From Rufibacter hautae (lineage in GTDB: Bacteria; Bacteroidota; Bacteroidia; Cytophagales; Hymenobacteraceae), in contig NZ_VKKY01000001.1 in the NCBI RefSeq assembly GCF_008271695.1, positions 676,589 to 740,588 of the forward strand: a DNA stretch of 64,000 nucleotides, given 5' to 3'. The notes beneath the pieces are model-generated. The model saw only the letters and a list, made by a program, of their open reading frames with translations, searched no databases and was not told where the DNA came from. A program made the position numbers and the translations under genes. Positions 1 to 64,000 of this stretch are shown piece after piece. Every line of letters begins with the position of its first letter. Position 1 is the stretch's first letter.

Positions 1-3000
1 CAGTCAGCGCGTCCCCGTCTGGGTCAGTGAAGGTGCCGCTCGGCACGGTGTAGGCGTACGCAGCGCCTGCCGCCACGCTCTGGTCCGGTACCGGTGCCGA
101 AACCACCGGCGCCTGGTTCGTGGCACCGCCTCCGCCATTCACGAAAATCCGTGGGGTACGTTTGTCCCAGCCTATAGAGATGACATCTAGGTCACCGTCA
201 TTGTCAAGGTCTACCGTTTGCGTACCGTCATGGTGATCTGGAGTTGTTGCACCACCCGCATGCAGAATCCGCTTGATCCAAGTACCGGAATCACAGATAT
301 CATTTTCAAAGGCAATTAGCCGGTGGTCATTTTTCCATTCGCCGGTGACCACATCTAAGTCGCCGTCAAAGTCGAAATCCACTACATCTAAACTAAGTCC
401 GGCATCTACATCTGTGCCTATCACTTTCCTGGTCCAGGTTTTGGTAGGATCGGTAGGAATTTGCAACCAGCTAATCTCTCTATCAATGCCATCTTCGGTC
501 ACCACTGCTTCCAAGACCCCATCCCTGTCAAGGTCATAGAATCCATTCCGCTCCATTTTGGAAGGAAGAGTGACTCCTGTCGCAAACTGGGTCCAGGAGC
601 CATTGTCATTCCTAAGCCAATTTTTCCCTTGGAATAGGTCCAGATCACCGTCTTTGTCTATGTCAACGGCAGACATAGACTCGCCTACCCCTACCGGCAT
701 GATGTCTTTTATAGCCCAGGTGGTGATGGCCGGATTGGTGGGAACAGTCAACATCTGCACAGGCAATTTGTTTGCGTCAGCCCCATTCCAGGATAAAGCA
801 ATCTGGATATTCTCTACCCCGTTGAAGTTACCAATAGCTGCTCCTGCAATAAAGGTTTTGTCCTGGATTGACCCCGCTGGAAAACCACCCGGAATGTTGG
901 TATGGATAATGAAGTTCCCTTTCCCATCATTCTGTGCCCATGCCATCTGTGAGCTAAGGTATTTGCCTTGGAAACCGAAAATGTCTAAGTCTCCATCTTT
1001 ATCCAAGTCATGAACAAGCACCATGTTGTTCAAAGGGGCACCAATTATATTTTGCGTCCAAACTCCATTAGGTATTCCGGGGTTGCGGTACCACCACCCA
1101 CCAGTTACAATATCTTTGAACCCATCATTATTGATATCTACCGGGTAAATGTAGGCAGCCCGGTAAGCCACATCTGGCCCTATAATGTGCTCTGTCCATT
1201 TAACAGGGAAAGGATTGTCCACACAAAGCAGTTGGGAAGCCACATTTATCTGGATCTCATGACTGTATTCCGTTAAACTATGGTCTGCGTTTGCCAAGGC
1301 AAGCTTCAAAGTATGCGCACCCAAGGATAGGTTATCAACTGTTATGGGAGCTGTACTAATGACATCACCTTTGTCTACGCCGTCTATGATCTTATGAATA
1401 TGCGACGTCTGACTACCAATAGGCCAGTAGTTCACATTGAAATTGATCTTGAAAGGTTGAACAACTGTGGCACCACTGGCAGGGTTTGTAATGGTGATAT
1501 TGGGTTTCTGCACCGTTTCCTTGCCATAAATTACCTCAATGGCATTTACCTTAGCCCTCCCCACAACACCGGTAAAAGGCATGGTCAAGGAGCCATCAGT
1601 GACCTGGATACCATTGAACCTTTCTATTTGTGCCGTTCTGTATCCGGCCCTGCCAAAGATGTCATAATTGGAAAGCGTGTATTGCCCGTTTTCAATGTTC
1701 ACGTTGAACAGCCTTGACCCGGTTTTGGTGTAATCCAATTCGGCGAAATGTAGTTTAACATCATACACTCCACTCTGAGGCACTGGGATATTATAGGTAA
1801 AGTTGTTGTTGACTTCAGATAGGTAGATTACGTCTGAGGTGGTATTGTCTATAGGTACAGTAGTCTTGGTAACGCTAGTACCACCAGTCTGAAACTGGCT
1901 TTTGGCCCATTGCACTCCATTCACTTCAATAGCAGGCCCACCAGAGTTAATCCGGATAAACACCTCATCTAAAGTGAAGTTTTTAGTTAGGAGCGTGGAG
2001 GAGACCACTCCACTTTCGTTTTTTCTGTACAAAACAGAAAAAACATTCTCCACCTGAGGCACAATGCTGGTGGTATTGAATACCACCGTTTTTCGGTCAC
2101 TTTGTAAAACCGCCGATAAAATGCTGATCCCGTTACTGACACTGTAATTAGAAAGGGACTCTGCAGAGGCTTGGTCTAATGCCTCATTAAACCTCACCTG
2201 GAACTGGTTTTTAGACGTGCCCTTTATAGAGTATATATTAGGCGGTGTCGTGTCTACTGAAACGCCGGCCCCAATAAACTCAATATAATTGACGTCAAAG
2301 AGGTTGATGTCTCCGGTCTGCTTCTTGAATACAATGTACAGGTCATGTTTTCCCCCAGGGTCTGTGATGGTGCCGGTCACATCTCCCCACCTGTCTAAAC
2401 TACCAGTCACCGGAACAACCACCTTGCTGAGGATTGGTCCGTCTGGGGAGTCTCGGTGAACCTCAATGGTACCGCCTAAGGTGGAGGCAATTCTGTACGA
2501 GACAGAGTGTATGTTTTTGAGGTTTCTGCCCGCCATCATCACATAAGCGCCATGTGACAAAGCCCTTACCGAATAAGAAGCTCCTCCCAGTTGATCTGTA
2601 TTATCTATCAGGCGGGTGTTTGACTCCGTGTCATAATACTCCGCCTCCATTATCTTTGGATGCACCGTTACCTGGTCAAAAGCAGTTAAGCCACCTTTAT
2701 CAGTATAACTAGTCTTAAAAATATAGAAGATGTCATCAGGCCCCTGCGCATCGTGCCCGCTGGGATCTAGGTAAAAAGTACCTTTGGTGTTGTTGATGGT
2801 GATACCATCATGCGAATGGGTTAAGTGCCCAAAAGCCGGAACAAGTTTTAGCGCACTGCTACTGATGGTACCATTGGCGGTGGAGCCGTCCTCCGCATCA
2901 TTCACCACGATGTCATAATTGAGGTTATCTTCCCAACTGATCATACCGCCATCTACCGGGCTGTTAAACTGAAAAGTAGCCGCGGTATTGCCAGCGTAGA

Positions 3001-4591
3001 TTTTGATCGACTTTGAGGTGGTGGCTCCCTTTGTATCTGTTACGCGTAATTGTACATCATAATTTAGCTTTTGAGTAAAGGTGAAGGATGGGTTTGGCTC
3101 GCTTGAATCAACCGTACCATCTGACTGAAAATCCCAGGCGTACGTAAGGGCATCTCCGTCTTGGTCAGAAGTACCCTCGCTGGAAAAATTAACGGTTAAA
3201 GGCAGAGGACCAGAGATAGTACTTGCATTCAGGGCCACTACAGGGCTTTTGTTTGTATCAATTCCGGTATAGTCTAACCTGACCAGCTTGCCACTCCCAA
3301 CGTTTCCGGGGCAACAGCCAGCACCGTATTCCAGGATATACAACTGTCCGTCTGGGCCAATCTTCAAATCCATGAAACCCGCCCCGGTGATACTTGGCGC
3401 GAACGGTTGGTTTGAAAGGATTTTACCGGTGGCGTCTAGTTTTACAACCCAGATTTTACTTTGGTTGAAATCATAATAGAAGAAGGCCTGGTTAAACTCT
3501 GAAGGCAGCTTCTTAGGGTTGTTAAGCGCTGAATTGTAGTAGTACCTTGGGCCTGCCAGGTAACATTGGTGAAAAAAGTCTAACCAGGACGATTGGGCAG
3601 GAGGTAACGTTTTTGCACCTGAATTCCATTTAGAAAGGTTTACCGGATTGTTTTTATCATAGTAGAAGTCCGGCTCTGCGTAGGTGTTCAGGTAAGGCCG
3701 GTTCGCACCTGAGAGATAGGGCCAACCATAATTGCCCGCACTTTTTGTGAGGTTTATCTCATCAAGCCCTTCTGGGCCGGCATCACTGGCCACATCCGCG
3801 TCGGGCCCAACTTCCCCCCAGAAAAGCCAATCAGTTAGGCCTTTGTCTACAAATATCTTAAAGGGGTTTCTAGCCCCCATTACGTAAATCTCGGGTAAAC
3901 CACCCTCTCCGTTGGGGAACAGGTTCCCTGCCGGAATAGTGTAGGTACCGTTTGCCTCAGGTTTTATCCGTAAGATTTTACCCCTGAAATCATTTGTATT
4001 AGAGGAGGTTCTTTCAGCACTAAGGTTGGCGTTGGATTCATTAAGCGGAGCGTACTGAGAGTGATTGGAATTGTCACCGATGGCGATGTATAAATTTCCT
4101 TTAGAGTCAAAATCCATATCTCCGGCGGCATGGAAATACCCATTTCGGTCACTCGTCCATTCTAACAGTACTCTTTCTGAAGTTAGATCAAGGTTGTCAC
4201 CGTTCATCAAGAACCTGGAAACCCTATTCTTTGGGAGAGTGGCATGTGAATAATGTATATACACATAGTGATTCACCGTGAAATTGGGGTCGAAGGCAAT
4301 AGCCAACAGCCCTTCTTCCATATCATGGAAAACGTCTAAGGTACCGGCAGATACCGTTGTTTGCAGGTTGGGTTTGTAAATAAACAACTCCCCGTACCTA
4401 TCCAGAATAAAGATTCGGCCATCTGGTGCAAACTCAAAGTTGATGGAGTTCTTTAGACCTGTTATTAATTCTACTTTTTGAAAGCTGGTTGGCAACTGTG
4501 CGGATCCAACCAGAGGAAAAAGAAATAAAGAAAATGCAAAACCCTGCAAGAGTATACACTTCCATAACTGGAAAGTAGATTTTGTCTTCAT
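1..4591 (-). CDS. Secreted multidomain PQQ-type sugar dehydrogenase-like protein (3' end beyond window)
   Basis: The frame is open from the ATG at 4591 to the window edge, more than 1,530 codons; I checked phase at several points (codons at 3139, 1741, 214 and 58). Order read from translation: signal peptide ending near VGSAQ (about residue 32); glucose/sorbosone dehydrogenase-like beta-propeller (about 37-440, with EEGLLAIAFDPNF and GARNPFKIFVDKG); PKD domain (about 450-537, YAWDFQSDGTVDSS); CBM6-like domain (about 640-770); Big_5-like segment (about 775-860); malectin-like domain (about 880-1015, YDVKLHFAELDY); VCBS/FG-GAP repeats (about 1130-1490, with DLDNDGDLD-type calcium motifs); then a cadherin/Ig-like domain cut by the edge. 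Such proteins usually end in a T9SS sorting domain, which would lie outside. The likely role is extracellular sugar or glycan oxidation or binding; the substrate is unknown. Confidence 0.88.
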   Translation of the reverse strand, partial: MKTKSTFQLWKCILLQGFAFSLFLFPLVGSAQLPTSFQKVELITGLKNSINFEFAPDGRIFILDRYGELFIYKPNLQTTVSAGTLDVFHDMEEGLLAIAFDPNFTVNHYVYIHYSHATLPKNRVSRFLMNGDNLDLTSERVLLEWTSDRNGYFHAAGDMDFDSKGNLYIAIGDNSNHSQYAPLNESNANLSAERTSSNTNDFRGKILRIKPEANGTYTIPAGNLFPNGEGGLPEIYVMGARNPFKIFVDKGLTDWLFWGEVGPDADVASDAGPEGLDEINLTKSAGNYGWPYLSGANRPYLNTYAEPDFYYDKNNPVNLSKWNSGAKTLPPAQSSWLDFFHQCYLAGPRYYYNSALNNPKKLPSEFNQAFFYYDFNQSKIWVVKLDATGKILSNQPFAPSITGAGFMDLKIGPDGQLYILEYGAGCCPGNVGSGKLVRLDYTGIDTNKSPVVALNASTISGPLPLTVNFSSEGTSDQDGDALTYAWDFQSDGTVDSSEPNPSFTFTQKLNYDVQLRVTDTKGATTSKSIKIYAGNTAATFQFNSPVDGGMISWEDNLNYDIVVNDAEDGSTANGTISSSALKLVPAFGHLTHSHDGITINNTKGTFYLDPSGHDAQGPDDIFYIFKTSYTDKGGLTAFDQVTVHPKIMEAEYYDTESNTRLIDNTDQLGGASYSVRALSHGAYVMMAGRNLKNIHSVSYRIASTLGGTIEVHRDSPDGPILSKVVVPVTGSLDRWGDVTGTITDPGGKHDLYIVFKKQTGDINLFDVNYIEFIGAGVSVDTTPPNIYSIKGTSKNQFQVRFNEALDQASAESLSNYSVSNGISILSAVLQSDRKTVVFNTTSIVPQVENVFSVLYRKNESGVVSSTLLTKNFTLDEVFIRINSGGPAIEVNGVQWAKSQFQTGGTSVTKTTVPIDNTTSDVIYLSEVNNNFTYNIPVPQSGVYDVKLHFAELDYTKTGSRLFNVNIENGQYTLSNYDIFGRAGYRTAQIERFNGIQVTDGSLTMPFTGVVGRAKVNAIEVIYGKETVQKPNITITNPASGATVVQPFKINFNVNYWPIGSQTSHIHKIIDGVDKGDVISTAPITVDNLSLGAHTLKLALANADHSLTEYSHEIQINVASQLLCVDNPFPVKWTEHIIGPDVAYRAAYIYPVDINNDGFKDIVTGGWWYRNPGIPNGVWTQNIIGAPLNNMVLVHDLDKDGDLDIFGFQGKYLSSQMAWAQNDGKGNFIIHTNIPGGFPAGSIQDKTFIAGAAIGNFNGVENIQIALSWNGADANKLPVQMLTVPTNPAITTWAIKDIMPVGVGESMSAVDIDKDGDLDLFQGKNWLRNDNGSWTQFATGVTLPSKMERNGFYDLDRDGVLEAVVTEDGIDREISWLQIPTDPTKTWTRKVIGTDVDAGLSLDVVDFDFDGDLDVVTGEWKNDHRLIAFENDICDSGTWIKRILHAGGATTPDHHDGTQTVDLDNDGDLDVISIGWDKRTPRIFVNGGGGATNQAPVVSAPVPDQSVAAGAAYAYTVPSGTFTDPDGDALT

Positions 4592-4900
4592 AAAGCTACG
4601 CTACTGTATACAATATCTAATACAAATCATTAACAATCAGACCTAATACCAACAAAAACGGGGGAGCAACAATCAGGAATTCTTTGAATGTTAGATTAAC
4701 TATCTCTATGACGTATGACTATTTTCTATTTCAATTCTAACCTTACTATTAGTTTTATCTATAATCTCACTACAAAAATTATAAATCTATTATTGTTATA
4801 CTTTTCCAATAACACCCAAAAAACCTACCCTATTTTACTACACAGGAGTAGCTCCAAAACAGCAAGCCTTCTACCAGTTATATTTCTACCTTCAAGGCAA
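4592..4900. other. AT-rich intergenic stretch
   Basis: This stretch separates the leftward giant secreted protein from the leftward methyltransferase. It is strongly AT-rich. The plus-strand frames in it have poor composition and no support. I see no clear hairpin or TAnnTTTG promoter box. Confidence 0.5.
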
Positions 4901-5788
4901 TCAATCTGCAGACACCAGCTCTTTTTTCTTGGCCACACACATCAGCGACAGAGCACTGGAATCGGCGTTAGGGTCCCGGCCAGACAGAATGTTCCCCAAT
5001 CTGTATTTCAGGGATGCTTTGCCTTTCTGGCCCTGTAAAACCTCGGATCCTAATTCATGGTTGTGCGGGAAAACCTTGACCTCAAATTCATTTGGGGTTA
5101 GGGTATCAGTGAATAGCTCTTTGGTGACCCCGTGCCCTGGTTTATGGTGGATTTCGCATTTTAAGCCCCAATACTGCTGGCTATCTGTCTTATGGAAGCC
5201 ATGGCCTGTGATTTTGTAGAAGATAAGCCTTCCCTCCCATAGCACTTTTGCCAATCCTTTGTAATTCCAGGCGCTAAACTGCGGATCATGGTCTGTCACA
5301 ATCAGGCCCCCTGGTTTCACTAGGCGGGCGGCTTCTTTTAAAATGGCGGCCATGTCCTCGCAGTGGTGAAGCGCAGCGTTCAATGCCACGATATCCGCAA
5401 ACCCCGAAACAAACGGCAGGTGGGTGGCATCTGCTAGAATTGGGAGGTACCCTAATTCGCCTGCCAGTTCCAAGGATTTCGGGGCCACGTCAACCCCAAT
5501 TAAAAGCTTTGGTTTGCCCTTGAGTGTTGCATAGATATTACCAGGCCCACAACCTATATCCAACACTATTTTGTTTGTCCAATCGCCCACAGCGGCTTGC
5601 CACCTACTTTTGAAACTGTCGCTTCTATGGCAGTAGGTGAGATACTCTTCTGCCCACTCAGGATGATTGAAGTAATAAGCATTGGCTTTTAACCCTTCTG
5701 AGGGATTATGGATGGGACACTCCAGATATTTGTCAAGCTGTTTGATTTCTGCATCTGGAAGCAAATAAGGCTGGATTTCTTTCAACAT
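4901..5788 (-). CDS. Class I SAM-dependent methyltransferase
   Basis: The product is 295 aa and starts at the ATG at 5788. The SAM-binding loop is clear (VLDIGCGPGNIYATL, about residues 74-88), followed by the acidic strand end LLIGVDVAPKSLELA and the motif DIVALNAALHHCEDM, typical of the Methyltransf_11/25 fold. The N-terminal 70 residues are a family-specific cap. The substrate cannot be read from sequence. It lies upstream of the GDP-fucose genes on the same strand, about 130 bp from fcl, so a role in modifying a surface glycan or lipid is possible but is inference. Confidence 0.82.
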   Translation of the reverse strand: MLKEIQPYLLPDAEIKQLDKYLECPIHNPSEGLKANAYYFNHPEWAEEYLTYCHRSDSFKSRWQAAVGDWTNKIVLDIGCGPGNIYATLKGKPKLLIGVDVAPKSLELAGELGYLPILADATHLPFVSGFADIVALNAALHHCEDMAAILKEAARLVKPGGLIVTDHDPQFSAWNYKGLAKVLWEGRLIFYKITGHGFHKTDSQQYWGLKCEIHHKPGHGVTKELFTDTLTPNEFEVKVFPHNHELGSEVLQGQKGKASLKYRLGNILSGRDPNADSSALSLMCVAKKKELVSAD

Positions 5789-5922
5789 GGCTTTGGGTTT
5801 AGGTTATCACACGATTTTCATTTCCTACACCTGCTTCACTGCCTCCCTGGATAATGAAAGAGTACAGGAAACATAATCTGGTGATGACAGAAAGAAAATG
5901 TGGTTTCTGCCTTTACTTTGCT

Positions 5923-6885
5923 TTAGGCTTCTGTGAGTGCCTGTTGCTGCCATTCTACCCGGTAACGGGCATTTATCTCCTCATACACGTTCTTCACCCC
6001 ATCCTCCAAGGAGATTTTTGCTTCCCAGCCACAGGATTTGAGCTTAGACACATCTAGCAGCTTACGTGGGGTACCATCTGGTTTGCTCTTGTCCAGCACT
6101 ATATGTCCTTCATACCCCACTACGTTTTGGATCAGTTTTGCCAAATCCAGGATGGAAATGTCTTTCCCTACGCCTATGTTAATGAGGCCGGGCTCGTCAT
6201 AGGTGTTCATCAGGTAAAAGCAGGCATCTGCCAGATCATCGGCATGCAGGAACTCCCGCTTGGGAGTACCACTACCCCAAAGCTCCACCATGGGCAACTT
6301 TTTCTCACGGGCCGTGATGAACTTCCGGATCAATGCGGGCAGCACATGGGAGTTTTGAAGATCGTAATTATCATTTGGTCCATATAGGTTGGTGGGCATC
6401 ACCGAGATGAAGTTGCACCCGTATTGGTCGCGGTAGGCATCGCACAGTTTTATCCCGGCTATCTTGGCAATGGCATACGGCTCGTTGGTTGGCTCTAGAT
6501 CACCACTTAAGAGGTATTCTTCTTTTAAAGGCTGTGGGGCTAATTTTGGGTAGATGCAGGAGGACCCCAGGAACAGAAGCTTTTTAACGTGGTGTACATA
6601 CGAAGCATGGATCACGTTGCCCTGGATCATGAGGTTGTCATACAGAAACTCGGCCCGGTAGGTATTGTTCGCCACGATTCCCCCTACCTTGGCGGCTGCC
6701 AAAAAAACATAGTCTGGCTTTTCTGCTGAGAAAAAATCGTTTACCTGCGACTGGCTACGCAAATCCAACTCACGGGAAGAGTAGGAAACAATATTGGTAT
6801 ACCCCTCCTTCTCCAATTTTCTAACAAGAGCTGAACCCACCATGCCTCTATGGCCGGCTACGTAAATTTTAGCACCTGGCTCCAT
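5923..6885 (-). CDS. fcl: GDP-L-fucose synthase
   Basis: This is the bifunctional epimerase-reductase that turns GDP-4-keto-6-deoxy-D-mannose into GDP-L-fucose with NADPH. It has 320 aa, the normal family length. It shows the Rossmann motif [11 protein letters not shown] (residues 11-21), the catalytic-region motif LGSSCIYP and the YxxxK pair in [10 protein letters not shown]. Its ATG directly follows the TAG of gmd with no spacer, so the two are translated from one leftward mRNA. Together they make GDP-L-fucose for exopolysaccharide or glycoprotein fucosylation. Confidence 0.95.
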
Positions 6886-7998
6886 CTACTCAAACTGGTT
6901 ATTGATCTGGTAACCTGCCTCCAGCAGAATCTTCTCTTTGTGGAAATTCTCCACATCAGCTTCCATCATTTCCTTCACCAAGGCTGCAAGGTCATATTTA
7001 GGTTGCCATCCCAGTAGTGTTTTGGCCTTGGTAGGATCCCCAATCAGCAATTCTACCTCGGTGGGGCGGAAGTAGCGCGGGTCAACGGCAATTACCTCCC
7101 TGCCTATTTCCAACAAGAAATCTGGGTTAGAGCAAGACGCAACAATGCCTCTTTCATGTACCCCTTTCCCTACAAATTCAAGCTCAATACCAATTTCGGC
7201 AAAGGCCATCCTCACGAAATCCCGGACGGTGGTCGTTATCCCCGTGGCGATGACATAATCCTGTGGTTCTTGCTGCTGCAATATCAGGTACATGGCTTCC
7301 ACGTAATCTTTGGCATGCCCCCAGTCTCGTTGGGCATCCAAGTTTCCCAAGAACAATTTGTCTTGCATTCCTAAGGCAATTCTGGCAGCCCCTCTGGTGA
7401 TCTTACGGGTTACAAAGGTCTCGCCCCTTAAAGGACTCTCGTGGTTGAAAAGGATTCCGTTACAGGCAAACATGTTATAAGCTTCCCGGTAGTTGACCGT
7501 GATCCAGTAGGCATACAACTTAGCGACGGCGTAGGGAGACCTGGGATAGAAAGGGGTGGTTTCGGTTTGGGGCACTGCCTGCACCATTCCGTAAAGCTCA
7601 GAGGTGGAGGCCTGATAGATGCGGGTCTTTTCTGCTAACCCCAACAGCCGTACCGCCTCCAGCACGCGGAGGGTACCGGTTCCATCTACATTAGCGGTAT
7701 ACTCTGGGGTTTCAAAACTCACCTGCACATGGCTCATGGCACCAAGGTTATAGATCTCGTCTGGCTGAACCTGCTGTATAATCCGGATGATGTTGGTAGA
7801 ATCCCCCAGATCGCCGTAATGAAGCTTTAAATGGATGTTTTCTTCATGCGGATCTTGGTACAGGTGATCTATTCTATCTGTATTGAACAGAGAACTCCTA
7901 CGCTTGATCCCATGCACTTCATATCCTTTACTTAGCAGGAATTCTGCTAAGTAAGCACCATCCTGGCCCGTGATGCCCGTAATTAATGCCCTTCTCAT
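6886..7998 (-). CDS. gmd: GDP-mannose 4,6-dehydratase
   Basis: This enzyme catalyses the first committed step from GDP-D-mannose to GDP-L-fucose. It has 370 aa with the short-chain dehydrogenase motif [15 protein letters not shown] at the N-terminus, the substrate motif STSELYG and the YxxxK pair in [27 protein letters not shown] is the usual GMD signature. It is the first gene of the gmd-fcl pair. A one-mismatch -7 box (TAATCTTG, minus strand 8012-8005) lies just upstream of the ATG, which would give a very short leader; this is weak evidence. Confidence 0.96.
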
Positions 7999-8558
7999 AA
8001 CTTACAAGATTAAATCTAACTTATTAATTAAATTATTATATATTATAAAGAAGGCTCTGCAATACACCTTTAAAACGCGCAAGAAGAAGGTTAGCTTGAT
8101 GAATTTACACAATGAGCAAACCTTCTTTAAAGGTCAATTCCTTTGATAACAGTAAGAGGGGATGGTAGATATTTCTTTAGGATTTTCTCCGCAAGAAAGT
8201 GGCTTAGCCTTGATAGTTGAAGTTTTTGATTATACTTTTCTATACTTAAAAGCTGATTTCATTCTCATTTCGCTAGTCCTCTGCAATACTTCTGCAAACA
8301 CCTGTCAACTAGACAGAGGTGGGTAGGGTCGGGGATGAAAAAGATTTTCTTTTGTAGGAGGCTGTTGGTAATAATAACAGCTATTAGTAGGAGTACAGGT
8401 CTGTTTAAGATTTTCTTGAAAACTAATGTACTAATTAAAAATCTAATTTAATATTTTTTTATTAATATTTATTTTGCTTTATTCACGCCTCTCTCCGCTA
8501 CTCGCGAACACCCCTATCTAATATTCTATACAAATACTTATACTATGCTCTATCCACC
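7999..8558. other. Divergent intergenic region between gmd and the polyprenyl sugar-phosphate transferase gene
   Basis: About 560 bp of AT-rich DNA without a credible ORF. It must hold the promoters of two divergent transcription units. No perfect TAnnTTTG box stands at either start; a seven-base near match (TATTTTG, around 8470) precedes the rightward gene. No strong inverted repeat was seen. Confidence 0.5.
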
Positions 8559-9950
8559 ATGCCGTACAAGTATACTACCTTTTTTAAATGGATAAGTATA
8601 TCAATTGATTACCTCTTTTTAAACCTTTCCTTATCCATTGGTTTACTTCTAACGAACCCTGCCCAATTAGAATCCGGCATCCCAGATCAATACAAGCTCA
8701 ACTTTCTCTTATTCAACCTTATGTGGTTCTACTGTTCTCACTTAGTAGAGCTGTACCAAGGTGTGCTCAGCAGGGAAGCCATACCTACCATCAAAGCCAC
8801 CGCGTTGGCCTTGGCTATGTACTTTTCTGGGCTGGTAGCTTTGCAACTGACCCTCAAACAATTGCCGCTCTCCTTTGAGTTTGTGTGGCTCAGCTCTTTT
8901 TTGTTCGGGTTTGTGCTGCTCACGGTGAAAGTAGCCTTTCTCTTCATCCGGAAAACCAAACGCCACCTCCTTATCAACTACAAGAAGGTAGTGATTATAG
9001 GCGCGGGCAAAACAGGAGAAAAGATCAGGGACTACATCAACCAAACCCCGCACCTGGGCTATAAAGTAGAGGGCTTTTTTGACGACAAGCCTGGCAACGG
9101 CAGCAACCTGGATATTCTAGGGTGTATAGACCAATGCTTTCCGCAGGCCAAAGCCTTGGGCGTTTCAGAGGTATTCTACACTCTTCCCAACCAAGACAAG
9201 GAAAGGGTAGATGCCCTGATCCATGAAGCCGATAAAAACATGATGAGGTTCAGGCTTGTACCGGAGATCAACCTATTCCAGGAAAAGAATGTGTTTATTG
9301 ACCTGAATGGACCAGTACCTATTCTCACCAATAGGCAAGAACCGCTGGAAGACCGGGCCAACCGATTGGTGAAACGGGTCTTTGATCTGCTTGTCTCCTC
9401 CCTGGTCATTGTTTTTATCCTCAGCTGGCTTATACCCGTCATGGCGGTGATTATCAAGCTGGAGTCTAGAGGACCGGTATTTTTCAGGCAGTTACGCTCA
9501 GGCAGGTACAACAAGCCATTTTACTGCTTCAAATTCAGAAGCATGCGCCTAAATGACGAATCAGACAAAAAGCAGGCCTCCAAAGGAGACGCCCGGGTTA
9601 CCAAGGTAGGAGCATTTATCCGGAAGACCAGCATTGATGAATTGCCGCAGTTTCTGAACGTCTTGATGGGCGATATGTCTGTCATTGGCCCGCGACCGCA
9701 CATGCTCAAGCATACTGAAGATTATTCAGCCTTATTTGATGAGTACATGGTTCGGCATTATTTGTCTCCGGGTATCTCCGGTTGGGCCCAAGTGAATGGC
9801 TTCAGGGGCGAAACAAAAGACGTGCAGAGTATGCAGAAAAGGGTAATGGCCGATATCTGGTATATGGAGAATTGGTCACTCCTGTTAGACCTCAAGATCA
9901 TGTTCTTGACCATCTGGGTAACCTTCAAAGGAGACCAGGATGCTTACTAA
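8559..9950 (+). CDS. WcaJ-type undecaprenyl-phosphate sugar phosphotransferase
   Basis: This inner-membrane enzyme starts a glycan repeat unit by moving a sugar-1-phosphate, usually glucose, from UDP-sugar to undecaprenyl phosphate. It has 463 aa: four to five N-terminal membrane helices (about 10-125), a central Rossmann-like domain (VVIIGAGKTGEKI, about 145) and the C-terminal bacterial sugar transferase domain (about 267-463). That domain has the motifs KFRSMR, TSIDELPQFLNVL and SVIGPRPHM. The layout matches the exopolysaccharide polyprenyl glycosylphosphotransferase family. It lies divergent from gmd-fcl, so the final polymer may contain fucose; this is inference. Confidence 0.92.
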   Translation: MPYKYTTFFKWISISIDYLFLNLSLSIGLLLTNPAQLESGIPDQYKLNFLLFNLMWFYCSHLVELYQGVLSREAIPTIKATALALAMYFSGLVALQLTLKQLPLSFEFVWLSSFLFGFVLLTVKVAFLFIRKTKRHLLINYKKVVIIGAGKTGEKIRDYINQTPHLGYKVEGFFDDKPGNGSNLDILGCIDQCFPQAKALGVSEVFYTLPNQDKERVDALIHEADKNMMRFRLVPEINLFQEKNVFIDLNGPVPILTNRQEPLEDRANRLVKRVFDLLVSSLVIVFILSWLIPVMAVIIKLESRGPVFFRQLRSGRYNKPFYCFKFRSMRLNDESDKKQASKGDARVTKVGAFIRKTSIDELPQFLNVLMGDMSVIGPRPHMLKHTEDYSALFDEYMVRHYLSPGISGWAQVNGFRGETKDVQSMQKRVMADIWYMENWSLLLDLKIMFLTIWVTFKGDQDAY

Positions 9951-9959
9951 ATGGAAGAT

Positions 9960-10205
9960 TTATACTTTCGCCTGAACAGTGGCTTTTTGCTGGGTCTTCA
10001 GCAAAGAAATGAGATTTTCTACCTTAGGGTGCCCCATATTCATAAACAGGATCACTCCAATAAGCACCAGACAGTAACCGATACCAACACTGACCATGCT
10101 TTTCCCAAGGAAGGAGATAATGATCTTTCTTATAAAGAATGCCCCTAAAAGGCCAATAGTAGCACCTATTATTCCATATATAAATAACACTGCTACTTCT
10201 ATCAT
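9960..10205 (-). CDS. Small membrane protein of unknown function
   Basis: An 81-aa protein from the ATG at 10205 (MIEVAVLFIYGII). The frame extends to 10280, but that extension is Cys/Tyr-rich and unlikely, whereas a GGAG-like sequence lies just before 10205. It has two hydrophobic helices (about 2-32 and 36-56) and a short polar tail. It converges on the sugar-phosphate transferase gene with only a 9-bp gap. I do not recognise a family. Confidence 0.55.
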   Translation of the reverse strand: MIEVAVLFIYGIIGATIGLLGAFFIRKIIISFLGKSMVSVGIGYCLVLIGVILFMNMGHPKVENLISLLKTQQKATVQAKV

Positions 10206-11086
10206 AACATCTCCAAATGTCGTTAAACAAGTGCAATATAAGTACTTACAATATATGAAAATAGTTGCATCTATTTTCATGCCCCACTTTCATTATATAA
10301 CATTAAGTAGAAACGACCTCCTACTCAACCGCTCCTTTTCTGGCAGTAAAAGCCAATAAAACCCTCTTTAAGGCACTTCAAGGCATATTATTCACAAGTA
10401 AACACCCTAAAACACATCTGTAATAAAGCGACAAACTTATTTGATATTTAAAACCTGAAAAGAATTATACTGAATTAACAAGCCAGAAAGGATTTGACAA
10501 AACTACTAACCATTCAGTGACCTCATCTTCTTTAAATGATAATATTATTCACACAATTAACAACAAGTAGATTTATAGAATAATATAGACATCAATCATC
10601 AAAAGGACAGAATAGGATCAGGTATCACCTTAGTTTAACAGGAGAAAACCTAAGGCCCAACAATCTATCACAAAGCCATAACCAAGATTCTTATAAATTG
10701 AAGCAAGACCCTTGGTTAAAAGTGATTTACTACCTGCTTATCATAATTTATGATTATAAATACACTACCCTTTTTACCTACTCCTTCTTTTATCCTCTTT
10801 TACAAGAATAGCCCAAAAAACAATTGAGCATTTTGGCACTACAGGAATCCTAAACCTGTAGGAAGGAAACACCAGAATAAATATCTGCCCTTAAACTCAG
10901 ATCTGCTTTAGAACAGTTTTGCGCTGATTTTCCAGAAACTAGGTCTTAAACAAGAAATGCGCTGGCATTTAGGCGAATTAAAAAAGGGCTACGCGGAGGG
11001 GCTGCTGGATATCATCCAAAGCAACTCCTTTGCATGGCCCTTCTTTGTTTTTAGTTTAAACTTTTGCCTTACTACTTAAACCCTGC
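10206..11086. other. Long AT-rich intergenic region
   Basis: About 880 bp with no supportable gene. Reading frames are short and carry AT-rich composition. The only structure seen is the palindrome at 10917-10952. A small RNA could hide here, but nothing in the sequence shows it. Confidence 0.5.
10917..10952. repeat. 36-nt palindromic repeat, copy 1
   Basis: Left half GTTTTGCGCTGATTTTCC and right half AGAAACTAGGTCTTAAAC match the family pattern with a few arm mismatches. It lies about 130 bp beyond the stop codon of the leftward SEC14-like gene. Confidence 0.7.
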
Positions 11087-11521
11087 TCAGGCGGCTACTA
11101 CGTCGTCTTTTGTGGCTTTCACCTTTTGCTTTGTAACAAGCAGCCATCTTTCGGCGGCAAGTTGGCTGTCAAAGATGCCGATCTTCACATTTTTAACTTC
11201 TAGCCGCCCGGCGTAGTCTGGTGACAAATTGCTTTTGGGAGGTTTCACCCACGCGAAAAAAGCACAGGTTGTCTTGTCCAGTTCCAGGAACCCCACAGTA
11301 GCAGCCCAGATGGCAGTGGCTTTCCAGTGCGTAGTTACGTTTGAGTTATTGTTCAGGATCAAGTGGCACCTTTCCTGCTCCAGCATGCTCAACAGGAACC
11401 GGCATCCATCTAACACGTTTTGTCTGGTAATATCGCCCCACCAGTCTACGTATAGAATAGAGGTTTCATTATCTACCGTAATGGTAATGTAGGGTTCAAT
11501 TAATAAGATGCTTCTAGCCAT
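11087..11521 (-). CDS. STAS/SEC14-like domain protein
   Basis: A 144-aa soluble protein. The pattern ILYVDWWGDITRQNVLDGC, followed by the strand-helix pattern CHLILNNNSNVT and a late SQLAAERWLL helix, resembles the small STAS/SEC14-like (SpoIIAA-like) proteins that occur in many copies in Hymenobacteraceae. Its function there is unknown; a sensor or scaffold role is guessed for the fold. It starts at the ATG at 11521 and stands alone, transcribed away from the phosphate operon. Confidence 0.6.
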   Translation of the reverse strand: MARSILLIEPYITITVDNETSILYVDWWGDITRQNVLDGCRFLLSMLEQERCHLILNNNSNVTTHWKATAIWAATVGFLELDKTTCAFFAWVKPPKSNLSPDYAGRLEVKNVKIGIFDSQLAAERWLLVTKQKVKATKDDVVAA

Positions 11522-11658
11522 AGCAACAATTGACTTACGTGGAGCTTACTCTGCAAAAAGTGTCATTAAATATAAGATAATTTAATTTGGCACCAAAACT
11601 TCATTTACTGTTTCTCACCTTCCTAATTCCGCAGCAACAGATTAGGTTTCAACCTTTT

Positions 11659-11694
11659 ATTTTAAAACAGGTTTCCTAAAAACAGCCTTAAAAC
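11659..11694. repeat. 36-nt palindromic repeat, degenerate copy 2
   Basis: Only the right half (AAAAACAGCCTTAAAAC) fits well; the left arm is decayed. Confidence 0.4.
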
Positions 11695-11891
11695 GGCTTT
11701 CCAGCGTTTCCCTGCGTTTGCTTTCCTATCTACGGCCAAACATGGTTTGAAAGTTCTACAAAACACTGCTTTATATGCGTCTATTACCAAAATCTGAAGT
11801 AAACAACTGCCATCCAGAGACCAGGAAAGCATATTTACACTTCTTAACAATTAGGTAACATAGAAGTAATATTCAGGCAATACTGTCCCTC

Positions 11892-11899
11892 TACTTTTG
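11892..11899 (+). promoter_or_regulatory. -7 promoter box of the phosphate operon
   Basis: TACTTTTG fits the Bacteroidetes TAnnTTTG consensus and points to the porin gene. No TTTG element is seen at the usual -33 distance, so an activator may be needed; that is inference. Confidence 0.5.
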
Positions 11900-12089
11900 C
11901 ACCATCAAAAGACCACGGCTAAAAACCCGAGACTAATTTTTAAACGTGTGTTTTTTGATGGGCAGAACAGAATCAAAGGCAATAACGCTGAAGTGGATGT
12001 TTTCCTACCATTACCCTCTTTTCATTCTGACTAAATGCAGAGAGGCAACAGTTACAGAATTTTACAATTAAACACTTCACTTTTTGCTT

Positions 12090-13388
12090 ATGTTCTCACC
12101 CATAAACAAAAGCGTAACCAGATCTTATTTTAGAAAAATAAGTGTGATTGCTGCGTTTCTGCTTTCCGCTGGGGTAGCCCAGGCCCAGGTTCCGGTAAAC
12201 CCAACCCGGGATTCGGCCGCTGTCACTTCTGCCCAGGACTCAGTGATGGCCAAACCAAAAGCTCCGGAAGCCCCCAAGGCACACTGGTATGACAAAATAT
12301 CGTTGCGCGGATACGTGCAGATCCGTTATAACCGCCTGCTGGAAAGCAACCCAGATTTGAGATCAGAATACGACCGCTCTGTGGGCAACAACGGCGGCTT
12401 CCTCATCAGAAGGGCGCGTCTGGTGTTCAGCGGCAACGTACACGAAAGGGTGTACATCTACATCCAACCAGACTTGGCCTCCACCCCCTCCGGCAGTTCC
12501 ACCATCCACTTCGCGCAGCTCAGAGATGCTTACGCCGATGTGTCTCTGGACAAGCAAAAGGAGTTCAGAATCAGAATTGGCCAAAGCAAGGTGCCGTACG
12601 GCTTTGAGAACATGCAGTCAAGCCAGAACCGCCTCACCCTGGACCGGAACGACGCCCTCAATACGGCCTTGCCCAATGAGCGGGACTTAGGCGTGATGTT
12701 CTACTGGGCTCCGGCGCATATCCGGAAGAGATTCAGCGAGCTAGCCAACACCCAATTCAAAGGCTCCGGCGATTACGGGGTATTTGCCCTGGGCGTGTAC
12801 AATGGCCAGACTGCGAACAAACAAGAAGCCAACAACAACCAGCACGTGGTGGCCCGCCTCTCCTACCCCATCGCCTTCAAAAACGGGCAGATCATAGAAC
12901 CCGGCATCCAGGCTTACACCGGGGTGTACACCGTCACCTCAGACCAATTAAGCAGCTCCGAGATCAAGGGCGGTAACTTTACCGATCGCCGGGTGGCTGC
13001 CAGCTTTGTGCTGTATCCGCAGCCCTTCGGTTTCCAGGCCGAGTACAACGTGGGCGAAAGCCCCACTTTTGACCCGGCTACCCGCACCATCCAGACAAAA
13101 TCCCTGAAAGGGGGTTACGCGCAGGCCATGTATGCCTTTAAATTAGGAGGGCAGAACTTTATTCCTTTCCTGAAAGCCCAGTACTATGACGGTGGCCGGA
13201 AAGCCGAGACCGATGCCCGCTACAGCAAAGTGTATGAGACCGAGATTGGGGTAGAATGGCAGCCCATCCCCGCTTTTGAGCTGGCCGCCCAATACACCAT
13301 CACAGACCGCACCAACAGAGACGCCCGTAACCTGGACAACCGCCAGCACGGACAGTTATTGAGAGTACAGGCGCAAATCAATTTTTAA
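12090..13388 (+). CDS. Phosphate-selective porin (OprO/OprP type)
   Basis: An outer-membrane beta-barrel that probably lets phosphate or polyphosphate into the periplasm. It is 432 aa from the ATG at 12090; a TTG two codons upstream is less likely. A signal peptide ends near AGVAQAQ. Family features include SLRGYVQIRYNRL, FLIRRARLVFSGNV and RIRIGQSKVPYGFENMQSSQ, and the chain ends in a barrel strand with terminal Phe (RVQAQINF). It is the first gene of a run porin-pstS-pstC-pstA-pstB-phoU, all rightward, which strongly supports phosphate as substrate. Confidence 0.9.
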   Translation: MFSPINKSVTRSYFRKISVIAAFLLSAGVAQAQVPVNPTRDSAAVTSAQDSVMAKPKAPEAPKAHWYDKISLRGYVQIRYNRLLESNPDLRSEYDRSVGNNGGFLIRRARLVFSGNVHERVYIYIQPDLASTPSGSSTIHFAQLRDAYADVSLDKQKEFRIRIGQSKVPYGFENMQSSQNRLTLDRNDALNTALPNERDLGVMFYWAPAHIRKRFSELANTQFKGSGDYGVFALGVYNGQTANKQEANNNQHVVARLSYPIAFKNGQIIEPGIQAYTGVYTVTSDQLSSSEIKGGNFTDRRVAASFVLYPQPFGFQAEYNVGESPTFDPATRTIQTKSLKGGYAQAMYAFKLGGQNFIPFLKAQYYDGGRKAETDARYSKVYETEIGVEWQPIPAFELAAQYTITDRTNRDARNLDNRQHGQLLRVQAQINF

Positions 13389-13416
13389 GGCAATTCTGCA
13401 AAACTGACGCAAAAAC
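13381..13416. repeat. 36-nt palindromic repeat, copy 3 (overlaps porin stop)
   Basis: It starts inside the porin stop region and ends one base before the pstS ATG, so it fills the whole spacer. The right half is AAAACTGACGCAAAAAC; the first G is replaced by A. Confidence 0.55.
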
Positions 13417-14319
13417 ATGAACACGACAATGATAAAATCTATCAAAACACAGGTAAGCAGTTTATTGGTTGCCACCTTGTTACTGGGCGCCTGCAGCAAA
13501 GGCGGCGATGCCAAAAAAGAGAATGTAGAAGGAGATAAAGCTACCTCCGGGGCTACCTCCATCACGGTGAAAGGCAGTGACACTGTCCTACCATTGGCCC
13601 AGCAGGAAGCTGAGAAATTCATGGGCAAAAACCAAGGCGCTGCCATCACCGTGGTGGGCGGCGGAACCGGGGTGGGCCTGTCTGCCATGCAGGAAGGCAC
13701 CACTGACATCGCCATGGCATCCCGCAGTCTAAAAACCGAGGAGAAACTGAAACTGAAAGGCGCCAAGAAAGACGTAAAGGAAGCCCTCATCGCGTATGAT
13801 GCTCTTTCTATCATTGTGCACCCCAGCAACAAGGTGAGCCAACTGACCCGCGAGCAACTGGAAGGCATCTTCACCGGCAAAATCTCCAACTGGAAAGAAG
13901 TGGGCGGCGCCGACGAGAAAATTGTGCCTTATTCCCGTGAGACCAGCTCCGGTACCTATGAGTTCTTCAAAGAGCACGTAATGGACAAAAAGAACTACGC
14001 CAACGGTATTCTTATGATGCCGGCCACCGGTTCTATTGTACAGTCTGTAAGCCAAACCAAAGGCGCCATCGGGTACATTGGCCTGGCCTACGAAACCAAA
14101 GAGGTGAAGGCGCTGTCCGTGTCTTATGACCAGGGCAAAACCTTTGTGGCCCCGAGCCTGGAGGCCGCCAAAAACAAAACCTACCCTATTTCGCGTCCGC
14201 TGTTCTTCTTCTATGACGCCACTTCTGAGGCCAAAGTGAAACCGTTTGTAGACTACGTGCTTTCTGCCGAAGGCCAGCAGACGGTGCAGGAGATTGGCTA
14301 CATTCCTTTAAGCAAATAA
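13417..14319 (+). CDS. pstS: Phosphate ABC transporter substrate-binding lipoprotein
   Basis: It captures periplasmic phosphate for the PstCAB importer. It has 300 aa. The signal peptide ends in a lipobox (LLLGACSKG), so the protein is a lipoprotein. Phosphate-binding loops are visible: TVKGSDTVLP near the start, VGGGTGVGL and SRETSSGTYEFF. The motif LTREQLEGIFTGKISNWKEV is typical of the PBP-like/PstS family. It follows the porin after a palindrome-filled gap of 28 nt. Confidence 0.95.
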   Translation: MNTTMIKSIKTQVSSLLVATLLLGACSKGGDAKKENVEGDKATSGATSITVKGSDTVLPLAQQEAEKFMGKNQGAAITVVGGGTGVGLSAMQEGTTDIAMASRSLKTEEKLKLKGAKKDVKEALIAYDALSIIVHPSNKVSQLTREQLEGIFTGKISNWKEVGGADEKIVPYSRETSSGTYEFFKEHVMDKKNYANGILMMPATGSIVQSVSQTKGAIGYIGLAYETKEVKALSVSYDQGKTFVAPSLEAAKNKTYPISRPLFFFYDATSEAKVKPFVDYVLSAEGQQTVQEIGYIPLSK

Positions 14320-14342
14320 TTCAACCCGCTTAACCCATTCCC

Positions 14343-15548
14343 TTGAAAAGGTACTTCCACAATCTGGGCGAAAAGTTAATTGAAGGCTTGATTACCATCA
14401 GCGGCACGGTGACTAGTATCACCGTGCTTTTGATTGTCTTCTTCCTGTTCAAAGAAGGTTTGGGCATTTTCAGCCAGTCACCGGTGGCCGAGGGCTCCGT
14501 GATTGCCGTGCACCAGAACAACCCGGTCAAAGAGCTGAAGGCAGAAGAGGTGAAGGAAATCTTTGACCAGAACATCACCAACTGGAAAGAGTTGGGCGGC
14601 CCCAATGCCCCCATCAAGCTGTTCTCCATTGATGACATCACCGATTATTACACAGAGGAACAGATAGGGGCCAACTTTGAGTACCTGCCCCAGCGCCTGA
14701 ATGAACTGGTAGCCAAAGAACCGAACATTCTGGCCTTCTTCCCCGAGGAGTACTTGGCCAAGGATTTCAAGGGGCACCAGATAAAACTGGCCAATGTCTC
14801 TTTGGGTGACTTTTTGTTGGGCCGGCAATGGTACCCTACCATCCAACCGGCGGTGCAGTTGGGCGTGCTTTCCCTCATTCTGGGTACCCTGTGGGTAAGT
14901 TTGGGCGCTATCCTTATTGCCTTACCTTTGGGTCTGGCCTCGGCCATTTACCTAGCGGAAATCGCGAACCCCAAAGTGCGCAACATCCTTAAACCAGTTA
15001 TTGAGCTGTTGGCCGGTATCCCCTCCGTCGTATATGGTTTCTTTGGGCTGGTGGTGATTGTACCGCTTATCCAGGATCTGTTCGGCTTACCGGTGGGCGA
15101 GACTGCCCTGGCGGGTAGCATTGTCTTAGGTATTATGGCGCTGCCTACCATCATCTCGGTGTCTGAGGATGCCATGCGCACCACGCCGCGGGCCATGAAA
15201 GAGGCCAGCCTGGCGCTGGGCGCCAACAAGTGGCAGACCATCTACAAAGTCATTATTCCTTACTCCATTTCCGGTATCTCTACGGCGGCCATCCTGGGCA
15301 TCGGTCGGGCCATTGGCGAGACTATGGCCGTGCTGATGGTGACAGGCAATGCCTCGGTCATCCCGCATACGTTCTTGGAACCGGTGCGCACCATTCCGGC
15401 TACCATTGCCGCGGAACTGGGCGAGGCGCCGCAGGGAGGTATTCACTACCAAGCGCTCTTCGCGTTGGGTTGTATCCTGTTCCTTATGACTTTGGTCATT
15501 AACCTTACCGTGGATTTCGTCTCTACTAAAAAGAAAGAAAACAGATAA
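14343..15548 (+). CDS. pstC: Phosphate ABC transporter permease PstC with a PstS-like insertion
   Basis: Inner-membrane permease half of the phosphate importer, 401 aa, longer than the usual 300 or so. It starts at a TTG at 14343 after a 23-nt gap. TM1 (about 15-35) is followed by an extra segment of about 110 residues (about 42-155). This segment contains AEEVKEIFDQNITNWKELGG, which lines up with the PstS loop EQLEGIFTGKISNWKEVGG encoded just upstream. The permease core follows, with the EAA loop AMKEASLALGANKWQTI and GIGRAIGETMAVLMVTGNA. The insertion probably faces the periplasm and may help dock or mimic PstS; this is inference. Confidence 0.93.
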   Translation: MKRYFHNLGEKLIEGLITISGTVTSITVLLIVFFLFKEGLGIFSQSPVAEGSVIAVHQNNPVKELKAEEVKEIFDQNITNWKELGGPNAPIKLFSIDDITDYYTEEQIGANFEYLPQRLNELVAKEPNILAFFPEEYLAKDFKGHQIKLANVSLGDFLLGRQWYPTIQPAVQLGVLSLILGTLWVSLGAILIALPLGLASAIYLAEIANPKVRNILKPVIELLAGIPSVVYGFFGLVVIVPLIQDLFGLPVGETALAGSIVLGIMALPTIISVSEDAMRTTPRAMKEASLALGANKWQTIYKVIIPYSISGISTAAILGIGRAIGETMAVLMVTGNASVIPHTFLEPVRTIPATIAAELGEAPQGGIHYQALFALGCILFLMTLVINLTVDFVSTKKKENR

Positions 15549-15551
15549 GCC

Positions 15552-16436
15552 ATGGCATTCGGAACTACTTCCTCGTCGCATAAAAGTAAGAAGCTGGCGC
15601 AGAGTGCGGCCTTCTTCATCTTCCGGTTGCTCAGTTTCTCGGTAGTGGCCATTCTGTTGGTGATCCTAGGTTTTATTCTGGTGCAGGGCATTTCCGTGAT
15701 CAGTTGGGAATTCCTCACCGAGATGCCCCGCGAGGGCATGACTGAAGGCGGTATCTTCCCGGCGCTAGTGGGTACGCTGTGCCTGGTGGCAGGAAGCATG
15801 CTGTTCGCCTTCCCTATCGGTATTCTGTCGGGCATCTACATCCATGAATACGCCAAGGACAGCTGGTTCAAGCGCTTTGTGAAACTCATGACCAATAACC
15901 TGGCCGGGGTTCCATCCATTGTGTTCGGTCTGTTTGGGATGACCCTGTTCGTGAATCAATTCGGCTTCGGAGATTCCATTTTGGCCGGTTCTCTTACGTT
16001 GGGATTATTGGCCCTGCCGGTAGTGATCAGGACCACCGAAGAGTCGCTCAAATCCATTGATGACTCTTTCCGCATTGGGTCGCTGGCCTTGGGGGCTACC
16101 AAATGGCAGACCGTCAGCCGGGTGGTATTGCCCATGGCGTTCCCCAACATCATCACCGGTCTTATTTTGTCCATTGGGCGGGTTTCTGGCGAGACGGCGC
16201 CCATTCTGTTCACGGTGGCGGCGTACTTCCTGCCCAAACTGCCCACCAGCATCTTTGACCAGGTCATGGCCCTTCCGTACCATTTGTACGTAATCTCCAC
16301 CAGCGGCACAGATATTGAGGCCTCTAGGGCAATGGCCTACGGCACTGCCTTCGTGCTGATTTTGATTGTGTTGCTGGCGAACCTATTGGCCAACTGGCTC
16401 CGCCGATACTTCGGCAAAAAAGTAAAAATGAACTAA
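15552..16436 (+). CDS. pstA: Phosphate ABC transporter permease PstA
   Basis: Second inner-membrane permease of the importer, 294 aa, normal length. Six hydrophobic segments are visible. The ATP-ase coupling loop is SFRIGSLALGATKWQTVSRV and GRVSGETAPILFTVAAY is the PstA signature. The ATG lies 3 nt after the pstC stop, so the two are translationally close. NNLAGVPSIVFGLFGM is the conserved segment shared with PstC. Confidence 0.95.
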   Translation: MAFGTTSSSHKSKKLAQSAAFFIFRLLSFSVVAILLVILGFILVQGISVISWEFLTEMPREGMTEGGIFPALVGTLCLVAGSMLFAFPIGILSGIYIHEYAKDSWFKRFVKLMTNNLAGVPSIVFGLFGMTLFVNQFGFGDSILAGSLTLGLLALPVVIRTTEESLKSIDDSFRIGSLALGATKWQTVSRVVLPMAFPNIITGLILSIGRVSGETAPILFTVAAYFLPKLPTSIFDQVMALPYHLYVISTSGTDIEASRAMAYGTAFVLILIVLLANLLANWLRRYFGKKVKMN

Positions 16437-16441
16437 CTTGT

Positions 16442-16477
16442 GTTTTGGGCCCAGTTTTTTAGAATCGGGTTTAAAAC
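16442..16477. repeat. 36-nt palindromic repeat, copy 4 (pstA-pstB spacer)
   Basis: Halves GTTTTGGGCCCAGTTTTT and TAGAATCGGGTTTAAAAC. It lies inside an open frame that extends pstB upstream, which argues that the true pstB start is downstream. Confidence 0.7.
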
Positions 16478-16517
16478 AGGAATTAAACTTTCTCCGGCTG
16501 CTCCTCTTAACATTGAT

Positions 16518-17270
16518 ATGAATAGTGTAGAAACCAAAGACGTTCACCTTTATTACGGCGATTTTCATGCCCTCAAGGGAATTACCATGGCCATGAAAAA
16601 AAACCAGGTAACGGCTTTCATTGGTCCCTCGGGCTGCGGCAAGTCTACGTACCTGCGCTGCTTCAACCGCATGAATGACCTGATTGACGGCGTGAAGATT
16701 GAGGGCGATATTCTCATTGACGGCGTAGACATCTACAAAACCAACATCCAGGTAGACGACCTGCGCAAGCACGTGGGCATGGTGTTCCAGAAACCCAACC
16801 CGTTTCCCAAGTCCATCTTTGAGAACGTGGCCTACGGGCTGCGCGTGAACGGCACCAAAGACAAGCGGTTCATTGAGGAGCGCGTGGAGCGATCCCTCAA
16901 GCAGGCTGCCCTGTGGGACGAGGTGAAGGACAAACTGAAGAAAAGCGCCTTTGAGCTATCTGGGGGGCAGCAGCAGCGCTTGTGCATTGCCCGCGCCCTG
17001 GCCATTGAACCATCGGTGGTGCTCATGGACGAGCCTACTTCGGCCTTGGACCCACTTTCTACCGCCAAAACAGAGGAACTCATCCACCAGTTGAAGGAAG
17101 AGTACACCATTGTGATTGTAACGCACAACATGCAGCAGGCCGGCCGCGTGAGCGATTATACCGCGTTCTTCTACCTGGGGGAGCTGGTGGAGTACGCCAA
17201 GACTAAAACGCTGTTCACTAACCCCAAAGACCAGCGCACGCAAAATTACATCACCGGTCGTTTCGGTTGA
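16518..17270 (+). CDS. pstB: Phosphate ABC transporter ATP-binding protein
   Basis: ATPase that powers PstCA. It is 250 aa from the ATG at 16518 ([20 protein letters not shown]), the usual start for the family; the open frame reaches back to 16440 but would translate the palindrome. It shows Walker [11 protein letters not shown]-loop [12 protein letters not shown], signature LSGGQQQRL, Walker [13 protein letters not shown] and switch [11 protein letters not shown], all characteristic of PstB. Confidence 0.96.
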
Positions 17271-17287
17271 TTTCTGGCAGCAACGCT

Positions 17288-17323
17288 GTTTTGAAGCCGA
17301 TTTTCTGAAAACAAGCTTTAAAC
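17288..17323. repeat. 36-nt palindromic repeat, copy 5 (pstB-phoU spacer)
   Basis: Halves GTTTTGAAGCCGATTTTC and TGAAAACAAGCTTTAAAC, with a well-paired centre. Confidence 0.75.
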
Positions 17324-17400
17324 ACAGTGGCAGAATAACGTAGATCATTAGGGTAAATCCTGCTTTTCAAGTACCTTCTTTTAGCAGAATCAGGTTAGAT

Positions 17401-18105
17401 ATGAATCAATTAGATAAAGAACTTCTTCGGATTAAAACCAAGGTGGAGGAGATGTGGGATTTGGTGGACTTCCAATTGGCGGCCGGCAAAGAAGCCCTCA
17501 TGACCTCCAATGCAGACCTGGCGAAGCGGGTGGTCAAAAGCGGGAAAAAGGTGAATGCCTATGACATCAAGATTGACCGCATGTGCGAGAACATTTTCGC
17601 GCTGTTCAACCCGGTGGCCGTGGATCTGCGCTGGGTTCTGGCCATCCTGAAGATCAACGCCAACCTGGAACGCATTGGGGACTACGCCGAGAGCATTGCC
17701 GCCATGCTCAAAGAAGCCAAACCGCCCATTGAACCCACCTTGCTGGAGGAAAGCTGCCTGCTGGAGATGTACGAGGGCACGGAAACCATGCTGCGCAACG
17801 TACGCAAGGCTTTTCTGGAGGAGGACACGGAGCTAACCCGCCAGGTGATCAAGCAGGACAAGCTGCTGAACAAGATCCACGGCAGAACAGACAAGGTGCT
17901 CATGCGGTACTTCCAGACGCACCCAGACAACATCTACCAAAGCCTGAAAGTGGCGGGCATCATCCGGAAACTGGAGCGGATGGGCGACCACACCACCAAC
18001 ATCGCAGAGGAGATTGTTTTCTACGTGGATGCCAAAGTGGTAAAACACAAACAGAAGAAAAAGAGAAAAGACAAAGGCCCCGAGGATGCGGACCAAATAT
18101 CTTAA
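17401..18105 (+). CDS. phoU: Phosphate signalling protein PhoU
   Basis: Cytoplasmic negative regulator that couples Pst transport to the phosphate two-component system. It has 234 aa, made of two three-helix PhoU repeats. The metal/acidic motifs are visible: NANLERIGDYAESIA in the first half and RKLERMGDHTTNIAEEI in the second. The C-terminus carries a Lys-rich tail (about residues 215-228). It is the last gene of the phosphate operon and is followed by a strong hairpin. Confidence 0.95.
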   Translation: MNQLDKELLRIKTKVEEMWDLVDFQLAAGKEALMTSNADLAKRVVKSGKKVNAYDIKIDRMCENIFALFNPVAVDLRWVLAILKINANLERIGDYAESIAAMLKEAKPPIEPTLLEESCLLEMYEGTETMLRNVRKAFLEEDTELTRQVIKQDKLLNKIHGRTDKVLMRYFQTHPDNIYQSLKVAGIIRKLERMGDHTTNIAEEIVFYVDAKVVKHKQKKKRKDKGPEDADQIS

Positions 18106-18120
18106 TGATTTTGCTTTTAC

Positions 18121-18164
18121 CCCAAAAGAAATGCCTGACTTTGCAGTCAGGCATTTCTTTTGGG
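18121..18164 (+). terminator. Perfect 20-bp hairpin after phoU
   Basis: Left arm 18121-18140, loop TTGC, right arm 18145-18164, with no mismatch. The right arm contains a TTTCTTTT stretch. It lies 15 bp after the phoU stop and closes the phosphate operon. Confidence 0.85.
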
Positions 18165-18292
18165 AAGTAGTTTAATCCTCCGGGGTTACTCCTCACCAAG
18201 GCCACCCTTGGTCACCACTGAATTACTTGCCGAGCGCGTTTCATGGCCGTTTTATTAAAAAAGAGCCTGAACCAATCTGCCTTGTAAACCGG

Positions 18293-18475
18293 TTAAGCCA
18301 TGGTAGCTTCTCCCGCAAGGTCATACCCCAGTTGCTGGCGGTACATGGCCTTCAGGGACTCCAATTTTGAAACAGCCACCAGAATCATCTGGTCTGCGGT
18401 AAGGAACTCATTCTCCGTCTGCTCGCTTAACAGACTTTGAGGAGTTATATTCTCTAGGGTATTAGTATTTTTCAT
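18293..18475 (-). CDS. Small protein of unknown function
   Basis: A 60-aa frame from the ATG at 18475 (MKNTNTLENITPQSLL). The sequence is hydrophilic and helical, with a balanced composition, and has no signal peptide or known motif. It stands alone between the phosphate operon and a hydrolase gene. The composition favours a real gene, but I cannot name a family. Confidence 0.45.
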   Translation of the reverse strand: MKNTNTLENITPQSLLSEQTENEFLTADQMILVAVSKLESLKAMYRQQLGYDLAGEATMA

Positions 18476-18655
18476 CGCCAGGTAGAATCAGGGTAAAAGT
18501 CTATTTCCTAAGTAATAATAAAACAAACATAGGCGCTTTTAACTCCTTTCATCCGCCTTTTAGGTCTACTGGCCTTTGTTCACGCCCAACCCGCGCAATC
18601 AGACGTTGAATTTGTATAGTACAATTACCTTCCAATCTTGCCCACGGTGTCTTTG

Positions 18656-18687
18656 TTTGCAGCCACCCTTGAAAAGCGTTACTTTTG
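18656..18687 (+). promoter_or_regulatory. Promoter of the YheT-type hydrolase gene
   Basis: -33 element TTTG at 18656-18659 and -7 box TACTTTTG at 18680-18687, spaced by 20 bp. Transcription would begin near 18692, which rules out the TTG start at 18685. Confidence 0.7.
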
Positions 18688-18723
18688 CAGCCCCCGGCAA
18701 GAGACTTACCCGGCTGTAACCCT

Positions 18724-19686
18724 ATGCCTTTACTTCCCACTCCAGATATCCGGCGGCCATTTTACCTCCTGAACGGGCATCTCCAGACCATTCTCCCCAG
18801 TACGCTCCGGCGCCTTCCGCCCCACGCCTATACCCGGGAGCGGATCCAGACCCCAGACAAAGATTTCCTGGATCTGGATTGGTCAAAGGTGGGTTCCCAG
18901 ACGTTGGTGGTACTGTCACACGGCTTGGAGGGAGATACCCATAGGCCTTACATGAAAGGCATGGTGCGCGCCTTAAACAAAGCCGGCTGGGATGCCCTGG
19001 CCTGGAACTTCAGGAGTTGCAGCGGAGAGCCCAACCACTTGCTCAGGTCTTACCACATGGGTGCCGTGGAGGATCTGGACCTGGTGGTGCGCCACGCCCT
19101 GCAAACCGGCAAGTACCAGACCGTTCATCTGGTGGGCTTTAGCATGGGCGGCAACCTTACCCTGAACTACCTGGGGCAATGGACTGAGAAAGTGCCGGCG
19201 CAGGTGGCCCGGGCTGCGGTCTTCTCAGTGCCCTGCCACATGAAGAGCGCCTGCCTCCAACTGGCCAAACCCGCTAACCGCATCTACATGAAGCGCTTCC
19301 TGAGGTCTCTCCACGAAAAGCTCAAGGAAAAGTCCCAGCGGTTTGAGTTAGACCTTGCCGGCTACGAGCAGATCACCACGTTTGAGCAGTTCGATGACCG
19401 CTATACCGCCCCCCTGCACGGCTTCGAGAACGCCGCCGACTATTACGAGCGCTGCAGCTCGGTCGCGCACCTGCACCGCATCAAAGTGCCCACGCTGCTG
19501 GTGAATGCCCAGAATGATCCCTTTCTGTCCAATGAATGCTTCCCGGTGGAGCAGGCCCGCCAGAACCCTAACTTTTACCTGGAGATGCCCAAAGAAGGAG
19601 GCCACGTAGGCTTCTCAGAGGGTTTTCTCAAAGGCCGTTACTACTCTGAGCGCCGTGCTGTGGCGTTCCTGCAAGGAATAGTGTAA
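18724..19686 (+). CDS. Alpha/beta hydrolase, YheT family
   Basis: A 320-aa cytoplasmic hydrolase. The start at the ATG at 18724 is chosen because a good promoter ends just upstream. Motifs: RPFYLLNGHLQTI near the N-terminus (typical of YheT/ABHD1-3 relatives), LSHGLEGDTHRPYMKGM (oxyanion region), nucleophile elbow VGFSMGGNLTLNYLG, acid region NAQNDPFLSNECFP and catalytic His in EGGHVGFSEG. The substrate is unknown; relatives act on lipid or ester substrates. Confidence 0.88.
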   Translation: MPLLPTPDIRRPFYLLNGHLQTILPSTLRRLPPHAYTRERIQTPDKDFLDLDWSKVGSQTLVVLSHGLEGDTHRPYMKGMVRALNKAGWDALAWNFRSCSGEPNHLLRSYHMGAVEDLDLVVRHALQTGKYQTVHLVGFSMGGNLTLNYLGQWTEKVPAQVARAAVFSVPCHMKSACLQLAKPANRIYMKRFLRSLHEKLKEKSQRFELDLAGYEQITTFEQFDDRYTAPLHGFENAADYYERCSSVAHLHRIKVPTLLVNAQNDPFLSNECFPVEQARQNPNFYLEMPKEGGHVGFSEGFLKGRYYSERRAVAFLQGIV

Positions 19687-19689
19687 GCC

Positions 19690-19725
19690 GTTTCACAGCT
19701 GTTTTTGCAAAATGGGCTTGAAAAT
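19690..19725. repeat. 36-nt palindromic repeat, copy 6
   Basis: Left half GTTTCACAGCTGTTTTTG, right half CAAAATGGGCTTGAAAAT (last C changed to T). It begins 3 nt after the hydrolase stop. The rest of the roughly 300-bp gap to the next gene shows only a -7 box. Confidence 0.65.
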
Positions 19726-19973
19726 AAGGACTGTACCCAACAAATTTCCCTAGGAATACTCTTTATAAAAATTCTCAATTTAAACCCACTGAGGTTCAAT
19801 TAGATAACCTGAAACTTTGGATTGGCAGAAACTTTTAGGATACTGTTCAAATCAATGTCGCCGTTACCATAGGGGTTCTCGGTCATTCAAGTGTCTTCTG
19901 ATTACTTTTTCAATGAGTGGGTAGAGCGGAAGGATAAGGTGGAAACTCATTTTAATAAAAAAGTGGAATGCTT

Positions 19974-19981
19974 TATCTTTG
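19974..19981 (+). promoter_or_regulatory. -7 promoter box of the NlpC/P60 lipoprotein gene
   Basis: TATCTTTG lies 12 nt before the ATG at 19994, predicting a leader of only about 8 nt. It excludes the TTG start at 19979. No clear -33 TTTG was seen. Confidence 0.5.
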
Positions 19982-19993
19982 ATTTTGATTGAT

Positions 19994-20668
19994 ATGCGCC
20001 AACACCAGATAGCTTTGAACAACGTCTCTAAAAGATCAACTCTGCTTCTCCTGAGCCTGCTGATGCTGCTTGGCTCTTGCGGAAAATCTTCTTACTCCAC
20101 CTTCAGCAAGCCCAATGAAAAGTACCGGTCGGCCCGGGAAATTGCCGAGATGAAGAAGCGGGAGCGCATGGCGCGCAGATCAGGTTCCAAAAAACCACTC
20201 AAAGAGATTCACATTTCCTCCGGCCGTGGCCGGAACAATCCGGGCTCCATCCACTTGGGCAGCAACCGCGCCGTCCGCCGCGACATTGAGACCGTAATCT
20301 CCACCGCCCGGTCTTACACCGGCACTCCTTATCAACTGGGAGGCACCTCCCGCATAGGTATGGACTGCTCTGGTCTGCTGTGCACCTCTTTCCAATCCAT
20401 AGACGTTTTGCTGCCCCGCACGTCTACAGAGCAAAGCCAGTTTGGGCTCCCTATCTCCACCCAGGAATTACAGGCCGGCGATCTGGTGTTCTTCAGTTCC
20501 TCCAAAAGTGAGTACAACATCACCCACGTGGGCATGGTTACCGAGGTGAGAAACCAGAGCGAGGTATGGTTCATTCATGCTTCCACTTCCCTAGGCGTGA
20601 AAGAAGACAATCTCTACGCTCCCTACTACCAGAAAATCTTCGTGAAGGCTGTGCGTCCCGCCATCTAA
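19994..20668 (+). CDS. NlpC/P60 family lipoprotein (C40 peptidase)
   Basis: A predicted lipoprotein that cuts peptidoglycan stem peptides. It has 224 aa from the ATG at 19994. The signal peptide ends in lipobox LMLLGSCGK. A basic linker (about 50-90) leads to the C40 domain (about 95-224). Catalytic Cys lies in MDCSGLLCTSF, first His in ITHVGMVTEV and the third polar residue in FIHASTSLGV. The domain length and motif order match Spr/NlpC-type endopeptidases. It is probably monocistronic. Confidence 0.9.
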   Translation: MRQHQIALNNVSKRSTLLLLSLLMLLGSCGKSSYSTFSKPNEKYRSAREIAEMKKRERMARRSGSKKPLKEIHISSGRGRNNPGSIHLGSNRAVRRDIETVISTARSYTGTPYQLGGTSRIGMDCSGLLCTSFQSIDVLLPRTSTEQSQFGLPISTQELQAGDLVFFSSSKSEYNITHVGMVTEVRNQSEVWFIHASTSLGVKEDNLYAPYYQKIFVKAVRPAI

Positions 20669-20869
20669 GTTATCGTTTTATTAAATTATCCTTTTTTTCA
20701 AAAAGCGATCCTTTAGGAAAATCGCTAGAAGAATTACGTATTTTTACTAATCCCATAATGAAGAAAGGGATAGAATAAGTGCTAATTAACAACTTCTAAA
20801 AAGTGTTAGCAAAACCTTAACCCCGAGGAGCTAACTATATTATTTTCTTGCAGCTAAGTTTGAATCTGG

Positions 20870-20902
20870 TTGCAAAACAAAAGAATTAACTCTCTATCTT
20901 TG
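20870..20902 (+). promoter_or_regulatory. Promoter of the first Oar-like receptor gene
   Basis: -33 TTG at 20870-20872 and -7 box TATCTTTG at 20895-20902. The transcript would begin near 20907 and carry a leader of about 170 nt before the ATG at 21078. The region between the preceding stop (20668) and this promoter holds nothing else recognisable. Confidence 0.65.
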
Positions 20903-21077
20903 CGCCGTCAATACACTGACCGCCAATAAAATGTTTTCCTCCCATAGGAATTTTGCATTTTCTTCCCTTCTCAATTCTGTTAGCATTGTTAATGTTAACT
21001 TAACAGTAGTCTCACCTACTTTTCTTTTTAATTATTTCTTTTTTACCAATTCTTTTTTTGCACAAAAAAAATCCTTT

Positions 21078-24000
21078 ATGAAAAACCTTATTACCCGATT
21101 GATGCTCATCGTGGTGATGTGTTTGCCTATGCACCTTAGTTGGGGCCAGGGCTCAACCACCGCCTCAATGAACGGTGTAATCACTGATGCTAGTGGTGCT
21201 GGCCTGGCTGGCGCTACAGTAGTGGCGATTCACACTCCTTCTAACACCCAATACGCTGCAAGCGCCGATGCCAATGGCCGTTACAACTTGCAAAACATGC
21301 GCGTTGGTGGTCCTTATACCCTTACTTCTACGTACGTAGGTTACCAAGACCAAAAGAGAGAAAACGTATTCTTGTCTCTGGGTCAAAACCTTAAACTGGA
21401 TTTCAACTTAGCCCAAAGTGCGGTAGGTTTGAGCGAGGTACAAGTAGTATCAGACCGCGGTGCCGTGATCAACGCAGACCGTACTGGTGCAGCTACAAGC
21501 GTTTCACGGGAGCAGATTCAGAACCTTCCTACCTTGAACCGTGGCTTGTCTGATTTCACAAGACTAACCCCACAAGCCTCTTCTTCTGGTGGAGGAACTT
21601 CATTGGGAGGTGCAAACAACCGTTATAACAACATCACTATTGATGGCGCTGTTAATAATGACGTATTTGGATTGGCTTCTAACGGTGCGCCAGGCGGACA
21701 GGCTGGTACACAACCTATCTCATTAGATGCTATTGACCAAATCCAGATCGTACTTGCTCCTTACGATGTAAAGTTCGGTAACTTTACAGGTGGTGGCATC
21801 AATGCTGTTACCAGATCAGGTACCAACAACCTGGAAGGATCTATCTATGGTTTCGGCCGTAACCAAAGCACTGTAGGAAATGACCCTACCACTGAATTAA
21901 AAACTGCTGATTTCAAAGATTACCAGACAGGCTTCAGAGTTGGAGGTCCAGTGATCAAGGATAAGTTGTTCTTTTTCTTAAATGGTGAAATTACACGTCG
22001 TAGCGAACCATTGATTAACGGATTAGGAACAGCAGGTTCACGTGTACCTTCTGACAGTGTACAGCAAATGTATAACTTCCTTCAAACGCAATATGGTTAT
22101 AACGCAGGTACTTTTGGCAACATTGACCGCCGTACCGAAAGCAACAAATTCTTTGCTCGTTTAGACTGGAATATTACTGACCGTCATCAATTAACGCTTC
22201 GCCATAACTATGTAGACGCTTTTGATGATAACATAACACGCAGTCTTTCTGCTTTCCGTTTCGGCAACAATGCCTACGTTTTCAACAGTGTAACTAACAG
22301 TACAGTTGCAGAACTTCGTAGCCGTTTTTCAGAGTCTCTCTCTAACAGCTTAATTGTTGGATATTCTAGAATTAGAGATAACCGTGATGTACTTGGCCAG
22401 CTATTTCCGCAAGTAAGAATTAACTATAGCAATGGCGGTACAGGAACAGTAGACGCTGGTACCGAAAGAAGCTCTATCTACAACGAGCTTGATCAGGATA
22501 TCTTTGAATTCACTGACAACCTTACCTTCTTCAGTGGTCGTCATACCTTCACACTAGGTACACACAATGAATTCTTCCACTTCCGTAACCTGTTCATCAA
22601 CAACGCAGCTGGTTACTATCAGTTCCCAAGCTTTAAACGCTTCTTTGACCAAGGTTTACCAACCAGGTTACAGGCCACTTACTCTGCTGATTCTAAAAAC
22701 CCACAACCATCTGCAGAATTTGATGCGATGCAGCTAGGGTTCTATGCGCAAGATGAGTTCTCTATCACAGACAACTTCAGATTGACCGCTGGTATTCGTT
22801 TGGACATTCCAGTAATGCCAGACACCCCAGCTAGAAATGAAAAAGTTGAGACAACTTTTGCTAACACTCAGTACAGCGATTTACGGACAGATCAAACTCC
22901 AAGTGGCCAGTTGCTGTGGGCTCCTCGGGTAGGCTTTAACTGGGATGTATTTGGTGACAAAACGTTCCAGCTGAGAGGTGGTACAGGTATCTTTACTGGA
23001 CGTGTTCCATTTGTGTGGTTGTCAAACCAATTCACCAACAATGGTATCACCTTTAACAACATTGACTCAAACAGACCTCCTAGATTCGAGCCGAATCCTA
23101 ACAACCAAGCCGCTGTAGCAGGTGCTTCTACTGCTTCTGAAATCAACCTTGTGACTTCAGACTTTAAAATACCTCAAACTTTCCGTACCAATTTAGCAGC
23201 AGATTACACCTTGCCTTTCGGTATTGTTGCTACGGTAGAAGGTATTTACTCAAAAACCTTGAATGACATTGTATACAAGAACATTAACTTGGTAGCACCT
23301 TCCGGTAACTTAGAAGGAGCCGAAAAGAGACCTATCTATCCAGCTGTAAGACAGATCAACTCTGCCTTTACCAACGTAATTCTACTTGACAATGCTAACA
23401 AAGGGTATTCTTATAGTTTGACTGGTCAATTGCAGAAGAACTTTGACAATGGTCTGAATACAATGGTGGCTTACACCTACGGTAAGTCTAAAGACCTGAA
23501 TAGTGGTGCTAGCAGCACTGCAGTATCAAACTGGCAGTTCAACCAGATAGCTTGGGATCCAAACAATCCTGAATTGTCTTACTCACGTTCAGACGTGCGT
23601 CACCGTATCATTGCCACTGGTGGTTACACTGTTAAATACTTAGAGCACTTTGGAACATCTATCTCTCTGTTCTACGAAGGTCAGTCTGGCACGCCATTCA
23701 CCTACCTGTACAGAAATGACTTGAATGGTGATGGTCAAAATGGTAACGACTTGATGTACGTTCCTAGAAATAGAACTGAGATGCCAAATATGAGCGAACA
23801 GCAATGGAATGACTTAAATGCATACATTGAAGGCGATTCATATCTTAGCACCCGCAGAGGTCAATACACAGAGCGTAACGGAGCACGTATGCCATGGACG
23901 CATCAAGTTGACTTACGTTTAGCTCAGGATCTTTACTTCAATGCTGCTGGCAAGAAGAATACACTGCAATTGACTTTTGATGTCTTCAACATTGGTAATT

Positions 24001-24182
24001 TGATTAACAACGATTGGGGTCGTCAGTATTCAATCACAAACAGCGCAGTTGAACTTGTATCCGCAACTCGTACAGGAACTGGAGCTACTTACACTTTCAG
24101 CAAACCTGCTGGAAAAGTATGGGGTGAAACTTTCTCTTCAAGATGGCAAGGACAAGTTGGTCTGCGTTACATCTTCCAATAA
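21078..24182 (+). CDS. Oar-like TonB-dependent outer-membrane receptor (copy 1)
   Basis: A 1,034-aa receptor from the ATG at 21078; the frame is open back to 20931, but that part is a poor low-complexity extension. Signal peptide ends near LSWGQG. Next come a carboxypeptidase-regulatory-like domain (about 28-115, SGAGLAGATVVAIHT), a plug with FNLAQSAVGLSEVQVV, and a barrel ending in GLRYIFQ. No SusD partner follows, so it is the Oar rather than the SusC type. Codons are strongly biased to CGT, GGT, GCT and AAC, like atpD, which suggests high expression. The ligand is unknown. Confidence 0.9.
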   Translation: MKNLITRLMLIVVMCLPMHLSWGQGSTTASMNGVITDASGAGLAGATVVAIHTPSNTQYAASADANGRYNLQNMRVGGPYTLTSTYVGYQDQKRENVFLSLGQNLKLDFNLAQSAVGLSEVQVVSDRGAVINADRTGAATSVSREQIQNLPTLNRGLSDFTRLTPQASSSGGGTSLGGANNRYNNITIDGAVNNDVFGLASNGAPGGQAGTQPISLDAIDQIQIVLAPYDVKFGNFTGGGINAVTRSGTNNLEGSIYGFGRNQSTVGNDPTTELKTADFKDYQTGFRVGGPVIKDKLFFFLNGEITRRSEPLINGLGTAGSRVPSDSVQQMYNFLQTQYGYNAGTFGNIDRRTESNKFFARLDWNITDRHQLTLRHNYVDAFDDNITRSLSAFRFGNNAYVFNSVTNSTVAELRSRFSESLSNSLIVGYSRIRDNRDVLGQLFPQVRINYSNGGTGTVDAGTERSSIYNELDQDIFEFTDNLTFFSGRHTFTLGTHNEFFHFRNLFINNAAGYYQFPSFKRFFDQGLPTRLQATYSADSKNPQPSAEFDAMQLGFYAQDEFSITDNFRLTAGIRLDIPVMPDTPARNEKVETTFANTQYSDLRTDQTPSGQLLWAPRVGFNWDVFGDKTFQLRGGTGIFTGRVPFVWLSNQFTNNGITFNNIDSNRPPRFEPNPNNQAAVAGASTASEINLVTSDFKIPQTFRTNLAADYTLPFGIVATVEGIYSKTLNDIVYKNINLVAPSGNLEGAEKRPIYPAVRQINSAFTNVILLDNANKGYSYSLTGQLQKNFDNGLNTMVAYTYGKSKDLNSGASSTAVSNWQFNQIAWDPNNPELSYSRSDVRHRIIATGGYTVKYLEHFGTSISLFYEGQSGTPFTYLYRNDLNGDGQNGNDLMYVPRNRTEMPNMSEQQWNDLNAYIEGDSYLSTRRGQYTERNGARMPWTHQVDLRLAQDLYFNAAGKKNTLQLTFDVFNIGNLINNDWGRQYSITNSAVELVSATRTGTGATYTFSKPAGKVWGETFSSRWQGQVGLRYIFQ

Positions 24183-24203
24183 CGAGATAGCTTAATTTCT
24201 TCT

Positions 24204-24235
24204 AAAAAAGGCGAACCTTGTGGTTCGCCTTTTTT
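24204..24235 (+). terminator. Rho-independent terminator after Oar-like copy 1
   Basis: Perfect 14-bp arms (24204-24217 and 24222-24235), loop TTGT, ending in a T6 run. Confidence 0.9.
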
Positions 24236-24252
24236 ATGCCTTATATCTTATG

Positions 24253-24280
24253 AAAGCCAGACAGAGCACTGTCTGGCTTT
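24253..24280 (+). terminator. Second hairpin after Oar-like copy 1
   Basis: Perfect 12-bp arms (AAAGCCAGACAG and its complement), loop AGCA, followed by TTGTG. It may be a backup terminator. Confidence 0.7.
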
Positions 24281-24659
24281 TGTGTTTTTGGCCATGTTAT
24301 AAGAAAGTAGCCCTAAAAGGGGAAAGCCGGCATCTGCTGGGCTTCCATAGCCAGGTTAAAGGAACGAACTTCTATGTTTAGGCTCTTTACTAGAGTATTA
24401 AGGCAGAAATAAGTTTTCGGCAGAAATAAACTTGTGCCGTGTGGCATCGTAAAGAGAACGGCTAACTAGGTGATTATCTAATAGTTAGTATTATAAATAT
24501 ACTATATAGGCCCTGCCCTTCCCCAGCCTTGCGTGGCTGACTGCCTCCACACCTTTCCTCCGGAGGAGTTTATCTGACCCTAATGCGCCCCTGCTCATCA
24601 CCCTTTATTTCCAATCCCGCTCATTAGTTCACTTAAAAGTTTGGCATAACAGAACCTTT
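24281..24659. other. Intergenic region between the two Oar-like genes
   Basis: About 380 bp without a gene. No TAnnTTTG box precedes copy 2. A TTTG sits at 24639, but no matching -7 element follows it. Confidence 0.5.
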
Positions 24660-27600
24660 ATGAAAAAACTAATTACCCCCCTATTGCTTACTCTTGTCAT
24701 GTGTTTGTTTGGTCACCTTAGTTGGGGACAGGGCGCTACTACCGCCTCCATGACGGGCGAGATTACAGATGCAAGCGGCGCAGGGCTACCGGGGGCCACT
24801 ATTGTGGCCGTACATACGCCTTCCAATACCCAATATGCCGCCAGCGCCAATGAGAACGGCCGGTACAATCTGCAAAACTTGCGGGTGGGTGGCCCCTATA
24901 CCATCACCGCCACCTATATTGGCTACCAAGACCAGCGCCGGGAAAACGTCTTCCTTTCCTTAGGCCAAACCCTTAGGCTGGATGTAAACCTAGCCGCCAG
25001 CGCCGTAGGCCTGAGTGAGGTGCAGGTAGTATCAGAGCGAGGTGCTGTCATCAACGCTGACCGGACCGGGGCTGCCACCAACGTATCCCGGGAGCAGATT
25101 GAGCGGCTTCCTACGTTAAACCGCTCCCTACAGGATTTCACCCGCCTTACGCCACAAGCCTCCGGCAACTCTTTGGGTGGGGCCAACAACCGTTACAACA
25201 ACATCACCATAGACGGGGCCGTGAACAATGACGTGTTCGGGATATCCGGTACCGGGACCCCGGGCGGGCAGGCAGGCACCCAACCTATTTCCCTGGATGC
25301 CATTGACCAGATCCAGGTGGTGCTGGCTCCCTACGATGTGAAGTTCGGGAACTTTACCGGGGGCGGGATTAATGCGGTTACCCGATCCGGAACGAACAAC
25401 TGGGAAGGCTCAGCCTATGCCTTTGGACGTAATGAGAACATTGTAGGCGATGACCCGATCACCGAGCAGGAAACAGCGGAGTTCAAGGACTACCAAACGG
25501 GTTTCAGGATAGGCGGACCGATTATCAAAGACAAACTGTTCTTTTTCCTGAACGGAGAAATTACCCGGCGCACGGAGCCACTTTTATTCAACCTGGGTGA
25601 CCCGGGCTCCATTGTCCCGGCAGAAGACGTGAGGAGAATTGAAGACACGCTCCGCATCAAGTACGGGTATGACCCCGGCACCTCCGGCCCTATCAACAGG
25701 CTTACCGAGAGCAACAAGATCTTTGGCCGGCTGGACTGGAACATCACAGACCGGCACCAGTTAACGCTTCGGCACAACTTTGTAGACGCCTTTGACGAGA
25801 ACATCACTCGCACCAACACCACGTTCCGGTTTGGCGGCAACGCCTACCGGTTTAACAGCTCCACCAACAGCACCGTGGCAGAGTTACGCAGCCGCTTTTC
25901 CGAAAACTTCTCTAACAGCCTTATTGTGGGCTATTCCAGGATCAGGGACAACAGGCAAACGCCGGGCGGCCTTTTCCCACAGGTAACCATCCGGTTTGCG
26001 GGGAGCGGCAGTAACACTATCACCGCCGGCACCGAGCGGAGTTCGGCCTTCAATGAGCTGGACCAGGACATCTTTGAGTTCACAGACAATCTCACCATTT
26101 TCAAAGGCCGCCATACCTTCACGTTGGGTACCCACAATGAATTCTTCAGCTTCCGGAACCTGTTCATCAACAACTACAACGCCTATTACCAGTTCAACAG
26201 CGCCGAGGATTTCTTTGCTGCCAGGCCTTTCCAGATAGAGCAGACCTATTCGGCTAGCCAAAACAACCCCACCCCGGCCGCCGAGTTCAACGCCGCGCAG
26301 CTAGGCTTCTATGTGCAGGATGAGATGGATGTGCTGGAAAACCTACGGGTAACCCTGGGGCTCCGGTTGGATGTTCCGGTCATCCCAGATGAACCCGCTC
26401 GCAACCAGGCCGTGGAAACCGCTTTTGCCAATACCACCTACTCCAACCTGAGGACAGACGTGACGCCTACCGGACAACTCTTATGGGCCCCGCGCCTGGG
26501 CTTCAACTGGGACGTGCGCGGCGACAAAACCATACAGGTGCGGGGCGGTACCGGTATCTTCACAGGAAGGGTGCCGTTTGTGTGGCTGTCCAACCAGTTC
26601 GTGAACAATGGGATTACTTTCAGTTCGCTACAATTGAGAAACCAGACCGCGCCAAACCGGTTTGTAACCGACATCAACCAGGTCCGGAACCTGGGCCCGG
26701 CCGTAAGCACCACGGAGATCAACCTGATTTCCGAAGACTTCAAGATTCCGCAGACGTTCAGAACCAATCTGGCCGTGGATTATACCCTTCCCTTAGGCAT
26801 CATTGCCACCTTGGAAGGTATCTACTCCAAAACCATGAATGATATTGTGTACCGTGATATCAACTTACTCTCTCCCACTGGCACTTTGAGCGGTCCAGAC
26901 AATCGGGCGCTGTATTCCTCCGGGCGGGTTTCCTCTTCGTTCACCAACGTAATCCTGCTGGATAATACCAACCGCGGTTACACCTACACCTTGACCGGCC
27001 AGTTGCAGAAAAACTTCAATATGGGGCTCAATACCATGGTGGCGTACACCTACGGCAAATCTGAGGATGTGAACTCAGGCGCCAGTAGCACCGCCCGGTC
27101 TAACTGGCAGTTCAACCAGGTCTACCGAAATCCCAATGACCCCGAGCTTTCCTACTCTCGCTTTGATATCCGGCACCGGGTTATTTCCTCCGGAGGCTAC
27201 ACGTTTAAATGGCTGAACAACTTCTCCACTACCTTATCTTTGTTCTACGAAGGCCAGTCTGGCACACCTTTCACCTACCTGTATGCGGGCGATATCAACA
27301 ACGATGGCAGCAACGCCAATGACCTGCTGTACGTGCCGCGCACCATTGAAGAAAGTGGATTGATAGATGTCACCAACAGTTCCGGGGTAGTAACGCGCAC
27401 GGCAGCCCAGCAGTGGACAGACCTGAACGCCTTTATTGAGAACGATGAGTATCTGAAAACCCGCCGGGGCCAGTATGCTGAACGCAACGGGGCACGCACG
27501 CCCTGGACCCACCGCGTGGACCTCCGCCTGGCGCAGGACATCTTCGCCAATTTAGGCGCGAAAAACCACACCCTGCAGCTAACCCTGGACATCTTCAACG

Positions 27601-27797
27601 TAGGTAACCTATTCAACCAGGACTGGGGCCGCAACTACTTCGTGAACAACGCCGCCGTAGAGTTGGTGAGGTTCAGCCGCCGCGATGATAACAACCGGCC
27701 GCTCTTTACCTTCAACAACCCTTCGGGCGATGTCTGGACTACCTCCTTCTCCTCAAGATGGCAGGGGCAGCTTGGGGTACGGTACCTCTTCCAATAA
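24660..27797 (+). CDS. Oar-like TonB-dependent outer-membrane receptor (copy 2)
   Basis: A 1,045-aa paralogue of the gene just upstream, collinear along its length: same signal-peptide end (LSWGQG), same carboxypeptidase-regulatory-like domain (SGAGLPGATIVAVHT), same plug and the same barrel end (GVRYLFQ). Proteins are very similar, but synonymous positions differ widely; copy 2 uses GC-rich codons (CGG, GGC, GCC) where copy 1 uses CGT, GGT, GCT. This suggests an old duplication with different expression levels. The loops most unlike copy 1 are around residues 330-350, 660-700 and 890-915, so the ligand may differ. Confidence 0.9.
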   Translation: MKKLITPLLLTLVMCLFGHLSWGQGATTASMTGEITDASGAGLPGATIVAVHTPSNTQYAASANENGRYNLQNLRVGGPYTITATYIGYQDQRRENVFLSLGQTLRLDVNLAASAVGLSEVQVVSERGAVINADRTGAATNVSREQIERLPTLNRSLQDFTRLTPQASGNSLGGANNRYNNITIDGAVNNDVFGISGTGTPGGQAGTQPISLDAIDQIQVVLAPYDVKFGNFTGGGINAVTRSGTNNWEGSAYAFGRNENIVGDDPITEQETAEFKDYQTGFRIGGPIIKDKLFFFLNGEITRRTEPLLFNLGDPGSIVPAEDVRRIEDTLRIKYGYDPGTSGPINRLTESNKIFGRLDWNITDRHQLTLRHNFVDAFDENITRTNTTFRFGGNAYRFNSSTNSTVAELRSRFSENFSNSLIVGYSRIRDNRQTPGGLFPQVTIRFAGSGSNTITAGTERSSAFNELDQDIFEFTDNLTIFKGRHTFTLGTHNEFFSFRNLFINNYNAYYQFNSAEDFFAARPFQIEQTYSASQNNPTPAAEFNAAQLGFYVQDEMDVLENLRVTLGLRLDVPVIPDEPARNQAVETAFANTTYSNLRTDVTPTGQLLWAPRLGFNWDVRGDKTIQVRGGTGIFTGRVPFVWLSNQFVNNGITFSSLQLRNQTAPNRFVTDINQVRNLGPAVSTTEINLISEDFKIPQTFRTNLAVDYTLPLGIIATLEGIYSKTMNDIVYRDINLLSPTGTLSGPDNRALYSSGRVSSSFTNVILLDNTNRGYTYTLTGQLQKNFNMGLNTMVAYTYGKSEDVNSGASSTARSNWQFNQVYRNPNDPELSYSRFDIRHRVISSGGYTFKWLNNFSTTLSLFYEGQSGTPFTYLYAGDINNDGSNANDLLYVPRTIEESGLIDVTNSSGVVTRTAAQQWTDLNAFIENDEYLKTRRGQYAERNGARTPWTHRVDLRLAQDIFANLGAKNHTLQLTLDIFNVGNLFNQDWGRNYFVNNAAVELVRFSRRDDNNRPLFTFNNPSGDVWTTSFSSRWQGQLGVRYLFQ

Positions 27798-27799
27798 GC

Positions 27800-27835
27800 G
27801 TTTCCAATCTCTTTTTCAGAAAATCGGGCGAAAAC
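27800..27835. repeat. 36-nt palindromic repeat, copy 7 (merged with a terminator)
   Basis: GTTTCCAATCTCTTTTTC, then AGAAAATCGGGCGAAAAC. It begins 3 nt after the stop, and its right half forms the left arm of the following terminator. Confidence 0.6.
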
Positions 27836-27852
27836 AGATTTCGCCCGATTTT
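27820..27852 (+). terminator. Rho-independent terminator after Oar-like copy 2
   Basis: Perfect 14-bp arms (27820-27833 and 27839-27852) followed by a T-rich run. Confidence 0.85.
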
Positions 27853-27975
27853 TTTCTTTCAATCCAAGGTGAATTTCAGAACCCTTAAGTTGAAACAAGT
27901 CAGCTATTTACCTATTGAACGACTTAACTGCTGGCACTTCAAGGAAAGCAAAATGCAGAAATGCGCCGAAAAGAT

Positions 27976-28006
27976 TTTGTAGTTATCAGAAAGGCTATTA
28001 CTTTTG
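27976..28006 (+). promoter_or_regulatory. Promoter of tRNA-Ala
   Basis: -33 TTTG at 27976-27979, 19-bp spacer, -7 box TACTTTTG at 27999-28006, about 12 bp before the mature tRNA. Confidence 0.75.
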
Positions 28007-28018
28007 TAACATCAAAAC

Positions 28019-28094
<76 letters not shown>

Positions 28095-28102
28095 TGAAAA
28101 TC

Positions 28103-28134
28103 AAGCACTTACGAGGTAAAACTTGTAAGTGCTT
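28103..28134 (+). terminator. Terminator behind tRNA-Ala, inside the element
   Basis: Arms AAGCACTTAC (28103-28112) and GTAAGTGCTT (28125-28134), then a T run. It resembles the terminator beyond the right attachment site, which shares the GCACTTAC core. Confidence 0.8.
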
Positions 28135-28348
28135 TTTTTGTTGGGTCACACAATTGTACACAAAGATTGTTTAAATCGTAGTAATTTGGTCTCAACAAAT
28201 CCTTGAATAGCTTTAACAATCTTTTTAATCGTTTTGCAAAATCAAAGTAGTCATAGTGACTGCCATTCTTTGAGGCAAGATATATTGCAGTAAGTCCCTA
28301 ATCTATATCAGAAATCAAATTATCTATCTCTGAAAGTATTGTCACCAT
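28109..28348 (-). pseudogene. Remnant of a small gene of unknown function
   Basis: Reading leftward from the ATG at 28348 gives about 80 codons with an in-frame TAG at codon 17; before and after it the frame reads as sensible protein (SEIDNLISDID, then LASKNGSHYDYFDFAKRLKR). The last codons run into the terminator and the stop lies at 28109-28111. It could be a broken gene of the element or chance; no family is recognised. Confidence 0.3.
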
Positions 28349-28401
28349 CCCTGATACAGTTAAAAACTAGTCAACAAAGCAGCATTCCCAACTTGTTCTA
28401 G

Positions 28402-29166
28402 CTATCTATACACAAATCTTCGTTTTGTGAAAGTAGAACGCCTTCCAGCCCTGTCTACTGAAAGCTTACTTATCCAATTCCCTTTTTCATCGAAATCGTA
28501 GCACAAGCCTATATCATTTATAATAGCATTATCTGGCCTTAAGATTAGAATCTCTGTTATCTCTTTTGTGACTTTGTCTCTCCCGAGGTATATCGTAGCC
28601 TCAAGCTCATTGGAGGAACTATAATGAGACTGTACCTCTATGCTATCTCCCTCCCACTTACTCTTATGGTAAGTGAATACCTTTCCCTTACCATCTGTAA
28701 GCTTTTCAACTATGGGTTTTCCACTCTCGTTGTATTCGATAATTTTTGCAAGGCCTGGCTCTCCTTTAGCGTCATAACTCTTCACAGTTTCAACCCTGTT
28801 CTTTGAGTCTCTAACATGCACCTGCTTTGTGATAAGCTTTGATGCGGAATCTGAAGTGATACTCTCTTTTACAAAACCATCTTTATCATACTTGAAGATG
28901 TGTCTTTTTAGAATTCTGTCATTTTGATCGAACTCGATTAGTTCGGTTATGTTTCCTTCCTTATCAAAGTTGGACTGACCATGCCCTGTCCAGTCCTTCT
29001 CACCTACTTCCCACTTATCAGACCTGTATTCGGCTTTATAAGTGTTCTCATGCACTGAAACCACATTTCCTTTTAGATTATATTCATCAAGGGTGTTTTT
29101 CTTTTGGGAATGGCTTTCAAAAGAGCAGATCCAGCCTAGGACAAAAATTAGACATACCTTTTTCAT
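28402..29166 (-). CDS. Secreted protein of unknown function with YD/RHS-like strands
   Basis: A 254-aa protein from the ATG at 29166. The signal peptide is short (MKKVCLIFVLGWICSF, cut near ESHSQ). The rest is a series of hydrophilic beta-strand pairs with a repeated G-N/K-x-x-x-x pattern (DKEGNITELIEFDQNDRI, YNESGKPIVEKLTDGKGK, DEKGNWISKLSVDRAGR). It resembles small RHS/YD-like secreted proteins of Bacteroidetes. It is AT-rich compared with the chromosomal genes around the element. The function is unknown. Confidence 0.7.
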   Translation of the reverse strand: MKKVCLIFVLGWICSFESHSQKKNTLDEYNLKGNVVSVHENTYKAEYRSDKWEVGEKDWTGHGQSNFDKEGNITELIEFDQNDRILKRHIFKYDKDGFVKESITSDSASKLITKQVHVRDSKNRVETVKSYDAKGEPGLAKIIEYNESGKPIVEKLTDGKGKVFTYHKSKWEGDSIEVQSHYSSSNELEATIYLGRDKVTKEITEILILRPDNAIINDIGLCYDFDEKGNWISKLSVDRAGRRSTFTKRRFVYR

Positions 29167-29256
29167 TTGTACCCTATTTAAGTGATTATTGAAACTTGCT
29201 TCTCACTTAGCTAAAATACAATTAATTAACAAAAATTTTCAACTATAAAATATAAA

Positions 29257-29303
29257 AACCCTGGGCTGTTACCTTGAAAGGAGCAAATTAACAGCTCAGG
29301 GTT
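29257..29303 (-). terminator. Terminator, leftward
   Basis: 15-bp arms with one G-T pair (29257-29271 and 29289-29303). On the minus strand it ends GGGTTTTTATATTTT, the form of a rho-independent terminator for the T9SS gene transcript. Confidence 0.7.
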
Positions 29304-29426
29304 CAGACCTCAATTCAGGAAAACTTACCTTTCTACTTACTCCAGCACAAGCCTCACATGATAGGAATTTCCAGCTTTTCGAAGCACCACGAGGTACATT
29401 CCACTTCTTTCTTGACCGACCTACAG

Positions 29427-29462
29427 CCCCTGCCCAAAGAGGCCACCCTCTTTGGGCAGGGG
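29427..29462. repeat. Perfect 16-bp inverted repeat
   Basis: Arms CCCCTGCCCAAAGAGG and its complement around loop CCAC. It is GC-rich and has no T run. Confidence 0.6.
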
Positions 29463-29473
29463 CGGATAAACGA

Positions 29474-29507
29474 AGAAAGCCTGAACCATTGCTGGCCCAG
29501 GCTTTCT
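29474..29507. terminator. Hairpin with T run
   Basis: Arms AGAAAGCCTG and CAGGCTTTCT, with a 14-nt loop; TTTTC follows on the plus strand and TTCGTTT on the minus strand, so it may act in both directions. Confidence 0.5.
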
Positions 29508-29559
29508 TTTTCACACCCGAAGGTCTGGAGTGACGGAATCCTTAAAAAGGGTACTTCCG

Positions 29560-32433
29560 CTAACGAACCAGAAGCCTGGCCCGGTAGGTAACCCCGCCCG
29601 AGGAGACGGTCACCAGGTAAAGGCCATGTCTAAGGCCGGCGGTGCCGATCGCCCTCTCCAGCGCCCCTCCCCCGTGGGTGAAACCCTCGGAGGAAACCCT
29701 CCTGCCCGACAGGTCCGAAACCTGCAGCACGGCCACCCCGCTGGGGAGGTCATGAATAGAGAGCATTACCCCTTCGCCGGAACCGGCGGGGTTCGGCCAC
29801 AGGGCCATCTTCTCTCCCTGGGATGCGAAGGCCGCCGAAGCTGCTACTTCTGCCATTGCTCCGGATGAGGTCACTTGGCCCACCACGGCGAAGGGCGCGG
29901 AGGCGGTGCCGATCACCACAGGCGAGGTGCTCACCACCCGCACGCGGTAACCGCTGCCCGAGGGGGTATTTGCCGGGATGGTGCCGTTGATGGGGTTCCT
30001 GGTCTCGTAGGCGCCGATCACCACCGCATTGGCGAAGGAGCCGGAGGCGTCGGACAGATGGATACGAAACTCGTTCACGTACCGGGTGAAGAAGCCCGTC
30101 GCGGTATAGGGCACCGCGATCGTCGCGCCCGCCTGATAGGAGGAAGCGGCCAGGGTGCCGGTGGTGATGGCTCGGCCTATCACGGTAAAGGGCGCGGAGG
30201 GGGTGCCGATCACCACAGGCGAGGTGCTCACCACCCGCACGCGGTAACCGCTGCCCGAGGGGGTATTCGCCGGGATGGTGCCGTTGATGGGGTTCCTGGT
30301 CTCGTAGGCGCCGATCACCACCGCATTGGCGAAGGAGCCGGAGGCGTCGGAGAGCTGGATCCGGAACTCGTTAGTGTAGCGGGTGTAGGTGCCCGTCTTG
30401 GTATAGGGCACGGTGATCGTCTCGCCCGCCGTGTAGGAGCTAGCGGCCAGGGTGCCGGTGATGATGGCTTGGGGCTCCTGTGCCACCACGGTAAAGGGCG
30501 CGGAGGGGGTGCCGATCACCACAGGCGAGGTGCTCACCACCCGCACGCGGTAACCGCTGCCCGAGGGGGTATTCGCCGGGATGGTGCCGTTGATGGGGTT
30601 CCTGGTCTCGTAGGCGCCGATCACCACCGCATTGGCGAAGGAGCCGGAGGCGTCGGACAGCTGGATACGGAACTCGTTAGTGTAGCGGGTGTAGGTGCCC
30701 GTCCTGGTGTAAGGCACTACGATCGCCTCACCCGCCTTGTAGGAAGTGGAGGCCAGGGTACCGGTGGTAACCGTGTGCGTCGGTGGGGAAACTTCCACGG
30801 TTTGGGTGGTGCTATGTTCACAGTCTCCCTGCCTAATGGTAAGCTTGGCAGTGTAGGTGCCGGCGGCCGCGTAGGTATGGTTGATAGTGCCTTTGGTAGT
30901 ATAGTCCACGGTGCCGTCATTATCCACATCCCAGGCATAGGTGGCATAGGTGGCCACGTTGGAAGAGGCGTCCGTGAGGGTGGTAGCATTCCCCATGGAA
31001 ACGGGTGCTGCAGTGAACGAAGCCACCGGCAGAGTACAACCTTGGAGCTTGACCACCCAGTAGTCAATACCGCCTTTGGAGGCCCCGCCTTTGTCCCCCC
31101 CGATGCCAGAATCAGAATACCCACCTAGGACATAGCCCTTGTCGGCGGTTGGCTGCAGGGCCGTCAACTGGTCACTACCGCTCCCGCCTATGGTCCTGTC
31201 CCATACCTTGGCCCCGTTGGCGGCCAGTTTGACCACCCAGTAGTCACTGCCGCCTTTGGAGGCCTCGGTCTTGTCCCCACTGACGGGAGAAGGAGAAGTC
31301 CCCCCCAGGATATAGCCCCCGTCGGCCGTCTGCTGCAGGGAACTCAACTGGTCGCTACCGCTCCCGCCTATGGTTTTGTCCCACTCCTTGGCCCCGGTTG
31401 CGGTCAGCTTGACCACCCAGTAGTCACTACCGCCTCTGGAAGCCTCGCCCTTGTTCCCCCCGGTGCCAGAATCAGACCATCCCCCCAGGATATAGGCCCC
31501 GTCGGCCGTCCGCTGCAGGGAACTCAACTGGTCATTACCGCTCCCGCCGAAGGTCTTGTCCCACTCCTTGGCCCCGCTGGCGTTCAGCTTGACCACCCAG
31601 TAGTCACTGCCGCCTTTGGAGGCCTCGGTCTTGTCCCCACTGATGCCAGAAGGAGAAGTCCCCCCCAGGATATAGCCCCCGTCGGCCGTCTGCCGCAGGG
31701 AACTTAACTGGTCACCCCCGCTCCCGCCTATGGTCTTGTCCCATACCTTGGCCCCGTTGGCGTTCAGTTTGACCACCCAGTAGTCAGTACTGTTACCATT
31801 GCCTCTATTAGCCCCGGTCTTGTCCCCACTGACGGGAGAAGGAGAAGTCCCCCCCAGGATATAGCCCCCGTCGGCCGTCTGCTGCAGGGAACTCAACTGG
31901 TCAGTACCGCTCCCGCCGAAGGTCTTGTCCCACTCCTTGGCCCCGCTGGCGTTCAGCTTGACCACCCAGTAGTCATTATTGCCTCTGGAAGCCTCGGTCT
32001 TGTTGCCACTGACGCCAGAAGAAGAAGTCCCCCCTAGGATATAGCCCCCGTCGGCCGTCTGCTGCAGGGAATTCAACTGGTCGGTACCGCTCCCGCCGAA
32101 GGTCTTGTCCCACTCCTTGGCCCCGCTGGCGTTCAGCTTGACCACCCAGTAGTCACTGCCGCCTTTGGAGGCCTCGGTCTTGTCCCCACTGACGGGAGAA
32201 GGAGAAGTCCCCCCCAGGATATAGCCCCCGTCGGCCGTCCGCTGCAGGGAACTCAACTGGTCAGTACCGCTCCCGCCGATGGTTTTGTCCCACTCTTTGG
32301 TAGGTTGCGCCACAAGGCTGGTTATGGCTATACAGAACAGGAGGGCGTACATCATCCCGGCGATAGCGGTTTTGTAGGAGAAACCTGTCACTCTGGTGGC
32401 GACAGGTAGAGAATGGGTAAAGTTTCGGTTCAT
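29560..32433 (-). CDS. T9SS-exported repeat protein with PKD domain
   Basis: A 957-aa surface or secreted protein. Signal peptide ends near TSLVAQ. Seven repeats of about 60 aa follow (about 47-475), each with GGSGTDQLSSLQ, TADGGYILGG and DYWVVKL; this resembles delta-60/beta-propeller-like secreted repeats. Then come a PKD domain (about 480-555), three 97-aa repeats (about 560-855, NEFRIQLSDASGSFANAVV and SGSGYRVRVVSTSPVV), and a T9SS type A sorting domain at the end (MALWPNPAGSG, GLYLVTVSSGG). It is GC-rich, unlike the rest of the element. An adhesin-like or structural surface role is likely but not proven. Confidence 0.88.
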   Translation of the reverse strand: MNRNFTHSLPVATRVTGFSYKTAIAGMMYALLFCIAITSLVAQPTKEWDKTIGGSGTDQLSSLQRTADGGYILGGTSPSPVSGDKTEASKGGSDYWVVKLNASGAKEWDKTFGGSGTDQLNSLQQTADGGYILGGTSSSGVSGNKTEASRGNNDYWVVKLNASGAKEWDKTFGGSGTDQLSSLQQTADGGYILGGTSPSPVSGDKTGANRGNGNSTDYWVVKLNANGAKVWDKTIGGSGGDQLSSLRQTADGGYILGGTSPSGISGDKTEASKGGSDYWVVKLNASGAKEWDKTFGGSGNDQLSSLQRTADGAYILGGWSDSGTGGNKGEASRGGSDYWVVKLTATGAKEWDKTIGGSGSDQLSSLQQTADGGYILGGTSPSPVSGDKTEASKGGSDYWVVKLAANGAKVWDRTIGGSGSDQLTALQPTADKGYVLGGYSDSGIGGDKGGASKGGIDYWVVKLQGCTLPVASFTAAPVSMGNATTLTDASSNVATYATYAWDVDNDGTVDYTTKGTINHTYAAAGTYTAKLTIRQGDCEHSTTQTVEVSPPTHTVTTGTLASTSYKAGEAIVVPYTRTGTYTRYTNEFRIQLSDASGSFANAVVIGAYETRNPINGTIPANTPSGSGYRVRVVSTSPVVIGTPSAPFTVVAQEPQAIITGTLAASSYTAGETITVPYTKTGTYTRYTNEFRIQLSDASGSFANAVVIGAYETRNPINGTIPANTPSGSGYRVRVVSTSPVVIGTPSAPFTVIGRAITTGTLAASSYQAGATIAVPYTATGFFTRYVNEFRIHLSDASGSFANAVVIGAYETRNPINGTIPANTPSGSGYRVRVVSTSPVVIGTASAPFAVVGQVTSSGAMAEVAASAAFASQGEKMALWPNPAGSGEGVMLSIHDLPSGVAVLQVSDLSGRRVSSEGFTHGGGALERAIGTAGLRHGLYLVTVSSGGVTYRARLLVR
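29885..30770 (-). repeat. Three tandem DNA repeats of about 300 bp inside the T9SS gene
   Basis: The three units encode the 97-aa C-terminal repeats and are nearly identical at nucleotide level over long stretches (for example the segment around GGGGTATTCGCCGGGATGG). This points to recent duplication or gene conversion. Confidence 0.85.
31040..32295 (-). repeat. Seven tandem DNA repeats of 180-189 bp inside the T9SS gene
   Basis: Units recur about every 180 bp (landmark CTTGACCACCCAGTAGTCA or close variants). One unit carries an extra 9 bp (around 31790-31800). Near identity between units suggests copy-number change by slippage or recombination. Confidence 0.85.
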
Positions 32434-33313
32434 GTCTATTGGTTTAAGTGGAAAAATTGAATGCGCTTCGATTAAAAAACGGCACTGTAGCAGTGCACCG
32501 GTGGAGTGACGACTAAACAGTTTTTAGGCTAGATTAGGCGAGAAGGCAGGTTTTGGGTGGAATAGCTATAGATGCATATAATATTTATAATCTATGATTT
32601 AATTAAATAATTTAAAGCTGAATATAAGTGATTACAGATCAATAACCAAATTATTTATACGTATTCAATATTAAATATGATTTTTTATCTGGGTGTTTAC
32701 CCGATGTATGGTGGTAGATGCTTGTTCTAGATACAAACAGAGGCTCAGCATTTACTTCGAAGACTTCAAGCGGTGAGTTCAGGTTAGTCCACCAGGGCTT
32801 TGCGTCTTTTAGTCAGGTATACTAATGCCCCCATGCTCAACCGACGCCCGCGTACTGGAAAACGGAGCGAAGAGGCGGGGGAACCCGGAGACGCGAGGGT
32901 GCTTCGCCGTATGTTCAATAGGTAGGCACCGTAGTTACCCCCTGTACTCGGGGACGATAAGGTTAGGACTAGCCAATAGTAAATACCTGATACTTTAATA
33001 ACATGAAGCATCCCCTTGTTGATGTGACAGGGCTTTTTAGGATGTACCGTAGGCTGCAGTGAGATGAAGTAGGTTTTCTTCACCTGTAATGGACCATATG
33101 TTCAGAAGGCTAAATACTTTGATTTAAAAGACTGCACCATTATGTTTTATAAAACTTTATACTTGAAAGGGATGGAAAAAACTAGCCCGCTGCGAAAAAT
33201 CACAGCGGGCTAGTTTTTTATAGTTACAGATAGAAACCTTCATTCCCCTTTGCTCCCATTATAATATGGTTTTACCTATTGCATTGCCGCTGTAAAAACC
33301 ACAGGAGCGACCT
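32434..33313. other. Mostly non-coding part of the element
   Basis: About 880 bp between the T9SS gene and the integrase. AT-rich flanks enclose a GC-rich patch (about 32790-32960). A leftward frame with a GTG start (32784-33083, 99 codons, ending TKRRKALVD) spans this patch. Its second half is Arg/Ser/Pro-rich and its composition is abrupt, so I do not call it a gene; it may be a scar of another mobile sequence. Confidence 0.4.
33176..33219. terminator. Bidirectional terminator beyond the integrase
   Basis: Perfect arms of about 17 bp around CTAGCCCGCTG, 10-nt loop, A run on the left and T run on the right, so it can stop transcription on both strands. It lies 95 bp after the leftward integrase stop. 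Confidence 0.85.
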
Positions 33314-34540
33314 TTAAAATTTAGTCAGAAGAGCCGCATTCTTCACCCGCTCTTCCTGCTCAAAGGAGGCCAAGTAGGTTTCTGTCGTTTTTAGGTCATT
33401 GTGGCCTAGGCTCTCCGATATAAAGGCAATGTTAGCACCCGAGCGTTTCAACACACTAGCATAGCTGTGACGGGCCGTATAGGTGCTTATGTTTCCAATA
33501 CCAAGCTTCTCCCCTATCACCTTCATTCTATCATTCATCAAGTGAGTGATATTCTTGATAATCCTGCGTTCATCTGCTGGGCTTTCTTCTCCTTTTAAGA
33601 ATGGGAAAATAAAATCTTCTTGCTTCCTGCTTTGATTGCCCCACCTATTAATGATGGTTTGCATCTCCGGAGTAATGAAGGCATGTATCAGCTTTTTCTT
33701 TTTGGCTTTAGCTAAAGTTTTTTGCCTGTAGAAGCAGATTTCACCGTTTCGGATATTGAAGTATTTCAATTTGCAAATGTCCGTTATATTCGCCCCGTTG
33801 CAGAGATAGGAGAAAAACCACAAGTCCCGGCACATCTCTTCATTACCACTACCGCACTCATATTTTACAATCTGTGAAATCTGGCTTATAGTTAAAGCGA
33901 TGTTCCGGCCTTCGTGTTGTGGTATCTCAAATTTACCTTTACCGAACGGGTGCTGTGTCGCTTTGATTACCCCGGCTTCCTTTGCTTCATTGATGATCAC
34001 CTGCAAGGCACGCATGTACATTGATATGGTAGTATAGCTTTTACCTTCATCCAGCAAATGCTTTTCATACTTTCTTAGCCAATCAATTGTGATTTGAGAA
34101 AAGCTAATCTTATCCCCAGCAAACAAGCGGATACTTCTTAGGGTGTACTTATACCAATCCGAGGTACTTATTTTACCCTTAGCGGTCAAGTCTTCTATCC
34201 TTGCAACAAAGGCAGTATTAAGAGTATCACTTGTGGCGCTACTTAGCCGTTTATTGAGTGCTTCAAAACTAAACGCGTCTTGCTTGATTAGTCCCTTTAC
34301 TTCGGACCTGACTTTTTCTGAAAATTTCTGGATTGACTCTCTGATAGCTTTTGCCTCCTGCCCTTTGGCATTTGGCAAGCGTTCCCATTCTTCAGGCGAC
34401 AGCACCTTTCCAGTGGAATAGTAACTGCGTTGACGTTTGTAAGTGATTCTTACCCTAACAGGGTGCAACCCGTCCTTATTCACTTTCCTAGTTTCAAGCA
34501 CTGTGGCTAACGTAACGCCACTATCAGAGAATTCGAACAT
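33314..34540 (-). CDS. Tyrosine recombinase (integrase)
   Basis: This 408-aa enzyme very probably integrates and excises the element. N-terminal arm-binding domain (about 1-90, LHPVRVRITYKRQRSYYSTG), SAM-like core-binding domain (about 105-205) and catalytic domain (about 220-400). Box II is TYTARHSYASVLKRSG, then LGHNDLKTTETYLASF with the Tyr nucleophile. At box I the usual Arg is not seen (LCNGANITDICKLKY), as in one clade of Bacteroidetes integrases. It sits 180 bp from the right attachment site and reads inward. Confidence 0.93.
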   Translation of the reverse strand: MFEFSDSGVTLATVLETRKVNKDGLHPVRVRITYKRQRSYYSTGKVLSPEEWERLPNAKGQEAKAIRESIQKFSEKVRSEVKGLIKQDAFSFEALNKRLSSATSDTLNTAFVARIEDLTAKGKISTSDWYKYTLRSIRLFAGDKISFSQITIDWLRKYEKHLLDEGKSYTTISMYMRALQVIINEAKEAGVIKATQHPFGKGKFEIPQHEGRNIALTISQISQIVKYECGSGNEEMCRDLWFFSYLCNGANITDICKLKYFNIRNGEICFYRQKTLAKAKKKKLIHAFITPEMQTIINRWGNQSRKQEDFIFPFLKGEESPADERRIIKNITHLMNDRMKVIGEKLGIGNISTYTARHSYASVLKRSGANIAFISESLGHNDLKTTETYLASFEQEERVKNAALLTKF

Positions 34541-34719
34541 CTTTCAGGCTTTAAGTTTGTGTATACTACCCAAGGGGTCACACATAAGTACACACAAATA
34601 TAGCAAACAGATGAGAATCAATGAAGGAACATGAAATTATTTTATACCCTATAATATTAAATATCAGCGCTTTATCAACAAAATGAAAACACAGGAAAAT
34701 CAATGAATCACTCTACCTT

Positions 34720-34767
34720 TTGCATGGCATGCAAGAGGTCATCGGTTCGACTCCGATATTCTCCACT
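34720..34767 (+). repeat. Right attachment site
   Basis: A perfect 48-bp copy of the 3' half of tRNA-Ala. It lacks the 5' half and so is not a tRNA gene. The stretch 34541-34719 before it holds the integrase upstream region and no gene. Confidence 0.9.
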
Positions 34768-34771
34768 CTTT

Positions 34772-34803
34772 AAAGCGGCACTTACAAAAGTAAGTGCCGC
34801 TTT
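34772..34803 (+). terminator. Terminator beyond the right attachment site
   Basis: Perfect 14-bp arms (34772-34785 and 34790-34803), loop AAAA, then a T run. It is probably the original terminator of tRNA-Ala, displaced by the insertion. The remaining bases to 34919 show nothing else. Confidence 0.8.
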
Positions 34804-34919
34804 TTTTGTGCCCATACTTGTGCATTCTTGGCTCTATACTTTTCCTCAAACCCTTGGTAAACAATAGTACCGTTTTCTGCTTATTCTAAGTAAATAAAGG
34901 CAAAACCAACTACTGCGTT

Positions 34920-36062
34920 ATGTTACTCACCGGCTATGCGTTGCTGATCACTTTTGCGTGGGTTTGCGCGAGTATCTACTTACTCATCAATAGCCGCAGG
35001 GTAAAGTACCTGAAGAACATCGCGCCACGCACCGGATCACGGGAGCCGCAGGTCGCTATCATTGTGGCGGTCAAAGATGAGGAGGCAGAATTGGAGCAAG
35101 CTCTGGCCAGCATCTGCAAGATTGATTATCCTAATGCTAGAATCCTAGTGATCAATGACCGATCTACGGACCGCACCCCGCAGATTCTGGAGAAAATGAT
35201 GGGGGAAAATCCAGCCATAGCGGTGAGAACGGTGACGGAGTTGCCTCCGGGTTGGCTGGGAAAAAACCACGCGTTGTACCAAGGGTATCTCCATACCACA
35301 GAGGAATGGATGCTCTTCACCGATGCCGATGTGATGTACAACCGGCAAGCTTTGAAAAAGGCCATGCAGTACTCGCAGGACAACCGCTTAGACCACCTCA
35401 CTGCCATGCCCGAGATCACTTCCCCTTCTGGCTTGTTCAGAAGCGTGATGAGCACGTTTTCCATCATGCTGGAGCTTCGGCAAAGGCCTTGGGAAGTCCG
35501 CAATCCTAAATCTGATGCCTCTATTGGAATCGGTGCGTTTAACCTGGTCAGGCGGACGGCTTATGAACAGGCAGGAACGCATAAGGCCTTTTCGCTTCGG
35601 CCGGATGACGATCTGAAGCTGGGCGAACAGATAAAAGCAGCAGGCTTCCGGCAGGATGTGGTGTACGGCGAGCAGGAAATCTCCCTGAAGTGGTATACCA
35701 GTTTGCCGGAGTTTGTGCGGGGCCTGATGAAAAACACGTTCTCGGTGGCAAATTACCATTTTCCTACCGCGCTAGGCATGGCCCTGGCCACGCTTCTGGT
35801 CTTCGTGCTACCGCCTCCCTTGTTACTGTTGGCAGGACCTACGGGGCAATTTTTGGCGGCGGTGCTATTGCTTTCTCAGGTGCTACTCATGCAATTCAAA
35901 AGCGGCATCCGCAGCAAAGGATGGCACGCCCTGATGATTCCGTTTGCGGGCGCAATGATGGTGTATATCCTCATTGCATCGGCAGTGAAGACCATCAGGC
36001 AGGGGGGCATCTACTGGCGCGACAGCTTCTACCCCCTGGAGGAACTCAAAAAGCAGCGGTAA
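34920..36062 (+). CDS. Family 2 glycosyltransferase, membrane-bound
   Basis: A 380-aa enzyme with an N-terminal membrane anchor (about 3-25) and a cluster of hydrophobic helices at the C-terminus (about 280-360). The GT-A domain shows AIIVAVKDEEAELEQAL, the Asp motif LVINDRSTDRTPQILE, the metal-binding TDADVMY, and the later RPDDDLKLGEQ with SLKWYTSLPEF. The nucleotide sugar and acceptor are unknown; similar proteins glycosylate lipids or carotenoids. It stands alone just outside the integrated element. Confidence 0.85.
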   Translation: MLLTGYALLITFAWVCASIYLLINSRRVKYLKNIAPRTGSREPQVAIIVAVKDEEAELEQALASICKIDYPNARILVINDRSTDRTPQILEKMMGENPAIAVRTVTELPPGWLGKNHALYQGYLHTTEEWMLFTDADVMYNRQALKKAMQYSQDNRLDHLTAMPEITSPSGLFRSVMSTFSIMLELRQRPWEVRNPKSDASIGIGAFNLVRRTAYEQAGTHKAFSLRPDDDLKLGEQIKAAGFRQDVVYGEQEISLKWYTSLPEFVRGLMKNTFSVANYHFPTALGMALATLLVFVLPPPLLLLAGPTGQFLAAVLLLSQVLLMQFKSGIRSKGWHALMIPFAGAMMVYILIASAVKTIRQGGIYWRDSFYPLEELKKQR

Positions 36063-36102
36063 GGATTCTGGCCCTTTCTGGTAAGGGCATTCAGGGCAAT
36101 GT

Positions 36103-36138
36103 GTTTCAGGGCTGATTTCGGGAAAAGAACCCAGAAAT
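36103..36138. repeat. 36-nt palindromic repeat, copy 8
   Basis: GTTTCAGGGCTGATTTCG, then GGAAAAGAACCCAGAAAT. It begins about 40 bp after the glycosyltransferase stop. Confidence 0.65.
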
Positions 36139-36210
36139 GGAAGGCACGTAGAGAAAGGCAGAAGCGCAGCAGTACGTGACTTCCCTCATAGACTCTACTT
36201 AGCAGAAACC

Positions 36211-36531
36211 ATGGCCAAGAAAAAGAAAAAAGGAACCAAGCACCAGACCTTTTACAAAGCGGTAAAGCCTTTTATCAAGGACAACCGGGTTTTACTTGCG
36301 CTGCTTGGGGCGGTGGGTGCAGGGGTGGCTTTAGGAAAGATGATGGGCCCAGATAGGGCCGGGAATCTGATAGACGGGATTACCGCCACCGTCAAACACC
36401 TGGCGCAACCCAAAAAGGAGAAGGAAAAGAAAGACAAATCGTCTAAAAAGAAAAAGAAACTCAAGCCTACCAGCACTCCCCATCCGCTCACCATAGCCCA
36501 GGACAACAGCTCTCCTGAAGACAAAACCTAA
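36211..36531 (+). CDS. Small Lys-rich membrane-associated protein (paralogue 1)
   Basis: A 106-aa protein from the ATG at 36211. A strongly basic start (MAKKKKKGTKHQ) leads to one Gly/Ala-rich hydrophobic helix (about 30-47, LLALLGAVGAGVALGK), then a charged segment and a second Lys-rich tract (about 68-88). The same plan is used by the next gene. I recognise no family. Confidence 0.6.
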   Translation: MAKKKKKGTKHQTFYKAVKPFIKDNRVLLALLGAVGAGVALGKMMGPDRAGNLIDGITATVKHLAQPKKEKEKKDKSSKKKKKLKPTSTPHPLTIAQDNSSPEDKT

Positions 36532-36687
36532 TCAGGAAAAGTAGTGCGGTGACATGCCTTTTGCGGCAATTCTGTAGTCTGTAAAAACTAAAAGGCTTGA
36601 CTGGCGTAGGTGCATACTAAGGGTTAACCACATGCAACAGCGTATTAACCCATTCATGTTGATTCACTTAATCATATCATTACAGCC

Positions 36688-36987
36688 ATGTCAAAGAACA
36701 AAAACAAGACGAAGAAGAACAAAGACAAACAGAACAAGTCGCTTTTATCGGGAGTGCAATCTCTGGTAAAAAATAAAAAGGTGCTCTACTCCCTATTAGG
36801 AGCAGCAGGTGCTGGCATTGCGATTGCAGCGCTAGGCAAAGACAAACGTCGTTCGCTAACCGATAAAGTAACCAGCTCAGTACAAGGACTAGGCGGCTCC
36901 TTAGGGTTGGGCGGTTCAGATTCTGCTTCAAGCAAAGCTTCTGGCAATAACTCTGGCAATAACTCTGGCAAGCCTGCCGGCCAATAA
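36688..36987 (+). CDS. Small Lys-rich membrane-associated protein (paralogue 2)
   Basis: A 99-aa protein. Basic start (MSKNKNKTKKNKDKQNK), Gly/Ala-rich helix (LYSLLGAAGAGIAIAALGK), then a Ser/Gly/Asn-rich tail with a GNNSGNNSG repeat. The pattern VKNKKVLYSLLGAAGAGIA matches IKDNRVLLALLGAVGAGVA of the gene upstream, so the two are diverged tandem paralogues. The 155-bp gap between them shows no other feature. Confidence 0.6.
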   Translation: MSKNKNKTKKNKDKQNKSLLSGVQSLVKNKKVLYSLLGAAGAGIAIAALGKDKRRSLTDKVTSSVQGLGGSLGLGGSDSASSKASGNNSGNNSGKPAGQ

Positions 36988-37041
36988 TCATCTGTAGGAA
37001 GTGTAGTAACCGCTTTCTCCTGCCCCATATTCCAGTAAAAG

Positions 37042-37067
37042 GCGAATCCCTGTAGACAGGGATTCGC
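37042..37067 (+). terminator. Terminator after the Lys-rich paralogue 2
   Basis: Arms GCGAATCCCTGT and ACAGGGATTCGC, then TTTCTTTTTT. Confidence 0.85.
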
Positions 37068-37072
37068 TTTCT

Positions 37073-37108
37073 TTTTTAAGGCAGTTTTTAAGAAATCAGC
37101 CCAAAAAC
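37073..37108. repeat. 36-nt palindromic repeat, copy 9
   Basis: TTTTTAAGGCAGTTTTTA, then AGAAATCAGCCCAAAAAC. It is wedged between two convergent terminators. Confidence 0.6.
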
Positions 37109-37140
37109 AAAGCCGCCCCTGCAGAGGCAAGGGCGGCTTT
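37109..37140 (-). terminator. Terminator of the cysteine synthase gene
   Basis: Arms AAAGCCGCCC and GGGCGGCTTT. On the minus strand TTTGTTTTTGG follows. Confidence 0.75.
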
Positions 37141-37160
37141 GCTTTTATCTAAAGAGGTAG

Positions 37161-38075
37161 TTACACAAACAGACCTTCCACTGACAGGTAACGCTCGCCG
37201 GTGTCATAGCAGAAGGTAAGAATACGGGCACCCGGCTCCACCTCAGAAATTTTCTGGGCTACCGCCGCCAACGAACCTCCCGAGGAAACCCCAATGAAGA
37301 GTCCTTCCTCCTTGGCCGCCCGGCGGGCATATTCAAAAGCATCTTTGGGGTCTACCTGAATCACGCCGTCCAACACAGACATGTCCATGATTTTAGGAAT
37401 GAAGCCCGCGCCCACGCCTTGGATAGGGTGCGGACCAGGAGCGCCGCCGCTCAGCACCGGCGATAAGGTAGGCTCTACGGCAAACACCTTCAGGTTAGGG
37501 AATTTCTCTTTCAAGACTCTTCCAACGCCCGTGATGTGGCCGCCGGTGCCTACCCCCGTAATGAGGTAGTCAAATCCATCCGGGAAATCATTCAGGACTT
37601 CCTGAGCCGTGGTTTCTACGTGGATGCGGGTATTGGCCTCGTTCTCAAACTGCATAGGAATCCAGGCGTTCTCGTTTTCGGCGGCCAGTTCGTGGGCCCT
37701 TGCGATGGCACCATTCATGCCTTTCTCGCGCGGGGTCAGTTCCAGGTGGGCACCGTAGGCAGCCATCAGACGGCGGCGCTCAATAGACATGGACTCTGGC
37801 ATGACCAAAGTAAGTTCATAGCCTTTTACGGCGGCTACCATGGCCAAGCCTACCCCCGTGTTGCCTGAGGTGGGCTCAATGATATGGCTGTGGGGCTTTA
37901 GTAACCCGCGTTGCTCCGCATCTTCAATCATGGACAGGGCAATACGGTCTTTGATGCTCCCGCCGGGGTTGGCACGCTCCAGTTTCATCCAAACCTGCGC
38001 CTCGGGGCCAAATAACTTGTTGATTCGTACGGTGGGGGTATCCCCGATGGTCTGCAATATGCTTTCTGCTTTCAT
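37161..38075 (-). CDS. cysK: Cysteine synthase (O-acetylserine sulfhydrylase)
   Basis: A PLP enzyme that makes cysteine from O-acetylserine and sulfide. It has 304 aa, the family length. The PLP Lys is in [17 protein letters not shown] (about residue 42); the substrate loop is [13 protein letters not shown] and the PLP phosphate loop is [15 protein letters not shown]. The serine near the PLP pyridine is in [12 protein letters not shown]. It lies directly downstream of the cysE-type gene on the same strand. The CysK versus CysM subtype cannot be settled here. Confidence 0.93.
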
Positions 38076-38137
38076 CTCGTAAGGTTTACGTTAGAATTGT
38101 ACCCACCCAGGCAAGTATCCTGGCCCAAGGCTTGGCA

Positions 38138-38145
38138 CAAATGTA
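38138..38145 (-). promoter_or_regulatory. -7 promoter box of the cysteine synthase gene
   Basis: Minus-strand TACATTTG in the 102-bp gap between cysE and cysK, about 60 bp before the start. It suggests cysK has its own promoter in addition to read-through. Confidence 0.5.
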
Positions 38146-38177
38146 AAATTATTTCACTAATCCCATAAAGGGTAAAA

Positions 38178-39011
38178 CTAAATAGAGAAATCAAGAATGT
38201 CCTCTGGTGCCTCAGATCGGCTTACCTTGATTTGCGCCCGGTGATACAGCCGCGAATACGCAGGTACGGTCTCGGTGAGCCAAACGTTACCCCCAATGAT
38301 GCTGTGCGCCCCAATCACGGTGTTGCCCCCCAGGATGGTGGCCCCGGCGTAGATGATCACGTTGTCTTCCAGGGTAGGATGGCGCTTGAGATCGGTCATG
38401 TACTTGGCCACGCTCAGAGCCCCCAGTGTCACACCCTGGTACAGCTTCACGTTTCGGCCAATGGTGGTGGTCTCGCCTATGACAATGCCGGTGCCGTGGT
38501 CAATGCAAAAGGGGAACCCAATCTGAGCGCCGGGGTGGATGTCTATGCCGGTGCGGCTGTGGGCGTACTCGGTTAAAATGCGCGGCAGCAGCGGAACGCC
38601 CTCCTGGTACAGCAGGTGCGCGATGCGGTACACGGCAATGCCATAGAAACCAGGGTAAGAGCGCATCACCTCCTCTATGTGGCGGGCCGCCGGATCTTCC
38701 TGCAAAATGAACTGGGCATCGGCGATGAGCCGCTCATGCAGGTGGGGCAACTGTTTCATGAACCGGTCCACGGTCTCGGGCGCCGGAAACCCGCTGATGT
38801 GCTGCACGCCTTCCAGCAGAGACTCCAGTTCCTGCTCCAGAAACGTGGCTTCCTGAGCCAGGGCATCGGCATCCTTGAAGGGCTGCTCAGCCAGCGGCGG
38901 GAAAAGCATCTGCAACAGCCGGTTCAGGAACTGGCAAAGCAGACCGGTGGGTATCCGGAGTTGGTTCTGCTGATGAAGGCTCCAGAGCCGATTCAAAAAT
39001 GATTCTTCCAT
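38178..39011 (-). CDS. cysE: Serine O-acetyltransferase
   Basis: It makes O-acetylserine from serine and acetyl-CoA, feeding the next gene. It has 277 aa. The N-terminal helical domain (about 1-130) is followed by the left-handed beta-helix with hexapeptide repeats. Active-site motifs are visible: GIDIHPGAQIGFPFCIDHGTG (conserved Asp/His pairs) and VIIYAGATILGGNTVIGA. The C-terminal tail ends DILDFSI, with the hydrophobic end that docks into CysK in other bacteria. Confidence 0.93.
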   Translation of the reverse strand: MEESFLNRLWSLHQQNQLRIPTGLLCQFLNRLLQMLFPPLAEQPFKDADALAQEATFLEQELESLLEGVQHISGFPAPETVDRFMKQLPHLHERLIADAQFILQEDPAARHIEEVMRSYPGFYGIAVYRIAHLLYQEGVPLLPRILTEYAHSRTGIDIHPGAQIGFPFCIDHGTGIVIGETTTIGRNVKLYQGVTLGALSVAKYMTDLKRHPTLEDNVIIYAGATILGGNTVIGAHSIIGGNVWLTETVPAYSRLYHRAQIKVSRSEAPEDILDFSI

Positions 39012-39077
39012 AAAAATAACCTACGAAATTATACCTCCCAGGGAAACAAAAACCTTCTCTCTTTCAGGTAGGCGACG

Positions 39078-39085
39078 CAAAGGTA
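39078..39085 (-). promoter_or_regulatory. -7 promoter box of cysE
   Basis: Minus-strand TACCTTTG, about 65 bp before the cysE ATG. No -33 TTTG at the usual distance. Confidence 0.5.
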
Positions 39086-39144
39086 AAGCCACCGGCAGGC
39101 AGATGCGCAGCGCCTGCGGTTTCTTCCAGTATAGCACCAACCTT

Positions 39145-39180
39145 GTTTTACGCTCGTTTTCACAGAATCGGGGGTAAAAC
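39145..39180. repeat. 36-nt palindromic repeat, copy 10
   Basis: GTTTTACGCTCGTTTTCA, then CAGAATCGGGGGTAAAAC. It is in the divergent gap between cysE and the ABC exporter, so it is not tied to a 3' end here. Confidence 0.7.
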
Positions 39181-39301
39181 GGAAATTAAGTTGCGGTAGG
39201 CCTGCCCGTATTTCTGGCCGCGGCGGCAATCTCTTTATTCTGTCCCCTACATTTTACTTAAAAGCGCGTAAGTAAAGGGCTTTTCAATAACTTCACCGCC
39301 T

Positions 39302-41155
39302 ATGGCATTCTGGGATAATCTAATAGGGAAGAAACCACCAAGGCAGGGACAGCCGCAACTTACCGTAAAGCAGCGGGTGAGTGCCCTGAAACACCTGCCG
39401 CCGTTCCTGAAGATGGTCTGGCAGACGAACCCGCGCATGGCGTTCATCAACGTGGTGCTGCGTCTGCTCAGGGCGGCCGTGCCGGTGGCCATGCTCTACG
39501 TGGGCCAGTTGATCATTGACGAGGTGGTGCGCCTCACCCAAACCAATGACAAACTGCTGGGCTATTTGCTCACGCTGGTGGCCATTGAATTCGGGTTGGC
39601 GGTGGTCTCGGATTTCCTTAACCGCGGCATCGCGCTGATTGACGGGCTGCTGGGCGATCTGTTTGCGAACCAGTCTTCGGTACGGCTCATGGAGCACGCC
39701 GCCGAGTTGGACCTGGACCAGTTTGAGGACTCGGCGTTCTATGACAAACTGGAACGCGCCCGCCGCCAAACCCTGAGCCGCACCATTCTCATGAGCCAGG
39801 TCTTGGGCCAGATGCAGGACATCCTCTCCATGATTTTCCTGGCCGCCGGTCTGATTGCCTTTTACCCGTGGCTTCTGCTGCTGCTGTTGGTGGCGGTGCT
39901 GCCGGCTTTCCTGGGCGAGTCGCACTTCAACGAGCGCAGCTACTCGCTGGTGCACGGCTGGACGCCCGAGCGCCGTGAACTGGACTACCTGCGCCAGACT
40001 GGTGCCAGCGATGATACGGCCAAGGAAGTAAAGATTTTCGGATTATCCGGGTTTCTGGTAGACCGCTTCCGCACGCTTTCTGATCAGTTTTACAAAGACA
40101 ACAAGAAACTGTCTACCCGCCGGGCAGGTTGGGGCAGTGTGTTTGCCGCACTGGGCAGCGCCGGATATTACGGAGCTTACGTGTACCTGCTCATGCAGAC
40201 GGTACAGGGCCAGGTTTCGTTGGGCCAATTGACCTTCCTCTCGGGCTCGTTCATGCGCCTGCGGGGCTTGCTGGAATCAGTACTCAACCGCTTCACCAGC
40301 GTGGCCGAGGGCGCACTGTACCTCCAGGATTTCTTTGATTTCTTTGAGCTGCAACCCCGCATTCGGCGGTTGGCATCGGCCCCACCTTTCCCGCGGCCCA
40401 TCCAACACGGCTTTACCTTTGAGAACGTGGGCTTCCAGTACCGCAACTCAGAGAAATGGGCTTTGCGCCACCTCAACTTCACCTTACACGCGGGCGAGAA
40501 ACTGGCATTGGTAGGCGAGAACGGCGCCGGCAAGACCACCATGGTGAAACTGCTCTCCCGCCTTTATGACCCTACCGAGGGCCGCATTCTGCTGGACGGC
40601 ATTGACCTGCGCGAGTACGACCCCGCTGATCTGCGCCGCGAGATTGGCGTCATTTTCCAGGACTTCGTGCGGTTCCAGATGAGCGCGGGCACCAACATCG
40701 CCATCGGGCGGATTGAAGAAAAAGAGAACCGACCCCGCATTCAGACCTCGGCGCAGCAAAGCCTGGCAGATACCGTCATCGCCAAACTTCCCGAGGGATA
40801 CGACCAGGTCATTGGCAGGCGCTTCAACAAAGGCGTGGACTTATCGGGTGGTGAGTGGCAGAAAATCGCGTTAGGAAGAGCCTATATGCGCGATGCCCAG
40901 CTCCTAATCCTGGATGAACCCACCGCCGCCCTTGATGCCCGCGCCGAGCATGAAGTCTTCCAGCGCTTTGCAGAACTGACCCAAGGCAAAACCGCCGTGC
41001 TCATTTCCCACCGCTTCTCCACCGTGCGCATGGCCGACCGGATTCTGGTTATTGAGAACGGGCAGTTCGTAGAGATGGGCTCCCACGAAGAACTCATCGC
41101 CAAAGGCACCCGCTACGCAGAATTGTTCAGATTGCAGGCGAAGGGATATTTGTAA
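39302..41155 (+). CDS. ABC exporter, fused permease and ATPase
   Basis: A 617-aa half-transporter of the MsbA/ABCB type, probably a homodimer in the inner membrane. The membrane domain covers about 45-340 with six helices. The NBD covers about 365-600: Walker A GENGAGKTT, Q-loop IGVIFQDFVRFQ, signature LSGGEWQKIALGRA, Walker B LLILDEPTAALD and switch His in AVLISHRFS. The coupling segment ELDYLRQTGASDDTAKEVKIF is typical of the family. The substrate is unknown (lipid, peptide or drug). It starts at the ATG at 39302. Confidence 0.9.
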   Translation: MAFWDNLIGKKPPRQGQPQLTVKQRVSALKHLPPFLKMVWQTNPRMAFINVVLRLLRAAVPVAMLYVGQLIIDEVVRLTQTNDKLLGYLLTLVAIEFGLAVVSDFLNRGIALIDGLLGDLFANQSSVRLMEHAAELDLDQFEDSAFYDKLERARRQTLSRTILMSQVLGQMQDILSMIFLAAGLIAFYPWLLLLLLVAVLPAFLGESHFNERSYSLVHGWTPERRELDYLRQTGASDDTAKEVKIFGLSGFLVDRFRTLSDQFYKDNKKLSTRRAGWGSVFAALGSAGYYGAYVYLLMQTVQGQVSLGQLTFLSGSFMRLRGLLESVLNRFTSVAEGALYLQDFFDFFELQPRIRRLASAPPFPRPIQHGFTFENVGFQYRNSEKWALRHLNFTLHAGEKLALVGENGAGKTTMVKLLSRLYDPTEGRILLDGIDLREYDPADLRREIGVIFQDFVRFQMSAGTNIAIGRIEEKENRPRIQTSAQQSLADTVIAKLPEGYDQVIGRRFNKGVDLSGGEWQKIALGRAYMRDAQLLILDEPTAALDARAEHEVFQRFAELTQGKTAVLISHRFSTVRMADRILVIENGQFVEMGSHEELIAKGTRYAELFRLQAKGYL

Positions 41156-41189
41156 AAACCTCTTCGTTTCTCAAAAACGGCCCTGAAAC
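41154..41189. repeat. 36-nt palindromic repeat, degenerate copy 11
   Basis: The right half AAAAACGGCCCTGAAAC is good and the left half is decayed. It fills the 36-bp gap between the convergent exporter and MFS genes. Confidence 0.45.
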
Positions 41190-41191
41190 AA

Positions 41192-42373
41192 TCAAGCTTC
41201 TACCCTTTTCTGAAACTTGCCCATCATCACGAACAAGAACGCCAGGAAACACAGGGCCGCGGCACCCCAGAACACGTAGGGAATAGCGCTGATCTCGTTT
41301 CCGTAAATCCAGCCGGAGGCGAAGGCCCCGATGCCGATACCGGCTTCCAAGGCGATGTACACGGTGGCCATGGCGCGGCCGCGGCGATCTGGGTGGCTTA
41401 GGTCAATGGCCCAGGCGTACAGCGTAGGCGAGTTCATGCCTGTCCCGAAACCATACAAGACGGCCGCCCCTAAGAACATAGCTTTGTTTTCCGCCAAGCC
41501 AAGCACCACCATGGACACAGCCATCATGAGTGTGGAAACTCTTAAAATGGGCACGCGGCCGTATTTATCAGAGGCTTTCCCGGCCAGGAAGCGTACGCCA
41601 ATGGAAGAGACGGTGTAGAAAGTAAAGAACAGCCCTTTGTTCTGGATGCCCAGGTGCTGGCTGAAATCTGGGGTGACGGTGAGCACGGCGCCGTAGCAAG
41701 ACAGCGTGAGCAGCATCACAATGAACGTAGGCAAAACCCGCGGCTCAAAAATCTCATCCTTCTTGATGCGCAGCAACCCGGTCCTGAACTTCTGCGGATT
41801 GGGCAGGGTCTCTTTCAGGTTCACCAGCACTAGGATAGAAAGCAGTGCCATCCCCGACGAGGAATAGAAAAGCGCATCTAAAGAGAAATGCCGGCTGAAC
41901 TCTCCGCCAATGGCTGGTCCGGCGGCCAAGCCCAGACTTCCGGCCAACCCGAAAATACCGATGGCGGCGCCTCTCCGCTCCAGTGGTACAATATCGGCGA
42001 TGTAGGCGGCTTCGCCGGTAGGCGTGAACCCGGTGGAAAATCCGTGGATGAGCCGCAAGAGCAAAAACGCAAAAACGGTGGTGAGCAGCGGGTACAGCAG
42101 ACTACACAGAATACAGACGGCCACCCCGAAATACATGACCGGCAAGCGGCCCACGGTATCGGTGAGTTTGCCGCTGAACGGGCGCGAGAGCCCGGCGGTG
42201 AGCGTGAACAACCCGATGATGTAGCCTTTGTAATCGGCGCCGCCCAGGTGGGTGAGGAAGTTGGGCAACTCGGGGATGATCATGTTGAAACTAGCCGAAA
42301 AGAGAAACGAGCTCAGGCACAGCATCCAGAAACGAAACGAGTAGGTAGTGGTAGCGGGGGAAGCAGTAATCAT
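41192..42373 (-). CDS. MFS transporter
   Basis: A 393-aa inner-membrane transporter with about 12 hydrophobic helices. It carries the MFS loop pattern GLSRPFSGKLTDTVGRLPVMY between helices 2 and 3 and its echo FLAGKASDKYGRVPIL in the second half. The frame is open to 42433, but the start at 42373 (MITASPATTTYS) is chosen because the upstream part covers a palindrome copy, and a -7-like box (GACCTTTG) lies 12 bp before the ATG. Its relatives are multidrug or metabolite exporters; the substrate is unknown. Confidence 0.87.
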   Translation of the reverse strand: MITASPATTTYSFRFWMLCLSSFLFSASFNMIIPELPNFLTHLGGADYKGYIIGLFTLTAGLSRPFSGKLTDTVGRLPVMYFGVAVCILCSLLYPLLTTVFAFLLLRLIHGFSTGFTPTGEAAYIADIVPLERRGAAIGIFGLAGSLGLAAGPAIGGEFSRHFSLDALFYSSSGMALLSILVLVNLKETLPNPQKFRTGLLRIKKDEIFEPRVLPTFIVMLLTLSCYGAVLTVTPDFSQHLGIQNKGLFFTFYTVSSIGVRFLAGKASDKYGRVPILRVSTLMMAVSMVVLGLAENKAMFLGAAVLYGFGTGMNSPTLYAWAIDLSHPDRRGRAMATVYIALEAGIGIGAFASGWIYGNEISAIPYVFWGAAALCFLAFLFVMMGKFQKRVEA

Positions 42374-42414
42374 AACGGGCGCAAAGGTCTGCATTTTTAA
42401 GACAATCGCTCTGC

Positions 42415-42450
42415 GTTTCTCCCCCATTTTCATTAAAGCAGGGCAAAAAC
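42415..42450. repeat. 36-nt palindromic repeat, copy 12
   Basis: GTTTCTCCCCCATTTTCA, then TTAAAGCAGGGCAAAAAC. It is in the divergent gap between the MFS gene and the HEAT-cyclophilin gene. Confidence 0.6.
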
Positions 42451-42529
42451 GGCATTTCGTTTTCTACCGGCTGGTGGCCATGCCGAAGACTCAGGACAGT
42501 TTTGTATCTTCCGTGCTCAAGTGCTCTTT

Positions 42530-44467
42530 ATGAAAAAACAGATCAGAAACGCCGCTGCTTTGCTTTTGTTGGCTGTTGCCTGCCGTCAGCCCGCCCAGCA
42601 AAGTGCTCTAAACGGCGTGAATAAATTCAGCGACGCCACCCTGCGCAAAATCTACACCCTGCAGGACGAACGCAAAACCCAGGAACTGCTCGCCTTTCTG
42701 GAGCGCCCCGAGACCATGTACCGCCGCGAGGCAGTCCTGGCCTTCGGATCGGTGCAGGACAGCACAGCGGTTCCCGCTTTAGCAGCCGCCCTGAAAGACC
42801 CTGAGCCTGAGGTCCGGAAAGGCAGCGCCTATGCCTTGGGGCAGATAGGCAGTGCCTCGGCAGAACCGGCGCTCATGGAAGCCTATAACCAGGAACAGAA
42901 CATCCCGGTGAGGGCCGAGATTCTGGAAGCTTGGGGCAAATGCGCCTCGCAGAACGGCTTGGACATGATCTCCAGGTACACGGCACAACCGCAGATGGAG
43001 GCAGCGCAGGCCTGGGCCCTTTACCGCGCCGGCCAACGGAAACTCAACTACACGGGGGCCATCACCAAAGCCGCGGCCTTGCTAACCTCAGGTCAGGAAG
43101 AAGCCCGTTTAGGTGCCGCGCACTTTCTGGGCCGCACCGCCAAACTGGACCCCAGTCCGGCCAAAGCCCAGGTTTTCAAAGTAGTTCAGCAAGACCCCAG
43201 CGCCAACGTACGCATGGCCGCGGCCCTGGCCTTAGGCAAAATGACCGATACCGTAGGCCTGGCTCCTGTAGTCAATGCGGTTCTACGGAAAGACCCTGAT
43301 TACCGCGTCCGGATCAATGCCGTGCGACCTTTGTACCAATTGCCCTACGAGGCGGTACAAGCCTCCGCCTGGAACACCCTCTTAGACAAACATCCGCTCG
43401 TAGCCCTCAGTGCTGCCGAGTACCTGACCGCCAAAGCGCCCGCTACAGAATCTGCACGGTTATTGGAAGCAGCCAACGTTCAGAAAGACTGGCGCGTACG
43501 GGCCACTTTGTTCGGGGCTGCCCTGGCCTCTGCGGGGCAGAAGCAGCCGGTAGTCCAGCAGATTCAAGAGCGGTTTGCCTCCGCGAAAAACCCGTACGAG
43601 AAAGCGGCCTTGCTCACGGCCCTCAGCAAAGATGCGGCCCAGTACCCGTTCATTGAACAGCAGACCTTCGGGGCCCCTCACCCAGCCATCAGCACGGCGG
43701 GTATGGAGGCCTTAGCGGCTATCAGAGGGCAGAAAAACTTCGATACTTCTGCAGCAGGTGTTTTCAACTCGATTTTCCAGAAAGCCATCCAATCTGGCGA
43801 TGTGGCCATGGTGGGGATTGCCGCAGGCGCCATCCGGAACCCGGACCTGAACCTGAAGAACGCCTATGCAGACCGCTCTTTCCTGACCCAGGCCCGCGAC
43901 AAACTCACCCTTCCCCGCGACATAGAAACGTACCTGGAACTGCAGAAAACCCTGGATTACCTGGAGGGCAAAACCTCAGCGCCAACGCCAGCCACCCCGT
44001 TCAGCCATCCCATCAACTGGACCACGGTAAACAAGCTGCAGAAAAATCAGAAGGCCCGCCTAATGACGTCTAAAGGTGAGATCACCTTTGAACTGCTGGT
44101 GGAAGATGCGCCCGGATCGGTGGCCAATTTTGTGGAGTTGCTGGAGCAGGGCTTTTTCAATGGCAAGAATTACCACCGCGTGGTCCCTAACTTCGTGGCC
44201 CAGGGCGGCTGCCCCCGCGGCGATGGCTGGGGCTCCTCGGACTACGCCATCCGCAGCGAGTTCGCGGACCTGAACTACCTGGAAGGCTACGTAGGCATGG
44301 CCTCGGCGGGCAAAGACACCGAAAGCTGCCAATGGTTTATCACCCACTCTCCCACCCCGCACCTTGACGGCAAATACACCATCTTCGCCCGCGTCATCAA
44401 AGGCATGGATGTGGTGCATCAGTTGAACATTGGGGATAGGATTGAGAAGGTGGAGTTAATTAAATAG
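42530..44467 (+). CDS. HEAT-repeat lipoprotein fused to a cyclophilin domain
   Basis: A 645-aa protein from the ATG at 42530. The N-terminal signal ends in a lipobox-like LLLAVACRQ, so it is probably a periplasmic lipoprotein. Residues about 50-470 form HEAT/armadillo-like helical repeats (YALGQIGSASAEPALMEAY, AAALALGKMTDTVGLAPVV). Residues about 510-645 form a peptidyl-prolyl isomerase: FELLVEDAPGSVANFVELL, YHRVVPNFVAQGGCPRGDG and CQWFITHSPTPHLDGKYTIF. Known cyclophilins carry the active Arg in the second motif, present here (HRVV). It may be a periplasmic folding helper with a docking scaffold; this is inference. Confidence 0.92.
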   Translation: MKKQIRNAAALLLLAVACRQPAQQSALNGVNKFSDATLRKIYTLQDERKTQELLAFLERPETMYRREAVLAFGSVQDSTAVPALAAALKDPEPEVRKGSAYALGQIGSASAEPALMEAYNQEQNIPVRAEILEAWGKCASQNGLDMISRYTAQPQMEAAQAWALYRAGQRKLNYTGAITKAAALLTSGQEEARLGAAHFLGRTAKLDPSPAKAQVFKVVQQDPSANVRMAAALALGKMTDTVGLAPVVNAVLRKDPDYRVRINAVRPLYQLPYEAVQASAWNTLLDKHPLVALSAAEYLTAKAPATESARLLEAANVQKDWRVRATLFGAALASAGQKQPVVQQIQERFASAKNPYEKAALLTALSKDAAQYPFIEQQTFGAPHPAISTAGMEALAAIRGQKNFDTSAAGVFNSIFQKAIQSGDVAMVGIAAGAIRNPDLNLKNAYADRSFLTQARDKLTLPRDIETYLELQKTLDYLEGKTSAPTPATPFSHPINWTTVNKLQKNQKARLMTSKGEITFELLVEDAPGSVANFVELLEQGFFNGKNYHRVVPNFVAQGGCPRGDGWGSSDYAIRSEFADLNYLEGYVGMASAGKDTESCQWFITHSPTPHLDGKYTIFARVIKGMDVVHQLNIGDRIEKVELIK

Positions 44468-44501
44468 CTAGTTTGATTTCACTAGCCAAGCTACCATAAA
44501 T

Positions 44502-44762
44502 ATGAGGTCATTCGTCCTTTGGATCATCATTTTGGGTTCTACTGTCTTAGCCCTTCTTTTTGGCATCACTTGGTCCTCAAGATTGAACTTAGAGTATAAT
44601 GAAGAAGGTCGTTACTTCGATACTAATGCTTTAGTTACCTATGACCAAGCCGCATTACTCGTTTATGGGGCATTAACGCTGCTTTTTACTCTAATTGGAA
44701 TTGGCGGCTATATATACACAGCTAAATCATTTAACAACCTGATTAAAGAAGTGAAACTTTGA
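44502..44762 (+). CDS. Small two-helix membrane protein
   Basis: An 86-aa protein from the ATG at 44502. Two membrane helices (about 4-24 and 51-71) flank a soluble loop of about 25 residues with LEYNEEGRYFDTNALVTYD. No family is recognised. It lies 35 bp after the HEAT-cyclophilin gene on the same strand and may be co-transcribed. The base composition is more AT-rich than its left neighbour. Confidence 0.65.
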   Translation: MRSFVLWIIILGSTVLALLFGITWSSRLNLEYNEEGRYFDTNALVTYDQAALLVYGALTLLFTLIGIGGYIYTAKSFNNLIKEVKL

Positions 44763-44893
44763 AATTGTAAAGAAGCAAGCAGTTTACAGAAACAGAGTTC
44801 TTCCTATTGTCATCCTGAAAGGATCTTGTGGACGGACTAGAGAAGCCTTTCCTATTCAAGTTATAAGCTAGGGCACAATCATAGGACTAGAAA

Positions 44894-45718
44894 ATGAACT
44901 TCGCCTTTAAACAAAAGAAATTCAGGGAGCCTGATAACACGGCTGTATTCACAACAACTTTTGTAATGAAAGAGCAGTCGCTCATCACATTAGTCACTCA
45001 TGAACTGGATGGAGATTGGCAATTTTTCGGGAATGATCTATTTGAGGATGTTCTGACGGTTGCAATGGTAGTTTCTCTGGAAGAAATAATAATGAAAGAT
45101 AAAACTTTATTGCAAGTAGCTGATGTACCTATTGGTTACAAAGCTACTAGAACCAGTAAATCGGAAAAATGGACAATTGCAAAGATTGAGTACGAGGAAG
45201 ATGAACTAGCGGAGATGGGATTCTACTGCTCTGTTTGTGATCTATATCATAGAGATGTCCCTATGGCTTATGGTGCTCAGGCACCATACCAGTACTCTAA
45301 TATACCTGAGGAAGAGTTAGAAGAAAGGAGTGAACTCAATCAGGATTTCTGTGTAATTGATGGGAAAGAGTTTTATCACAAAGGACAAATTAGAATCAAG
45401 GTATCAGAGAAAGAGGAATATTTTGCCTGGAATGTTTGGGTATCTATCAGTGAGGCAGACTTCTTACAAGCAAATGAGTCTCTCTTTGAAGAAAACAGGA
45501 TGTTGCAAGAGCCTTATTCAGGAAAGTTAGCAACAAGCTTAGAATGCTACCCAGAAACTCTGGGATTAGAAGTTAAGATGTATACCCAAGAGGTCGGGCT
45601 TATTCCCTCTATTGAGTTACTTGAATCTGACCATCCGCTCTTCTTAGAGCAGGAAAATGGAGTTGACATGGCCCGTGTTATTGAGTTTGCAAAGACAATA
45701 ATCTATGGCCATAACTAG
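44894..45718 (+). CDS. DUF2199 protein with an extra N-terminal domain
   Basis: A 274-aa cytoplasmic protein. The C-terminal part (about 112-270) has the DUF2199 pattern: zinc-ribbon-like YCSVCDLYH, then DFCVIDGKEFYHKGQI, WNVWVSISEADF, LGLEVKMYTQ and ESDHPLFLEQENG. The N-terminal part (about 1-105) is a second small domain with ELDGDWQFFGND and DVPIGYKATR, which looks like a DUF2185-type fold. Proteins of this kind occur near immunity genes, but no toxin is present here. It is AT-rich compared with neighbours, hinting at a transferred gene. Confidence 0.75.
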   Translation: MNFAFKQKKFREPDNTAVFTTTFVMKEQSLITLVTHELDGDWQFFGNDLFEDVLTVAMVVSLEEIIMKDKTLLQVADVPIGYKATRTSKSEKWTIAKIEYEEDELAEMGFYCSVCDLYHRDVPMAYGAQAPYQYSNIPEEELEERSELNQDFCVIDGKEFYHKGQIRIKVSEKEEYFAWNVWVSISEADFLQANESLFEENRMLQEPYSGKLATSLECYPETLGLEVKMYTQEVGLIPSIELLESDHPLFLEQENGVDMARVIEFAKTIIYGHN

Positions 45719-45753
45719 AAAAGGCGTTTCATAAGAGGTACTAGAAAGAACGT

Positions 45754-45793
45754 AAAAGCAGAAGCCTCTTCATATGAAGAGGCTTCTGCTTTT
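45754..45793 (+). terminator. Strong terminator between convergent genes
   Basis: Perfect 18-bp arms (45754-45771 and 45776-45793), loop ATAT. An A run on the left and a T run on the right allow use in both directions. Confidence 0.9.
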
Positions 45794-45804
45794 ATCTAGA
45801 ATCT

Positions 45805-45841
45805 GTTTAGAGGAAGATTTTCCAAAAACAGCCTCTAAAAC
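45805..45841. repeat. Palindromic repeat, copy 13 (37 nt)
   Basis: GTTTAGAGGAAGATTTTCC, then AAAAACAGCCTCTAAAAC; one base longer than the rule. It ends 2 bp before the rsmG stop codon. Confidence 0.7.
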
Positions 45842-45843
45842 AC

Positions 45844-46485
45844 CTAAGCCGTGGGATGCAGCGGTACGTACACCACCTTCTTCGTCTCGAAGAAGTCTTC
45901 CTGGAAATAGCTGCTCAGGTCAAACACTTCATGCAAAAGACCAGACTCAGCCAACTCCTCGGTTAGGTCGCCGCCTTTGAGGTAGTATAGCCCCTGGCCG
46001 GGCACCGATTCCTTTTTGTAGCTGAACTGAATCCACTGGTAGAAAGTAGCCAAACGGGCCACCGCGCGGCTCACAATGAAATCATACTTTTCGTGCACCT
46101 GCTCGGCGCGGGTGTGGGTGGCTTTCACGTTGTGCAGACGCAGTTCCTGGGCAATCTCCTGCACCACATGAATCTTCTTCCCGATGGAATCTACCAGGTG
46201 AAACTTCACCTCGGGGAACAGGATGGCCAAGGGCAAACCCGGCAAGCCACCGCCGGTTCCTACATCCATCACTGAAGAGCCCGCCGGGAACTGCACCACT
46301 TTGGCAATTCCCAAGGAATGCAGCAGGTGGTTCACCATCAGGTTGTCCATGTCTTTGCGGGAAATCACGTTGATTTTGGAATTCCACTCCACGTACAGCT
46401 CCGCTAGACGGGCAAATTGTTGCTGTTGCTCTTGAGTAAGATCAGGGAAGTAGTGCAGTAGGATATCGGCGGATGTTGGGTTCAT
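45844..46485 (-). CDS. rsmG: 16S rRNA (guanine-527-N7) methyltransferase
   Basis: It methylates G527 of 16S rRNA with SAM. It has 213 aa, the normal length. The SAM site is MDVGTGGGLPGLPLAI (about residues 70-85); the N-terminal WNSKINVISRKD and the later FIVSRAVARL are RsmG signatures. It starts at the ATG at 46485. A -7 box lies 5 bp upstream, so the mRNA may be leaderless. Confidence 0.95.
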   Translation of the reverse strand: MNPTSADILLHYFPDLTQEQQQQFARLAELYVEWNSKINVISRKDMDNLMVNHLLHSLGIAKVVQFPAGSSVMDVGTGGGLPGLPLAILFPEVKFHLVDSIGKKIHVVQEIAQELRLHNVKATHTRAEQVHEKYDFIVSRAVARLATFYQWIQFSYKKESVPGQGLYYLKGGDLTEELAESGLLHEVFDLSSYFQEDFFETKKVVYVPLHPTA

Positions 46486-46490
46486 AGGCT

Positions 46491-46498
46491 CAAAGATA
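46491..46498 (-). promoter_or_regulatory. -7 promoter box of rsmG
   Basis: Minus-strand TATCTTTG followed by AGCCT and then the ATG. Confidence 0.5.
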
Positions 46499-46548
46499 AG
46501 GAAAGGAGTCCTGAGTCTTGGGTCCTGAGTTAAAAATGAGTCTGTTCC

Positions 46549-46584
46549 GTTTTAGATCTGTTTTCAGGAAAAGAAACTAAAAAC
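46549..46584. repeat. 36-nt palindromic repeat, copy 14
   Basis: GTTTTAGATCTGTTTTCA, then GGAAAAGAAACTAAAAAC. The flanks (GTTCC before, GGAAC after) extend the dyad symmetry. Confidence 0.75.
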
Positions 46585-46595
46585 GGAACATACTT

Positions 46596-46732
46596 CAAGT
46601 TTGAGCGCAGCGGTAACTTGGAGTAGCATGGAGAGCCAGTTTGCAACTAGCGAAACATATTGCTTGATTATGGTCAAAGCCAGTTGCAAACTGGCCACAT
46701 GGCCCCACAAGTTACCGCTACGCTCAAACTTG
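46596..46732. repeat. Long nested hairpin element, 137 bp
   Basis: Outer arms of 25 bp (46596-46620 and 46708-46732) pair with one mismatch; they contain TTTGAGCGCAGCGGTAAC and its complement. Inner 14-bp arms (46635-46648 and 46682-46695) pair perfectly. Each outer arm is itself bracketed by CAAGTT and AACTTG. No ORF is present. It looks like a miniature inverted-repeat element. Confidence 0.75.
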
Positions 46733-46749
46733 CGGGATGTACGTTTTGT

Positions 46750-46785
46750 GTTTTGGGCCTATTTTCTGCAAAACAGCTTTAAAAC
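46750..46785. repeat. 36-nt palindromic repeat, copy 15
   Basis: GTTTTGGGCCTATTTTCT, then GCAAAACAGCTTTAAAAC. It directly joins the terminator of the sigma-factor gene. Confidence 0.75.
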
Positions 46786-46786
46786 A

Positions 46787-46815
46787 CAGAAAGCAGCCAC
46801 ATGGGCTGCTTTCTG
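46787..46815 (-). terminator. Terminator of the ECF sigma-factor gene
   Basis: Perfect 12-bp arms (CAGAAAGCAGCC and complement), loop of 5 nt. On the minus strand TGTTTTAAAG follows. Confidence 0.7.
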
Positions 46816-46854
46816 CTAACATTTCAATTTTAAAGTCTTATAACACGCTTGATC

Positions 46855-47463
46855 CTAGATCAGGTGTTTCTTGTTTTTCACCATGTCATAGAGCAACTCG
46901 CGGGCGCGGTGCAGTTGGGCCTTTACGGTCCCGAGCGGGGCGCTGAGTTCGGTGGCGATCTCCTCGTAAGACAGCTCGTCAAAGTAGCGCAGCGTTACTA
47001 GGCGCTGGTACTTATCGGGCAGTTTGCTCACGATGTACTGCATGATCTCGATCTTCTGATTCTTGATGGCGCTCTCCTGCGGGTTCAGGTTGTTGTCTTT
47101 GAAATCAATGGTGATCTCATCGCCGTTGTCGATCTTGATGGCCGAGTCAATGCTCATGGTCTTGATCTTGTTCTTCCGGATGAAGTCAATGCAGTTGTTC
47201 GTGGCAATGCGGAAAAGCCAGGTACTGAACGCGTACTCGGGGTTGAATTTGTGCAGGTTACGGAAGGCTTTCGCGAAAGCTTCAATGGTCAGGTCCTCCG
47301 CATCATCTGCGTTGCGCACCATTTTAAGCACCACGTGGTAAACTGGCTTTTTGTATATCTGCATCAGCTCAGCGTAGGCCTTCTCATCCCCATCTTCCAC
47401 CGCTGACTGGATCAGTTTAAAATCGTGTTTCGCTTTCGCGGAGAATTGTTTGTTTACTTCCAT
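46855..47463 (-). CDS. ECF-type RNA polymerase sigma factor
   Basis: A 202-aa sigma-70 family factor. Region 2 (about 30-95) has FSTWLFRIATNNCIDFIRK; region 4 (about 140-195) has LVTLRYFDELSYEEIATEL and LGTVKAQLHRARELL. There is no anti-sigma gene next to it; instead the upstream glycosyltransferase gene overlaps its start by 10 bp, so the two are probably co-transcribed. Which genes it controls is unknown. Confidence 0.92.
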   Translation of the reverse strand: MEVNKQFSAKAKHDFKLIQSAVEDGDEKAYAELMQIYKKPVYHVVLKMVRNADDAEDLTIEAFAKAFRNLHKFNPEYAFSTWLFRIATNNCIDFIRKNKIKTMSIDSAIKIDNGDEITIDFKDNNLNPQESAIKNQKIEIMQYIVSKLPDKYQRLVTLRYFDELSYEEIATELSAPLGTVKAQLHRARELLYDMVKNKKHLI

Positions 47464-48617
47464 CTTACCTTTTTAGTCGTTAAAACAGAGATCCCGATCC
47501 CTATGTAATTGAAGTAATATCCCAGTTCCAGTATTGGCAGCAACCACCACTTCACAGGTTCTTGCAGGCGGCGCGCCACCGGGAGGTACGTGCCGTAGAG
47601 GCCGGCATACCTCACCCCAATAATGAGGCCAACCCATAGCAGTTGATACTGTAAACCTAAAAGAACGGGTGATATTACATAAAATAGCCCATTTGACAAG
47701 ACAAAAAGTCCGAGTCTGAACTGCTCCTTCTTCTGGTACTGCCGCCCTGCCGCCAAATGTCTCCGTTTCTGGCGCCACCAGTCGCGCCACCGGGTCTCCG
47801 GGGTGCTGCTTGTCTGGGCGCCACGGTCAATGACAATCTGGACGGCAGAGTGTTTGGCAGCTTCCTGCACAAATAAATCATCGTCCCCTCCCAAAGATCT
47901 TATATGGGAGGCAAAGCCTTTGTTACGTAAAAACGTTGATTTGGTATACGCCAGATTTCTCCCCACTCCCATATACGCCTGGCCCTTCCTGGCAAACGAC
48001 AGATACTGCATCGCCGTTAAGAAGGTTTCATAACGGATCAAATGATTTAAGAATCCATATATCTGCATATACGGAGAAACGCCCAAAATGATATCGTTCT
48101 TCCCTAAAAATCCACTGGCCATGTACTGCGCCCAATGCCTGGACAGAGGTCTGCAGTCGGCATCGGTGAGCAGTAAGTGCTCATACTGAGCGGCTTTAAT
48201 GCCCAAGAAAAGCGCGTATTTTTTTGGGCTCATAAGCGCCGGGGTTTCCTTTACCCGCAGCAATCTTACGTGGGGGTGCTCCATTTCATATTCTTTCACC
48301 AGCACGTGGGAGCCGTCCCAGGAGCGGTCATCAATGATGATGATCTCCACGGGTTGCGGGTATTCCTGCTCCAGCAGCAGCGGCAGCAGCTCCTTTAGGT
48401 TCTCCACCTCATTGTGCGCGCAGACCAGGATAGACAAGGGCGGCAAAGCCGATGGAGGGGCCACCTCCTGGCTGCGGTGGAAAGAGAGCGGCAGAAAGTA
48501 GTAGAACCCGTAAAACAACTGCACCAGCACGCAGGCCACCAGCAGATAGAGAAGAGAAGCAGAAAGAAGAAGTGAGTAGTCCAAAGCAAGAGCAAACTGA
48601 ATCCAAAAATAGCACAA
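47454..48617 (-). CDS. Family 2 glycosyltransferase with membrane anchors
   Basis: A 387-aa enzyme. An N-terminal helix (about 14-42) precedes the GT-A domain: LSILVCAHNEVENLKELLPL, EIIIIDDRSWDGSH, LLTDADCRPLS and the later GGDDDLFVQEA with RWRDWWRQKRRHL (QxxRW-like). Two or three hydrophobic helices close the chain. No ATG exists at the start of this frame; a TTG at 48617 is the best candidate, while the ATG at 48625 lies in another frame. The acceptor is unknown. Confidence 0.82.
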   Translation of the reverse strand: MCYFWIQFALALDYSLLLSASLLYLLVACVLVQLFYGFYYFLPLSFHRSQEVAPPSALPPLSILVCAHNEVENLKELLPLLLEQEYPQPVEIIIIDDRSWDGSHVLVKEYEMEHPHVRLLRVKETPALMSPKKYALFLGIKAAQYEHLLLTDADCRPLSRHWAQYMASGFLGKNDIILGVSPYMQIYGFLNHLIRYETFLTAMQYLSFARKGQAYMGVGRNLAYTKSTFLRNKGFASHIRSLGGDDDLFVQEAAKHSAVQIVIDRGAQTSSTPETRWRDWWRQKRRHLAAGRQYQKKEQFRLGLFVLSNGLFYVISPVLLGLQYQLLWVGLIIGVRYAGLYGTYLPVARRLQEPVKWWLLPILELGYYFNYIGIGISVLTTKKVRWK

Positions 48618-48666
48618 ATATTCATGCGCAGCCTACCCGCAGAGCGGCAGAACAAAAGGTTGTTTG

Positions 48667-48674
48667 TATCTTTG
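48667..48674 (+). promoter_or_regulatory. -7 promoter box of the tgt gene
   Basis: TATCTTTG, about 80 bp before the tgt ATG; no -33 TTTG at the usual distance. Confidence 0.5.
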
Positions 48675-48755
48675 CCGTTTGGAGAAGCGTGGGTTGCTTT
48701 ACCGTGACCTGACCTATTGATAAAGAAGGCTTCCCCAGCACTTTACCCCTTGTAC

Positions 48756-49886
48756 ATGACCTTTGATTTAGTAGCGAAAGATCCCGCTTCCAAGGCCCGC
48801 GCCGGTGAGTTGACCACCGCGCATGGCAAAATACAAACCCCTATTTTCATGCCGGTGGGCACCGCCGGCACCGTGAAGGCCGTGCACCAGCGCGAGCTCA
48901 AAGAAGACGTAAAAGCCCAGATCATCTTGGGCAACACCTACCACCTGTACCTGCGCCCGGGTCTGGGCGTGCTGGAGAAAGCCGGCGGCCTGCACAAATT
49001 CAACGGCTGGGACTTGCCCATCCTCACCGATAGCGGCGGGTACCAGGTGTTCTCGCTCTCAGGCACGCGCAAGATCATTGAAGACGGCGTGAAGTTCCGG
49101 TCGCACATTGACGGTTCCACCCACCTGTTCACCCCGGAGAACGTGATGGACACGCAGCGCACCATCGGCGCGGATATCATCATGGCCTTCGATGAGTGTA
49201 CGCCGTACCCATGCGATTACAACTACGCCCGCAATTCCATGGAGCGCACGCACCGCTGGCTCCAGCGCTGCATTGACCGCTTTGACTCTACCCAGGGCAA
49301 GTACGGCTATGAGCAGACGCTGTTCCCTATTGTGCAGGGCAGCACCTATAAAGACCTACGCATTCAAAGCGCGGAGACCATCGCTTCCAAAAACAGGCCC
49401 GGAAACGCCATCGGTGGATTATCGGTGGGCGAGCCTGCCGAGATGATGTACGAGATGACCGAACTGGTCTGCGACATACTGCCCGCTGACAAACCGCGTT
49501 ACCTCATGGGCGTAGGCACACCAGCCAATATCCTGGAGAACATCGCCCTGGGCGTGGATATGTTTGACTGTGTGCTGCCTACCCGCAACGCGCGCAATGG
49601 CATGCTGTTCACCACCCAAGGCATCATCAACATCCGGAACGAACGCTGGAAAGAGGACTTCTCCCCTATTGATGCGGAACTGGGCGGCTACGTGAGCACG
49701 TTTTACTCCAAGGCGTATCTACGCCACCTCATGCATGCCACCGAGATGCTGGGAGCCCAGATTGCCAGCGTGCACAACATCACCTTCTACCTGTGGCTCG
49801 TGGGCCAGGCGCGCGAGCAGATCATTGCCGGTACGTTTAGGGCCTGGAAAGAGGAGATGGTGAAGAAATTGATGACAAGGTTATAA
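48756..49886 (+). CDS. tgt: tRNA-guanine transglycosylase
   Basis: It exchanges guanine-34 of certain tRNAs for preQ1 on the way to queuosine. It is 376 aa from the ATG at 48756; the frame is open to 48717 but the family starts here. Active-site motifs: ILTDSGGYQVFSL, AFDECTPYP, GGLSVGEP and the nucleophile region MFDCVLPTRNARNGMLFT. The zinc-binding CxCxxC motif expected near residue 300 is absent (ELGGYVSTFYSKAYLRHL stands there), which I believe is usual in Bacteroidetes Tgt. It is followed closely by the LptF/G gene. Confidence 0.95.
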   Translation: MTFDLVAKDPASKARAGELTTAHGKIQTPIFMPVGTAGTVKAVHQRELKEDVKAQIILGNTYHLYLRPGLGVLEKAGGLHKFNGWDLPILTDSGGYQVFSLSGTRKIIEDGVKFRSHIDGSTHLFTPENVMDTQRTIGADIIMAFDECTPYPCDYNYARNSMERTHRWLQRCIDRFDSTQGKYGYEQTLFPIVQGSTYKDLRIQSAETIASKNRPGNAIGGLSVGEPAEMMYEMTELVCDILPADKPRYLMGVGTPANILENIALGVDMFDCVLPTRNARNGMLFTTQGIINIRNERWKEDFSPIDAELGGYVSTFYSKAYLRHLMHATEMLGAQIASVHNITFYLWLVGQAREQIIAGTFRAWKEEMVKKLMTRL

Positions 49887-49903
49887 TCAGGAGCTGAAGA
49901 TCC

Positions 49904-50986
49904 GTGAAACTGAAACTATTAGATAATTACATCCTCAAGAAGTTCCTGACCACGTTTGTGTTTGTGGTGATTATCTTGATTGCGGTGATCTGCGTGATTG
50001 ACTTCGTGGAGAAGAATGATGACTTCATTCAGCATAACCTCTCCGTGAAGATCATTCTGGTAGATTATTACATGAATATGATCCCGCACTACATCAACAT
50101 GCTGAGCCCCATCACGGTGTTCATTGCCACGGTGTTTGTGACGGCCAAGCTGGCGTCGCACACCGAGATCGTGGCCATTCTGAGCAGCGGGGTTTCCTTC
50201 AAGCGGATGTTGGTGCCTTACATCATCGGGTCAATCGTTATTGGAATTTTCATCTTCTTTTTCGCCTCGTACGTGATTCCTACGGCCAACAAAACGCGGG
50301 TGGCCTTCGAGATCAAGTATGTGAAGAACCCTTATACCTTCGAGGGCCGCAACGTGCACTTTAGGATTGGGCCAGACTCTTACGTCTACCTGGAGAGCTA
50401 TAACAACCACGCCGATGTGGGCTACAAATTCACCCTGGAAACGATCAGAAAGCAGGAACTCATCAGAAAGCTTTCCTCGGAATCCATCCGCTGGGATAGC
50501 ACGAAGCAGAAGTGGCACATGGACAGCTACACCTTGCGCACCTTTAACGGTGACAAGGAAACGGTCTTCAACGGCGGCGCCATTGACACTACGCTTAACC
50601 TATTGCCCAAAGACTTCGCCAGTACCTACCGCCTCAAAGAGACCCTCACCAACGCCGAGCTGAACAAGCTCATTGACGAGAAAATCCTGCGCGGCGCCAC
50701 CGATGTGGAGATGTACATGACCGAGAAATACGAGCGCATGAGCTATCCCTTCGCCATCACGGTTTTGACGATTATCGGTGTGATTCTGAGTTCGCGCAAA
50801 GTGCGCGGCGGCGTGGGTCTGCAGATTGCCTTGGGGTTTGTGCTGGCCTTTATCTTCATCATCTTCGTGATGATGAGCCGAAGTCTGGCCTCCGTAGGCG
50901 GAATTCCGCCGCAACTGGCCGCCTTTGTACCGCTGGCCGTGTTCACCGTGATCGGTGTTGTCCTCTACCGAACTGTTCCCCGCTAA
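49904..50986 (+). CDS. LptF/LptG family permease
   Basis: A 360-aa inner-membrane subunit of the lipopolysaccharide export complex LptBFGC. It starts at a GTG 17 bp after tgt. N-terminal helix LKLLDNYILKKFLTTFVFV, three early TM helices (to about residue 125), a periplasmic beta-jellyroll domain (about 130-260) and three C-terminal helices. SGVSFKRMLVPYI is the coupling-helix region contacting LptB. LptF and LptG cannot be told apart here. Confidence 0.9.
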   Translation: MKLKLLDNYILKKFLTTFVFVVIILIAVICVIDFVEKNDDFIQHNLSVKIILVDYYMNMIPHYINMLSPITVFIATVFVTAKLASHTEIVAILSSGVSFKRMLVPYIIGSIVIGIFIFFFASYVIPTANKTRVAFEIKYVKNPYTFEGRNVHFRIGPDSYVYLESYNNHADVGYKFTLETIRKQELIRKLSSESIRWDSTKQKWHMDSYTLRTFNGDKETVFNGGAIDTTLNLLPKDFASTYRLKETLTNAELNKLIDEKILRGATDVEMYMTEKYERMSYPFAITVLTIIGVILSSRKVRGGVGLQIALGFVLAFIFIIFVMMSRSLASVGGIPPQLAAFVPLAVFTVIGVVLYRTVPR

Positions 50987-51052
50987 TAATCCTCCCGCTG
51001 TGTGCCCCTTGCCCTGTTTAGAAAGAGGAGTCACATACTAGCTACAAAAAGA

Positions 51053-51098
51053 AAGGTGTTTCGGGGCTGTTTCAACCAAAACAGCCCCGAAACACCTT
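51053..51098. repeat. Perfect hairpin form of the 36-nt palindrome, copy 16
   Basis: Arms of 20 bp (51053-51072 and 51079-51098) with loop CAACCA. The central 36 nt (51058-51093) fit the family exactly: GTTTCGGGGCTGTTT and AAACAGCCCCGAAAC. This copy could also act as a terminator for the tgt-lptF/G unit. Confidence 0.85.
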
Positions 51099-51141
51099 AT
51101 CTGATATTCCACCTGGAATCCATTCTTAACTTCTTTTTCCC

Positions 51142-52065
51142 TTGCAAACCCCTCGCCTCAAAGATTTCCTGGAACTTCACTTTATCATTCTGCTGTGGGG
51201 TTTTACGGCCATTCTGGGAAAATTCATCTCTATCCCGGCGGTGGAGCTGGTGTTTTACCGGACGATCTTGGCGTCGGTGGCGCTGGCGGTGGTCATCAGG
51301 CTGAAGAAACAATCCTTCCGGATTGGCCGGCGGAATATTGCCAAAATCTTGGGGGTGGGGTTCCTGATTGCGGCGCACTGGATTCTGTTCTTCGCCTCGG
51401 CGCGGGTGGCCTCGGTGTCTATCTGTTTGGCGGGCATGGCTACGTCCAGCCTCTGGACCTCCATCCTGGAACCCATCTTCACGAACAAGAAAATACGGCC
51501 GCATGAGGTAGCCCTGGCACTGCTAATTATGGTGGGCCTGTACGTCATCTTCCGGTTTGAATTTGACCATGCGGTGGGTATCTCCATGGCGGTAGTATCG
51601 GCGTTTCTGGCCTCTTGTTTCACCATCATCAACAGCAAACTCACCAAACAGCATGCGGCTACCACCATCACCTGCTATGAAATGGCCGGAGCCTGGCTAG
51701 CCACCTGCCTGTTCTTTCCGTTTTACCGCCAGTTCATGACCGATACCGGCGAACTGCAACTGGGCCTTACCTGGGTGGATGTGCTAAGTATTGGGGTGCT
51801 GGCTTTGGTCTGCACGGTGTACGCGTACACGGCGGCTGTGCGCCTCATGCACAAATTCAGCGCCTACACCATGAACCTTACCGTGAACCTGGAGCCGGTG
51901 TATGGCATTTTGCTGGCCTTTTTCATCTTCAAGGAAGGCGAGCAGATGTCGGCGGGCTTTTACTATGGGGCGGCGATTATCCTGTTCAGCGTGTTTCTGC
52001 ACCCCATTCTGGAGAGTGTGATCAACCGGCGACAGAATCGTCTAAAGGACGCCCTGCCAAACTGA
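51142..52065 (+). CDS. EamA/DMT-type transporter
   Basis: A 307-aa membrane protein with about ten hydrophobic helices in two EamA repeats (about 10-140 and 155-295). It starts at a TTG at 51142 (QTPRLKDFLELHFIILLWGF). Conserved EamA features are LLWGFTAILGKFISIP, VELVFYRTILASVAL and the helix LTVNLEPVYGILLAFFIF. The substrate is unknown. Its last 24 bp overlap the 3' end of the convergent ispE gene. Confidence 0.88.
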   Translation: MQTPRLKDFLELHFIILLWGFTAILGKFISIPAVELVFYRTILASVALAVVIRLKKQSFRIGRRNIAKILGVGFLIAAHWILFFASARVASVSICLAGMATSSLWTSILEPIFTNKKIRPHEVALALLIMVGLYVIFRFEFDHAVGISMAVVSAFLASCFTIINSKLTKQHAATTITCYEMAGAWLATCLFFPFYRQFMTDTGELQLGLTWVDVLSIGVLALVCTVYAYTAAVRLMHKFSAYTMNLTVNLEPVYGILLAFFIFKEGEQMSAGFYYGAAIILFSVFLHPILESVINRRQNRLKDALPN

Positions 52066-52854
52066 GTAATCCTCCGGGAAAGGCAGTGGCCATTCTGGCG
52101 CCGTTTGGAACAATCCGTACATCGTTGACCCCGAGCCTGACATAGACGCGTACACCGCGCCCATTTGGTACAGTTGTGCCTTCAGGTTAGACAGCACCGG
52201 GTACTTGGGGAACAGGCTCGCCTCAAAGTCATTCACCACCTCGTTTTTCCAGGTTGAGATATCCTGGGCCAGAAGCGTTTTAAGGCTCTTTTCCGGAAAT
52301 CGGGGCGAAACTCCGGCATAAGCCTCAGCAGTACTGATGGCCAGGCTGGGATAGACCAGCAGCAGGTGCCAGCCTTTCAAATTCAAGCCAATAGGTTCAA
52401 ACACATCGCCTTTCTCCAGCGCCAGCACCGTCTGGTTTTTGATGAAAAACGCGCAGTCACTGCCCAGTTGCCGGGCGTAGTTTTCCAAGGCATCCTCTGC
52501 GAGGTTCAGGTTGAATTGCTGGTTCAGGAGTTTGAGCGTGAAAGCGGCATCGGCGGAGCCACCGCCCAGACCCGCTCCCATGGGAATGACCTTGTGCAGG
52601 TGCATCTGAATGGCAGGCAGTTCAAAATCCCGGCGCAAAAGTTCGTAGGCTTTCCAGCAGAGATTAGCGGTGGGCGCGCCTGGCACCGGCAATCCCGAGA
52701 GCGTGAAAGAGGCCTCTCCCTGTGCGGGCAGAATCTCCAGGGCATCGGTCCAGCCCACGGGCAGAAAGCAGGAAACCAGGTTATGGAACCCATCCGGGCG
52801 CTTCGCCACCAATTGCAATCCAAGGTTTATCTTCGCGTTCGGGAATTGAATCAT
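52042..52854 (-). CDS. ispE: 4-diphosphocytidyl-2-C-methyl-D-erythritol kinase
   Basis: A GHMP kinase of the MEP isoprenoid pathway, 270 aa, normal length. The N-terminus is IQFPNAKINLGLQLVAKRPDG, the ATP loop is IPMGAGLGGGSADAAF and the C-terminal glycine motif is SGSGSTMYGLF. The stretch VSPRFPEKSLKTLL (about residues 182-195) is encoded by a sequence that matches the 36-nt palindrome family. Its 3' end overlaps the EamA gene by 24 bp. Confidence 0.95.
   Translation of the reverse strand: MIQFPNAKINLGLQLVAKRPDGFHNLVSCFLPVGWTDALEILPAQGEASFTLSGLPVPGAPTANLCWKAYELLRRDFELPAIQMHLHKVIPMGAGLGGGSADAAFTLKLLNQQFNLNLAEDALENYARQLGSDCAFFIKNQTVLALEKGDVFEPIGLNLKGWHLLLVYPSLAISTAEAYAGVSPRFPEKSLKTLLAQDISTWKNEVVNDFEASLFPKYPVLSNLKAQLYQMGAVYASMSGSGSTMYGLFQTAPEWPLPFPEDYSVWQGVL
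52277..52311. repeat. Palindromic repeat, copy 17 (35 nt, inside ispE)
   Basis: GTTTTAAGGCTCTTTTCC, then GGAAATCGGGGCGAAAC. It is in frame within ispE and is one base shorter than the rule. It is the only copy wholly inside a gene. Confidence 0.5.
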
Positions 52855-52895
52855 GCGCGCAAATTAACAGAATCTGCGCAGAGAATCGTACTTTC

Positions 52896-52931
52896 GTTTC
52901 AGGGCTGTTTTACAGAAACCAGGCCCGAAAC
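52896..52931. repeat. 36-nt palindromic repeat, copy 18
   Basis: GTTTCAGGGCTGTTTTAC, then AGAAACCAGGCCCGAAAC. It is in the divergent gap between ispE and the sugar transferase. Confidence 0.75.
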
Positions 52932-52992
52932 AGAATAAAACGTTCAGGCCCCACCCTGATTTCAAAGCTCCTTTAATTCTTTACGCTGTTCT

Positions 52993-53616
52993 ATGGCTTA
53001 TCTGCCTTACGGGAAACGTTCTCTAGACCTTCTGCTGGCCGGGAGCGCGCTGCTCCTGCTGTGGCCCGTGATGGTGTTGGTGGCGGGGGTTCTGTGGGTG
53101 GGTTTCAACGGGCAGGTTTTGTTCCGGCAGCAGCGCCCGGGCCTGCACGGCAAGCCGTTTGGGTTCTATAAATTCGTGACCATGACCCAGGCACGGGACC
53201 TGCATGGAAACCTTCTCCCCGATGCCCAGCGCCTCACCCCGCTGGGGAAATTCATCCGCAAAACTTCCCTGGACGAACTACCTCAGTTGATTAACGTGTT
53301 ACAAGGTGAGATGAGCATTGTAGGGCCGCGGCCGCTGCTCATGGAGTACCTACCGCTGTACTCCCCCGAGCAGGCGCGCCGGCACGATGTAAAACCCGGC
53401 ATTACGGGTTGGGCCCAGGTAAACGGCCGTAATCTATTGGACTGGGAAGAGAAATTCGCTTATGACATATGGTACGTGGAGCATGTGTCTCTACGGGTTG
53501 ATCTGCTGGTTTTATGGCGCACCATAAAGCATTTGTTTAAACCCGAAGGCATCTCGGCCCCGGGCACAGCCACCATGGAGCGCTTCACCGGCTCCTCCAA
53601 CTCCTCTTCCACATGA
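52993..53616 (+). CDS. Monotopic sugar-phosphate transferase (PglC-like)
   Basis: It starts a glycan by moving a sugar-1-phosphate to a polyprenyl phosphate at the inner membrane. It has 207 aa: one N-terminal re-entrant helix (about 10-33) then the bacterial sugar transferase core with FRQQRPGLHGKPFGFYKF, TSLDELPQLINVLQGEMS, IVGPRPLLMEY and ITGWAQVNGRN. It lacks the long membrane part of WcaJ. It overlaps the next gene by 4 bp (ATGA), in a trio that parallels PglC-PglD-PglE. Confidence 0.92.
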   Translation: MAYLPYGKRSLDLLLAGSALLLLWPVMVLVAGVLWVGFNGQVLFRQQRPGLHGKPFGFYKFVTMTQARDLHGNLLPDAQRLTPLGKFIRKTSLDELPQLINVLQGEMSIVGPRPLLMEYLPLYSPEQARRHDVKPGITGWAQVNGRNLLDWEEKFAYDIWYVEHVSLRVDLLVLWRTIKHLFKPEGISAPGTATMERFTGSSNSSST

Positions 53617-54272
53617 ATACCGTTAAACAAAGAATCGCTATTGTAGGTGCCGGCGGATTGGGCCGCGAGGTGCTCATGCTTCTGCTGCAGATAAACCAGG
53701 CCACGCCCAAATGGGAGATTGTGGGGTTCTATGACGATGCCCCTTCTGCCCACCCCACCATCTGCGGTTACCCCTACCTGGGCACTGTAGACCACCTGAA
53801 CGACACCGAGACCCCGCTGTGCGTGGCCATTGCCATAGGAAACTGCGCCGCCAAGACAGACGTAGCCGACCGGTTGCTGAGCCCCTTATTGAAATTCCCG
53901 GTATTGGTGCACCCCTCGGTGCTGTGCAACCCCGAGCAGAAAAACCACTTTGGGGAAGGCACCATCATTTGCCAGAACTGCATTCTTACGAACAACGTAA
54001 CCCTAGGCCGGCACGTGCTGCTGAACCTGGCCTGTACCATTGGGCATGATGCAGTCCTGGGCGATTTCTGCTCCCTGATGCCGCAGGTGGCGGTAAGCGG
54101 CTGTGTACGCTTGGGCGCGGGCGTGTATGGCGGCACCAACAGTACTATTTTACAGAACAAAAAAGTGGGGGACTTCACCATCATCGGCGCGGGCGCGGTG
54201 GTGAACGAGGATCTGCCCAGTTACTGCACCGCCGTGGGGGTCCCGGCCCGCATCATTAAACAGACGGCATGA
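53613..54272 (+). CDS. Sugar O/N-acetyltransferase (PglD-like)
   Basis: A 219-aa enzyme of the NeuD/PglD family. The N-terminal half is a Rossmann-like nucleotide-sugar domain (IAIVGAGGLGREVLML); the C-terminal half is a left-handed beta-helix with hexapeptide repeats (FGEGTIICQNCILTNNVTLG, active His in TIGHDAVLGDF). PglD acetylates the 4-amino group of UDP-4-amino sugars. Overlaps by 4 bp with both neighbours suggest coupled translation. Confidence 0.9.
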   Translation: MNTVKQRIAIVGAGGLGREVLMLLLQINQATPKWEIVGFYDDAPSAHPTICGYPYLGTVDHLNDTETPLCVAIAIGNCAAKTDVADRLLSPLLKFPVLVHPSVLCNPEQKNHFGEGTIICQNCILTNNVTLGRHVLLNLACTIGHDAVLGDFCSLMPQVAVSGCVRLGAGVYGGTNSTILQNKKVGDFTIIGAGAVVNEDLPSYCTAVGVPARIIKQTA

Positions 54273-55405
54273 GCCAAAAAGGAGAATTCATTTACCTCTC
54301 GCCCCCGCACATGGGCGGCAGGGAACAGCATTTTGTGCAACAGGCTTTTGACCAGAATTGGATTACCACGGCTGGCGCCAACGTGAACGGCTTTGAGCAG
54401 GAGCTGGCCAGCTACACAGGAGTACCCGCTGCGGCTGCTTTGGCATCGGGCACCGCTGCGCTGCATCTGGCTTTGCTGGCCCTAGGCGTTGGGCCCGGCG
54501 ATGAAGTCCTTTGCTCTACGTTCACCTTTGTGGCCAGCACCAACCCCATCCGCTACGTGGGCGCCACGCCCGTGCTCATAGAAAGCGAGGCGACTACCTG
54601 GAACCTTTGCCCCAAAGCGTTGGAGGCCGCTTTGCAGGACCGCCACAAGAAAGGCAGAATTCCTAAAGCCCTCATGCTGGTGCATCTCTACGGCATGCCC
54701 TCCCGGATGAAGGAAATTCAGGAACTTGCCCAGCATTACGGAGTGCCCATCATTGAAGACGCTGCCGAAGCCCTCGGCTCCAGATACCACGGCCGTTTAT
54801 TGGGTACTTTCGGGGAATTGGGGGTTTTCTCCTTCAACGGAAACAAGATCATCACCACTTCAGGCGGCGGCGCTCTGGTGTCTTCTGACCCCACTTTGGT
54901 GGAACAGGCCCGCTGGCTGGCCATGCAGGCCAAAGACGATCTGCCGTACTATCATCACACTACCATGGGCTACAATTACCGTATGAGCAACATCAGCGCG
55001 GGCATTGGGCGGGGACAGTTGGAGGTATTAGAGGAAAGGGTGCGACAAAGGAGAAAGGTGTTTGCCAACTACCAGGAATTGCTGCAGGAGGTGACAGAAC
55101 TGGAATGGCACGCAGAGCCGGAAGGCTTTTTTTCGAACCGCTGGCTCAGCTGCTTCACTATCAAGAAAGGTAGCTCTATGACTCCTGAGGTCCTGCGCCA
55201 GCACCTGTTAACCGCCAATATTGAAAGCCGTCCGCTTTGGCAACCCATGCACCGGCAACCGCTCTACCAATCCTGCGACTACTTCGGCGATTACGTGAGC
55301 GATGACCTGTTCGCCCGCGGGCTGTGCCTTCCTTCGGGCTCTAGCCTCACCCCCTCAGACCAGGAGCGAATAGCCGATACTATCAAAAAAGCGTTTCAGG
55401 GCTGA
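54269..55405 (+). CDS. DegT/DnrJ/EryC1/StrS aminotransferase (PglE-like)
   Basis: A PLP-dependent aminotransferase that puts an amino group on a nucleotide-linked 4-keto-6-deoxy sugar. It has 378 aa. Motifs: FIYLSPPHMGGREQHFVQ at the start (as in PglE and LegC relatives), ALASGTAALHLAL, VPIIEDAAEALGS (Asp binding PLP) and FSFNGNKIITTSGGG with the PLP Lys. With the two genes before it, this gives the last steps of a bacillosamine-like sugar. The dehydratase (PglF) is not in the window. The stop lies inside a palindrome copy. Confidence 0.93.
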   Translation: MSQKGEFIYLSPPHMGGREQHFVQQAFDQNWITTAGANVNGFEQELASYTGVPAAAALASGTAALHLALLALGVGPGDEVLCSTFTFVASTNPIRYVGATPVLIESEATTWNLCPKALEAALQDRHKKGRIPKALMLVHLYGMPSRMKEIQELAQHYGVPIIEDAAEALGSRYHGRLLGTFGELGVFSFNGNKIITTSGGGALVSSDPTLVEQARWLAMQAKDDLPYYHHTTMGYNYRMSNISAGIGRGQLEVLEERVRQRRKVFANYQELLQEVTELEWHAEPEGFFSNRWLSCFTIKKGSSMTPEVLRQHLLTANIESRPLWQPMHRQPLYQSCDYFGDYVSDDLFARGLCLPSGSSLTPSDQERIADTIKKAFQG

Positions 55406-55428
55406 TTTCAGGAAAAGGAGCCAAAAAC
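55393..55428. repeat. 36-nt palindromic repeat, copy 19 (overlaps stop)
   Basis: GTTTCAGGGCTGATTTCA, then GGAAAAGGAGCCAAAAAC. Its first bases encode the C-terminal Phe-Gln-Gly and the TGA of the aminotransferase. Confidence 0.75.
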
Positions 55429-55474
55429 GATGCGACGCTCACCACAGGACAACTACAAGGGTTGGCTTCTCTAA

Positions 55475-55510
55475 GTTTTAGGACCGTTTTTAGCAAAAAG
55501 GCCTTAAAAC
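55475..55510. repeat. 36-nt palindromic repeat, copy 20
   Basis: GTTTTAGGACCGTTTTTA, then GCAAAAAGGCCTTAAAAC. It is only 46 bp from copy 19, making a pair. Confidence 0.7.
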
Positions 55511-55511
55511 A

Positions 55512-55548
55512 GGAAATCCTGTCCCGCCGAAGGCAGAACAGGATTTCC
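55512..55548 (-). terminator. Terminator of rplY
   Basis: Perfect 11-bp arms (GGAAATCCTGT and complement) with a 15-nt loop. On the minus strand the run TGTTTTAAGG, part of copy 20, follows. Confidence 0.65.
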
Positions 55549-55570
55549 AAAGACTTTAAGAAGCAACAGA

Positions 55571-56155
55571 CTATTTCTTGCCTTTTTTCTCCTCTGTCTG
55601 AGCGCTTTTCAGGGCTCTTGGGATAGTTACTGTAGCCACTGGTGAAAGTGGGTTGGTCAGGATAGCGTAGTTCTCAGGAGTGATTTTGTTCACTTTGATA
55701 GACTTACCCAACTCCAGGTCAGAGATGTCAACCGCAATTGAATCTGGCAGGTTAGCAGGAAGTGCTTTCACGCGCAGTTTACGTAGTTTGGTCACCAGTT
55801 TACCACCGGCCATAACCCCTGGAGAAGTACCAGTGAAACGTACCGGCACATCAACTTTCACTTCTTTCTCGTCTTGCAGTAACAGGAAGTCCACGTGCAG
55901 CAACATTTCGTTTACTGGGTGGAACTGCAGGTCTTGCATGATGGCTTTGTAGTGCGTGCCTTCAATGTTCAGGTCCACTTGGTAAACCTCCGGAGAGTAC
56001 ACCAGGTCACGGAACAGGATAGCAGGCGATGAGAAATGAACTTGCTCAGCACCGCCGTACAACACGCATGGAACTTGAGCTTCCTCACGAAGCGCTTTGG
56101 CTTCGGATTTACCGAGATTTGCTCTTTTAAACCCTATAATCTCTAAGCTTTGCAT
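55571..56155 (-). CDS. rplY: Ribosomal protein bL25 (CTC form)
   Basis: It binds 5S rRNA in the large subunit. It has 194 aa, the long CTC form with the N-terminal L25 domain (KRANLGKSEAKALREEAQVP, then VPCVLYGG) and the C-terminal beta domain (VDVPVRFTGTSPGVMAGG, then LRVKALPANLPDSIAVDIS). A basic tail ends EEKKGKK. It lies downstream of prs on the same strand with an 89-bp gap; prs-rplY-pth order is common in bacteria, and pth is found a few kb away here. Confidence 0.95.
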   Translation of the reverse strand: MQSLEIIGFKRANLGKSEAKALREEAQVPCVLYGGAEQVHFSSPAILFRDLVYSPEVYQVDLNIEGTHYKAIMQDLQFHPVNEMLLHVDFLLLQDEKEVKVDVPVRFTGTSPGVMAGGKLVTKLRKLRVKALPANLPDSIAVDISDLELGKSIKVNKITPENYAILTNPLSPVATVTIPRALKSAQTEEKKGKK

Positions 56156-56244
56156 AAAAATGAATATAAATAAAAAATGAAAAAACGCTTTTGAAGAAGA
56201 TCCTAGAGGATAGCCACTAGCCTTCTCTTAATATCAATCAGCAA

Positions 56245-57177
56245 CTAGATAAACAGGGAGCTGATGGAATCATGGGTTACCACGTTGCTGATGGCCCGGG
56301 CAAACAGGTCTGAGAAGGTCAGGACTTTGATCTTAGAAGACTGACGCTTCAACGGAATAGTGTCTGAAATCACCAGTTCCTCCAAGACTGAATTCTCAAT
56401 GCGGTCAATAGCCGGACCAGACAATACGCCGTGGGTAGCAATGGCCCGCACGCTTTTCGCGCCTTTGTCACGCAACAACTCGGCGGCTTTGGTAATAGTT
56501 CCGGCGGTGTCTACCAGGTCATCTACCAGCACCACGTCCATGCCGTCCACATCGCCAATCACCTGCATAGAGGCGATCTCGTTGGCACGCTTCCGGTGCT
56601 TGTCGCAAACGACCATCTCCACCCCAAATACCTTGGCAAAGCTTCTTGTTCTTACCACCCCTCCCACGTCCGGTGAGGCGAAGATCAGATCTTGCCCTAA
56701 ATCCAGGCTGCGCAGATAAGGCACAAAAATGGCCGATCCGTCCAGATGGTCCACCGGTATGTCAAAGAAGCCCTGGATCTGACCGGCGTGCAAGTCGCAG
56801 GTCATAAGACGGTCAGCTCCTACGCACTGGATGGCGTTGGCCATCACTTTGGCTCCAATGGAGACCCTCGGCTTATCTTTTCTGTCCTGGCGGGCGTAAC
56901 CGTAGTACGGCATCACCACAATTACTTTATGCGCTGAGGCCCGTTTGGCCGCATCTACCAGCAGCATGAGCTCCATGAGGTTGTCTGCGGGCGGAAACGT
57001 GGACTGGATCAGAAACACCTCGCAGCCACGAACAGACTCATTGAAGTGAACTGAGATCTCGCCATCTGAGAAGTGCTGCACCGTTAAGTCACCTAAAGGC
57101 AGACCGTAAGCGGCGGCTACCTGTTCAGCGAAATACCGCGAATTTGTTCCGGAGAAAATCTTTACCGTTGGGCTCAT
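56245..57177 (-). CDS. prs: Ribose-phosphate pyrophosphokinase
   Basis: It makes PRPP from ribose-5-phosphate and ATP for nucleotide, His and Trp synthesis. It is 310 aa from the ATG at 57177; the open frame reaches 57249, but a good promoter lies between. Motifs: FSDGEISVHFNESVRG, YYGYARQDRKDKPRVSIGAK (flexible loop), DLHAGQIQGFFDIPVDHL and the PRPP loop VVLVDDLVDTAGTITKA. A family-typical length and ending support a complete gene. Confidence 0.96.
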   Translation of the reverse strand: MSPTVKIFSGTNSRYFAEQVAAAYGLPLGDLTVQHFSDGEISVHFNESVRGCEVFLIQSTFPPADNLMELMLLVDAAKRASAHKVIVVMPYYGYARQDRKDKPRVSIGAKVMANAIQCVGADRLMTCDLHAGQIQGFFDIPVDHLDGSAIFVPYLRSLDLGQDLIFASPDVGGVVRTRSFAKVFGVEMVVCDKHRKRANEIASMQVIGDVDGMDVVLVDDLVDTAGTITKAAELLRDKGAKSVRAIATHGVLSGPAIDRIENSVLEELVISDTIPLKRQSSKIKVLTFSDLFARAISNVVTHDSISSLFI

Positions 57178-57206
57178 GGGGAAAAGAGGGTTGCCGAATG
57201 AAGTCG

Positions 57207-57237
57207 CAAAATTACTCCTAATTTTGGTAGGCTCAAA
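57207..57237 (-). promoter_or_regulatory. Promoter of prs
   Basis: Minus strand: -33 TTTG at 57237-57234 and -7 box TAATTTTG at 57214-57207, spaced by 19 bp. The start of transcription near 57202 fixes the downstream ATG. Confidence 0.75.
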
Positions 57238-57402
57238 CCAAGTACGCAAAAAATAAGAGGTACTTTTTCAGGAACTTGACAGTACAATTACTGAGACCGC
57301 TGTTTTATAACCCTTTTCCAAACACACTCAAATTCAATAATTTACCCAGAACAGGTCTGACCCGCCATATTCTAGTCGCAGAACCAAAGGATGTAAAAGC
57401 AA

Positions 57403-57436
57403 AAAACCTCTGTCTCTTTGCAGAAACAGAGGTTTT
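57403..57436 (-). terminator. Terminator of tRNA-Gln
   Basis: Perfect 11-bp arms (AAAACCTCTGT and complement). On the minus strand a T6 run follows. Confidence 0.85.
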
Positions 57437-57439
57437 AAG

Positions 57440-57512
57440 TTGTCCGACCAGGTTTCGAACCTGGACTCTTCTGAACCAAAATCAGACGTGTTGCCAGTTA
57501 CACCATCGGACA
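57440..57512 (-). tRNA. tRNA-Gln (anticodon TTG)
   Basis: Complete cloverleaf on the minus strand: acceptor TGTCCGA with TCGGACA, anticodon arm TCTGA/TCAGA around loop TTTTGGT, T arm CCAGG/CCTGG with loop TTCGAAA, discriminator A. CCA is not encoded. Confidence 0.95.
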
Positions 57513-57549
57513 ATCTCCGCTGACAACCTGTTGTTGTCGTTTGGTGTTG

Positions 57550-57578
57550 CAAAGGTAGAAAAGAATTTATTCAGCGCA
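57550..57578 (-). promoter_or_regulatory. Promoter of tRNA-Gln
   Basis: Minus strand: -33 TTG at 57578-57576 and -7 box TACCTTTG at 57557-57550, spacer 18 bp. Confidence 0.7.
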
Positions 57579-57607
57579 ATACACCAGGCGAAAATTTTTC
57601 AAAAAAT

Positions 57608-59827
57608 TTATTCCATAATCCGCTCCAGGGCGGTGTCATAGCTGTTTTTGATGACCTGAATGGCATGGAAAACCTCACCGTCCACCTCGCAGTAGCGGGC
57701 AGTCACTTCACCAATTTTTTTGAAAGTCAGGCCGTTACCAGCCACCAAGTTCTCAAACGCCTCCTGCTGGGCGGGGCTTACGCTCACCACCACGCGGCTC
57801 TGGCTCTCACCAAATAAATAGGCATCCTTCCGGAAAGATGAATCGGTAGAAATGGTAAACCCAAGCTCCTTAGGCATGGCAGACTCCAGCAAGGTGATGT
57901 ACAGACCACCATCGGCGCAGTCGTGGGCCGACTGGATGAGCGACTGATCAATCAGGGATTTCACTGTTTTCTGCAGCACCAACTCTTTCTCCATGTCAAA
58001 GGCCGGGGCCGGAGACAATTTCACCTGGTGATAAGAATACAGATACTCACTGGAGGCGATGTCATTGGCGGCATCTCCCAAAAGGTAAATGGCGTCTCCC
58101 TCGTTCTGGAAAGCCAGCGTCATGGTTTTGGATTTGTCTTCCACAATCCCCAGCATGCCTATGGTTGGCGTTGGGAACACCGGACCTTCGTCGGAAGACT
58201 GGTTGTAGAAGCTCACGTTCCCACCGGTCACCGGCGTCCCGAAAGCGGTACAGGCTTTGCCCATGCCTTTGATGGCGCCTACAAACTGCCAGTACACCTC
58301 CGGCACGTACGGGTTCCCGAAGTTGAGGCAGTTGGTGATGGCCACGGGCTCGCCGCCGGCACACACAATGTTACGGGCTGCCTCGGCCACCGCAATGGCG
58401 GTACCTTCCTCTGGATCAGCGTTCACGTAGCGGCTGTTGCAGTCCACGGTGATGGCGATGGCCTTGTCAGAACCTTTCACTTTCACAATGCCGGCGTCGG
58501 CAGGACGGTTGGTGGTCAAGGTGGACGTGCCGATCATGGAGTCATACTGCTTGTACACCCAGCGCTTAGAAGCGATGTTGGGGTGCGTGGCCAGGAACTC
58601 GGCTACTTCTTTGTAGTTGGTTGGCTCTTGTACAGAGTCAATGGAGAATTTCTTCGCTTCTGCATAGTAGGCTGGCTCGCGGTACTCTCTATGATAGACA
58701 GGGGCACCACCGCCTAATACAAGGTCTTCGGCAGGTACATCGGCTACCAGCTCACCTTTCACGTAATAGCGCAGGCGCTTGGAGTCGGTTACCTCGCCGA
58801 TCTGGGCGCAGGACATATCCCACTTGTCGCAGATCTGATGAATAAGGTCCTCGGCACCTTTCTCCATCACCACCAGCATCCGTTCCTGGCTCTCGGAAAG
58901 AAGGATCTCAAACGGCTGCATGTTGGCCTGGCGGGTAGGTACTTTGTCCAGCCAGATTTCCATGCCGCTCTCGCCTTTGGCGCTCATTTCTGAGGTAGAG
59001 CAGGTGATACCGGCCGCACCCATGTCCTGCATGCCAATCACGCGGTTGGTGGCCAGAATTTCCAAAGTAGCCTCTAAAAGCAGTTTCTCCTGGAACGGGT
59101 CACCCACCTGTACAGACGGCAAGTCGTTCACCGAGTCCTCGGTGATGTCTTTAGACGCGAAGGCTGCGCCGTGGATACCATCCTTACCGGTAGCCGCCCC
59201 GATGATGAACACCGGGTTTCCGGCTCCGTGCGAAGTGGCGCTGGCGGTTTTACCCACCTCCACAATACCCGCTGAGAAGGCGTTTACCAGCGGGTTCACG
59301 TTGTAGCAGTCATCAAAGAACAGCTCGCCGCCCACCGTTGGGATACCGAAGGCATTGCCGTAATCCCCGATCCCTTTTACCACACCTCTCAAAAGGCGCT
59401 TGGTTTTATCTGAGTTCGGGTTCCCGAAGCGCAGGGAGTTCAGCTGCGCGATAGGCCGGGCACCCATGGTGAAGATATCACGGTTGATCCCGCCCACGCC
59501 GGTGGCTGCGCCCTGGTAAGGCTCCAGCGCCGATGGGTGGTTGTGTGACTCTATTTTAAAAGAGCAGGCTAGACCTCCGCCAATGTCTACCAGACCGGCA
59601 TTCTCCTCACCGGCTTTGGCCAGCATGCGCGGAGAGTCTTTGGGCAGAGTCTTGAGCCAGACAATGGAGTTTTTGTAGGAGCAGTGCTCAGACCACATCA
59701 CAGAGAAGATGCTGAGCTCGGTGAAATTGGGCGTGCGGCCCAGTATTTCTTTGATACGATCGAATTCTTCGGGCAGGAGGCCCAATTTCTGGGCGGTCTC
59801 TACAGTAGTCAGGGTCTGGGTTTCCAA
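57608..59827 (-). CDS. purL: Phosphoribosylformylglycinamidine synthase subunit PurL
   Basis: Purine synthesis step 4, the ATP-dependent amidation of FGAR. This is the short PurL (739 aa from the TTG at 59827), which works with separate PurS and PurQ, not seen here. Motifs: SIFSVMWSEHCSYKNS, FKIESHNHPSALEPYQGAATG, DMGAAGITCSTSEMSAKG and SAHDCADGGLYITLLESAM. The frame extends to a TTG at 59857, but a -7 box covers that site, so 59827 (giving METQTLTTVETAQ when read with initiator Met) is chosen. Confidence 0.95.
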   Translation of the reverse strand: METQTLTTVETAQKLGLLPEEFDRIKEILGRTPNFTELSIFSVMWSEHCSYKNSIVWLKTLPKDSPRMLAKAGEENAGLVDIGGGLACSFKIESHNHPSALEPYQGAATGVGGINRDIFTMGARPIAQLNSLRFGNPNSDKTKRLLRGVVKGIGDYGNAFGIPTVGGELFFDDCYNVNPLVNAFSAGIVEVGKTASATSHGAGNPVFIIGAATGKDGIHGAAFASKDITEDSVNDLPSVQVGDPFQEKLLLEATLEILATNRVIGMQDMGAAGITCSTSEMSAKGESGMEIWLDKVPTRQANMQPFEILLSESQERMLVVMEKGAEDLIHQICDKWDMSCAQIGEVTDSKRLRYYVKGELVADVPAEDLVLGGGAPVYHREYREPAYYAEAKKFSIDSVQEPTNYKEVAEFLATHPNIASKRWVYKQYDSMIGTSTLTTNRPADAGIVKVKGSDKAIAITVDCNSRYVNADPEEGTAIAVAEAARNIVCAGGEPVAITNCLNFGNPYVPEVYWQFVGAIKGMGKACTAFGTPVTGGNVSFYNQSSDEGPVFPTPTIGMLGIVEDKSKTMTLAFQNEGDAIYLLGDAANDIASSEYLYSYHQVKLSPAPAFDMEKELVLQKTVKSLIDQSLIQSAHDCADGGLYITLLESAMPKELGFTISTDSSFRKDAYLFGESQSRVVVSVSPAQQEAFENLVAGNGLTFKKIGEVTARYCEVDGEVFHAIQVIKNSYDTALERIME

Positions 59828-59854
59828 GACGGATATGGATTTGGTAAGACAGGG

Positions 59855-59862
59855 CAAAAATA
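59855..59862 (-). promoter_or_regulatory. -7 promoter box of purL
   Basis: Minus-strand TATTTTTG about 27 bp before the chosen start. Confidence 0.5.
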
Positions 59863-59900
59863 AAGATTTCTTTTACAAGGCACTGCCATCTTTTCACATC

Positions 59901-59936
59901 GTTTTTCGGCGGGTTTCCTAAAAGCAAGGCAAAAAC
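59901..59936. repeat. 36-nt palindromic repeat, copy 21
   Basis: GTTTTTCGGCGGGTTTCC, then TAAAAGCAAGGCAAAAAC. It lies in the divergent purL-atpD gap. Confidence 0.65.
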
Positions 59937-59972
59937 GGAAAATGAGTCCTTATTAAGGACAGGCAGAAAAGC

Positions 59973-60008
59973 GTTTCGGGGCTGTTTTGCGGAAATCAGC
60001 CTCTAAAC
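59973..60008. repeat. 36-nt palindromic repeat, copy 22
   Basis: GTTTCGGGGCTGTTTTGC, then GGAAATCAGCCTCTAAAC; one of the best matches. It is 36 bp from copy 21. Confidence 0.8.
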
Positions 60009-60091
60009 AGAGGCAAGAATAAAACACTCAGAAAGGCACGTTACATCCAAAACTTTTTAGGTACTTCTATGGAAATGAGGATAGAATGCCC

Positions 60092-60099
60092 TATTTTTG
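60092..60099 (+). promoter_or_regulatory. -7 promoter box of atpD
   Basis: TATTTTTG, about 49 bp before the atpD ATG. Confidence 0.55.
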
Positions 60100-60138
60100 C
60101 AGCCTGATTGAGAACTGTATCTATCTAAATAATTATAA

Positions 60139-61653
<1,515 letters not shown>

Positions 61654-61655
61654 TT

Positions 61656-61728
61656 TTAATGTGCTAATGTGTTAATGTGCTGATGTTAGAAATTAGCACA
61701 CTAGCACATTAGCCAATTAGCACATTAA
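61656..61728 (+). repeat. Hairpin of repeated TTAATGTGCTAAT motifs between atpD and atpC
   Basis: The left side holds three variants of TTAATGTGCTAAT in tandem and the right side their complements. Outer 13-bp arms (61656-61668 and 61716-61728) pair perfectly and the whole makes a stem of about 30 bp with mismatches. It starts 3 nt after the atpD stop and ends 3 nt before the atpC ATG. Confidence 0.75.
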
Positions 61729-61731
61729 CAG

Positions 61732-61980
61732 ATGTATTTAGAAATCATTACCCCAGATAGAAGAGTATTTGAAGGCGACGTAACCTCGGTTAAGTTTCCG
61801 GGCATCAATGGTGGGTTTGAGGTGTTGAACAACCACGCCGCCCTCATCAGTGCCCTGGCCAACGGAGCGGTACGCATCACGCCTGCCACCGGTACTCAAG
61901 TGGTGTTCCAGATTGACGGGGGAGTTGTGGAAGTGCTAGACAACAAGATCATTGTCCTGGCCGAAGCCGTAACCGCCTAA
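61732..61980 (+). CDS. atpC: F1F0 ATP synthase subunit epsilon
   Basis: Central-stalk subunit that couples and restrains the motor. It is only 82 aa: the N-terminal beta-sandwich domain (LEIITPDRRVFEGDVTSVKF, NNHAALISALANGAVRI, IDGGVVEVLDNKIIVLAE) is complete, but the C-terminal helical hairpin is missing, as is usual in Bacteroidetes. It therefore lacks the usual inhibitory arm. Confidence 0.95.
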   Translation: MYLEIITPDRRVFEGDVTSVKFPGINGGFEVLNNHAALISALANGAVRITPATGTQVVFQIDGGVVEVLDNKIIVLAEAVTA

Positions 61981-62001
61981 GATTTCCTGTTTTCCATTTA
62001 A

Positions 62002-62035
62002 AAAGCCCGTTCTTCTCTGCAGAAGGCGGGCTTTT
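62002..62035 (+). terminator. Terminator after atpC
   Basis: AAAGCCCG pairs with CGGGCTTT, extended by TTCT/AGAA with a bulge, then a short T run that merges into palindrome copy 23. Confidence 0.7.
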
Positions 62036-62071
62036 GCTTTTAGGCTGTTTTTCTGAAAACAAGCCCAAAGC
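62036..62071. repeat. 36-nt palindromic repeat, copy 23
   Basis: GCTTTTAGGCTGTTTTTC, then TGAAAACAAGCCCAAAGC. The outermost bases differ from the rule but keep pairing (GC with GC). Confidence 0.65.
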
Positions 62072-62206
62072 GCGCTTCCTACTTTCACTCCTTTCTGCTT
62101 ACCTTTAGGATTGTTGATTGCCCATCGTTTGTTGTTTTTAACCGAAGCACCAATCACTCAGGCATGACAACCAACAACTAGCAACCAACAATTAACCATC
62201 AGTTTC

Positions 62207-63334
62207 GTGTCCATATCGCCAAAGATCACCCCCATTTACCAGACATCCGTGTTCACCTTTGAGGACCTGAACGCATTGGAAGCTTACTTCCAGGAGCCTG
62301 GCCAGCATTACATGTACACCCGCTACGGCAACCCCAACAGCGAAGAATTGGCCCAGGAAGTAAACAAACTGGAACATGGGCAAGGCGCAGTGGCTACCTC
62401 CTCGGGCATGTCGGCGATTCTGACGGCGGTGCTGGTGTACGCCAAAGCCGGAGACCACGTACTCTGCGCCGAGGAGATCTACGGAGGCTCCTCTTCCCTG
62501 CTCTCCAATGAACTCAGTCGATTAGGTGTGGAGGTGACTTACGTGCCTACCGCTGATACTTACTCGCTTGCCGGCTACGTGCGCGAAAACACCAAACTGT
62601 TCTTAGCCGAGACCATCAGCAACCCCATGATGATGGTGATGGATCTGGCCCAACTAGCGCAAAAGTGCCAAGCTAAGGGCATAAAACTAGTGGTGGACAA
62701 CACCTTCGCTTCGCCGGTGATTACTCGTCCGCTGGAACTGGGTGCCGATTTGGTGATCCACAGTGTGACCAAATACCTATCCGGGCACAGTGACGTGACA
62801 GCAGGTGTACTAATAGCCAAAGAAGCCGAAGACGCTGCCCGGGCCGCCCAAATCATGCGCACCTGGGGCCTGAACCTGAGTCCGTTTGAGAGTTGGCTAG
62901 CGGCTCGCGGCCTGAAAACGCTTAAGCTCAGAATGCGGGAGCACTCCGCCAACGGTTTGGCCGTGGCCCAGTTCCTGCAGCAGCACCCCAAAGTGCAGGC
63001 CGTTTTCTATCCGGGCTTGGCCGAGCACCCGCAGCACGACCTCGCGCAAAAGCAAGGCAACGGCCTATACGGCGGCATGCTGTCCTTCAGAATCGCGGAT
63101 GAGACGGAGGCCGTGAACCGTTTCATGAAAGCCTTGTCGCACATTCCATTCGCGCCGTCACTGGCTGGGGTCACTACCTCCATTTCTTACCCGTTGGGCA
63201 CCTCCCATCGCGGCCTCACCCAGGAACAACAGGAAAAAATGGGCATCACCGTAGGCCTGATTCGGTTATCCGTGGGGATAGAGGATGCGCAGGAACTCAT
63301 CGCAGACCTGGAGAAAGGTCTGGCGGCTATTTAG
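62207..63334 (+). CDS. Trans-sulfuration PLP enzyme (cystathionine synthase/lyase family)
   Basis: A 375-aa Cys/Met metabolism enzyme starting at a GTG. Motifs: YTRYGNPNSEELAQEVNKLE, SSGMSAILTAVL, the Asp-binding region KLVVDNTFASPV and the PLP Lys in IHSVTKYLSGHSDVTAG. LAGVTTSISYPLGTSHRGL carries the substrate-binding Arg region. Whether it is cystathionine gamma-synthase, a lyase or O-acetylhomoserine sulfhydrylase cannot be told from sequence alone. Confidence 0.92.
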   Translation: MSISPKITPIYQTSVFTFEDLNALEAYFQEPGQHYMYTRYGNPNSEELAQEVNKLEHGQGAVATSSGMSAILTAVLVYAKAGDHVLCAEEIYGGSSSLLSNELSRLGVEVTYVPTADTYSLAGYVRENTKLFLAETISNPMMMVMDLAQLAQKCQAKGIKLVVDNTFASPVITRPLELGADLVIHSVTKYLSGHSDVTAGVLIAKEAEDAARAAQIMRTWGLNLSPFESWLAARGLKTLKLRMREHSANGLAVAQFLQQHPKVQAVFYPGLAEHPQHDLAQKQGNGLYGGMLSFRIADETEAVNRFMKALSHIPFAPSLAGVTTSISYPLGTSHRGLTQEQQEKMGITVGLIRLSVGIEDAQELIADLEKGLAAI

Positions 63335-63345
63335 TGGTAACTTCC

Positions 63346-63381
63346 GTTTTATGCCTATTCTCTAAAAATTAGCCCCAAAAC
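63346..63381. repeat. 36-nt palindromic repeat, copy 24
   Basis: GTTTTATGCCTATTCTCT, then AAAAATTAGCCCCAAAAC. It lies 11 bp after the PLP-enzyme stop and 11 bp before a -7 box. Confidence 0.7.
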
Positions 63382-63392
63382 GTGGCAGCCCT

Positions 63393-63400
63393 TACCTTTG
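63393..63400 (+). promoter_or_regulatory. -7 promoter box of pth
   Basis: TACCTTTG, then CAGG and an ATG at 63405. Transcription would start at about this ATG, so either pth is leaderless there or it uses the in-frame ATG at 63477. Confidence 0.5.
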
Positions 63401-63476
63401 CAGGATGTTTACACGTTTCCTCAACTGGCTTGGCCAAAAAGAGCCTACTGAGCCAACAGAAAACACTCCAACTGAT

Positions 63477-64000
63477 ATGAAATACTTACTTGTGGGCCTG
63501 GGCAACATCGGCCCGGAATACGCAGATACGCGGCACAACATCGGGTTTATGGTGTTGGATCACCTGGCCAAAAAGCATGAGGTCTCCTTTGACACCGGCC
63601 GCCACTCGTTTGTGACGGAGTTCAAAACCAAAGGCAAGCACTTTACGCTGGTAAAGCCCACCACCTACATGAACCTGAGCGGCAAAGCCGTGGCCCATTG
63701 GCTGAGCGTTCTGAAGATTCCGGCCCAGCAGATGCTGGTGATCACCGATGACCTGGCGCTGCCCTTCGGCAAACTGAGGATGCGCGCCAAAGGAAGCGCC
63801 GGCGGTCACAACGGCCTCAAACACATCGAGGAGACCTTGGGCCACAATGAATATCCGCGGCTGCGGTTTGGCGTGGACTCTCAGTTCTCCAAGGGCCGTC
63901 AGGTGGACTATGTACTGAGCCCCTTCTCCGCCGATGAGCAGATTGACCTGCAGACGCACATTGAGAAAGCCGCCGAGATGAGCCTTTCCTTCGGGACCAT
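63477..64000 (+). CDS. pth: Peptidyl-tRNA hydrolase (3' end beyond window)
   Basis: It frees tRNA from stalled peptidyl-tRNA. The sequence to the edge covers about 174 of the usual 185-190 residues. Motifs: YLLVGLGNIGPEYADTRHNIGF (conserved Asn and catalytic His), KPTTYMNLSGKAV, ITDDLALPFGKLRM and GSAGGHNGLKHI. The ATG at 63477 gives the usual N-terminus (MKYLLVGLGN); an in-frame ATG at 63405 would add 24 polar residues, but it lies right at the predicted transcription start. Confidence 0.95.
   Translation, partial: MKYLLVGLGNIGPEYADTRHNIGFMVLDHLAKKHEVSFDTGRHSFVTEFKTKGKHFTLVKPTTYMNLSGKAVAHWLSVLKIPAQQMLVITDDLALPFGKLRMRAKGSAGGHNGLKHIEETLGHNEYPRLRFGVDSQFSKGRQVDYVLSPFSADEQIDLQTHIEKAAEMSLSFGT

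Follow-up and report, generated by a model that had tools for sequence, protein, structure and literature searches.

Palindromic Elements in the Window

The window, that is, the whole 64,000-nt stretch of Rufibacter hautae DNA analyzed here, contains 24 strong 36-nt palindromes, all of which are located between positions 10916 and 63381 (Table 1; profile scores 24.6-42.6). This agrees with the first-pass annotation, which had reported about 24 copies and none before position 10900 or in the tRNA-Ala island. Indeed, no strong copy is present in the first 10.9 kb or in the island, and the six further look-alikes, at 3866, 6124, 10786, 13381, 34872, and 42515, are weaker (score 15.2-19.2). The profile scan was ungapped, with the length fixed at 36 nt.

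Table 1. Strong copies of the 36-nt palindromic element in the window, with profile score and surroundings.
Feature	Position	Score	Context and occupancy in other genomes
Element	10916..10951	30.3	
Element	11659..11694	32.2	Gap occupied in 6/6 syntenic genomes including host; place differs in G009
Element	16442..16477	33.4	5 nt past stop codon; gap occupied in 12/12 genomes, same place in 11
Element	17288..17323	38.5	Gap occupied in 10/12 genomes
Element	18238..18273	30.2	Gap occupied in 5/5 syntenic genomes, variable place
Element	19690..19725	30.0	3 nt past stop codon; 8/8 syntenic genomes, 1-6 nt
Element	24284..24319	24.6	Immediately behind terminator-like hairpin 24252-24281
Element	27800..27835	28.5	2 nt past stop codon
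Element	36103..36138	36.5	
Element	37073..37108	38.3	Immediately behind terminator-like hairpin 37039-37070
Element	39145..39180	31.1	
Element	42415..42450	30.1	
Element	45805..45840	28.2	Adjoins 42-nt perfect palindrome 45753-45794
Element, first of pair	46549..46584	35.4	63 nt upstream of gidB-like gene start; 8/8 species
Element, second of pair	46750..46785	42.6	69 nt past stop codon; 7/8 species, one weak
Element	51058..51093	37.8	48 nt before EamA gene; 8/8 species
Element-like sequence, exception	52277..52312	32.9	Within GHMP-kinase gene
Element	52896..52931	41.3	Divergent gap; 8/8 species
Element	55393..55428	40.1	Overlaps stop codon; 8/8 species, one weak (score 19.1)
Element	55475..55510	37.5	Adjoins conserved hairpin; 6/8 species, one weak (score 15.6)
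Element	59901..59936	30.6	73 nt upstream of minus-strand gene; 5/5 syntenic species
Element	59973..60008	41.8	139 nt upstream of ATP-synthase-like gene; 5/5 syntenic species
Element	62036..62071	36.1	Gap occupied in 3/4 syntenic species
Element	63346..63381	34.8	11 nt past stop codon; 2/2 syntenic species

Copy Number and Form

The element belongs to a family with many hundreds of fixed-length palindromes per genome, often one per transcription-unit gap and at the same places across species. At a profile score of at least 16 there are 194 matches in 400 kb of the host genome vs. none in 400 kb of a single third-order Markov null. The consensus begins with GTTT and is symmetric, and its skeleton can be written as GTTT-N9-TTT-N4-AAA-N9-AAAC. 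Across the host genome this pattern has 633 exact matches, compared with one for the reversed pattern used as a control, and 1,633 vs. 9 matches when at most one mismatch is allowed. When 100 kb of the host was scanned for dyads without bias, GTTT...AAAC with a total length of 36 came out highest (z = 11.2). In four other genera, sampled at 100 kb each, the top dyads had z values of 5.2-6.6 and were made of different words with different lengths.

Half-sites are mainly found within full elements. At score 22, the Rufibacter genome G012 has 253 half-sites in elements and none alone. At score 18, the lone half-sites number 13 in the host (one in the null), 7 in G001, 3 in G012, and 2 in G005, against 138, 222, 285, and 236, respectively, in full elements.

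Distribution and Conservation

The family is confined to Rufibacter. The scan of related Hymenobacteraceae suggested in the first-pass annotation detected the element in 16 of 16 Rufibacter genomes and in 5 of 188 other members of the family, with 1-2 copies each. All five of these carriers belong to one other genus. In two of their neighborhoods the element is accompanied by small unknown genes, and in one of the two it lies beside an ORF which, judged by eye, resembles a transposase. Because of these surroundings the copies outside Rufibacter are taken to be presumably imported DNA.

Within the genus, the copies are old chromosomal sites at mostly stable orthologous positions. Of the 55 occupied gaps compared between the host and the Rufibacter genome G014, 45 hold a copy in both and 10 differ. 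In 11 of 12 species, one site is found 3-6 nt past the same stop codon. The consensus differs from species to species at orthologous places, giving rise to what may be called dialects. The skeleton is conserved while the interior and the flanks drift. This was measured with 43 of the 63 host copies in matched gaps, aligned to G014 with no copy required there: identity is 91% at the core positions (549/602), 73% in the interior (566/774), 65% at the center (111/172), and 73% in the nearby intergenic flank (1194/1630). A first estimate from 52 pairs (core 88%, interior 69%, center 59%, flanks 61% ungapped or 77% gapped) favors the core, since both members of a pair had been selected by passing the profile, a selection that the 43-copy alignment avoids.

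Placement Relative to Genes, Terminators, and Promoters

Genes, terminators, and promoters were called with simple in-house scripts, and transcription units were deduced from sequence, not from RNA. The copies are placed between the units so defined, as a site for a nucleoid or boundary protein would be. For gaps of 60-600 bp, a copy is present in 108 of 131 convergent, 262 of 494 co-directional, and 72 of 143 divergent ones, and 96 of the convergent gaps hold exactly one copy compared with 37.4 expected by Poisson. Copies in coding DNA are rare. The annotation had also placed copies between operon genes, which does not hold as a rule: among 299 co-directional gaps of less than 60 bp, 4 have one. 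It further mentioned copies close behind stop codons; of the 352 co-directional copies, 118 begin within 25 nt of one.

Where they can be recognized, terminators precede and promoters follow the copies. For the 181 co-directional copies located 25-200 nt from the stop codon, a same-strand terminator lies between the stop and the element in 60 cases, compared with 12 in an equal stretch beyond it; on the opposite strand the numbers are 33 and 7. Behind the copies that are closer than 25 nt to the stop no excess was seen (same strand 19/90, opposite strand 18/90), and 110 of 645 copies overlap a called terminator. A terminator is present in 60 of 108 convergent gaps with a copy and in 16 of 23 without, which is no clear reduction. 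Between the element and the gene start, the promoter -7 motif, TAnnTTTG, occurs on 42 of 116 sides in divergent gaps and on 42 of 225 in co-directional ones, vs. 4 and 6, respectively, on the far side of the element, which is near the genome background. Most sides have no recognizable promoter motif or terminator.

Alternative Explanations

The first-pass annotation had put forward a REP-like element as one possibility, and the distribution of the family does resemble that of such repeats. We nevertheless consider it unlikely that the copies go back to an old mobile repeat of the REP or MITE type that a transposase disseminated in the ancestor of the genus, and that they persist where harmless and are homogenized within species by occasional copying. 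REP/RAYT systems, including the Bacteroidetes subclass 2.6 (PMC6006769), are likewise short, many-copy, mostly intergenic palindromes, and the length and motifs of the Rufibacter RAYT genes match the row given there for this subclass. The high copy number, the restriction to one genus, the species dialects, the 49 of 154 G012 copies with perfect arms, the gaps that differ between the host and G014, and the presence of a Y1_Tnp match in 15 of 16 Rufibacter genomes are all in line with mobility. However, the search for a RAYT-like transposase proposed in the annotation did not connect these genes to the element. Around 21 Y1 ORFs of nine genomes the nearest elements were at scattered distances or absent, and in 18 Y1 flank pairs inspected by eye, other paired hairpins surrounded most of the ORFs. 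Genome G006 has 607 exact copies but no Y1 match at E<=0.001, and RAYT may have been lost from it; in other genera Y1 is present and the element absent. Unlike REP sequences, the symmetric element has no GTAG/GTGG tag beside the hairpin. The conservation of most copies at orthologous places, with dialects, the conservation of the skeleton only, and the occurrence of about one copy per gap, with the highest density in convergent gaps, also argue against a mobile repeat.

It is quite improbable that the copies act in RNA, as 3' hairpins for termination, processing, or mRNA stability. The position of many co-directional copies right behind stop codons would suit such a role, and the arms do covary, as the annotation had noted, at pairs 5-32, 6-31, 7-30, and 11-26 (n = 307, z 3.5-7.2; four slid registers gave z -0.5 to 1.1), but at pairs 8-10, 12, and 13 covariation was not above shuffled pairing. 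When host interior pairs have changed on both sides, 14 of 23 are still paired in G014; together with the covariation this hints at a role for palindromicity itself. The copies of G012 fold well (median -16.7 kcal/mol) whereas those of the host fold weakly (-5.8 kcal/mol). G-U pairs exceeded A-C mismatches on the transcribed strand in a smaller first set near stops (99 vs. 66, p = 0.012) and in G012 alone (65 vs. 38, p = 0.01), but G005 leaned in the opposite direction (57 vs. 93, p = 0.004), the near-stop set with more genomes gave 190 vs. 166 (p = 0.22), and the pooled 352 co-directional copies had no G-U preference (295 vs. 300, p = 0.87). For 233 copies near stops, the T fraction of the next 10 nt was 0.23, with no enrichment, and Rfam at the gathering cut-off detected two tRNAs only in the window and no match at any copy. 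Copies also occur in divergent gaps, with promoter motifs between the copy and the gene. The processing or stability hairpin of the first-pass annotation is not supported overall: there is no pooled G-U preference, the host hairpins are weak, and the copies are placed outside the promoter-terminator interval where promoters and terminators can be recognized. An intrinsic terminator was rejected separately: there is no T-run, the folding in the host is weak, and the copy usually stands beside a recognized terminator.

A self-recognition tag maintained by molecular drive, as in DNA uptake, or a mark of the own chromosome for a defense or recombination system, seems very improbable. Uptake sequences of Neisseriaceae often form inverted pairs near gene ends; the uptake sequences known to us are all shorter than an obligate 36-bp dyad, which counts against the tag. 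Those of Neisseriaceae have thousands of copies and dialects (PMC3630211). The Rufibacter element shares the many copies and the dialects, which lie at orthologous places, is limited to a genus, and lacks strong copies both in the tRNA-Ala island and at the beginning of the window, but it is a 36-bp dyad with few lone half-sites and rare coding copies, and its placement tracks terminators and promoters. A DNA uptake sequence in the strict sense was rejected, the motif being enriched neither alone nor in coding DNA, with few lone half-sites.

An exchange of spacer DNA at the copies, acting as sites of a site-specific recombinase or cassette system, is extremely doubtful: one divergent gap keeps the gene-copy distances while the DNA between copies varies from 36 bp to ~2.6 kb, and one gap has flanks that switch at the copy, but the same variation would arise if indels were tolerated in spacer DNA alone, the numbers of serine recombinases have no genus pattern in 29 genomes, and self-complementary dinucleotides at the center (102/645, 16%) are mildly depleted compared with the flanks (~21%). 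A crossover dinucleotide at the center was set aside, because the depletion, strong against shuffled columns, is only mild against flank dinucleotides.

Proposed Boundary Sites for a Putative Protein

A DNA site for a nucleoid or other protein is the best supported of the three readings in the first-pass annotation, although the three families searched for a candidate binding protein, Y1 transposases, HU-HIG, and serine recombinases (the latter two in 29 genomes each), had no genus-specific pattern. We see an even chance that the copies are duplex DNA sites for a putative Rufibacter-specific protein that marks the boundaries of transcription units. The conservation of the skeleton, the scarcity of lone half-sites, the occupancy of gaps, the placement relative to terminators and promoters, and the lack of a pooled G-U bias point to it. 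Each copy would be a double-stranded binding site whose two half-sites go together, recognized by a predicted sequence-specific protein found only in Rufibacter. The sites would be old, fixed in place, and under purifying selection on the skeleton. They would lie mostly in spacer DNA, past a terminator or immediately after a stop codon and ahead of the next promoter. The bound protein would most likely form a boundary that stops RNA polymerase reading through from both sides or else keeps the supercoiling of neighbors apart. The data show the sequence of the sites, their copy number, their restriction to the genus, their conservation at orthologous places, and their placement; from these we infer that a protein exists, that it binds the sites, and that it acts as a roadblock or insulator.

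Several observations speak against the boundary. A copy is present in half of the divergent gaps, although no transcript of a flanking gene ends there; most sides lack a recognizable motif or terminator; convergent gaps with a copy have no clear deficit of terminators; and the host has more lone half-sites than the null, while covariation hints at a role for the palindrome. Simple removal of a disruptive sequence from transcribed DNA would likewise leave it in the spacers.

BIME/REP sequences are sites for gyrase or IHF, and nucleoid proteins have sites of their own. Both are, like the Rufibacter element, repeated at the 3' ends of genes, but the element is also found upstream of promoters, nearly once per gap, and has a different sequence. 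Roadblock terminators are bound by general factors such as Reb1 of yeast. The proposed protein would resemble these in halting read-through between units, an analogy of mechanism only, as the element is bacterial and palindromic.

Significance

Among the titles and opening abstract lines listed in searches of the open-access literature, none described the element in Rufibacter. We are not aware of any recognized bacterial insulator that acts generally between transcription units, and a dense, fixed-length, position-conserved border site in one genus would make the idea of such an insulator directly testable. More tentatively, about two thousand predicted protein-bound boundary sites, roughly one per unit border, might let a putative genus-specific protein insulate neighboring units, with protein and sites co-evolving fast into dialects while the positions stay fixed. 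The species dialects offer a natural experiment on how a protein and more than 1,000 sites would change together.

Structure and Abundance of the Palindrome

A palindromic profile search recovered 24 strong copies in the window, in agreement with the approximately 24 palindromes reported in the first-pass annotation; the copy at 52277 lies inside a gene. The palindromic shape described there held, but the actual layout is more regular than stated, with GTTT at positions 1-4, TTT at 14-16, their mirror images at 33-36 and 21-23, and nine looser positions between. The profile matched 194 times in 400 kb of the R. hautae genome and not once in a Markov null. Genome-wide, the 14 fixed bases occur exactly at 633 places (one for the reversed pattern), and with at most one mismatch at 1,633 (nine reversed). 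Extrapolated from 210 copies in 464 kb (profile score at least 20), the total would be about 2,600 copies in 5.84 Mb. Of the 645 copies sampled, gene calls placed 41 inside genes. Most statistics are based on 464 kb of R. hautae and 250-400 kb from each of three other genomes; our own scripts supplied the gene, terminator and promoter calls, and the counts move with thresholds.

No strong copy was found by this search within the island bounded by the tRNA-Ala gene and a 66-nt direct repeat, an absence already noted for the tRNA-Ala element. Elsewhere in the window, two adjoining large ORFs of 1083 and 1045 aa, the first encoding a TonB-plug/OMP-barrel protein, have common stretches of 71-79% identity approximately 3.6 kb apart and are likely a tandem duplication.

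Table. Island and other features of the window
Feature	Position	Strand	Remarks
Adjoining ORF pair	20931-27797
Island	28019-34785
tRNA-Ala gene	28019-28093
66-nt direct repeat	28047-28112 and 34720-34785		88%
Repeat-rich PKD-domain protein	29560-32433	minus	Inside island
Tyrosine integrase	33314-34540	minus	Inside island

Distribution and Species Variants

The closest named relatives of the window are Rufibacter records. Exact skeleton copies number 186-1,561 per genome in all 16 Rufibacter genomes examined, R. hautae included, and 0-5 in 43 genomes of other genera, where reversed controls also give 0-5. A stricter pattern yields 37-1,245 copies per genome in 16 of 16 Rufibacter; of 188 other family members, 183 have no copy and five have one or two each (one to three once two mismatches are allowed). 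Genomes with few exact matches, G008 for example, nevertheless have approximately 33 copies per 100 kb at score at least 18, in looser form.

Genomes of another genus, g3, contain one to three Rufibacter-type copies (L170 2458-2563; L171 1939-1974), which are likely imported DNA; the two neighbourhoods read hold small genes without known identity, and the L171 copy is near a transposase-looking ORF. Of the viral contigs in IMG/VR, a single one, 39 kb long, matched a stricter pattern; it has one exact copy (L149 1275-1310), situated between genes. Palindromes around GTAGCGTAGGGTTTAAACCCTACGCTAC occur in G016, of genus g2 (3 in 100 kb; L124-L128).

The consensus varies with species, being GTTTTCGGGCTCATTTC in G012, GTTTTgGGCCTGTTTT in G005 and GTTTTnGGcCTGTTTT in G001, and 10 of 12 R. 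immobilis copies start with GTTTAG. Eight G012 copies from a region common to other species averaged 52.7 under the G012 profile, which had been trained on other regions, and 29.7-38.1 under six other profiles. G006 copies likewise favour their own (46.7 vs. 30.1-40.1), the preference of G005 is weak (39.9 vs. up to 38.4), and the scores separate neither R. hautae from G014 nor either from G008. The symmetry in G012 reaches outwards, with TTTCC before and GGAAA after the copy.

Placement between Transcription Units

When gaps of 60-600 bp are considered, a copy is present in 108 of 131 convergent gaps, 262 of 494 co-directional gaps and 72 of 143 divergent gaps; two or more are present in 12, 27 and 8 of them, respectively, against Poisson expectations of 30.0, 65.3 and 17.0. 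Of 299 co-directional gaps below 60 bp, 4 contain a copy. A co-directional copy follows the stop codon at 25-200 nt in 181 cases; the intervening stretch contains a terminator in 60 of these, and the stretch past the copy in 12. On convergent sides these figures are 51 and 21 of 155. Some terminator hairpins end 0-8 nt ahead of the copy. The -7 motif of Bacteroidetes promoters is TAnnTTTG. It lies between copy and start codon on 42 of 116 sides in divergent gaps and on 42 of 225 in co-directional ones; beyond the copy, away from the gene, it occurs 4 and 6 times, respectively, about the background level. Behind copies less than 25 nt from a stop, same-strand terminators (19 of 90) are no commoner than opposite-strand ones (18), and transcripts may thus terminate at the copy itself; alternatively, these may be Rho-dependent ends.

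Conservation of Sites

The comparison of R. hautae with G014 matched 108 gaps. Where the R. hautae gap is 60 bp or longer, a copy was present in both genomes in 45, in R. hautae only in 6, in G014 only in 4 and in neither in 28. For 52 of the 63 R. hautae copies in these gaps, G014 has a partner whose distance to a neighbouring gene differs by no more than 15 nt. When 43 copies in gaps of similar length were aligned without requiring a G014 copy, identity was 91% in the core, 73% in the interior, 65% at the centre and 73% in the nearby intergenic flank. The gap behind gene 15552-16436 is occupied in 12 of 12 genomes, 3-6 nt past the stop codon in 11, and further gaps in 8/8, 6/6, 10/12 and 5/5; two are sparsely occupied (1/10 and 1/6). 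Gene 54269-55405 has a copy across its stop codon in all 8 species, a weak one in one of them. In the divergent gap 52855-52992 and its orthologues, the gene-side flank comes in unrelated versions, and R. sediminis has one version joined to the far flank that accompanies another, the element being the switch point.

Possible Function

The arms had been reported to vary together, which in the pooled set (n = 307) is true of pairs 5-7 and 11 and not of pairs 8-10, 12 or 13; in G012 pairs 5, 6 and 12 covary. Mismatches of the G-U and A-C kinds are about equal in number on the transcribed strand (295 vs. 300), single genomes differing (G012, 65 vs. 38; G005, 57 vs. 93), and the first set near stops gave 99 vs. 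66. Copies of R. hautae fold weakly and have no T-run downstream, and half-sites are rarely found by themselves. These observations fit a duplex-DNA site recognised by a two-fold symmetric complex better than an RNA hairpin. A putative protein would bind the symmetric site tightly, which would be unwelcome within transcripts and useful at their borders, where it would stop read-through from either side or isolate supercoiling. Part of the observed placement would also arise if transcribed DNA had been purged of a harmful repeat, but this would yield neither the preserved skeleton at fixed places nor the near one-per-gap rule.

Y1-transposase matches, sought as candidates for a RAYT-like transposase, occur in 15 of 16 Rufibacter genomes and in other genera. 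Most of the 21 Y1 ORFs read are approximately 182 aa and resemble RAYT subclass 2.6, which PMC6006769 describes as having atypical flanking structures that recur elsewhere. Such structures are visible by eye around the Rufibacter genes (L089-L108) as paired hairpins of their own, differing between paralogues; they are unlike the 36-mer and form a separate repeat family. The 36-mers also lie at scattered distances from the Y1 ORFs, and a role for them as the RAYT repeat is not supported.

A protein bound at transcript borders is the simplest account of the element, and the copies lying also upstream of promoters in divergent gaps favour insulation over termination alone.
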